Shown: piece by piece, positions 1 through 34,053 of the stretch
Position numbering within the stretch: the stretch's first letter is position 1
How the letters are laid out: the number at the start of each line of letters is the position of its first letter
Notes under the pieces: generated by a model
Database searches by the model: none
The model's input: the letters and a program-made list of their open reading frames with translations, nothing else
Told to the model about the DNA's origin: nothing
Position numbers and translations under genes: made by a program
Assembly (NCBI GenBank): GCA_014859605.1
Contig: JACUTW010000021.1
Span: forward strand, 1-34,053
Source of the DNA: Desulfuromonadales bacterium
Lineage (GTDB): Bacteria > Desulfobacterota > Desulfuromonadia > Desulfuromonadales > UBA2197
Direction of reading: 5' to 3'
Length of the DNA stretch: 34,053 nt

Positions 1-3000
1 CGCTGCTCCTCTTCTTCGCCTTGGTGCTGGGGGCGACGACATCCGTGCAGGCGGCAGGGGTTATGTGTTCGCAGTTCACATTGACAGGTGTCAATCCACT
101 GACAGGTGTTAATGCGTATGAGGTTGATGGTTATAACCCCGTTCACCGTAGTCTGATTGAATCTGCCTCCACGTTCGGGATTGATGCGAATTGCACAATA
201 AAGAATTTTCCTGAGTCTGCTGGCGGGTTTCCAATCACGACGATAAATTATCAATTCTGGGGGAACTCAACATTTTATATTGTCTTCGACAATATTTACT
301 ATCCCGGTAACATGTCGTGTAATAACCCCTCTCAAGCCACCTTTTGGATTTACTGGGCGCCCGGCGGGTATAACAAAATCAGTGCTGCCTGTCAGCAATT
401 TATGGTGCCTGTCGATGCAGTTATCAAGCAGAATCCCCCGGCCCAGACCACAGCCAGGATTGGTATTCCTTTTGTTTACACGATCAAGGCGCCGGTCATG
501 GGGAAGTTGGACGCCTCGGGAGTCTTCCAATATCTGACCAACGCTGACACCCACAATTTAGAGAATGTCGTTATTGCCGACGACCTTAGTAAGACCGGTG
601 CTGCACTTAGCTATCTGAGCAATGCCGCCTACTTGGTGAATCCGAATACCGGCACCAGGACGCAGCTAAACGAAGGTTCCCCATTAGTATTGGGGGCAAG
701 TTCTGCTTGGCTGAGCGATCACCCTGATGTTTCGTCGGATTCTACGAAACATCTTGTCTTTTCGTACGAAAATAATCCTACGGTCCTCGGTTTGATTCCG
801 GCCGGGTATAACCTCGAGATCGACCTCACAGTGGTCCTCGACTCAGATACGAGTGTGAATAAGACCGGGGTGCAATTTAGCAACATTGCTGAGATGTGGT
901 TCAATAAAACGATTAATTCTACCTACATGTCGGATCTGCACGCATGGCTCGGCACCACACTGCCAATGTCCGTCATCGAGCCCAATCTGGTGGTCGACAA
1001 GACGAGCACGGTGACGAACCTGAACCTAGGTGTGGAGGCGCCCTACAAGATCGATGTCGCGAACCTCGGCGGCGGCACGGCCTATAACGCCACGATTACC
1101 GACAATCTTCCCGCCGGCATGTGTCAGTATCCCCCTTCCACTGTTACTGCCCAAATCTTTGCTGCGGACGGTACCACCCCGGTCTCCTCCCTACTAACTC
1201 GGAATACTGACTACTCGCTCAACTGGTCCGGTCCGACTGCGTCTGCGTGTCAGCTTACCTTGACCATGCTGAACACAGCGGCAGCCAAAATCGCGCCCAC
1301 TCAGCGCTTAATCATTAACTACAAGGCCCAGCTCGACGTGGGGACCGCCTCTGGCCTGTCGTTTCCCAATGTTGCCGGCGCCACCAGTTGGTTCAATGCT
1401 GAAAGCAGCAATACCACCCGCTTCGAATATGTAAAACCACTAAACAACGGCACGCCCGGCACGTTAGATTCTCAGGACGTCTACACCGTCACCTCTGCGG
1501 TGGCCGGCTACTACTTTCTAAAATCGGTCGAGGACTTGACCACCGGCACTTCGTCGGCTACCGCGGCTTTTCCGGGTGACAAGCTGCGCTACACACTGCA
1601 GCTCCAGAACTTCACCCTTCCCGCGCTCGGCAACATAACGATCACCGACGACCTGGGACTGAACGCCGTCGGGGCCATCTGGCCGGGTTCGCTCGTTCTT
1701 GTGAGCGAGAATCTTCCTATTACTGCCATGCTGGATGTCGATCCCATTGGTGGTACAAATGGGGCCGGAGCTATTACCATCAGCGGCCTGAATCTAGGGA
1801 CAAACCAACAATACCAAATCCAGTTCGATGTCACCCTGAACTCGTCCCTCACGAGTGGCATTAACGTTTCCAACCAAGCGTTTATCTCCGGTACTGTTCT
1901 CGATGAATTCGGCAACCCCACCTCTATTAGTTATACCAATGCCCCTAGCGATGACCCGTACACTATCGGTCCGAAGCTGCTCAGTAATATAGACGTGGGT
2001 GATGTCACCAAAGTGACGATTCAGGCTCCCGGCCCGTTGGCAAAGGAAAACCCCGCTGGTAAAACAACCGTCATGATCGGTGAGCAGTTCAAGTACACCA
2101 TCAGCGTGCCTGCTGTCCCGGTTGACGTGGCCCTCTACGATGTGCAGATCAAGGATACTTTGCCCGAGAACCTGGGCTTGGTCAGCGCCACTGCCCACCT
2201 CGTTTCGGGGACGCAATCCTGGACGCTCACAAAGGTAGACGATGGCGCCGATATCATCCTGAAAGAGATGATTACCGGCCTTGATATCCCTGCCAAAGAT
2301 CAGGTGATAGTCGAGATTACAGTAGAGCTGAAGAACATCGACTTCAACACGGACGGCAAGGTCTTCAGCAACAGGGCGTCGTACCTCTACAACAAGGTCA
2401 ATGGCGTTAATACGACCGAAGGGATTGGCGGCGAGGATACGACTGACATTTTGACCGTGGTCGAGCCGGAACTGACTGTCACTAAGGCCGTGAGCTTTGT
2501 CACCCCGGCGGGGAAAACCCCGGCCGACCCAGCCATGGTCGGCGACGTCCTCAAATATACGGTCACTATTGACAACAGTGGTGGTGATTCCTTCGCATAT
2601 GACACCAATATTGTAGACACTCTGCCGTCGTCAGTTGTTCTCGTCCCCAATTCCGCCACCGCGCAGATCAATGGCACAGGGGTCACGGGTTTTGTCGTGG
2701 AGCCAACCAGTCTGACTGGCGGTGCCCTGGTCTGGGGGCGTGAGAACGGTGACGGCAATCTTGACATCCCTGCCGGAGAGTCCCTGGTGCTGACCTATCA
2801 GGTGACGGTGGTGGACACCTCCGCTGGCCCCATCACGAACAGCGTTTATGTAGATTGGACCTCGCTCGACGAAGTGCACACGGGAGAGCGCACCGGTGAA
2901 GGTTGCGGAACGACAGGTACAACGTCTCCGAATCTCTATTGCGTCGGTACAGTCTCTGCCATCCCCGTCTACACGGCTGACAACACCTTCATCACCAAAT

Positions 3001-6000
3001 CGGTTTACGCAGATTCCTACACAGACGATACCTCCACCACGCCGCATATCGTGCGCGTCGGCGACACCGTCACCTATGATCTGACGCTGAACCTGCAGGA
3101 ATACACCACCCGGAATGTCGTGGTTGTGGATGCGCTGCCCGCGGGCATGGTCTACGACACTCAGGTAAGCATCACCCCGACCTCCGGCATTAGTTCCTCT
3201 ACTACTAGCGTTCTGCCGGTGTTTGACGCTACTGACGGCACCTTGCGTTGGGAGTTCGATAACATCATCAACACGCCGAGCAACGACAATACGCCAATCG
3301 ACACCTTGGTGATCCGTTATGTCGCGAAGGTTGTGACCGATGCGCCGACCGTGGGGGTGGATTTCAACTCTTCCAATCTGCTCGTCAATACGGCGAAGCT
3401 TTCCTACCTGGGGGGTAATTCCGACAGTCTTGACCCATTGGTCCACGCCAGGCTGAACACACTGGCGACGACGATAGAGGTCCGCCAGCCGGTTATGTCC
3501 GATCTCACCAAGCTGGACTACGGCACCGGTCGCATCGGCACCGGCTCTTCAACCGATCCCTACCAGGTGGACATAGTCAACGACACCATGAAGTTCCGGT
3601 TGCAGACGTGCAACACTGCCGGCCTTGCGCCCGCCTATAATCTGCTCATCACCGATCAGCTGCCTGTGGAGCTAGCTGCGGCGCCGCTCGTCGGGTGGCC
3701 GGTGGTAAAGATTGGCGCAGGTACCAATCCGGCCACCGCCGTTCCCGTACCGAGCACGGATTACAGTTACACGCTGAGCGGCGGGCAGATGAGCTTTGCG
3801 TTCATCGATGCCCGGCCGATCAATCCGGGCGAGTGCGTGTTCGTCGAATACGATATCGGCTTCGACAATGACATCGCGCCCGATACGACTTGGAACAACA
3901 GCGCCCAGGTACAGAAGTATTACTCTCTGCCGGCGAAATCCGGTCGCGAATATGTGCCGACCGTCCCGCCCGCCACAGTCTACATGACGAACGTCCTGGC
4001 CCTGAACGTCCCGACCAAGACCATTGCCTTGCCCGTTGCGCCAACGACCACGGTGACTATTGGTGAAGAGGTGCAGTACACCATTACCGTGCCTGGCACG
4101 CCGGTCAACGCAATCCTGACCGATGTAGCCGTCAACGACATCCTCGATCCGGCGCTGGTTTACCTGAATGCAGCTGTCGCCGGCACTTTCGTTCTGACTG
4201 ACACCACGGCACCGGGTAGCCAGAACGTGAATCTCACCATCGACAGCATCCCGGCTGGCCAGCAGGCGGTAATAACGCTGCGCGCACGGGTCGCCAACGA
4301 CGCTACGACCGACGCTGGGGACGTCTTTACCAATAAGGCATCGTATACCTATAACGGGACGACCTTGGAGAGCCTGCCGACGGCTCCACTGACCATCGTC
4401 GAGCCTGCCGTCACCGTGGTCAAGAGCGTGAGCCCGCCGACACCCCCCACGGCTGGTGACATTCTGACCTACAGCGTGCAATTGACGGCGTCCGACAGCG
4501 CCAACGCCTACGATCTGGAGCTGGGGGATGAGCTGGGTGCAGGGCTTGAGTATGTTGATGGCAGTACAGGCATCGTTGGTTCCCCTGGCACCCTGAGCAC
4601 CAGCGGATCGACGCTGACCGGGACTGGCATCGTTATCCCGAAGGGGAGTACGGTTACCGTCACCTACCAGGTCCTGGTGCAGAACAGCGTCGTGGCCAGC
4701 CAGACGCTGACCAACAGCGTAATCGCCCGCTGGACCAGCCTCTCCGGCCAAAGTGACTTCGAGCGCACCGGCGCCGACGGCGTCGGCGGGCTGAACGATT
4801 ACGTAGCCACCGGCACCTTCAGCCTGACGACCCCCGCCGATGCGACCACCCTGACCAAGTCGCGCCTGCGCGACACTTACAGTGCCGACGCCAACGTCCG
4901 GGTCGGCGACTTGGTCGAATTTGAGCTGCGCCTCGGTTTGCAGGAAGGCTCGCACTTCGGACTGCTGCTGAATGACACCTTGCCCGCGGGCATGGCATTC
5001 GCGGGTATGCTTAGCGCCAATTACTTCGGTACGGCAGTGACGGCCCCTGAACCTGTACAGAGCGGTCAGACTCTGACCTGGAATCTGGGCGATGTGGTCA
5101 ATGCGACCGCCGATAACGATCCGAACAACGACTATCAGGTGATCGTCTATCGCGCCCGCGTGCTCAACAGCCTGGCGCAGGCGGACAGCACGCCACGGAC
5201 CAACACGGCGACCCTCGATTACACCCTCGGTGGCACGTCCGCCCCGCAGTTGACAGCCCGCGAGACCATCACCGTGCTGCAGCCGATGCTGACGGTGAAC
5301 AAACTCGCTGCCCCGGCCGGCGGCGCCACGGTCATTGCCGCCAACGAGGTCATCACCTATACCGTCGAGATCCAGAACAGCGGCGCGGCGCCGGCCTATG
5401 ACACCGTGCTGGTGGATACCCTGCCGGTTGGCCTGCGCCAGGGCGGAGTGACCACCACCTCCATCACACTGGTCGGCACCAGCACCAGCCGGCCGAACCT
5501 GGCTCCGGTCTACGACCCTGCCACCGGTGTGGCCACCTGGGACTTCGATTCCGGAGGTGCCGACACCTACACCATCCCGGCCGGCGAGACCCTGCGCGTG
5601 GTCTACACGGTCACCGCCGACCCGAACCTCGGTCCCGGCCTGACCCTGACCAACACCGCCCAGGTCACCCGCTATTACTCCTTCGACGACGAGGCGGTGC
5701 CAGTTAACGGCAGCGTCGGCGATCGCAAGCTCTATGGCCCGACCAACGAGGCAGAGCAGACCCTGACCACGCCGTTGCCAGGCGCGTTGCTGAAGGAGAA
5801 TCCGGCGAACGCGACGGCCACCATCGGTCAGGAGTTCACCTACACCATTACCGTACCCGCTATCCCGCAGCCGACCGCCTTGCATGATGTCCGCATTTAT
5901 GACGACCTTGCGGCAATCAACGCCGACCTGACCCTGATGGGGATCGAAAAAGTCACCGGTTCCTCGACCATCAATACCGGTACATGGACCCTCGTCAATA

Positions 6001-9000
6001 CCGGTACTCCAACCAGTCTGATCATCGAAGACACGATAACCGGCATCGAGATCCCGGCCAACGAACAGATCGTGATCGGCGTGACGGTGCGCCTGAACAA
6101 TGTCGCCAAAAACAGTGCGGGTCTGACCTTCAGCAATACCGCCTCGTACACCTACAACCAGATCGACGGCGATACCAGCACGGTGATGCAGGGAGGCAGC
6201 AGCACCACCCCCGCAATGACCGTGGTCGAGCCTTCCGTCACCGTGGTCAAGAGCGTGAGCCCGGCGACACCACCCACCGCCGGTGACATTCTGACCTACA
6301 GCGTGGAGTTGATGGCGTCCGACAGCGCCAACGCCTACGATCTTGAGTTGGTGGATGAGCTGGGTGCAGGGCTTGAGTATGTCGATGGCAGTACAGGCAT
6401 CGTTGGTTCCCCTGGCACCCTGAGCACCAGCGGATCGACGCTGACCGGGACTGGCATCGTTATCCCGAAGGGGAGTACGGTTACCGTCACCTACCAGGTC
6501 CTGGTGCAGAACAGCGTCGTGGCCAGCCAGACGCTGACCAACAGCGTAATCGCCCGCTGGACCAGCCTCTCCGGCCAAAGTGACTTCGAGCGCACCGGCG
6601 CCGACGGCGTCGGCGGGCTGAACGATTACGTAGCCACCGGCACCTTCAGCCTGACGACCCCCGCCGATGCGACCACCCTGACCAAGTCGCGCCTGCGCGA
6701 CACTTACAGTGCCGACGCCAACGTCCGGGTCGGCGACTTGGTCGAATTTGAGCTGCGCCTCGGTTTGCAGGAAGGCTCGCACTTCGGACTGCTGCTGAAT
6801 GACACCTTGCCCGCGGGCATGGCATTCGCGGGTATGCTTAGCGCCAATTACTTCGGTACGGCAGTGACGGCCCCTGAACCTGTACAGAGCGGTCAGACTC
6901 TGACCTGGAATCTGGGCGATGTGGTCAATGCGACCGCCGATAACGATCCGAACAACGACTATCAGGTGATCGTCTATCGCGCCCGCGTGCTCAACAGCCT
7001 GGCGCAGGCGGACAGCACGCCACGGACCAACACGGCGACCCTCGATTACACCCTCGGTGGCACGTCCGCCCCGCAGTTGACAGCCCGCGAGACCATCACC
7101 GTGCTGCAGCCGATGCTGACGGTGAACAAACTCGCTGCCCCGGCCGGCGGCGCCACGGTCATTGCCGCCAACGAGGTCATCACCTATACCGTCGAGATCC
7201 AGAACAGCGGCGCGGCGCCGGCCTATGACACCGTGCTGGTGGATACCCTGCCGGTTGGCCTGCGCCAGGGCGGAGTGACCACCACCTCCATCACACTGGT
7301 CGGCACCAGCACCAGCCGGCCGAACCTGGCTCCGGTCTACGACCCTGCCACCGGTGTGGCCACCTGGGACTTCGATTCCGGAGGTGCCGACACCTACACC
7401 ATCCCGGCCGGCGAGACCCTGCGCGTGGTCTACACGGTCACCGCCGACCCGAACCTCGGTCCCGGCCTGACCCTGACCAACACCGCCCAGGTCACCCGCT
7501 ATTACTCCTTCGACGACGAGGCGGTGCCAGTTAACGGCAGCGTCGGCGATCGCAAGCTCTATGGCCCGACCAACGAGGCAGAGCAGACCCTGACCACGCC
7601 GTTGCCAGGCGCGTTGCTGAAGGAGAATCCGGCGAACGCGACGGCCACCATCGGTCAGGAGTTCACCTACACCATTACCGTACCCGCTATCCCGCAGCCG
7701 ACCGCCTTGCATGATGTCCGCATTTATGACGACCTTGCGGCAATCAACGCCGACCTGACCCTGATGGGGATCGAAAAAGTCACCGGTTCCTCGACCATCA
7801 ATACCGGTACATGGACCCTCGTCAATACCGGTACTCCAACCAGTCTGATCATCGAAGACACGATAACCGGCATCGAGATCCCGGCCAACGAACAGATCGT
7901 GATCGGCGTGACGGTGCGCCTGAACAATGTCGCCAAAAACAGTGCGGGTCTGACCTTCAGCAATACCGCCTCGTACACCTACAACCAGATCGACGGCAAT
8001 CCCAGCACGGTGATGGATGGGGGCAGTAGCACCACCCCCTTGATGACTGTGGTCGAGCCGTCCGTCACGGTGGCAAAGAGCGTCAGCCCGATGACACCAC
8101 CGACTGCGGGCGACATTTTGACCTACAGCGTGCAATTGACGGGTACCTACACCTCGAGCGCCTACGATCTGGTGTTGGTGGGTGATCTGGGCTCGGGGCT
8201 TGAGTACGTTGCTAACAGCACAATCATCGTTGGTTCCTCTGGCACTCAGAGTACTAGCGGATCGACGCTGACCTGGGCTGGTATCGACATTCCAAAGGGA
8301 GGCACGGTCACCGTCACCTACCAGGTGCTGGTACAGAACAGTGTCGTGGCTAACCAGACACTGACCAACAGCGTGACCGCCCGCTGGACCAGTCTTGCCG
8401 GCCTAAGCGATTACGAGCGCACCGGCGCCGACGGCATTGACGGACTAAATAATTATTTCGCCGAAGCCGCCGCGCCGCCGCTCACGGTACCAATCCCGAC
8501 CCTGACCTTACAGAAAATTGTAACCAAGCTCTCCGGGACGACGGAGGTAACCGCGGCGACCGCGAACCCCGGCGATCGCTTGCGCTACACTCTCACCATT
8601 CAAAATCCGACGGCTATTCAGCTGGTCAATTTCTCCCTGCTCGATCTCCTTGAGCGTTTGCATGCAACACCGATGTTCCAGCCGGGAACAATCGTGCTTG
8701 ATCCCGCTCTGCCGCTGCCGACCGGAGCCACTGCTGTAATCGGTGCTGACACCCTGAGCATCACCGGCCTGAATATCGCCCCGAACGAGACTCTGACGAT
8801 CGCCTTCGAAACTCTCCTCAGGACGGATCTCAAGAGCGGCACCGTCGTCTTGAACCAGGCGGAGCTGCAGGGCCCCTGGCCGGCGCCGATCAAGAGCGAC
8901 GACCCGAATGTGCCGGGCGCTGAAAACCCGACGCAGACTGTCATCCCGGCGAATGGTGTTGTCTACGATGCGGAGGAGCGCAAGCCGTTGGCGGGAATGA

Positions 9001-10388
9001 CCCTCACCATGCAACTGGCCGCAACCGGGATCGCCTTGCCCGTGAGCTGTTTTGTCGATCCCTCACAGCAGAACCAGGTGACGCCGGCGAACGGGGAATA
9101 CAAATTCGATCTGAAGTTCAACGCGACAGATTGTCCCGAGGGTGCCGACTATCTCATCGCGGTCACGGCCGTGACCGGGGAATACGAGGCCGAGCCGTCG
9201 TTGATCCTTCTGCCGGCCACTCCGGATCCCTATTCGGTGCCGGTCTGTTCCGCTGACGCCCTCCCTGCCACACCGCAATGCGAGGCGCACATCTCCACCA
9301 CCACGCCGACCGGGGCGGACACCACCTACTACCTGCGCCTCACCTTGGATGCGAATTCCAACCAACTCTTCAACAACCATATTCCCGTCGATCCGAAGAT
9401 CGAGGAAAAGATCTACATCACCAAGAAGAGCCCCCTGCTCAACGTCACGCGCGGCCAGCTCGTCCCCTACACGATTACCTTCAAGAACACTCTGCGCAGT
9501 GTCTTGCCCGCATTGGGGATCGTCGACCTGCTGCCGCCCGGCTTCAAGTATGTCGCAGGTTCCAGCCGTTATGACGCAGCTCCCCTGGAACCGGTCATCA
9601 ACGGCCGGCAGCTGCGCTGGGATAATCTCGACATCGGTTATAAGCAGGAGCATACCATCAAGCTGCTGCTGGTGGTGGGGGCCGGTGTCACCGAAGGCGA
9701 ATACGTCAATCAGGCCTATGTCCTCAATATCACCAGCGGCGACCCGTTCTCCGAGATCGCCACCTCAACCGTGCGGGTCATCCCCGATCCGGACTTCGAC
9801 TGCACCGACGTGATCGGCAAGGTCTTCGACGACCGCGACCTGAACGGCGAACAGGACCCGGACGAGGACGGTTTGGCCGGGGTGCGGGTGGTTTCGGCCC
9901 GTGGCCTGATCGCCACGACCGACGAAGACGGCCGTTTCCACATCACCTGTGCGGTGGTTCCGGAGGAGACGCGCGGCAGCAACTTCATTTTGAAGCTGGA
10001 CGATCGCAGCCTCCCCACCGGTTATCGCGTGACCAGCGAGAATCCTCTGGTGCAGCGCGCCACCCGCGGCAAGATGCTGCGCTACAACTTTGGCGCCACC
10101 ATCCATCGGGTGGTCGGTATCGATATCGCCGAGGGGGTCTTCGAACCGAACAGCACGGTGCTGCGGTTGCAGTGGGCGCCGAAGATCCCTCAGTTGATGG
10201 CGGAGTTACGGAAGGCGCCGGCGGTGTTGCGTCTCTCTTATCTGGCGGATATTGAGCGCGAAGGACTGGTGCAGGATCGACTTGAAGCCTTGAAGAATGA
10301 GGTCATCAAACATTGGGCACTGACCAATGGAGGATATCGTTTGAATATCGAAACCGAAGTGTTCTGGCGCCGCGGTGGCCCGCCGTAA
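1..10388 (+). CDS. Giant secreted DUF11-repeat surface protein, 5' end truncated by the window
   Basis: The reading frame is open from base 3 and ends at TAA 10386-10388. The TTG at 21 is not a credible start, because the frame upstream of it already encodes a signal-peptide core (LLLFFALVLG...SVQA, likely cut after the A-x-A near base 55). The true start is therefore left of the window. At least 3455 residues are present (numbered here from the TTG). After a Cys-containing N-terminal domain (about 1-130) come roughly 18 DUF11-like beta-sandwich modules, recognisable by recurrent E-P-x-(L/V)-x-V-x-K openings and G-D-x-(L/V)-x-Y-x-(V/L) strands. An SdrD B-like module (VIGKVFDDRDLNGEQDPDEDG, about 3255-3330) and a C-terminal tail follow. 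Such repeats occur in surface and adhesin-type proteins; no catalytic motif is visible. It heads a long envelope gene cluster and is probably the surface component or cargo of that system. The repeat family is certain; the function is inference. Confidence 0.9.
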   Translation, partial: LLLFFALVLGATTSVQAAGVMCSQFTLTGVNPLTGVNAYEVDGYNPVHRSLIESASTFGIDANCTIKNFPESAGGFPITTINYQFWGNSTFYIVFDNIYYPGNMSCNNPSQATFWIYWAPGGYNKISAACQQFMVPVDAVIKQNPPAQTTARIGIPFVYTIKAPVMGKLDASGVFQYLTNADTHNLENVVIADDLSKTGAALSYLSNAAYLVNPNTGTRTQLNEGSPLVLGASSAWLSDHPDVSSDSTKHLVFSYENNPTVLGLIPAGYNLEIDLTVVLDSDTSVNKTGVQFSNIAEMWFNKTINSTYMSDLHAWLGTTLPMSVIEPNLVVDKTSTVTNLNLGVEAPYKIDVANLGGGTAYNATITDNLPAGMCQYPPSTVTAQIFAADGTTPVSSLLTRNTDYSLNWSGPTASACQLTLTMLNTAAAKIAPTQRLIINYKAQLDVGTASGLSFPNVAGATSWFNAESSNTTRFEYVKPLNNGTPGTLDSQDVYTVTSAVAGYYFLKSVEDLTTGTSSATAAFPGDKLRYTLQLQNFTLPALGNITITDDLGLNAVGAIWPGSLVLVSENLPITAMLDVDPIGGTNGAGAITISGLNLGTNQQYQIQFDVTLNSSLTSGINVSNQAFISGTVLDEFGNPTSISYTNAPSDDPYTIGPKLLSNIDVGDVTKVTIQAPGPLAKENPAGKTTVMIGEQFKYTISVPAVPVDVALYDVQIKDTLPENLGLVSATAHLVSGTQSWTLTKVDDGADIILKEMITGLDIPAKDQVIVEITVELKNIDFNTDGKVFSNRASYLYNKVNGVNTTEGIGGEDTTDILTVVEPELTVTKAVSFVTPAGKTPADPAMVGDVLKYTVTIDNSGGDSFAYDTNIVDTLPSSVVLVPNSATAQINGTGVTGFVVEPTSLTGGALVWGRENGDGNLDIPAGESLVLTYQVTVVDTSAGPITNSVYVDWTSLDEVHTGERTGEGCGTTGTTSPNLYCVGTVSAIPVYTADNTFITKSVYADSYTDDTSTTPHIVRVGDTVTYDLTLNLQEYTTRNVVVVDALPAGMVYDTQVSITPTSGISSSTTSVLPVFDATDGTLRWEFDNIINTPSNDNTPIDTLVIRYVAKVVTDAPTVGVDFNSSNLLVNTAKLSYLGGNSDSLDPLVHARLNTLATTIEVRQPVMSDLTKLDYGTGRIGTGSSTDPYQVDIVNDTMKFRLQTCNTAGLAPAYNLLITDQLPVELAAAPLVGWPVVKIGAGTNPATAVPVPSTDYSYTLSGGQMSFAFIDARPINPGECVFVEYDIGFDNDIAPDTTWNNSAQVQKYYSLPAKSGREYVPTVPPATVYMTNVLALNVPTKTIALPVAPTTTVTIGEEVQYTITVPGTPVNAILTDVAVNDILDPALVYLNAAVAGTFVLTDTTAPGSQNVNLTIDSIPAGQQAVITLRARVANDATTDAGDVFTNKASYTYNGTTLESLPTAPLTIVEPAVTVVKSVSPPTPPTAGDILTYSVQLTASDSANAYDLELGDELGAGLEYVDGSTGIVGSPGTLSTSGSTLTGTGIVIPKGSTVTVTYQVLVQNSVVASQTLTNSVIARWTSLSGQSDFERTGADGVGGLNDYVATGTFSLTTPADATTLTKSRLRDTYSADANVRVGDLVEFELRLGLQEGSHFGLLLNDTLPAGMAFAGMLSANYFGTAVTAPEPVQSGQTLTWNLGDVVNATADNDPNNDYQVIVYRARVLNSLAQADSTPRTNTATLDYTLGGTSAPQLTARETITVLQPMLTVNKLAAPAGGATVIAANEVITYTVEIQNSGAAPAYDTVLVDTLPVGLRQGGVTTTSITLVGTSTSRPNLAPVYDPATGVATWDFDSGGADTYTIPAGETLRVVYTVTADPNLGPGLTLTNTAQVTRYYSFDDEAVPVNGSVGDRKLYGPTNEAEQTLTTPLPGALLKENPANATATIGQEFTYTITVPAIPQPTALHDVRIYDDLAAINADLTLMGIEKVTGSSTINTGTWTLVNTGTPTSLIIEDTITGIEIPANEQIVIGVTVRLNNVAKNSAGLTFSNTASYTYNQIDGDTSTVMQGGSSTTPAMTVVEPSVTVVKSVSPATPPTAGDILTYSVELMASDSANAYDLELVDELGAGLEYVDGSTGIVGSPGTLSTSGSTLTGTGIVIPKGSTVTVTYQVLVQNSVVASQTLTNSVIARWTSLSGQSDFERTGADGVGGLNDYVATGTFSLTTPADATTLTKSRLRDTYSADANVRVGDLVEFELRLGLQEGSHFGLLLNDTLPAGMAFAGMLSANYFGTAVTAPEPVQSGQTLTWNLGDVVNATADNDPNNDYQVIVYRARVLNSLAQADSTPRTNTATLDYTLGGTSAPQLTARETITVLQPMLTVNKLAAPAGGATVIAANEVITYTVEIQNSGAAPAYDTVLVDTLPVGLRQGGVTTTSITLVGTSTSRPNLAPVYDPATGVATWDFDSGGADTYTIPAGETLRVVYTVTADPNLGPGLTLTNTAQVTRYYSFDDEAVPVNGSVGDRKLYGPTNEAEQTLTTPLPGALLKENPANATATIGQEFTYTITVPAIPQPTALHDVRIYDDLAAINADLTLMGIEKVTGSSTINTGTWTLVNTGTPTSLIIEDTITGIEIPANEQIVIGVTVRLNNVAKNSAGLTFSNTASYTYNQIDGNPSTVMDGGSSTTPLMTVVEPSVTVAKSVSPMTPPTAGDILTYSVQLTGTYTSSAYDLVLVGDLGSGLEYVANSTIIVGSSGTQSTSGSTLTWAGIDIPKGGTVTVTYQVLVQNSVVANQTLTNSVTARWTSLAGLSDYERTGADGIDGLNNYFAEAAAPPLTVPIPTLTLQKIVTKLSGTTEVTAATANPGDRLRYTLTIQNPTAIQLVNFSLLDLLERLHATPMFQPGTIVLDPALPLPTGATAVIGADTLSITGLNIAPNETLTIAFETLLRTDLKSGTVVLNQAELQGPWPAPIKSDDPNVPGAENPTQTVIPANGVVYDAEERKPLAGMTLTMQLAATGIALPVSCFVDPSQQNQVTPANGEYKFDLKFNATDCPEGADYLIAVTAVTGEYEAEPSLILLPATPDPYSVPVCSADALPATPQCEAHISTTTPTGADTTYYLRLTLDANSNQLFNNHIPVDPKIEEKIYITKKSPLLNVTRGQLVPYTITFKNTLRSVLPALGIVDLLPPGFKYVAGSSRYDAAPLEPVINGRQLRWDNLDIGYKQEHTIKLLLVVGAGVTEGEYVNQAYVLNITSGDPFSEIATSTVRVIPDPDFDCTDVIGKVFDDRDLNGEQDPDEDGLAGVRVVSARGLIATTDEDGRFHITCAVVPEETRGSNFILKLDDRSLPTGYRVTSENPLVQRATRGKMLRYNFGATIHRVVGIDIAEGVFEPNSTVLRLQWAPKIPQLMAELRKAPAVLRLSYLADIEREGLVQDRLEALKNEVIKHWALTNGGYRLNIETEVFWRRGGPP
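4557..6170 (+). repeat. Tandem duplication, copy 1 (1614 bp)
   Basis: Comparing copies at an offset of 1827 bp, I found no mismatch from 4557 to 6170 against 6384 to 7997. Flanking bases diverge immediately: T versus C at 4556/6383 and G versus A at 6171/7998. The block encodes most of a four-module DUF11 super-unit, about 538 residues, within the giant gene. The reading frame is preserved because the period is exactly 609 codons. Confidence 0.95.
6384..7997 (+). repeat. Tandem duplication, copy 2 (1614 bp)
   Basis: This is the second copy of the 1614-bp block. The lack of even synonymous differences points to a very recent duplication or to gene conversion between copies. An assembly error around a long repeat is also possible. 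The sequence between the two identical blocks (6171-6383) is similar to its counterparts but diverged. Confidence 0.95.
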
Positions 10389-10404
10389 AGGAGTCACCTC
10401 CTTT
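10387..10404 (+). other. Small perfect hairpin over the stop codon of the giant gene
   Basis: AAAGGAG (10387-10393) and CTCCTTT (10398-10404) are perfectly complementary with a 4-base loop. The left arm contains a Shine-Dalgarno-like AAGGAG. There is no T-run after it, so a terminator is unlikely. It could be an intercistronic processing or stability element between the giant gene and the OmpA-type gene, or chance. Confidence 0.4.
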
Positions 10405-10430
10405 GGGAATGCCCTTTTCCTCTTACATAG

Positions 10431-13400
10431 ATGGAATCAATGTTGAAGCCTAGTGCCACCCTCATATTTTTATTGGTTGTCTCCGCCGCTACTCCGCTGC
10501 GCGCTGCGACTGTTGCCCCGCTTGGCGCGGTCCGGGAAACAGCGACGCGCGGCGAGGCCGTCGAGATGCACCTGCCGGTGGAGCAGACCTTCATCCCCTG
10601 GATTCACGATCCTGCCACCTTCGCCGAGGCGCAGGGAGATCGAGTTGAAATGCGGGAGGTTGCTGAACGGGACGTCAAGACGATCAAGCTCGAAAATGTG
10701 GTCTCGCCCATCCGCTTCCGCCAAGGCGAGGCGGATATCCCTGCAGACTATCTGGTGCAACTGCGCGATGTCCTCAACAATATGCGCGATCGCGTCAATG
10801 TGCGCCTGCACTTTGTTGGCCACTCCGATTCGCAGCGTCTGAGCGCCGCCCTGGCGGAGCGTTATGGCGACAACACCGGACTCTCGCGTGAGCGGGCCGG
10901 CACCACCGCCGAATACTTCCAGCTCGCCCTCGGCCTCCCCCCGGAAGCAATCTCCTACGAAGGTTTCGGCGAGAGTCAGCCCGTTGCCAGCAACCTGACC
11001 GATGCCGGACGGCAACTGAACCGGCGGGTCGAAGTGCAGGTCTGGTATGACGAAATCACCGAAAAAATGGTCGAGAAAGAGGTGGTGGTCACCCAGGAGG
11101 TCAATCGCCTCAAGGTCTGCCGCATCGAGACTGTCTGCAAGTTGCGTTACAAGGATGGTCATTCCCACCGCGCCCGGGTCAAGAATCTGATCACCCCCCT
11201 GCTGTACGAAGAAGGGATGCTGGAAGTGCCGCCGGAATTCCTGACTCAGGTCCGGCAGGCGTTGAAAAACCTCCGCGGCAAGGACAATGTCGTGGTCCGC
11301 TTCATCGCCTATACCGACAATACCCCGCTGCAGGGACGGGACGAGCGCATCTACGGTAACCATCTCGGCCTCTCCAAAGCTGTCGCCCGACGGGTTTCTT
11401 TGGCGGTGCAGGAGAGTCTGGGGTTACCGACTTCCGCCATCGAGAGCGAAGGCCGGGGGGCGACGCATCCGGCGGCCTCCAATGCGACCGAACAGGGCCG
11501 GGCGCTCAACCGGCGCATCGAGGTGGAGTTCTGGCATGACGACTCCCTCCAGGAACTCCCGGATGAGCCGCAGTTGTGTCCGGATGCGGCGGGGGCCGAA
11601 ACCGTCACCCGTATCTACGATCCGCCGTCGGGACCCATCCAGCCGATCCTCTTCGAGAAAGGTCAACCGGTGTTGCCCGCCGGCTATGTCGAGCGTTTGC
11701 AGCAGGTCATGGCCGAGATCGGCGACCAGTCCCATGTCCGCTTGCGATTTGTCGGCTATACCAGTAACCAGCGCCTCGATCGGCGGACGGCCGACGTCTA
11801 CGGGGATGACATCGGACTCTCGACGGCCCGGGCCCGCCGGTCCATGGAAGCGGTTGTGCAGCAACTGGGTTTGACGGAGCAGCAGGTGGAGTTTGAAGGC
11901 CGGGGCTATGTCCAGTCCGACGATGTGATCAATGCCGGCTTCATCGAGTCGGATACCTCCCGCGTGCAAGTTCAGGGGGTCTATGACGAACTGGTCACGG
12001 TCGATGACTACGAGGGAGTTGAGGTCACCCGCCTGACCCGTGAGGTATCGCCTGCCAATCCCTTTGGCTTGAACTTGATGCGCATTACCGTCGACGGCAA
12101 GCCGGTGGACGACCCGGGCATGTCGATCCCGGACGTGCAGCGCTGTATCGATGTGGCTCTCGAAAAAGCCAGCCTGCAGTTCAAGCATGACAAGCTGAAA
12201 CTGGATCCGCGCCTCAACGTGACCGCCTGGCCGCGTACCATCCGCTATCAGGATCTCGAAGAGACCGAGTTTGTCGAGAACCTGGTAAGCTTCCGCCTCT
12301 ATAGCAACTACCGTAGCTTTATCGCGCGGGCCGAGGTCAGGGTTTTCGATGCAGAGCAGTCGGTGCGCGATCTCCCCGTTGCCGTCGTCGCTCTGGATGT
12401 CGATGGCCAGGCGCAATGGCAACCGACCTTCGACACCTATGCCGCGCCGGGGCGCACACTGAAATACCTGGTGCGCGTCTACGACCGCAAGGGGCAATTC
12501 GACGAGACGGAAACCCAGCCCCTCTGGGTGGTTGACCAGATCGATCCAAACCTTGCCGCGGCCGACTCCCGGCGTGAACTGTTGGCCGGCTACGGGGAGA
12601 GTCGCATCGCCCGCCGCAACATCCCCCTGCACGGTGGTTCGGTGCAGGCGCAGGGCGCGGCCATCCCTGCCGGCTACAGTGTCTGGCTGGCCGGTTATGC
12701 CGTCCCCGTCGACGACAAAGGGAGTTTCGTCGCCGAGGAGATCCTGCCGGATGGCATTCATACCGTCGAAGTTGCCGTTCTCGACAAGGCCGGCAATGGC
12801 GAACTCTTCCTGCGCGACTTTGCGCAGAACCAGAGCGACTGGTTCTATGTGGGGATCGCTGATCTCACTTTGTCGGCCAATAAGACCAATGGCCCCGCGA
12901 AACTGCTGGCTCCGGACAAACCGCAATACAGTGAGGACCTCAGTGCCCAGGGGCGCCTGGCCTTCTATACCAAGGGCAAGTTCGGAGAGGGGTGGGGGTT
13001 GACGGCGAGTGCCGATACCCGCGAGGGGCCGTTGGGCGACATCTTCAGCAATTTCATGGACAAATCTCCCGATGCACTCTTCCGCCGGATCGACCCGGAT
13101 GTCTACATGCCGACCTACGGTGATGACAGCACGGTGGTGGAAGATGCCCCGACCATGGGCAAGTTCTACGCCCGATTGACCAAGGACAGAAGTTACGGAC
13201 TCTGGGGCAATTTCAAGATCGACTATACCGATAATACGTTGGCGCATGTGGATCGTGGGCTGTACGGGGCGAATCTGCATTATCAGACGCAAAACGCCAC
13301 CAGTTTCGGCGAGGCGCGCTTCCTGCTCGACGGTTTCGCCGCTGAACCGGGGACCGTAGGGGCGCGGGACGAGTTCCGCGGAACGAGCGGTTCCCTCTAC

Positions 13401-15563
13401 TTCCTGCGCCAACGGGATATCCTGGCCGGTTCCGAGCGCCTGCGCATCGAAGTGCGCGACAAGGACTCCAATATGGTGCTCGGGGTGAAAAACCTGACCC
13501 CGGTCCTTGATTACGACATCGATTACTTGCAGGGACGGCTGCTGTTGGCAGAGCCTCTCTCCGGAACCGCGGACGACAACCTGCTGGTGCAGAGCGGCTC
13601 GTTCAGTGGTCACCCGGTCTTTCTGGTGGCGCGCTACGAATACAGCCCTGACTTTGAGGAACTCGACACCTTGGCCACCGGCGGCCGCGGCCATTACTGG
13701 TTCAACGATTATGTCAAGGTCGGCCTGACGGCCAGCAGTTTTGACGAAGGCGAGACCGAGCATACTTTGCAGGCCGCCGATGTGACCATTCGCAAGAACT
13801 CGGAGTCCTGGTTGAAAATGGAGGCAAGCCGCAGCGAAGGCCCTGGTTTGCTGGCCGCGACCTCCGTCGACGGCGGCTTCCTCTTCGGTACGCCTGATCC
13901 CTTGGACAGCCCGCAGGTCGCGGCGCTGGCAACGCGCGTCGATGCCAGCGTTGGGCTGCAAGACTTCTTTGAAGGCCAAAAAGGGCGCTTCACCTTGTAC
14001 TGGCAGGACCTGGAAGCAGGCTACTCGGCGCCGGGCCTGACCACGGATCGGGACACCAGCCATTATGGAGGGACAGTGACGGTGCCGCTCTCCGACCGCT
14101 TGGGGCTGCGTCTCAAGAGTGATAAGCGTCGCCAGCGTGACGCCCTTGCGACTGAGGCGCACGAGGTCAACGTCGATTTCCAACGTGCCGAGAATTGGAC
14201 CCTGAGTTCGGGGGTGCGCTATGATCGTCGCAAGGATCAGTCGCCGGTCCCCCCCCCGACCCAGGAGGAAGGCGAACGTACCGATATGGTGGTGCAGGTG
14301 CTGTACGATTCCCTGGTCCGCTGGAACAGCTACGGTTTTGTGCAGGAGTCCCTGGCCACCACCCGCAACCGCGAGGGTAATTTCCGCGTCGGTGCCGGTG
14401 GTAGTTATCGGCTGACAGACCGCTTCAAGATGAATGGTGAGGTTTCCGAAGGGGAGCAGGGGACGGGGGGACGGGTCGGCACCGAGTACCTCTATTCGGA
14501 TCGGACCAATCTCTATCTCAACTATGCTCTTGAAAACGAACGCTCGGACAACGGTCTGCGTGCCCGCAAAGGGTCCATGGCTTCCGGGTTCCGCACCCGT
14601 TATTCCGACAGCGCCAGCATCTACCTCGAAGAGCGCTATACCCATGGCGAGGTGCCGACCGGACTGATGCATGCGACCGGTGTCGACCTTTCCCCCAGCG
14701 ACCGCATCAATCTCGGGGCGAAGCTCGATTTCGGCACCCTCAAGGATCACCAGACCGGTGCCGAGCTCAAAAGGACCGCGGTGAGCGTCAGTGCCGGCTA
14801 CGGCTTTGACCGGCTGAAGCTCGCTACGGCGGTGGAATATCGCGTCGACGAGACCGAACACCTCGGAGCGGACTATTCCTTTGCCAGCACCTCCAAACGG
14901 ACGACCTGGCTGACGAAAAACAGCCTCCGCTACCAGCTCTCCCCGGACTGGCGTCTCATCGGCAAGCTTAACTATGCCCACAGTAAAAGCTCGCTGGGAC
15001 AGTTTTACGACGGAAACTACACCGAAGCGGTCATGGGTTATGCCTATCGCCCGGTGCGTCATGACCGTCTGAATGCGCTGCTCAAGTACACCTATTTCTA
15101 TAATGTCCCCGGCGCCGAGGAGACCATCGTCCGGACCCCGGAGGGCGCACTCGTCGAGAGGTCTTCCCGTTCCGGTTTACTCCAGCGCAGCCACATCGTG
15201 TCCGGGGATGTTATGTACGACCTGACGTCCCGCTGGACCGTCGGAGCAAAGTATGCCTACCGCCAGGGCGAGGTGAGCCTCGACCCGGTCAACCGGGAGT
15301 TCTTCGCCAGCCGCGCCCACCTGTCAGTGTTGCGCGCCGATTGGAATTTCCTGCCGCACTGGGACGCCTTGCTTGAGGGGCGGCGGCTCGACTTGCCCGA
15401 TGCCCAGGACCGTCTCGACGGAGCGTTGCTCGGTCTCTACCGTCGGGTCGGCAATCACATCAAGGTCGGGGCCGGCTACAACTTCAGCAATTTTTCAGAT
15501 GATCTCACCAACCTTGACTATCGGCACCAGGGGTTGTTCATCAATATCATCGGGAAAATGTAA
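10431..15563 (+). CDS. Large outer-membrane protein: three OmpA-like domains plus predicted C-terminal beta-barrel
   Basis: This is a 1710-residue protein. The N-terminus is a signal peptide (hydrophobic TLIFLLVVSAA, cut near ATPLRA). The start is either ATG 10431 or ATG 10440; neither has a strong ribosome-binding site. Three OmpA C-terminal-type domains follow: GHSD at 130-133 with LSRERA at 151-156 and NRRVEV; AYTD at 293-296 with LSKAVARR from 314 and NRRIEVEF; and GYTS at 442-445 with LSTARARR from 463 but no NRR motif. OmpA domains bind peptidoglycan diaminopimelate through the Asp and Arg of these motifs. An Ig-like/linker region (about 600-800) precedes a long stretch of alternating amphipathic strands (about 805-1710) that looks like an outer-membrane barrel. 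Its position right after the giant gene suggests that it anchors or exports that protein. Domains are certain; barrel topology and role are inferred. Confidence 0.88.
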   Translation: MESMLKPSATLIFLLVVSAATPLRAATVAPLGAVRETATRGEAVEMHLPVEQTFIPWIHDPATFAEAQGDRVEMREVAERDVKTIKLENVVSPIRFRQGEADIPADYLVQLRDVLNNMRDRVNVRLHFVGHSDSQRLSAALAERYGDNTGLSRERAGTTAEYFQLALGLPPEAISYEGFGESQPVASNLTDAGRQLNRRVEVQVWYDEITEKMVEKEVVVTQEVNRLKVCRIETVCKLRYKDGHSHRARVKNLITPLLYEEGMLEVPPEFLTQVRQALKNLRGKDNVVVRFIAYTDNTPLQGRDERIYGNHLGLSKAVARRVSLAVQESLGLPTSAIESEGRGATHPAASNATEQGRALNRRIEVEFWHDDSLQELPDEPQLCPDAAGAETVTRIYDPPSGPIQPILFEKGQPVLPAGYVERLQQVMAEIGDQSHVRLRFVGYTSNQRLDRRTADVYGDDIGLSTARARRSMEAVVQQLGLTEQQVEFEGRGYVQSDDVINAGFIESDTSRVQVQGVYDELVTVDDYEGVEVTRLTREVSPANPFGLNLMRITVDGKPVDDPGMSIPDVQRCIDVALEKASLQFKHDKLKLDPRLNVTAWPRTIRYQDLEETEFVENLVSFRLYSNYRSFIARAEVRVFDAEQSVRDLPVAVVALDVDGQAQWQPTFDTYAAPGRTLKYLVRVYDRKGQFDETETQPLWVVDQIDPNLAAADSRRELLAGYGESRIARRNIPLHGGSVQAQGAAIPAGYSVWLAGYAVPVDDKGSFVAEEILPDGIHTVEVAVLDKAGNGELFLRDFAQNQSDWFYVGIADLTLSANKTNGPAKLLAPDKPQYSEDLSAQGRLAFYTKGKFGEGWGLTASADTREGPLGDIFSNFMDKSPDALFRRIDPDVYMPTYGDDSTVVEDAPTMGKFYARLTKDRSYGLWGNFKIDYTDNTLAHVDRGLYGANLHYQTQNATSFGEARFLLDGFAAEPGTVGARDEFRGTSGSLYFLRQRDILAGSERLRIEVRDKDSNMVLGVKNLTPVLDYDIDYLQGRLLLAEPLSGTADDNLLVQSGSFSGHPVFLVARYEYSPDFEELDTLATGGRGHYWFNDYVKVGLTASSFDEGETEHTLQAADVTIRKNSESWLKMEASRSEGPGLLAATSVDGGFLFGTPDPLDSPQVAALATRVDASVGLQDFFEGQKGRFTLYWQDLEAGYSAPGLTTDRDTSHYGGTVTVPLSDRLGLRLKSDKRRQRDALATEAHEVNVDFQRAENWTLSSGVRYDRRKDQSPVPPPTQEEGERTDMVVQVLYDSLVRWNSYGFVQESLATTRNREGNFRVGAGGSYRLTDRFKMNGEVSEGEQGTGGRVGTEYLYSDRTNLYLNYALENERSDNGLRARKGSMASGFRTRYSDSASIYLEERYTHGEVPTGLMHATGVDLSPSDRINLGAKLDFGTLKDHQTGAELKRTAVSVSAGYGFDRLKLATAVEYRVDETEHLGADYSFASTSKRTTWLTKNSLRYQLSPDWRLIGKLNYAHSKSSLGQFYDGNYTEAVMGYAYRPVRHDRLNALLKYTYFYNVPGAEETIVRTPEGALVERSSRSGLLQRSHIVSGDVMYDLTSRWTVGAKYAYRQGEVSLDPVNREFFASRAHLSVLRADWNFLPHWDALLEGRRLDLPDAQDRLDGALLGLYRRVGNHIKVGAGYNFSNFSDDLTNLDYRHQGLFINIIGKM

Positions 15564-15604
15564 ATGTTTTTTATTCAACAACACACTCACAACAGGTGGC
15601 AGCC

Positions 15605-16138
15605 ATGCTTAACACTTTAAAAGGTTTCATTCTCGCTATTGCGATGCTGATGCTGGCCTTTTCTGCTTCTTTGGCGGAAGTCTTTGAAGTTTCCAAGGAA
15701 CAGATCAAGGGTCTGGATGAGCAGGTACAGGAGATCAAGACCGATGTTCTCGGGATCGCGGCGCAGTTGAGCCTGCTCGAAGAGAAGCTGCTCTATCCCT
15801 CCAATACCCAGGTAAGCGTCTTTGTCTCGGTCGCGAGCGGGGAGAAGTTTCGCCTCGATTCGATGGAGATCCAGTTAGGCGGCGCGCCGGTGACCCATCA
15901 CCTCTATACATTCAAGGAGCTCGAAGCGTTGCAGAAGGGTGGCGTGCAGCGCATCTATACCGGCAACGTCAAATCGGGTGAGCACGAACTGCAGGTTCTC
16001 CTCGCCGGCAAAACCACGGGCGGCTCCGATTTTCGCCGGGAGGAAAGCTTTAAATTCAGCAAGGACGTAGGCCCCAAGATGGTAGAAATTCACCTGGCCG
16101 GTTCCGGAGCTCAAACCATCACCCTTAAAGATTGGTAA
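15605..16138 (+). CDS. Small secreted coiled-coil protein of unknown function
   Basis: This is a 177-residue protein. ATG 15605 is preferred over GTG 15596 because AGGTGG lies 5 bases upstream of the ATG. It has a signal peptide (GFILAIAMLMLAFSASLA, cut near residue 24) and then a short coiled-coil segment (about 27-60, SKEQIKGLDEQVQEIK...). A C-terminal beta-rich domain (about 68-177) has the pattern VSVFVSV...RLDSMEIQLGG...HELQVLLAG. I do not recognise a named family. The beta domain resembles small periplasmic Ig-like modules. It sits 2 bases before the next TPR gene, so the two are surely co-transcribed, and it is probably a periplasmic accessory subunit of the envelope system. Confidence 0.85.
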   Translation: MLNTLKGFILAIAMLMLAFSASLAEVFEVSKEQIKGLDEQVQEIKTDVLGIAAQLSLLEEKLLYPSNTQVSVFVSVASGEKFRLDSMEIQLGGAPVTHHLYTFKELEALQKGGVQRIYTGNVKSGEHELQVLLAGKTTGGSDFRREESFKFSKDVGPKMVEIHLAGSGAQTITLKDW

Positions 16139-16140
16139 TC

Positions 16141-18030
16141 ATGTCCAGATTCCTTCTCTTGCTGGCTTCCCTGTTGTTCGTAGCGCCTGCGCTGGCGGCC
16201 AGCACAGCTACGCCAAAAGACCTGAAGGATCTCTATTTCGGAGAGGCCCTCTATTACGCCTACCAGGAGGACTGGTTCGAGGCCATTGCCCGGCTCGACA
16301 CTGAACTCGGGCAGTATCGCGGCCTTGATGAGCCTGCTCTCAATACCCTTTTCTTTCATGTCGATCAGGCCGAGTTTGATGTCGGGGACTTTGAACTGGC
16401 TTATCGGATGCACTACAAGGCCGGTCGGGCGATTACTGCGGTCATTGAGGGGAATGTCGAGGAGTCGATACGTAACGAGGCTATTTTCCGCCTGGCCAGG
16501 ATCTACTTCCAGAAAGACCAGCCGGAAAATGCCTTGCGGACCGTCGAGCGGATTCGCGGCGCTGTTCCGGCCAGGATTCGCGAGGATCTGGCGTTCTTGC
16601 GTGCCCACATTGATATGGCCAATGGTCGTAATGTCGAGGCCATTCGCATCCTGAAAGACCTGCAAGGCGAAAAAAAACTGCAAGGATTCAGTTCCTATAA
16701 TCTCGGGATCGCCCTGCTGCGCAACGGCAACGAGCAGAACGGCCGGGAGTATCTCGATCGGACCGGCCAGCTCCTCAGTGAAATCCCGTCCACCTTGGCG
16801 ATCAAGGACAAATCGAATCTGGTTTTGGGCTACAAACTGCTGGAAGAGAAGAAGCACGAGGGGGCCAAGCTGGTCCTTGATCGGGTGCGTTTAACCGGTC
16901 CGTTTTCGAATCGGGCCCTGCTCGGCTCGGGTTGGGCCGACGCTTTTGAGGGGAACTTCGAGAGGGCACTGGTCCCCTGGAGTGTGCTGGTAACACGCGA
17001 AGTGACTGATCCGGCGGTGCAGGAAGCCTTGCTGGCGGTGCCGTATGCCTATGGAAAACTCAATGTCCATGGTCGGGCGGCGTTGCTCTATGGCAATGCT
17101 CTGGAAGCCTTCGGCGCTGAAATCGACAAGCTCACCGCCTCGATCAAGAGTATCCGGGAAGGAAACTTTCTGCGTGCGCTGGTGCGGGAAGAACTGAAGC
17201 AGGATGCCAACTGGGTGGTCAAGTTGCGGGAACTGCCGGATACCCCCGAGACCTACTACCTCCTCGAATTGATGGCCTCGCACGATTTCCAGGAATCCTT
17301 CAAGAACTACTTTGACCTGGAGGCGTTACTGAAAAAGCTGTCGGCCTGGCAGGGTGCCCTTGATGCTTACGAGGATCTGATCCAGCAACGCCGCGCTTAT
17401 TACCAGCCCCTCCTCCCGGAAATCGACCGCGAATTCCGGCTTTTGGACTCGCAGATGCGGCTGCGGCTGGAGCAGCGGGACCGGATCGAACAACGCCTGC
17501 AGAACATGCTGGTCGCGCCGCGTCCCGATTATCTGGCCACGGCCGGGGAGCGGATCATCAGCGAGCAACTGGCGCAACTGGAGCAGCGGCTCCTCGCCAG
17601 CAATGCCGTTATTTCCCCCGAAATCCGCGACCGGATCAAGCGACTGCGGGGGGTGCTGCACTGGAACATCCATACGGAATATGACCAACGTTTTACCGAT
17701 GCGCACAAGAATCTTCGCGAGCTGAACCATGAGGTGGATTTGCTCAATCGGCAGTATACCTCCTTTGTCCGCACCCGTCAGGCCGCCACCCAGAGCTATG
17801 AAGGATATGACGAGATGATCCGCCGCCAGCGCCTGCAGATTGAGACCGCCCTGGAAAAAACGCGCGTGCTGATGGCGCGGCAGGGGCACATGCTTGAGAT
17901 TATGGCGGTGAATGAACTCAGCAAACGCCGTGACCGCCTGGATGAATTCCAGGTCAAGGCGCGTTTTGCCTTGGCGGATAGCTACGATCGGGCCAGTAAG
18001 GCTCAAATCCAGAAGAGTGCCGAACAATGA
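16141..18030 (+). CDS. Periplasmic TPR-repeat protein with C-terminal coiled coil
   Basis: This is a 629-residue protein. ATG 16141 is chosen over the in-frame TTG at 16132 because it begins a clean signal peptide (MSRFLLLLASLLFVAPALA, cut after ALA). Residues about 30-300 form TPR-like helix pairs (for example EALYYAYQEDWFEAIARLD and FRLARIYFQKDQPENALRTV). Residues about 430-629 are long, charged and coiled-coil-like (RLRLEQRDRIEQRLQNM; LRELNHEVDLLNRQY). No enzyme motif is visible. It starts 2 bases after the preceding stop and overlaps the next gene by ATGA. TPR proteins of this type scaffold trans-envelope complexes; here it probably links outer-membrane and inner-membrane parts of the system. 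The family assignment is to the fold only. Confidence 0.88.
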   Translation: MSRFLLLLASLLFVAPALAASTATPKDLKDLYFGEALYYAYQEDWFEAIARLDTELGQYRGLDEPALNTLFFHVDQAEFDVGDFELAYRMHYKAGRAITAVIEGNVEESIRNEAIFRLARIYFQKDQPENALRTVERIRGAVPARIREDLAFLRAHIDMANGRNVEAIRILKDLQGEKKLQGFSSYNLGIALLRNGNEQNGREYLDRTGQLLSEIPSTLAIKDKSNLVLGYKLLEEKKHEGAKLVLDRVRLTGPFSNRALLGSGWADAFEGNFERALVPWSVLVTREVTDPAVQEALLAVPYAYGKLNVHGRAALLYGNALEAFGAEIDKLTASIKSIREGNFLRALVREELKQDANWVVKLRELPDTPETYYLLELMASHDFQESFKNYFDLEALLKKLSAWQGALDAYEDLIQQRRAYYQPLLPEIDREFRLLDSQMRLRLEQRDRIEQRLQNMLVAPRPDYLATAGERIISEQLAQLEQRLLASNAVISPEIRDRIKRLRGVLHWNIHTEYDQRFTDAHKNLRELNHEVDLLNRQYTSFVRTRQAATQSYEGYDEMIRRQRLQIETALEKTRVLMARQGHMLEIMAVNELSKRRDRLDEFQVKARFALADSYDRASKAQIQKSAEQ

Positions 18031-21000
18031 GAAGATCGAATTGGCTGTGCTGGAGTGCCCTCGCGCTACCGCTGCTCCTGAGCGCCTGTCAGTCGGGGAG
18101 CAGCAAGGACACGATTGCCAAGCTGCGGCACATGCACATCGAAATCAAGGAAGAAAAGATCGAAGGCGGTCTCGAAAAAGCCATGGAAGGATACCGGCGT
18201 TTTCTCGAAGAGACGCCGGCCTCGGCTATGACGCCAGAGGCGATTCGGCGCCTGGCTGACCTGAAGGTCGAAAGGGAATATGGTCTCCTTTCCGGCGCGA
18301 CCGTGGCCGAGCGCCGGGCCACCGCCACGGCTTTGCCGCCTCCGGAAAAGGCTGCCCGCCCGGTGGGGCCGCCGGCTTCCTCGGTTCCGGCGCTGGCGAC
18401 TGAACCGGTGACAGGTGAATCGACGGCCGATTTCGAGAAAAGGACAGCGCAGAGCCAGTTGCCAGGGCCGGCGACGGAAGGCGCTGGTGATGATGCGGAT
18501 GACCTGGAGCGGGTCGGGACGGTCGAGGCCATCGAGCTCTACAAGAAGCTGCTGAACGATTATCCCGAATACGCGCGCAACGATCAGGTGCTGTATCAGA
18601 TGTCCCGCGCCTATGAAGAACTCGGCCGGGTCGAAGAGGCCATGGAGGTCATGAACCGGTTGGTGCAAGACTACCCCCGGTCCCGTTATATCGATGAAGT
18701 GCAGTTCCGCCGCGCCGAATATTTCTTCACCCGCCGGCGTTATCTCGATGCTGAGGAGGCCTACGGCAGCATCGTCACCATCGGTGTTACCTCCTCCTAT
18801 TATCAACTCGCCCTCTACAAGCTTGGTTGGACCTTTTACAAGCAGGAACTCTACGACGAGGCCTTGCACCGTTTCATCGCCCTGCTCGATTACAAGGTGT
18901 CGGTGGGCTACGACTTTGCTCAGACCGCGGACGAACCGGAACGTAAACGTGTCGATGATACCTTCCGGATCATCAGTCTGAGTTTTTCCAACCTCGGCGG
19001 TGCCGACTCGGTGGTCGAGTACTTCAACCTCCACGGCAAGCGCAGTTACGAGGACGGCGTCTACAGCAACCTCGGGGAATTTTACTTCGACAAGCGCCGC
19101 TACAGTGACGCCGCTGCCACCTACAACGCCTTTGTCAGCCGCAATCCGTTTCACAAGGTGGCGCCGCAATTTGCCATGCGGGTGATCGAAATTCATCTCG
19201 CCGGGGCCTTCCCCAGCCTGGTCATCGATGCGAAAAAACAATTTGCCACCAACTACGGACTCAAGGCTGAATACTGGCAGCATTTCGAACCGAGCACCCG
19301 TCCGGAAGTGCTGGCCTGGCTGAAAACGAACCTCACCGACCTGGCCAATCATTATCACGCGCTGTATCAGAGTCCGCAGCAGATCAAGGATAAAAAGACC
19401 AACTTCGGTGAAGCGCTGCACTGGTATCGGGAATTCCTCACCTCCTTCCCGATGGATCCGGAGTCGCCGGCGATTAATTATATGTTGGCAGACCTCTTTC
19501 TGGAAAATCGCTCTTTTGATCTGGCGGCGGTGGAATACGAGAAGACCGCTTATGACTACCCGCGCCACGAGAAGTCTGCGCAGGCCGGCTACGCGGCAAT
19601 TTTCGCCTATCGCGAACACCTCGCCGGAGTTGCCGTGGCGGCGAAGGATCAGGTGAAGCGGGAAGTGGTACGAAGTTCGCTGAAGTTTGCCGACACCTAT
19701 CCGGAGCATGAAAAGGCGGCGATGATTCTGGGGGCAGCGGCGGATGATCTCTACGACCTGCAGGATTACGAGCCGGCGGTGGCCGTAGCCCGCAAGCTTA
19801 TCGAAGTCTTCCCCGGCGCCGAAGTGGGGATCCTGCGCGCCGCTTGGCTGGTGGTTGGTCACTCCACCTACGAACTGCTGCGTTACAACGAGGCAGAAAT
19901 CGCTTACAGTAATGTGTTGACGCTCCTCCCGGCCGGGGATAAAACCCGCGAGGCTCTGACCGATAATCTTGCGGCGTCGATCTACAAGCAAGGTGAACAG
20001 GCGAATGCCCTGGAGGATTATCGGGCCGCCGCCGAGCATTTTTTGCGGGTGGGACGCATGGCCCCGACCTCCAAGATCAGGGTAACCGCGGAGTACGATG
20101 CCGCTGTTGCCCTGATGCAGCTCACGGACTGGAAGCAGGCAGCAATCGTGCTCCTGGGCTTCCGCGACCTCTTCCCCGGTCATGCCCTGCAGCCGGAGGT
20201 GACCAGGAAGATCGCTTTTGTCTATCGTGAGGACGGTCTGTTTGCCCTGGCGGCCGATGAATATGAGCGCGTTGAAAGGGAGTCCCGCGATGACGAGGTC
20301 CGGCGGGGAGCGCTGTTGATCGCGGCGGAATTGCATGACAAAGCCGGCAACAGGGACCGCACCCTGGTGGTCTATCGCCGTTATGTCGGTTATTTTCCGC
20401 AACCTTTGGAGATCAACCTTGAAATCCGCGACAAAATCGCCGACCTCCTCAAGGAGAAGGACGACCAGAAAGGTTACCTGAAAGAACTCGGCGAGATTGT
20501 CGCCCTCGATGCGGCCGCCGGCCGCGCCCGGACCGCCCGGACCCGTTTCCTTGGCGGCAAGGCGGCGCTGGTGCTGACGGAACCGAAATATGCCAGCTTT
20601 GCGGAAGTCCGGCTGGCCAAACCCTTTGACGTTAATTTGCGCAAGAAGCGCGAGCTGATGAAGGCTGCCACGCAGGCATTCACTAAACTTCTCGATTATG
20701 AAATCGGCGAAGTGACGGCGGCGGCGACGTTCTATCTCGCCGAGATTTACGCCCACTTCTGCAAGGCATTGCTCGAATCGGAGCGGCCGGATGGCTTGTC
20801 GCCCCTGGAGCTGGAACAGTACGAGTTGGCTATCGAAGAGCAGGCCTATCCCTTTGAGGATAAAGCTATCGAAGTGCACGAGAAGAACCTTGAACTGCTG
20901 ACCGTCGGTATCTATAACGTCTGGATCGACAAGAGTCTGGAGAAGTTGGCTGTGTCTGTCCCCGCACGCTACGCCAAGCCGGAAGAACCGAGCGCGATTC

Positions 21001-21200
21001 TCGCTTCCTTAAGCGTCTTCACTTACGAGATCGAGAGGCCGGTCATTGCGCCGCCCGAGCCCGAAGTGCAGGACCCGGATTCGTCAGAGGCCGAGGCGGT
21101 GGCGGTGGCGGGCGTAGAAGCGGTAGAAGCCGTCGGGGTCGTGGAGAGCGCCGAGGAACTGCCGGTTGCAGCTCTTCGACCGGAGACGGCTCCGAAGTGA
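18027..21200 (+). CDS. Large TPR-repeat lipoprotein
   Basis: This is a 1057-residue protein. The N-terminus has a lipoprotein signal, LPLLLSAC, with the acylated Cys at residue 21 followed by Gln, which normally means sorting to the outer membrane. After a low-complexity Ala/Pro/Glu linker (about 90-160), many TPR/BamD-like repeats run from about 170 to 960 (VEAIELYKKLLNDYPEYARN; YQMSRAYEELGRVEEAMEVM; FRRAEYFFTRRRYLDAEEAY). The last 50 residues are an acidic Ala/Val/Glu tail with short repeats (VEAVEAVGVVE). ATG 18027 overlaps the previous TGA by 4 bases. Architecture recalls large TPR lipoproteins of gliding or export machines such as Myxococcus GltE/AglT, although much longer; that comparison is by architecture only. 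Confidence 0.88.
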   Translation: MRRSNWLCWSALALPLLLSACQSGSSKDTIAKLRHMHIEIKEEKIEGGLEKAMEGYRRFLEETPASAMTPEAIRRLADLKVEREYGLLSGATVAERRATATALPPPEKAARPVGPPASSVPALATEPVTGESTADFEKRTAQSQLPGPATEGAGDDADDLERVGTVEAIELYKKLLNDYPEYARNDQVLYQMSRAYEELGRVEEAMEVMNRLVQDYPRSRYIDEVQFRRAEYFFTRRRYLDAEEAYGSIVTIGVTSSYYQLALYKLGWTFYKQELYDEALHRFIALLDYKVSVGYDFAQTADEPERKRVDDTFRIISLSFSNLGGADSVVEYFNLHGKRSYEDGVYSNLGEFYFDKRRYSDAAATYNAFVSRNPFHKVAPQFAMRVIEIHLAGAFPSLVIDAKKQFATNYGLKAEYWQHFEPSTRPEVLAWLKTNLTDLANHYHALYQSPQQIKDKKTNFGEALHWYREFLTSFPMDPESPAINYMLADLFLENRSFDLAAVEYEKTAYDYPRHEKSAQAGYAAIFAYREHLAGVAVAAKDQVKREVVRSSLKFADTYPEHEKAAMILGAAADDLYDLQDYEPAVAVARKLIEVFPGAEVGILRAAWLVVGHSTYELLRYNEAEIAYSNVLTLLPAGDKTREALTDNLAASIYKQGEQANALEDYRAAAEHFLRVGRMAPTSKIRVTAEYDAAVALMQLTDWKQAAIVLLGFRDLFPGHALQPEVTRKIAFVYREDGLFALAADEYERVERESRDDEVRRGALLIAAELHDKAGNRDRTLVVYRRYVGYFPQPLEINLEIRDKIADLLKEKDDQKGYLKELGEIVALDAAAGRARTARTRFLGGKAALVLTEPKYASFAEVRLAKPFDVNLRKKRELMKAATQAFTKLLDYEIGEVTAAATFYLAEIYAHFCKALLESERPDGLSPLELEQYELAIEEQAYPFEDKAIEVHEKNLELLTVGIYNVWIDKSLEKLAVSVPARYAKPEEPSAILASLSVFTYEIERPVIAPPEPEVQDPDSSEAEAVAVAGVEAVEAVGVVESAEELPVAALRPETAPK

Positions 21201-21251
21201 CCGCGTGGAAACATATTGATTTTTTGATTGTAAAGGGAAGGCGGTGCTGTC

Positions 21252-21950
21252 ATGCAAAAAACTGATAAACAACGGAGGCCGGGCCCTTGCGCCCGAAGCC
21301 GCGCCCTCTTCGCCGCCGTAACCATGGGGTTGGGATTTCTGGCGGGGTGCACAACCGGAGCCAAGGTGCCGACGCCGGTAATTGTCGAAGCCGCGCCCCC
21401 CGTGGTGGAGGAGGTCACCACAATAGCGCGCCTCGGTGATGGGCGGGAAGGGTTTGTCATCCAGGAGGTCCCTGGCTCCGATAGTGAGTCGGCCAATGAT
21501 TTTGAGCGGGCCGTGGTCATGATGCAAGCGGGAGATTATGCCAGCGCCAGTACCGTGTTGGAGAAAGTGATCGAGCGCACCCCCGGCGTGACGGCCCCTT
21601 ACATCAATCTGGCGATAGCTTGCAGGCATAACGGCAAGCCGGAGCTGGCCGAGCAGCATCTGCAAAAAGCTCTGGAGTTGATTCCGGCGCACCCGGTGGC
21701 GAGCAATGAATACGGCTTGCTGCTGCGCAAAGCCGGGCGCTTTGCCGAAGCCCGGGGGATCTATGAAAAGACCCTGTTGACTTTTCCCGACTATAGCCCG
21801 GCGCACAAAAATCTCGGGATTCTCTGTGACATTTACATGAAAGATCTGGCGTGTGCCCTCGAACATTACGAAAGCTATAGCGAGGCCGTACCAAAGGATG
21901 AGCAGGTCAAACTCTGGGTTGCCGATCTGCGCGTCCGGCTCGGCCGTTAA
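21252..21950 (+). CDS. TPR-repeat lipoprotein
   Basis: This is a 232-residue protein. The lipobox is LGFLAGC, with the acyl-Cys at residue 33 after a long basic N-region (QRRPGPCARSR). A Pro/Val/Glu linker leads to TPR units from about residue 75 (FERAVVMMQAGDYASASTVL; PYINLAIACRHNGKPELAEQ; EYGLLLRKAGRFAEARGIYE), ending with LGR. GGAAGG lies about 10 bases before ATG 21252. It is 51 bases after the larger TPR lipoprotein and in the same direction. It is likely an outer-membrane pilotin-like or scaffold subunit of the same complex; no specific family is recognised. Confidence 0.87.
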   Translation: MQKTDKQRRPGPCARSRALFAAVTMGLGFLAGCTTGAKVPTPVIVEAAPPVVEEVTTIARLGDGREGFVIQEVPGSDSESANDFERAVVMMQAGDYASASTVLEKVIERTPGVTAPYINLAIACRHNGKPELAEQHLQKALELIPAHPVASNEYGLLLRKAGRFAEARGIYEKTLLTFPDYSPAHKNLGILCDIYMKDLACALEHYESYSEAVPKDEQVKLWVADLRVRLGR

Positions 21951-21999
21951 AGCGAGCGCTGCACATTTGGGTAAACGTGGATCAGCCAAGGGAGTTTAT

Positions 22000-22323
22000 A
22001 TGTATCGAATTTTTGTCCTCATCCTTTGCCTGATGCTCTTTCCTGCTCTAACGGTCAGGGCGGAGGGGGAGAAGGCCGATGAGCCGGTCGAGAAGTCTGA
22101 GAAGTCTGATGATGCCAAGATGGTTTCGGGCATGTCCATCGTCGGCAATGATGAAGCCCCGAAAGCCTTGTATATTGTTCCCTGGAAAAGCTCGGAAATC
22201 GGGGCGGAGACAAATCTGAGCATGATGTTAACTGAAAACGCCATGCCGGTAGATCGCGATGTGTTTATGCGGCAATTGGATTTTTTCGAGGTGAGTACGG
22301 CGTACACAAAGAAGGAGCATTGA
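22000..22323 (+). CDS. Small secreted protein of unknown function, upstream of ExbB
   Basis: This is a 107-residue protein. The frame is open further upstream (to 21853, inside the previous gene), but ATG 22000 has AAGGGAG 5 bases before it and begins a signal peptide (FVLILCLMLFPALTVRA). The mature part is short: a charged Glu/Lys/Asp segment and then a compact motif, SGMSIVGNDEAPKALYIVPW, with KSSEIG after it. The tail contains MPVDRDVFMRQLDFFEV. I do not recognise a named family. The placement just before the motor genes suggests a periplasmic adaptor or regulator of the motor. The gene is real on start, signal and context; the function is unknown. Confidence 0.82.
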   Translation: MYRIFVLILCLMLFPALTVRAEGEKADEPVEKSEKSDDAKMVSGMSIVGNDEAPKALYIVPWKSSEIGAETNLSMMLTENAMPVDRDVFMRQLDFFEVSTAYTKKEH

Positions 22324-22391
22324 TGCAGTTTTTCTAGTAGGGGTACTTTAAAGGATTAAGTTTCAGCTTGCCGGATATCGGAGGATTACTG

Positions 22392-23042
22392 ATGGGTTTC
22401 ATTTATGGCGTACTAGGTTTCTTTAAGAATGGCGGTTTGTTTATGTACCCCATTCTCTTTGTCTTTGCGATGGGGGCGGCGATCGCATATGAACGCTGGG
22501 TCCAGCTAAACCGCACCCGAATCAAAAATGAAAATATGTGGAATTCGCTGCAACCGGTGCTGGCCGGGGGAAAATTTGACAATGCCCGGGAACTGGTGAA
22601 CAACGATGACTCGACTCTCGCGCAAATGCTGGGCATGGGTCTGGCGTTACAGGGCGCGGTGCGCCGCCGGGAAGAGATCGAAATTGCCATGGAGGAGAGC
22701 TTGATGGAGATCGTCCCGCAGTTGGAAAAGCGCACCTCCTATGTGGCGCTGCTCTCGAACATTGCCACCCTGCTCGGCTTGCTCGGCACCATTATGGGGC
22801 TGATCGAGGCCTTTACGGCGGTCGCCAACGCCAATCCCGCCGAGAAAGCCGACCTGTTGTCCGCCAGCATCTCGGTGGCCATGAACACCACGGCTTTCGG
22901 GCTGATCGCCGCGATTCCCTTGCTGATAGTCCATGCCGTTCTGACGACGACCACGGCCCAGATCGTCGACAATCTCGAAATGGTCTCGGTAAAGACCCTG
23001 AACATTATCTCCCATTGTGCCAAGCGAGCAGACCATGGCTAA
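22392..23042 (+). CDS. ExbB/TolQ/MotA-family proton channel subunit (copy 1)
   Basis: This is a 216-residue protein. ATG 22392 has GGAGG 7 bases upstream, so the longer TTG reading from 22368 is rejected. It has the ExbB/TolQ layout: TM1 near residues 17-36 (MYPILFVFAMGAAIAYERW), a cytoplasmic loop with the EIAMEESLMEIVPQLEKR segment, TM2 (YVALLSNIATLLGLLGTIMG) and TM3 (TAFGLIAAIPLLIVHAVL), with the conserved A-x-x-T-x-x-G-L-x-x-A-I-P pattern. These proteins form pentameric stators that use proton flow to work on periplasmic partners. The gene overlaps the following exbD-type gene by 8 bases. No long N-terminal extension of the TtpC type is present. Confidence 0.95.
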   Translation: MGFIYGVLGFFKNGGLFMYPILFVFAMGAAIAYERWVQLNRTRIKNENMWNSLQPVLAGGKFDNARELVNNDDSTLAQMLGMGLALQGAVRRREEIEIAMEESLMEIVPQLEKRTSYVALLSNIATLLGLLGTIMGLIEAFTAVANANPAEKADLLSASISVAMNTTAFGLIAAIPLLIVHAVLTTTTAQIVDNLEMVSVKTLNIISHCAKRADHG

Positions 23043-23514
23043 AAAACAGAGAAAACAACACGAGCCCCCGGAGCTGGACATCACCACCTTCCTGAATTTA
23101 ATGGTGGTATTGATCCCCTTTCTACTCATCAGCGCGGTCTTTTCGCGCATAACGATCATGGAGCTGAGTGTGCCGATCGGTGCGGGCGGTGCGTCCAATA
23201 AGCCGAATTTCACCATCGAAGTGATCATCCGCAATCTAGGTCTGGAGATTGCCGATGGCTCCTCGGTCGTCGCGGCTATTCCGAAAAAAGGTGATCAGCA
23301 CGACATGAAAAAGCTCTCCGAGCTGCTTGTCCGTCTGAAGGCGCAATATCCGGAGAAGGAGGATGCGACAGTCTTGATGGAGCCGAAGATCGAATACGAT
23401 TATCTGATTCAGGTCATGGATGCCGTACGCAGTGCTGAAATACGGTCACCTGGGAGCGGTGCTACGCAGAATATGGTCCTCTTCCCCAATATATCCATTG
23501 GAGATGCGCCATGA
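23035..23514 (+). CDS. ExbD/TolR-family protein with Asn at the conserved TM Asp
   Basis: This is a 159-residue protein. ATG 23035 is preferred over GTG 23017. It has a single N-terminal membrane segment (about 18-38) and a periplasmic domain ending in a typical ExbD pattern (TVLMEPKIEYDYLIQVMDAV). In the family the membrane segment opens with a motif like VTPFID, whose Asp carries protons. Here the aligned stretch is ITTFLN, so Asn21 (codon 23095-23097) stands in for the Asp. There is an Asp at residue 17, just before the membrane segment. It overlaps both neighbours (8 bases and ATGA). It is probably a non-translocating partner of the next ExbD protein; that role is inference. Confidence 0.9.
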   Translation: MAKKQRKQHEPPELDITTFLNLMVVLIPFLLISAVFSRITIMELSVPIGAGGASNKPNFTIEVIIRNLGLEIADGSSVVAAIPKKGDQHDMKKLSELLVRLKAQYPEKEDATVLMEPKIEYDYLIQVMDAVRSAEIRSPGSGATQNMVLFPNISIGDAP

Positions 23515-24008
23515 ACGATAGTCGACGCATGAAACGGATGGGGCGGAACAGGAAAAAGGCGCCCGGCTTGAATCTGACCTCGCTCATGGATGTCTTTACC
23601 ATTCTGGTCTTTTTCCTGCTCTTTAACTCCGGCTCCAGCGAAGTGCTGGAGGCGCCTAAACAGATCAAGCTGCCCAACTCCGCGGTCGAGGCTAAACCGC
23701 GGGAACAGACGGTCGTGATCATGATCAGTCATGACGTTATTCTGGTACAGGGCGAAGCGGTGATCAGTACCGCCGAACTGACTAATACCAAGGGTGACCT
23801 GATTGGACCAATCACCGAGCGGCTCAAACAGCTCGAACGCAGTATTATCGGCGGAAGCACCCAGACGGTCGTGGAAAGCAAGGAAGTCACCATCCTTGCC
23901 GATAAAACGATTCCCTTCAGCGTGATCAAAAAGGTCATGTCCTCTTGCACGAATTCCGGATACGGGAAGATCTCTCTCGCCGTTATCCAGCAAGCAGCGA
24001 AGAGCTGA
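23511..24008 (+). CDS. ExbD/TolR-family protein with intact TM Asp
   Basis: This is a 165-residue protein. ATG 23511 overlaps the previous TGA (ATGA), with GGAG 7 bases upstream. A basic N-terminus (MKRMGRNRKK) precedes the membrane segment LTSLMDVFTILVFFLLFNSG. Asp27 (codon 23589-23591) occupies the conserved proton-relay position of ExbD/TolR. The periplasmic part (about 45-165) has the family's beta-alpha pattern and ends with IPFSVIKKVMSSCTNSGYGK. With the adjacent ExbB and the other ExbD it would form a PMF-driven stator like AglR-AglQ-AglS or ExbB-ExbD. Confidence 0.93.
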   Translation: MNDSRRMKRMGRNRKKAPGLNLTSLMDVFTILVFFLLFNSGSSEVLEAPKQIKLPNSAVEAKPREQTVVIMISHDVILVQGEAVISTAELTNTKGDLIGPITERLKQLERSIIGGSTQTVVESKEVTILADKTIPFSVIKKVMSSCTNSGYGKISLAVIQQAAKS

Positions 24009-24009
24009 T

Positions 24010-25425
24010 ATGAGTGCCGCAAAGACTTCCTTGGCCGCTGAATTGGCGCCACTCCAGACGCAGATCGAGCAGACACGGGGAGAAATCCGGCTGCTCGAAG
24101 GTGAACTGCGGACTGTATTGACAGAAAATGAATCGTTTTCAGCAGATAAACAACGCTTCGACGCACTGCGCGACGTTTGCACCGCCCTCGATGCCTTGGG
24201 TAATTTGGGAGCATCTCGGCTATTTTGGGAAGAATTGCTCGACGAAGACACCCTTGTTGCAGATCATCTGGGCCGGCTGCGGGGTTATATTTCCGAGTTT
24301 GAAGAGGAGATACGCGGCACCCAGGAAAAACACGCATCGCTCAAGGCACAGATCAACAAACGTCAGCATGATTTGAACTTCCTGGATGAAGAGGTCCGAC
24401 AGGCGCATGCCCGTGAGGAGCGCCGCAATGACGAGCTTCTCATTGAGCGAAAGGCCTCACCCATCCCCTATCGCTCCATGGTCATGCCCTGGAATAACCA
24501 GGGCGAGGTGGAAAAGCGCTTTCGTCTAGCCTTGCTGGTCGCTTTGTTGTTCTGCATCAGTTTTGGTACGGTCATCCCGCTGTGGAAACTGCCGGTACGG
24601 GATCGCTCGGCCGTGGTCGTGGTTCCGGAACGTCTGGCCATGCTGGTGAAAAAAGAGCAGCCGAAACCGGAGAAGTTGCCGGAACGCCCCAAAGAAGAAA
24701 AGAAGCCCGAGAAAGAGCAGGACAAAGTAGCGGAGCAGCCGAAGGAAGACCGGCCGAAGTCGCCCGCAACGACGGTCGAAACACAGAATGCGCGTAAAAA
24801 AGCAGAGAGTACCGGGGTTCTGGCCTTTAAGGAGGCCTTTAGCGATCTGATGGAAGAGACCCCGGTTGCGCGGCTCGGTCTCGAGTCCAATGTCAGCGCC
24901 CAGAGCGGGGCGGCAGGTCAGGCCCAGGCCAGTCGCTCCATGGTTGCCATGCAGTCCTCGGGTGGCGGCGGTTCCAGTGGTGGTATCAGCAATTCCGCCG
25001 TCAGTCGCAATATCGGCACCGGGGGCGGCGGCGGGGGTAACCGTCTTGGCGGTGTGGCTTTTGCCCGCGTCGAGAGCACCGTTGCCGGGCTGAAGGAAGA
25101 GGCGCGGCCGCTGACAACCGGGACTGGTCCGGCCCGAACCGACGAAGAGATTCAGATTGTCTTCGACAAATACAAGGCGACGCTTTATCGGATCTACAAT
25201 ACCGAATTGCGCAAGAATCCGACCCTGCGCGGAAAGATTATCCTGCGCATTACCATCGAGCCTGGTGGTGAGGTCTCTGCCTGTTCGGTGCAGTCGAGCG
25301 ATCTCGCTTCACCGGAGTTGGTAGCCCAGATTGTGGAGCGCGTCAAGAAAATCAACTTCGGGCCGAAGGAGAAGGTTCCCAGGACCACCATTATGTACCC
25401 GATAGATTTCCTGCCGGCCGGCTAG
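24010..25425 (+). CDS. TonB-like energy transducer with AgmX/PglI-type C-terminal domain
   Basis: This is a 471-residue protein. A 171-residue N-terminal part is predicted to be cytoplasmic and rich in coiled coil (LQTQIEQTRGEIRLLEGELR; later HASLKAQINKRQHDLNFLDE). One membrane segment follows (about 172-193, LALLVALLFCISFGTVIPLW). Next comes a Lys/Pro/Glu-rich, TonB-like extended linker (about 210-255) and a Gly/Ser-rich stretch. The C-terminal domain (about 385-471) has the AgmX/PglI TonB-like pattern (LYRIYNTELRKNPTLRGKI; LRITIEPGGEVSACSV; INFG...). That domain family includes Myxococcus gliding proteins (GltG/GltJ) that carry motor force across the periplasm. It starts 1 base after the exbD stop. 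The large cytoplasmic N-terminus is unusual for plain TonB. Confidence 0.88.
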   Translation: MSAAKTSLAAELAPLQTQIEQTRGEIRLLEGELRTVLTENESFSADKQRFDALRDVCTALDALGNLGASRLFWEELLDEDTLVADHLGRLRGYISEFEEEIRGTQEKHASLKAQINKRQHDLNFLDEEVRQAHAREERRNDELLIERKASPIPYRSMVMPWNNQGEVEKRFRLALLVALLFCISFGTVIPLWKLPVRDRSAVVVVPERLAMLVKKEQPKPEKLPERPKEEKKPEKEQDKVAEQPKEDRPKSPATTVETQNARKKAESTGVLAFKEAFSDLMEETPVARLGLESNVSAQSGAAGQAQASRSMVAMQSSGGGGSSGGISNSAVSRNIGTGGGGGGNRLGGVAFARVESTVAGLKEEARPLTTGTGPARTDEEIQIVFDKYKATLYRIYNTELRKNPTLRGKIILRITIEPGGEVSACSVQSSDLASPELVAQIVERVKKINFGPKEKVPRTTIMYPIDFLPAG

Positions 25426-25501
25426 ACGGCCGCTGTTGGCGGGATTTTCCCTGATAGTTACTAACTGGCGATAAAAACAAAACAAATTCAGGAGGTTGAA
25501 A

Positions 25502-26128
25502 ATGATTGCATTTTTCTTTAACGGCGGGGCGTTCATGTGGCCCATTCTACTGGTATTCGTCATTGGCATGAGTATCGCCGCAGAACGCTGGTATCATTTG
25601 ACCCGCACCAAGATCGGGAGCCGTAACATGTGGAATCAGCTGCATCCGGTGCTGGTGGATGGTGAGTATGGCAAGGCCCGGGAAATGGTCGAGAAGGATA
25701 GTTCTGCGCTGGCAAAAATGTTGAGCATGGGGCTGATGGTTCAAGCCGCGGGCCGGCGGCGGCAAGACATGGAAATTGCCATGGAAGAGAGCATGATGGA
25801 GATCCTCCCGGATCTGGAAAAACGGACACCTTATGTAGCGCTCTTCTCCAATATTGCCACCCTGCTCGGGCTGCTCGGTACCATCATGGGACTGATCGAA
25901 GCGTTTACCGCCGTCGCCAATGCCAACCCCGCCGAAAAAGCCGACCTGTTGTCTGCCAGTATTTCGGTCGCCATGAACACCACGGCTTTTGGTCTGATCG
26001 CCGCGATTCCGCTGTTGATCATCCATGCCATGCTGACCACCACGACCGCTCAGATCGTCGACAGCCTTGAGATGGCTTCGGTGAAGGCATTGAATATCAT
26101 CACCAATGCCGCGAGGCGGGCTGACTGA
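25502..26128 (+). CDS. ExbB/TolQ/MotA-family proton channel subunit (copy 2)
   Basis: This is a 208-residue protein. ATG 25502 has a strong AGGAGG 6 bases upstream, so the TTG at 25496 is rejected. It has the same three-TM layout as the copy at 22392. Over the TM2-loop-TM3 core I count 84 of 90 residues identical between the two, while the N-terminal third and the cytoplasmic loop differ more. It lies 76 bases after the TonB-like gene and 64 bases before the Pal-like gene, in an order like the end of a tol-pal operon. It could form a second stator or a mixed ExbB ring with copy 1. Confidence 0.95.
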   Translation: MIAFFFNGGAFMWPILLVFVIGMSIAAERWYHLTRTKIGSRNMWNQLHPVLVDGEYGKAREMVEKDSSALAKMLSMGLMVQAAGRRRQDMEIAMEESMMEILPDLEKRTPYVALFSNIATLLGLLGTIMGLIEAFTAVANANPAEKADLLSASISVAMNTTAFGLIAAIPLLIIHAMLTTTTAQIVDSLEMASVKALNIITNAARRAD

Positions 26129-26192
26129 TCTTGATTGAGCAGTCGGTTCGGAAAGGTACATTAACCGCAAACCTGCATCCAAGGAGAATTAC

Positions 26193-26744
26193 ATGTTTCG
26201 ACAAGGACTCATCTTTTGTTTAGCCGCCACTTTGCTTTTTAACGCGGGATGCGCGACGACCAAGGCTCCGGAAGAAGCAGCGATCACTCCGCCACCGATC
26301 CAGAGCGAGGCGCCCCCCGCAGTGGCGGATCAGGGGAGCACGGACAACGCTGTCGTCGCCGCGCCGGAAGTCGTGGCCGAACCAGTGGTCGCGACACCGG
26401 TGGAACCGCTGCCGGTGCTGCAGAGTGTCCCCTTCGAGTATGATCAGCATCTGCTGACTGCCGCGGCCCGGGAGATTCTCGGCGCGAACGTTGCGATCCT
26501 CAAGGCGCAAAGTCAATTGCGGGTCACCCTCGCGGGCTATTGCGACGAGCGTGGAGCGGACCAGTACAACATTGCGTTGGGCGAACGCCGGGCCGAGTCG
26601 GTACGCAACTACCTCCTTTCCCGCGGGATCAGCGCAGGGCGTCTGGAAGCCGTTTCGTATGGTGAGGAAAAACCCCTCGATCCGGGGCACGATGAGGACG
26701 CCTGGGCCAAGAACCGGCGCGTCGAATTTGACCCGCAGTCCTGA
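26193..26744 (+). CDS. Pal-like OmpA-domain lipoprotein
   Basis: This is a 183-residue protein. AAGGAG lies 6 bases before the ATG. The lipobox LLFNAGC puts the acyl-Cys at residue 20. An Ala/Pro/Val/Glu linker leads to an OmpA/Pal domain (about 78-183) with the Pal signature GYCDERGADQYNIALGERRA and the ending WAKNRRVEF. Asp118 and the Arg of GERRA are the peptidoglycan-binding residues of the family. It anchors the outer membrane to peptidoglycan. Being last in this motor cluster, it is likely the dedicated Pal of this system rather than the general tol-pal copy, since no tolB is present; I cannot exclude that it is the cell's only Pal. Confidence 0.93.
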   Translation: MFRQGLIFCLAATLLFNAGCATTKAPEEAAITPPPIQSEAPPAVADQGSTDNAVVAAPEVVAEPVVATPVEPLPVLQSVPFEYDQHLLTAAAREILGANVAILKAQSQLRVTLAGYCDERGADQYNIALGERRAESVRNYLLSRGISAGRLEAVSYGEEKPLDPGHDEDAWAKNRRVEFDPQS

Positions 26745-26782
26745 GCCGGGAAGAACCACTTTGTAAGCGGTTATGATCTTGT

Positions 26783-26826
26783 CCAACAAACGAAGGCGGG
26801 CCATTTGGTTCGCCTTCGTTTGTTGG
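26783..26826 (+). terminator. Long hairpin after the envelope cluster
   Basis: CCAACAAACGAAGGCG (26783-26798) pairs perfectly over 16 bases with 26811-26826, leaving a 12-base loop. It lies 38 bases after the pal-like stop and before the next unrelated gene. There is no T-run on either side, so it may terminate weakly, protect the 3' end, or act in both directions. Confidence 0.65.
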
Positions 26827-26845
26827 GGCCGCCGTGGCCGGGTGC

Positions 26846-26876
26846 TTGCAATCAGCAGGGCGATCTGCTAAATAAT
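26846..26876 (+). promoter_or_regulatory. Possible promoter of the MscS-type gene
   Basis: TTGCAA (26846-26851) and AATAAT (26871-26876) resemble -35 and -10 boxes but with a 19-base spacer. A small inverted repeat, AGCAG...CTGCT (26854-26869), sits between them. It is in the right place: after the hairpin and about 39 bases before the start. The match is weak and unproven. Confidence 0.25.
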
Positions 26877-26914
26877 CCGCAATTAAATCCCGGCGTAACT
26901 ATGGATCTCACCAC

Positions 26915-28012
26915 ATGGACAGCACTTTTTTTCAGCAAACCTTCTTCGATATTCCGCTCAGCCGCTACCTGCTGGCGCTCGGCGTTCTCCTCGTTGCTCT
27001 TGCCTTCAAGCGGGTCTTTGCCCACCTTGTCTCCAAAATCGTTTTTCCCTTTGCCGAAAAGACCGAAACGGTCTACGACGACCTCTTTCTGGCGGCGATT
27101 AATAAACCTCTTGAACTCCTCTTCGTCATTGGCGGCTTTTGGGTCGGGGTGCAGTTCCTGCATTTGCCAGTTGAGCCGGTCAATGCCAAGGGCTTTGCCG
27201 ACGGTGTCCTCAAGCTCCTGATCACTGTCGATGTCGCCTGGGCCATCTATAACCTGGTCTATCTCGTCGAAGTCTGGATCAGTCAGTGGGTGAGCAGCGC
27301 TGAATCGGAGCTCGACGACCACCTTCTCCCCTTTGTCCGCAAATTTCTGCGGATTGCCGTCGTTATTATCGCGGCTTTGGTGGTGGTGCAGAACCTCGGT
27401 TTTTCCATCACCGGTCTCATTGCTTCCTTGGGGATCGGCGGTCTGGCCGTGGCGCTGGCGGCCCAGGATACTCTCGCCAACGTCTTCGGCTCCTTCATGA
27501 TCATTGCCGATCGCCCCTTCCGGATCGGTGACGTTATCAAGTACGACAGCGTCGAAGGGAAGGTAGAGGAGGTCGGGTTTCGCTCAACGCGGATTCGCAC
27601 CTTCGACCGTGCCCTGGTCAGTGTGCCGAACCGGTTGATTACCAATACCGCCGTCACCAACATGACGCGGATCACCGAGCGCCGGGTGCGGATCAGCATC
27701 GGTGTGACTTACGATACGACGCCGACGCAGATGCGTCAGGCCGTGGAGGCGATTCGCGCCCTGCTGGCCGCGCACGAAGGCCTCGATCAGACGAGCACCT
27801 TGGTCTACTTCAACGACTTTGGTGCATCCTCTCTCGATATCCTTGTACAATACTTTACTTTAACCACGGAGGTCCCCGCGCATCTGGCGATTCGCGAGGA
27901 GATCGGCCTGCAGATCATGGATGCGCTGGAACGCCTCGGTTTACAGATTGCCTTCCCGAGCCGCACGGTCTATCTGCATCAGCCCTCCGTAGCGGAGAGT
28001 CCGGCGCAATAA
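26915..28012 (+). CDS. MscS-family mechanosensitive ion channel
   Basis: This is a 365-residue protein. About four hydrophobic helices occupy residues 15-165. They are followed by the MscS pore helix, with its small-residue pattern SLGIGGLAVALAAQDTLANV, and the beta-domain motif ADRPFRIGDVI...GKVEEVGFRSTRIRTFD...VSVPN. The C-terminal alpha/beta vestibule extends to about 350. It is an inner-membrane channel that releases solutes on hypo-osmotic shock. The length and extra helices resemble the YnaI-type subgroup (about 340 residues) more than the 286-residue E. coli MscS. It is a separate unit from the envelope cluster, behind the 26783-26826 hairpin. The ribosome-binding site at ATG 26915 is weak. 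Confidence 0.95.
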   Translation: MDSTFFQQTFFDIPLSRYLLALGVLLVALAFKRVFAHLVSKIVFPFAEKTETVYDDLFLAAINKPLELLFVIGGFWVGVQFLHLPVEPVNAKGFADGVLKLLITVDVAWAIYNLVYLVEVWISQWVSSAESELDDHLLPFVRKFLRIAVVIIAALVVVQNLGFSITGLIASLGIGGLAVALAAQDTLANVFGSFMIIADRPFRIGDVIKYDSVEGKVEEVGFRSTRIRTFDRALVSVPNRLITNTAVTNMTRITERRVRISIGVTYDTTPTQMRQAVEAIRALLAAHEGLDQTSTLVYFNDFGASSLDILVQYFTLTTEVPAHLAIREEIGLQIMDALERLGLQIAFPSRTVYLHQPSVAESPAQ

Positions 28013-28117
28013 GGCGCATTTTCCTGCTTTCTGGCGGCGGGAGTTGTGATAAGGTTCGGCCATTGTTTTTTCATCGGCGCGCAGCTTGACGCTGCCATCA
28101 TCTCTTTTGGAGGCTTT

Positions 28118-28843
28118 ATGAAACGGATTTTAACTCTTCTTCTCCTCGGCACTCTCTTTGCCACTCCGGCTTTGGCCGGCAAGTATGATCTGGATCTTAC
28201 TAATTTGACCCGGAGCAATTTCAATGAACTGGTCAAGGAAGCGGGGATGGTGATTGCTTATCGCGGCATCGCTCCAGCTGAACCGGGGGGTCTTACCGGC
28301 TTTGATATCGGTGCCGAGGCCAGTTTTATCAAGATTGATAATGACCTTTGGGCTGAGGTTCTTGACTCGAATGATGTGCCCAGCTACCTTCCGGTGCCCA
28401 GGGTGCATGTGCGCAAAGGCCTCCCTTTTGGTATCGACCTTGGTGCCAGTTACTCCATGGTGCCATCAAGTAATATCAAGGTGATCGGCGGCGAAATCCA
28501 GTATGCGATGATGGATGGCTCGATGGCGCTGCCGGCTCTCGCTCTGCGCGGCCACTACAGTACCCTCCGCGGTGTCGACGATCTTGACCTTGAGACTTAC
28601 GGGGCTGATGTGGTGGCGAGTAAAGGTTTTCTCTTTTTGACTCCTTATATTGGCGCCGGGGTTATGCGAACCGATGGTGAATACACTGGGAATGTCGTTG
28701 CCTTGCATAACCTTGATGAACGCGTCACCACCCAGCGGATCTTTGGCGGGGTGCAGGTAGCCATTGCCTTGCTGCGCATCACCCTTGATGCCGAATACTC
28801 CGAGGTGCCGGTCTACAGCGCCAAGGTCAGCCTCGGCTGGTAA
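28118..28843 (+). CDS. Small outer-membrane beta-barrel protein, DUF6588-like
   Basis: This is a 241-residue protein. ATG 28118 has GGAGG 4 bases upstream and starts a clear signal peptide (ILTLLLLGTLFATPALA, cut before GKYDLDL), so the longer frame from 28046 is rejected. The mature protein is made of alternating strands (GFDIGAEASFIKI; VRKGLPFGIDLGASYSMV; ALALRGHYSTLRG; FLFLTPYIGAGVMRT) and ends in an aromatic Trp, as barrels recognised by BamA do. It resembles uncharacterised 'DUF6588' outer-membrane proteins; that family name is from memory. It is followed by a hairpin and is probably monocistronic. Confidence 0.85.
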   Translation: MKRILTLLLLGTLFATPALAGKYDLDLTNLTRSNFNELVKEAGMVIAYRGIAPAEPGGLTGFDIGAEASFIKIDNDLWAEVLDSNDVPSYLPVPRVHVRKGLPFGIDLGASYSMVPSSNIKVIGGEIQYAMMDGSMALPALALRGHYSTLRGVDDLDLETYGADVVASKGFLFLTPYIGAGVMRTDGEYTGNVVALHNLDERVTTQRIFGGVQVAIALLRITLDAEYSEVPVYSAKVSLGW

Positions 28844-28854
28844 ATAAATTGTCA

Positions 28855-28895
28855 GCAGGAAGGGCCGATCCGCTTTGCCGGTCGGCCCTTCCTGC
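28855..28895 (+). terminator. Hairpin after the outer-membrane protein gene
   Basis: GCAGGAAGGGCCGA (28855-28868) pairs perfectly over 14 bases with 28882-28895, with a 13-base loop, starting 12 bases after the stop. There is no T-run, only GTCTT, after it. Confidence 0.7.
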
Positions 28896-28941
28896 GTCTT
28901 GACTCGGTTCTCCCCGCCTGATCCCCGATCGGAATGACCAG

Positions 28942-29469
28942 ATGAGCACCAACTCTACCGAACTTTACGCCGGCAAGGTGCTGCGCCTTTGTCGCGAAGT
29001 TCACACCCTCCCCAACGGGCGCACCGGCCATTACGAGATTGTCCATCATAGCGGCGGCGCCGCCATCCTGCCGATATTGCCGAACGGCGAAGTTCTGCTC
29101 ATCCGCCAGTTTCGGCCGGTGGCAGGAAAGATGGTCATCGAGATTCCGGCCGGCCGCCTCGATCCTGGCGAAGCGCCGGCTGATTGTGCCCGGCGCGAAC
29201 TCGAAGAGGAGACCGGTTATCGCGTCGGCGAGTTGATCGATCTCGGTTCGACCCTCCCTTCGGTCGGCTATACCGATGAACGGATTCACCTCTTTGTTGC
29301 CTGTGATCTGACGGCGGGGACGCTGGCGCAGGAGCACCACGAGTTTATCGAATTCCTGCCGCTGCCGCTGGAGGAAGCTATCGCCATGGCCGGGGATGGT
29401 CGCATCGACGACGCCAAGACCCAGTTAGCTCTCCTCCTTTATGCAACGCGAGTAGGCGGGTGCCGATGA
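28942..29469 (+). CDS. nudF: Nudix hydrolase, ADP-ribose pyrophosphatase (NudF) type
   Basis: This is a 175-residue protein. The full Nudix box G-x5-E-x7-R-E-L-x-E-E-x-G-Y lies at residues 71-93 (GRLDPGEAPADCARRELEEE), coordinating Mg for pyrophosphate-bond cleavage. The preceding LIRQFRPVAGKMVIEIPAG and the following SVGYTDERIHLFVA segments are typical of the ADP-ribose pyrophosphatase subfamily (ADP-ribose to AMP and ribose 5-phosphate). The length is a little below E. coli NudF (209). It overlaps the next gene by ATGA, so the two are translationally coupled. The substrate is inferred from subfamily features. Confidence 0.9.
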   Translation: MSTNSTELYAGKVLRLCREVHTLPNGRTGHYEIVHHSGGAAILPILPNGEVLLIRQFRPVAGKMVIEIPAGRLDPGEAPADCARRELEEETGYRVGELIDLGSTLPSVGYTDERIHLFVACDLTAGTLAQEHHEFIEFLPLPLEEAIAMAGDGRIDDAKTQLALLLYATRVGGCR

Positions 29470-30341
29470 GTCCTTTCCCCCGCCATTACCTGTCGACCAT
29501 TCATCTCCCCTTTAATAGTACCTGTCTGGCCGGACGGTTTACACCACAACCGCCGGATGCCGCTTGCGCCGGGGAGGGCTATTGGCTGCTGATCAGCGCC
29601 GGCGAACTGTTGCTGCGCGAAGATGCGACCGGCCTGTCACTGCCGCGCGGGTCGGCTTTGCCGGCGGGGATCATTGCCGCTGCGCCTCCCCTACATATCG
29701 GCCACTGGGACGGTCTCCCCTGCCGGGTCGCGGCCATCTCCCGCAATTTTTCTCTGCCGCCCGGTTGGGTGCGCGAGAGTTTCAGTGCCGCGGTTCCGCG
29801 CCTTTCGATCGAGTTCGCCTCGCTGGCGGCCTTGGCCCAGCAGATTCTGCGTTGGGAAAAAGAGAGCCGATACTGTTCTACCTGCGGCGGCAGCCTGAGC
29901 CGGGTGGCCGGCGGCTGGGGGAAGAGCTGCCCCGACTGTCAGTCCTTACGGTTCCCGGCGATTCACCCTTGCGTCATCGTGCTGATTCACCGCCCCGGCG
30001 AGCTCCTTCTCGCCCGCAAGGCCGAGTGGCCGGCGGGTCGTTACGGTCTGGTCGCCGGCTTTCTCGATTTCGGGGAGGCCCTCGAAGAAGCAGTGCAGCG
30101 CGAAGTTCTTGAAGAGACCGGGATTTCGGTCAAGGATATCCGTTATATCGGCAGTCAGGCCTGGCCCTTTCCGGGTCAGATCATGGCCGGATTTACCGCC
30201 GAGTACGCTGGTGGCGAGCTTTGTGTCGATGCGCACGAGCTTGAGGATGCGCGCTGGTTCTCCCTTGACGCACTCCCCGAACTGCCGCCCCCCCGCAGTA
30301 TCGCCCGCTTTCTTCTCGATCAGCATCTGGAGCAGCGATGA
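29466..30341 (+). CDS. nudC: NADH pyrophosphatase (NudC type), zinc-ribbon Nudix hydrolase
   Basis: This is a 291-residue protein. ATG 29466 is chosen over GTG 29460; AGGCGGG precedes it. The order is the NudC one: an N-terminal domain, then a zinc ribbon with Cys137, Cys140, Cys155 and Cys158, then the Nudix box at 198-220 (GFLDFGEALEEAVQREVLEE). The subfamily signature SQAWPFPGQIM follows, where most members have SQPWPFP. The enzyme cleaves NAD(H) to NMN(H) and AMP, and bacterial homologues also remove NAD caps from RNA. Coupled to nudF and overlapping the next small gene, it suggests a nucleotide-cofactor housecleaning operon. Confidence 0.93.
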   Translation: MSPFPRHYLSTIHLPFNSTCLAGRFTPQPPDAACAGEGYWLLISAGELLLREDATGLSLPRGSALPAGIIAAAPPLHIGHWDGLPCRVAAISRNFSLPPGWVRESFSAAVPRLSIEFASLAALAQQILRWEKESRYCSTCGGSLSRVAGGWGKSCPDCQSLRFPAIHPCVIVLIHRPGELLLARKAEWPAGRYGLVAGFLDFGEALEEAVQREVLEETGISVKDIRYIGSQAWPFPGQIMAGFTAEYAGGELCVDAHELEDARWFSLDALPELPPPRSIARFLLDQHLEQR

Positions 30342-30577
30342 GTGGACGGCTGGTTCCCTTGACCTTTTGTCGCCGCCGCTATCGCCTGTTACCGGCCCGG
30401 ATCGGCATGCTCCGTTTTCTTGTCGAAGGCTACGATGGCACCCTTTTTTTACGCACGATCGAAGCAGCGACGGCCGTTGTCGAGTTGAGCTGGTCAGAGA
30501 GTTGTACTGCTGACGCCAGCGCGATTATGGCGGCTCTCAGTATCGAACTGGAAATGGTGCCGGAAGAAGAGTTTTGA
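30338..30577 (+). CDS. Small DUF4911-type protein
   Basis: This is a 79-residue protein. ATG 30338 overlaps the nudC TGA by 4 bases. It has no signal or membrane segment. The pattern LRFLVEGYDGTLFLRTIEA followed by a short alpha/beta part and an acidic end (LEMVPEEEF) resembles the small DUF4911 proteins of Desulfuromonadota. That assignment is from memory and moderately sure. The function is unknown; tight coupling to nudC is the only clue. Confidence 0.78.
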   Translation: MSGRLVPLTFCRRRYRLLPARIGMLRFLVEGYDGTLFLRTIEAATAVVELSWSESCTADASAIMAALSIELEMVPEEEF

Positions 30578-30651
30578 GTAAATTTTTATTGGGAGCAGAG
30601 ACGCCTTTTGTGTTATTAGTGGCGCGTTTGTCCACTTTACGAGCAGGTTAG

Positions 30652-30682
30652 TTGCCAGCGTTTCTGGTGTCGTCGCCATAAA
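30652..30682 (+). promoter_or_regulatory. Possible promoter upstream of the GAPDH gene
   Basis: TTGCCA (30652-30657) and CATAAA (30677-30682), 19 bases apart, are the best sigma-70-like pair in the 148-base gap 30578-30725. The spacing is long and the match is weak. No other signal was seen in the gap apart from the ribosome-binding site. Confidence 0.2.
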
Positions 30683-30725
30683 TCCGGGGACGGCAATCGC
30701 AAGTTGTCACTAAAAAGGAGAGAGT

Positions 30726-32165
30726 ATGGACCTCACGAAATCGGAAAAATACTTTACTGACTGGCTGGGACGGGAAGAGCTCGCTGAGATGATGCTCCCC
30801 CTGATCGGCCGGCTTTACCGCCGCGGCGTGGTCATCACCGTTTACGCCCGCACCCTGTCGAACGGTTCAGCCATCGACATTCTCAAGGCGCATCGTTTTG
30901 CCCGCCAGATTCTCGAAAATGATCTCTCGGTCCGTGAAACCTCGCCGATCCTCGTCGCCCTCAGCCGCCTCGATCTCGCCCCCTGCCGCATCGATATCGG
31001 CAAGCTGACGGTCCGTTATCTCGCCGAAAATAGCGGTGATGTCGATGCCTTCGTGCGTCGCGAACTCGCCGAGGTCAACACCGGTCAAGCACCGGTGCTG
31101 GAGAAGCCGCGCGATGTCGTCCTGTACGGTTTCGGCCGCATCGGCCGCCTCCTCGCCCGTATCCTCACCGAGAAGACCGGTGGCGGCGACAAGCTGCGGC
31201 TGCGCGCCGCCGTGGTGCGCAAAGGGAGCGACGACGATCTGATGAAGCGCGCCTCGCTGCTGCGCCGCGATTCGATTCATGGTCATTTCAAGGGTGCGAT
31301 CACCATCGATGAAGAAGAGAATGCCATTATTGCCAACGGCAATATGATCCGGATTATCTACGCTGATGCCCCGGAAAAGGTCGATTACAGCGAGTACGGG
31401 ATCAACGATGCCATCCTTATCGATAACACCGGCAAGTGGCGGGATCGTGAAGGGTTGAGTCGTCACCTCGCCGCCAAGGGTATCTCCAAGGTCATCCTCA
31501 CCGCACCGGGGAAAGGGGATGTGCCGAATGTCGTCTTCGGCATCAACAATGAACTCATTACCGCCAACGAAGCGATCTTTTCGGCGGCGAGCTGCACCAC
31601 CAACGCCATCGTCCCGGTCCTTAAGGCGGTCCATGATCGTTTCGCCATCGTCAATGGTCATGTCGAGACCTGTCACAGCTACACCAACGACCAGAATCTC
31701 ATCGACAATTACCACAAAGCTTCGCGGCGCGGCCGCAGCGCCCCCCTCAACATGGTCATCACCGAGACCGGTGCCGCCAAGGCCGTGGCTAAAGTCCTCC
31801 CGGAGCTGAGCGGTAAATTGACCGGTAACGCCATTCGTGTGCCGACCCCCAATGTCTCGCTGGCGATTCTTAATCTGACCCTCGACAAAGAGACGAGTGT
31901 CCAGGAATTGAACAGTTACCTGCGCGATATCTCTCTGGAGTCTCCCCTCCAGAATCAAATTGACTACACCAACTCCCCTGAGGTCGTCTCCAGTGACTTT
32001 GTCGGTTCCCGCCATGCCGGTATCGTCGATTCTCTTGCGACTATTGTCCAAGGGAATCGTTGCGTTCTGTATGTCTGGTACGACAACGAATTCGGCTACA
32101 GCTGCCAGGTCGTACGCATGGTACAGAGCATGGCCGGGGTGGAGTTGCCCTCCTTCCCGGAATAG
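30726..32165 (+). CDS. Glyceraldehyde-3-phosphate dehydrogenase, long (about 480-residue) form
   Basis: This is a 479-residue protein; AAGGAG lies 5 bases upstream of the ATG. Residues 1-128 are an N-terminal extension absent from the usual 330-residue enzyme. From about 130 the classical fold begins: the NAD-binding GFGRIGR at 135-141, the catalytic Cys290 in SAASCTTNAIVP, and His317 in HSYTNDQNLIDN. The Cys-His spacing is 27, as in standard GAPDH. The end has WYDNEFGYSCQVVRMV. It oxidises glyceraldehyde 3-phosphate to 1,3-bisphosphoglycerate with NAD(P) and phosphate in glycolysis or gluconeogenesis. Long-form GAPDHs are known in some Gram-negative bacteria, often as a second paralogue. It is monocistronic, closed by a strong hairpin. 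I give no symbol because the paralogue cannot be decided from this window. Confidence 0.93.
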   Translation: MDLTKSEKYFTDWLGREELAEMMLPLIGRLYRRGVVITVYARTLSNGSAIDILKAHRFARQILENDLSVRETSPILVALSRLDLAPCRIDIGKLTVRYLAENSGDVDAFVRRELAEVNTGQAPVLEKPRDVVLYGFGRIGRLLARILTEKTGGGDKLRLRAAVVRKGSDDDLMKRASLLRRDSIHGHFKGAITIDEEENAIIANGNMIRIIYADAPEKVDYSEYGINDAILIDNTGKWRDREGLSRHLAAKGISKVILTAPGKGDVPNVVFGINNELITANEAIFSAASCTTNAIVPVLKAVHDRFAIVNGHVETCHSYTNDQNLIDNYHKASRRGRSAPLNMVITETGAAKAVAKVLPELSGKLTGNAIRVPTPNVSLAILNLTLDKETSVQELNSYLRDISLESPLQNQIDYTNSPEVVSSDFVGSRHAGIVDSLATIVQGNRCVLYVWYDNEFGYSCQVVRMVQSMAGVELPSFPE

Positions 32166-32180
32166 ATTTTTCTTGTTCTG

Positions 32181-32222
32181 AACACAAACGGCCGGCCCCT
32201 TACAGGGTCGGCCGTTTGTGTT
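32181..32222 (+). terminator. Long hairpin after the GAPDH gene
   Basis: AACACAAACGGCCGGCCC (32181-32198) pairs with 32205-32222 over 18 bases, one of them a G-U pair, with a 6-base loop. It starts 15 bases after the stop. A short T-run (TGTTTT) lies a few bases downstream. It is the most terminator-like of the hairpins here. Confidence 0.8.
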
Positions 32223-32298
32223 GGACTGTTTTAGTGAATTGCCTGTTCCTTAAGTGCGTGGTAGGATTCAGCTGAAAAAAATCAGGGAGGATATAGCG

Positions 32299-33429
32299 AT
32301 GACAAACCAGGTTTTTATGACCGATATGCGTACAGGAAATCGGGAGAACCTTCACGATAAGCTAGAGAGGTTAATCACTGTGGCTGGCCTCCCCGCCGTC
32401 GTCGGCAAAGGGGATCTCACCGCCATCAAGATTCATTTCGGCGAACGTGGCGGCCATGCTTATATCCGCCCGACCTTTATTCGCCGTCTTGTCGACAAGA
32501 TCAAGGACGCGGGTGGTAAACCCTTTCTCACCGATTCCTGCACCCTTTATCCGGGGCAGCGCAAAGAAGCGGTCTCGGCCCTGGTCTGCGGCATCGAGAA
32601 CGGCTTCGACTATGCCGTCGCCGGCGCGCCGTTGATCCTCTGCGACGGACTGCGTGGCCATTCGGCACGGCGGGTCAAGATTCCCGGCGAGATTCTGGCG
32701 GAGGTCGATATTGCTCTCGGTATCCTCGAAGCCGATGCATTGATCTGTGTTTCCCACTTCAAATGTCATGAACTCACCGGTTTCGGCGGCGCCCTCAAGA
32801 ATCTCGGTATGGGCTGTTCGAGCCGGGAAGGGAAGATGGAGCAGCACTCCAATGTTGCGCCGGAAGTGGCGGAGGCGGTCTGCACCGGTTGCGCGGCCTG
32901 TCTCAAGGCTTGTGCCCATCAGGCGATCGAGATTATTGATCGCAAGGCACGCATTGCCGCTGACAAGTGCGTCGGCTGCGGCCGTTGTATCACCATCTGC
33001 GAAGAGATGGCGATTCGCGTGCAGTGGAACGAAGCGCCGACCCTGGTCATGCAGAAGATGGCGGAATATGCCCTCGGCGCCACCGAGGGGAAGCAGGGCA
33101 AGATGCTCTATGTCAACTTCGTCACCCAGGTCTCGCCGGCCTGTGACTGTTACGGTCATTCCGATTCTCCCATCGTCGCCGACCTTGGCATCCTCGCCTC
33201 CACCGATCCGGTCGCCCTCGATCAGGCCTGCGCCGATCTCGTCATCAAAGCACCGGGGTTGCCGAATACGGCGCTGCAGAGCGGCCAGGCGCCGGGCGGC
33301 GACAAGTTTCGCGGCGTCCACCCTGATATCCCCTGGGAAGTGCAGCTGGCGCATGCCGAAAAGATCGGACTCGGTTCGCGGAGTTATGAGCTGGTGACGT
33401 TGCAGCCGAAGAATCCCAAGGGCTGGTAA
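32299..33429 (+). CDS. DUF362 family protein with two [4Fe-4S] ferredoxin motifs
   Basis: This is a 376-residue protein. ATG 32299 has GGGAGG 8 bases upstream, so the longer frame from 32254 is rejected. The N-terminal DUF362 half contains IKIHFGERGGHAYIRP and ICVSHFKCHELTGFGGALKN. A bacterial ferredoxin insert follows, with two clusters: Cys195/198/201/205 (CTGCAACLKAC) and Cys224/227/230/234 (CVGCGRCITIC). The DUF362 domain then resumes (GILASTDPVALDQACADLVI). The usual Pro after the fourth Cys is absent in both motifs. There is no signal peptide, so it is probably a cytoplasmic electron-transfer or iron-sulfur protein. The family is common in anaerobes; its reaction is unknown. Confidence 0.92.
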   Translation: MTNQVFMTDMRTGNRENLHDKLERLITVAGLPAVVGKGDLTAIKIHFGERGGHAYIRPTFIRRLVDKIKDAGGKPFLTDSCTLYPGQRKEAVSALVCGIENGFDYAVAGAPLILCDGLRGHSARRVKIPGEILAEVDIALGILEADALICVSHFKCHELTGFGGALKNLGMGCSSREGKMEQHSNVAPEVAEAVCTGCAACLKACAHQAIEIIDRKARIAADKCVGCGRCITICEEMAIRVQWNEAPTLVMQKMAEYALGATEGKQGKMLYVNFVTQVSPACDCYGHSDSPIVADLGILASTDPVALDQACADLVIKAPGLPNTALQSGQAPGGDKFRGVHPDIPWEVQLAHAEKIGLGSRSYELVTLQPKNPKGW

Positions 33430-33445
33430 GGACGGGTGGTTTACA

Positions 33446-33490
33446 AGAGGAAAGAGCCGGTGATCTTGCGATCGACCGGCTCTTTCCTCT
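33446..33490. terminator. Hairpin between convergent genes
   Basis: AGAGGAAAGAGCCGGT (33446-33461) pairs perfectly over 16 bases with 33475-33490, with a 13-base loop. It lies between the DUF362 gene and the convergent aldolase gene and could serve both strands. Its sequence also encodes the last residues of the aldolase reading frame, whose stop is at 33441-33443. Confidence 0.7.
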
Positions 33491-33972
33491 CTATGGGTTC
33501 CTTTCGCTCGACAAATCTCCGACAGGCTTCAACCACGCCAACAATATCCTCGGCACCAAGGTCGAGGTGGGTGACAAAGCGCAGTGCGCCGTAGCCGCCG
33601 ACGAGAATCCCCTCCTCACGCAGGTACCCTTTCAGCGCCACTTCCCGGTTGTTCTTCACAGTCACAAAGACCATATTGCTCTGTACTGTCGCCAGATCGA
33701 TGTGCAAGCCGGGGAGGGAAGCCAACCCTTCAGCGAGGATGCGGGCGAGGGCATGATCGTGGGCGAGGCGGGGAAGATTATGTTCTAACGCATAAAGACC
33801 GGCAGCAGCGAGAATGCCGGCCTGGCGCATGCCGTTGCCGACCATCTTGCGCCAGTGGCGCGCTTCGTGAATCAAGTCGCGGGATGCCGCCGAGGACGGC
33901 GCCGCCACTCCCTTCGCAGCGAAAGCAGTGCGCCTGGTCGCCGGCGAGATATTCGTCGCCGCGCCGGCAGTG

Positions 33973-34026
33973 GGCCAGGAGGGCCAGGAGGGCCAGGAGG
34001 GCCAGGAGGGCCAGGAGGGCCAGGAG
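33973..34026 (-). repeat. Six tandem copies of a 9-bp unit coding Leu-Leu-Ala
   Basis: GGCCAGGAG is repeated exactly six times (54 bp). On the minus strand it reads (CTC CTG GCC)6, giving (LLA)6 inside the threonine aldolase helix after GTQGN. Intact family members usually have only about one or two such units before the HC-x-x-G-(D/E)-E motif, so the array is an expansion of 9-bp units that keeps the frame. Confidence 0.93.
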
Positions 34027-34053
34027 ATTCCCCTGGGTGCCGCTGCTGACAAA

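Follow-up and report, generated by a model that had tools for sequence, protein, structure and literature searches.

An eleven-gene block in which a Glt-type envelope complex adjoins the genes for a giant adhesin-like protein and a very large outer-membrane barrel occupies positions 1–25425 of the window, a single whole contig of 34,053 bp (JACUTW010000021.1) from a 2.76-Mb Desulfuromonadales assembly in 153 contigs. By sequence comparison, nine of these genes, g3–g11, are a Glt-type core complex as described by Luciano et al. (2011), and the coupling of core, giant and barrel as one system is well supported. We lean toward a reading in which the block encodes a Glt-type trans-envelope machine with the giant adhesin g1 as its own surface load. 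The nearest named kin on a tree of the barrel protein is Desulfuromonadaceae bacterium UBA5613 (82% identical).

The block runs in the order giant, triple-OmpA barrel, g3, TPR protein, GltD homolog, GltE-like lipoprotein, g7, ExbB, ExbD, ExbD and GltG-like transducer (Table 1). A first-pass annotation of this DNA had described a cluster of thirteen co-directional genes, and all thirteen are found, all on the forward strand. Its parts list also holds, comprising two ExbB (PF01618) and two ExbD (PF02472) stators with a TonB/AgmX-type transducer bearing an N-terminal coiled-coil arm; one Sec-exported TPR protein plus a pair of TPR lipoproteins and two small secreted proteins that match no known family; and a Pal-like lipoprotein, a three-OmpA protein with a long β-barrel domain and a giant DUF11 protein. 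The proposed extent, however, was too wide, as the conserved unit comprises only eleven of the thirteen genes. Order-level relatives with sufficiently long contigs keep the order g1–g11, the exception being G033, where g3–g11 are present and g1–g2 do not adjoin them. We rejected g12 and g13 as core members; comparison of gene content identifies them as genus-specific additions, confined to the genus of this bacterium, although a second ExbB occurs independently in G019. From g14 onward no conservation was found among the relatives compared, and a tRNA scan of the window found none. Near the contig end, at 33972–34026, the 9-bp unit GGGCCAGGA is present in six perfect copies.

Table 1. Genes of the conserved block (g1–g11) and the two genes that follow it, in window coordinates
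Gene	Product	Coordinates	Strand	Features
g1	Giant fibrillar adhesin-like protein	3..10388	+	3461 aa; signal peptide, DUF11/CLIPPER stalk, C-terminal anchor
g2	Outer-membrane protein	10431..15563	+	Three OmpA domains (PF00691, N-terminal ~540 aa) and very large β-barrel domain (about residues 800–1710)
g3	Small secreted protein, family-less	15596..16138	+	Signal peptide; first core gene; same position in core loci
g4	Sec-exported TPR protein, at GltC position	16132..18030	+	Identity 45–84% within the order; gammaproteobacterial strict clade E<1e-200
g5	Large TPR lipoprotein, GltD homolog	18027..21200	+	Lipobox LSAC; hhalign versus Myxococcota GltD
g6	TPR lipoprotein, GltE-like	21252..21950	+	Lipobox LAGC; profile match between gltD and gltG in Myxococcota
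g7	Small secreted protein, family-less	22000..22323	+	Signal peptide; conserved position
g8	ExbB/TolQ-type stator	22368..23042	+	PF01618 E 7.6e-25; likely start ATG 22392
g9	ExbD/TolR-type stator 1	23017..23514	+	PF02472 E 1.5e-12; Asn at canonical proton-carrier Asp position
g10	ExbD/TolR-type stator 2	23511..24008	+	PF02472 E 1.5e-14; canonical Asp retained
g11	GltG-like transducer	24010..25425	+	Coiled coil (cytoplasmic), one TM helix, Pro-rich linker, AgmX/PglI-type C-terminal domain
g12	Second ExbB, g8-like	25496..26128	+	PF01618 E 1.2e-24; own genus, separately G019
g13	Pal-like lipoprotein	26193..26744	+	TIGR02802 124.6 bits; own genus only

The signal peptide and tandem stalk of g1 are the features that define CLIPPER fibrillar adhesins. 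The gene lacks its first codons at the contig end and is nearly complete (about 3,461 aa), since the open frame begins inside the signal peptide. Pfam places DUF11 in 13 stretches (PF01345, E 5e-69), and the isopeptide domain TIGR04226 is matched in 14 (316 bits). DUF11 was renamed CLIPPER after crystallography revealed an intramolecular isopeptide bond stabilizing adhesin stalks (PMC12617251); by analogy, the g1 stalk may be fit for mechanical load. From its domain type, g1 is predicted to lie at the cell surface. Homologs range from 1,875 to 4,379 aa, with a variable stalk, and their last ∼480 residues are 60%–69% identical within the order and 51%–74% across phyla. In g1 this C-terminal anchor (about 8943–10385) comprises an SdrD_B-like region and a terminal α-β domain. 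A confident AF2 model of the C-terminal 481 residues (pLDDT 86.2) consists of pilin/CLIPPER-like Ig domains ending in an α-β domain (two helices, three strands). A close domain match is 9ifr, a CLIPPER domain (TMt 0.78; Z 12.7 over 121 residues), and integrin and pilin domains match as well. Within g1, at 4387–8435, a 1,827-bp unit is tandemly duplicated; the copies share 95.8% identity over 2,223 bp, and a third, partial copy is 82.6% identical. This duplication is either a recent extension of the stalk or an effect of assembly.

The AF2 model of the g2 barrel region (residues 560–1710, 1,151 aa) is of moderate confidence (pLDDT 71.6, pTM 0.59) and contains, by count, ∼36–39 long strands, arranged as one huge barrel or two. 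TonB receptors have 22 strands and ushers 24. In a structural search, model residues 242–805 resembled an usher and 815–1151 TonB receptors and MtrB, and because the two halves match different barrels, the model is compatible with either arrangement. The search found no specific structural kin. Its matches, weak throughout with a TM below 0.35, were large barrels of a generic kind: TonB receptors, usher, LptD, SprA and MtrB, with no specificity for SprA. A profile search of genome contigs with the barrel alignment gave 280 relatives, the best 80 of which include Geomonas, Geotalea, Microbulbifer, Alkalilimnicola, Thiohalomonas and Gallionellales. Four loci labeled Zixiibacteriota, Alphaproteobacteria, Acidobacteria and Parcubacteria (L047, L049, L050 and L063) fall inside the Desulfuromonadota barrel clade and are probably mis-binned contigs. 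A widespread family of ∼2,000-aa proteins (G003, G004, G013:C10, G014, G024, G031, G038, G039 and others) matches only part of the barrel profile (about 240–580), and is probably a fused paralog family.

The core contains one ExbB and two ExbD-type stators, corresponding to AglR, AglQ and AglS, together with relatives of GltG, GltD and GltE, all of them components of Glt/Nfs-type cores. The g5 profile aligns with Myxococcota GltD over 795 columns (hhalign prob 100, E 6e-49; control g5 versus GltC, prob 24). In Myxococcota, the g6 profile picks up genes situated between gltD and gltG, with E values down to 1e-19, a similarity to which general TPR resemblance may contribute. All 19 transducer members examined match the GltG model, below its equivalog cut-off. 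For g11 itself the score is 57 bits against GltG (NF033760, likewise under the equivalog cut-off) and 64.8 bits against NF033768 (cut-off 40). The g4 profile, by comparison, aligns with GltC over 238 columns at prob 66, no better than its control against GltD (prob 74), and is thus not separable from general TPR similarity. In Myxococcota glt loci, which have the order gltC-D-E-G, the g5, g6 and g11 profiles find gltD, gltE and gltG in the matching order. These results bear out the earlier proposal that the cluster is closer to Glt/Nfs machines than to TonB receptor systems. No candidate for GltA, B, F, H, I, J or K was found in the window with Pfam and NCBIfam, and there is no PF00498 (FHA) match at the g11 N terminus, which instead forms a coiled-coil arm of ∼165 residues ahead of the single TM helix.

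The two ExbD proteins differ at the canonical proton-carrier position, where g9 has Asn and g10 Asp in all 22 aligned members of each (window 23017–24008; also read at L055, L057, L062 and L112). The motor axle here thus likely has one protonatable subunit, as judged from the alignments. The Geobacteraceae version, whose stator set is more distant, has Asp in both ExbD proteins, and both AglQ and AglS of M. xanthus are described with the Asp (PMC9389320), so an axle of this composition is not essential to this kind of machine. Only three MotA/TolQ/ExbB members were detected in the genome, the two ExbB described here and tolQ, and thus no flagellar MotA was found. The tolQ gene belongs to what reads as an ordinary tolQ-tolR-tolA-tolB-pal-ybgF operon on another contig (G000 C75, L207:7937–12771).

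Linkage of the giant, the barrel and the core supports their inclusion in one system, as the first-pass annotation had suggested. The giant C terminus lies directly upstream of the barrel at 62 of the 63 loci with room for it. Among 58 genomes of the order, 14 carry both a full-length barrel and g4, one carries g4 only (G033), one the barrel only (G036) and 42 neither (Fisher p 2e-11, uncorrected for kinship). Six of the 185 Gammaproteobacteria sampled carry the strict core, and these are exactly the six that carry the full-length barrel protein of ∼1,700 aa; a shorter barrel protein of ∼1,250–1,420 aa is found, with no strict core, in three more. Most of the 43 barrel carriers searched genome-wide have a strong core, with g4 at E below 1e-200. 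Within 10 kb of the barrel the core appears mainly in Desulfuromonadota-type loci, and the absence of motor genes from this flank had suggested Gammaproteobacteria without a core; we rejected this when the whole-genome search found the core some 14–31 kb upstream of the barrel.

The gammaproteobacterial arrangement is g3–g11, giant, barrel, with the core on the same strand as the barrel where both lie on one contig. In Desulfuromonadota the core is downstream of the giant-barrel pair, and the linkage has therefore outlived rearrangement. On the barrel tree the arrangement changes twice, at the Desulfuromonadota clade and at one Nitrospirota-labeled contig, and partial linkage is also seen in Nitrospirota-, Acidobacteriota- and Myxococcota-labeled loci. 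Two loci read in part, L115 and L120, show apparent further arrangements. In Microbulbifer (L070/L071 and L076/L077) the giant-barrel pair is tandemly duplicated, with about 16 kb between the copies and one strong core next to them.

Regular separation of the motor genes from the DUF11/OmpA genes had been named as the observation that would count against a single system, and here the outcome is divided. The orthologous clade keeps them linked, but divergent relatives carry each part alone. A divergent core is present in about 25 further genomes of the 185 Gammaproteobacteria, and the loci read have the same g3–g11 order with no adhesin-barrel adjoining. Divergent adhesin-barrels are in turn fused in one protein, comprising stalk, SdrD_B, OmpA and barrel, in G022 (3,303 aa), G181, G226, G171, G228, G245, G201 and G212, and in several genomes with such a fusion no core was detected. 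The modules are therefore separable, and neither strictly needs the other. The stalks of the fused proteins may use other repeats (Big_9, cadherin-like, Calx-beta), while the anchor-OmpA-barrel end is constant, and from these fusions we argue that anchor and barrel work as a unit. In G212 (L190:663–20000, L191:1–15993) the fusion occupies one open reading frame of 11,777 aa, with a DUF11/Big_9 stalk, OmpA and a g2-type barrel.

In the model that we favor, g8–g10 would form a proton-driven ExbB/ExbD motor acting on g11, which would span the periplasm as transducer. The TPR protein g4 and the lipoproteins g5 and g6 would contact one another and pass force to the outer membrane, where g2, gripping peptidoglycan through its OmpA domains, would hold its very large barrel. 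The barrel is predicted to retain the conserved C-terminal anchor of g1, so that the isopeptide-type CLIPPER stalk projects outward from the cell. Motor energy may then pull, move or tighten the exposed adhesin against surfaces, with a possible role in adhesion or motility.

The main rival to force on the adhesin is a motor that energizes export or assembly, with the giant threaded N terminus first through the g2 barrel until its C-terminal anchor stops there, as in PMF-driven type IX secretion with SprA. The unusual predicted size of the barrel (∼36–39 strands in the model), the one-to-one pairing of giant and barrel, the anchor-barrel fusion in relatives and the presence of an usher and SprA among the loose structural neighbors all fit such a role. 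However, adhesin-barrel pairs or fusions with no detected core (G036, G022, G245, G265 and G166) argue that export may not need this motor, and the structural matches are weak and not specific to SprA; we regard powered export as rather doubtful. The modules that exist apart in divergent relatives might also suggest two unrelated operons traveling together by chance. Linkage kept in two arrangements and, in part, across differently labeled phyla, together with the strict co-occurrence, makes this very unlikely.

Two further readings start from Tol-Pal and from TonB import. Four OmpA/Pal-type domains and TolQ/TolR-like stators would suit a Tol-Pal-like tether that clamps the outer membrane to peptidoglycan, with the giant as a passive surface layer or fiber, but the genome has a tol-pal operon of its own, the Pal-like gene falls outside the conserved unit, and TolA and TolB are absent from the window, so that we consider a tether unlikely. 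A TonB-type importer with g2 as its receptor could draw on the ExbB/ExbD/TonB-like parts and on the C-terminal half of the g2 barrel, which resembles TonB-dependent receptors as do most large barrels. Yet g2 contains no plug, the genome encodes only one weak plug-domain protein, and the g11 tail is of AgmX/GltG type and scores below the TonB cut-off; import is highly improbable. The lack of a receptor plug, TolA and TolB in the window agrees with the initial description. With a tol-pal operon elsewhere in the genome and almost no plug receptors, both of these readings are disfavored.

Among the closest known systems is the stand-alone Glt core (GltC, D, E, G and AglRQS), described by Luciano et al. 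(2011; PMC3169522) from Geobacter and Gammaproteobacteria as a machine of unknown function; Wartel et al. (2013; PMC3858216) later suggested that it could be a basal transport machinery. The clusters described here are likely those counted in these two papers, which include Geobacter. The published and present cores have seven matching genes in one cluster with extra small genes, including a GltD homolog, a GltE-like protein, a GltG tail and one ExbB with two ExbD, and both have a patchy spread that suggests transfer. Unlike the published core, the present one has a giant CLIPPER adhesin and a triple-OmpA barrel as linked partners, its GltG-like protein has a coiled coil in place of FHA, and one ExbD has Asn for Asp. 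In the literature searched, the main texts of PMC3169522 and PMC3858216 name no adhesin or barrel partner, and no earlier description of the giant-barrel-core cluster was found; a figure such as Luciano Fig. S1 may nonetheless picture the neighbors without remark. The giant adhesin and barrel thus seem to be new as partners of a Glt core. For fifteen years the stand-alone core has been described without an assigned function. Should the adhesin and barrel prove to be its load, the question would become directly testable in cultured carriers such as Microbulbifer and Geomonas.

The Agl-Glt gliding and Agl-Nfs spore-coat machines of M. xanthus share the motor type, the GltD/E/G homology and the C-D-E-G order, and Glt/Nfs machines move surface cargo (PMC3858216). 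Their outer-membrane proteins and surface partner are different. CLIPPER fibrillar adhesins resemble g1 in their long Sec-exported stalk of isopeptide-type Ig domains (PMC12617251); unlike them, g1 would be anchored in a dedicated OmpA-barrel partner beside a motor operon. In Fibrobacter succinogenes, FSU_2396–2403 (OmpA, TPR, TPR, ExbB, ExbD, ExbD, TonB) is upregulated on cellulose and has a similar order of parts, as far as the published gene list allows comparison (PMC6851124). Type IX secretion and SprB gliding in Flavobacterium are alike in working only, with a PMF motor, a TPR lipoprotein, an OmpA protein, a large barrel and a giant surface adhesin; no T9SS homolog scored above cut-off (PorW/SprE, 36.9 bits versus 250). 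We tentatively raise the possibility of a new class of energized-adhesin machine, independent of Bacteroidota SprB/type IX, in which a Glt-type proton motor would drive a giant, covalently stabilized adhesin through or along a barrel of ∼36–39 predicted strands in members of Desulfuromonadota and Gammaproteobacteria for which gliding is not known. If so, it would add a second, unrelated lineage to the few machines that couple a proton-driven motor to a giant surface adhesin.
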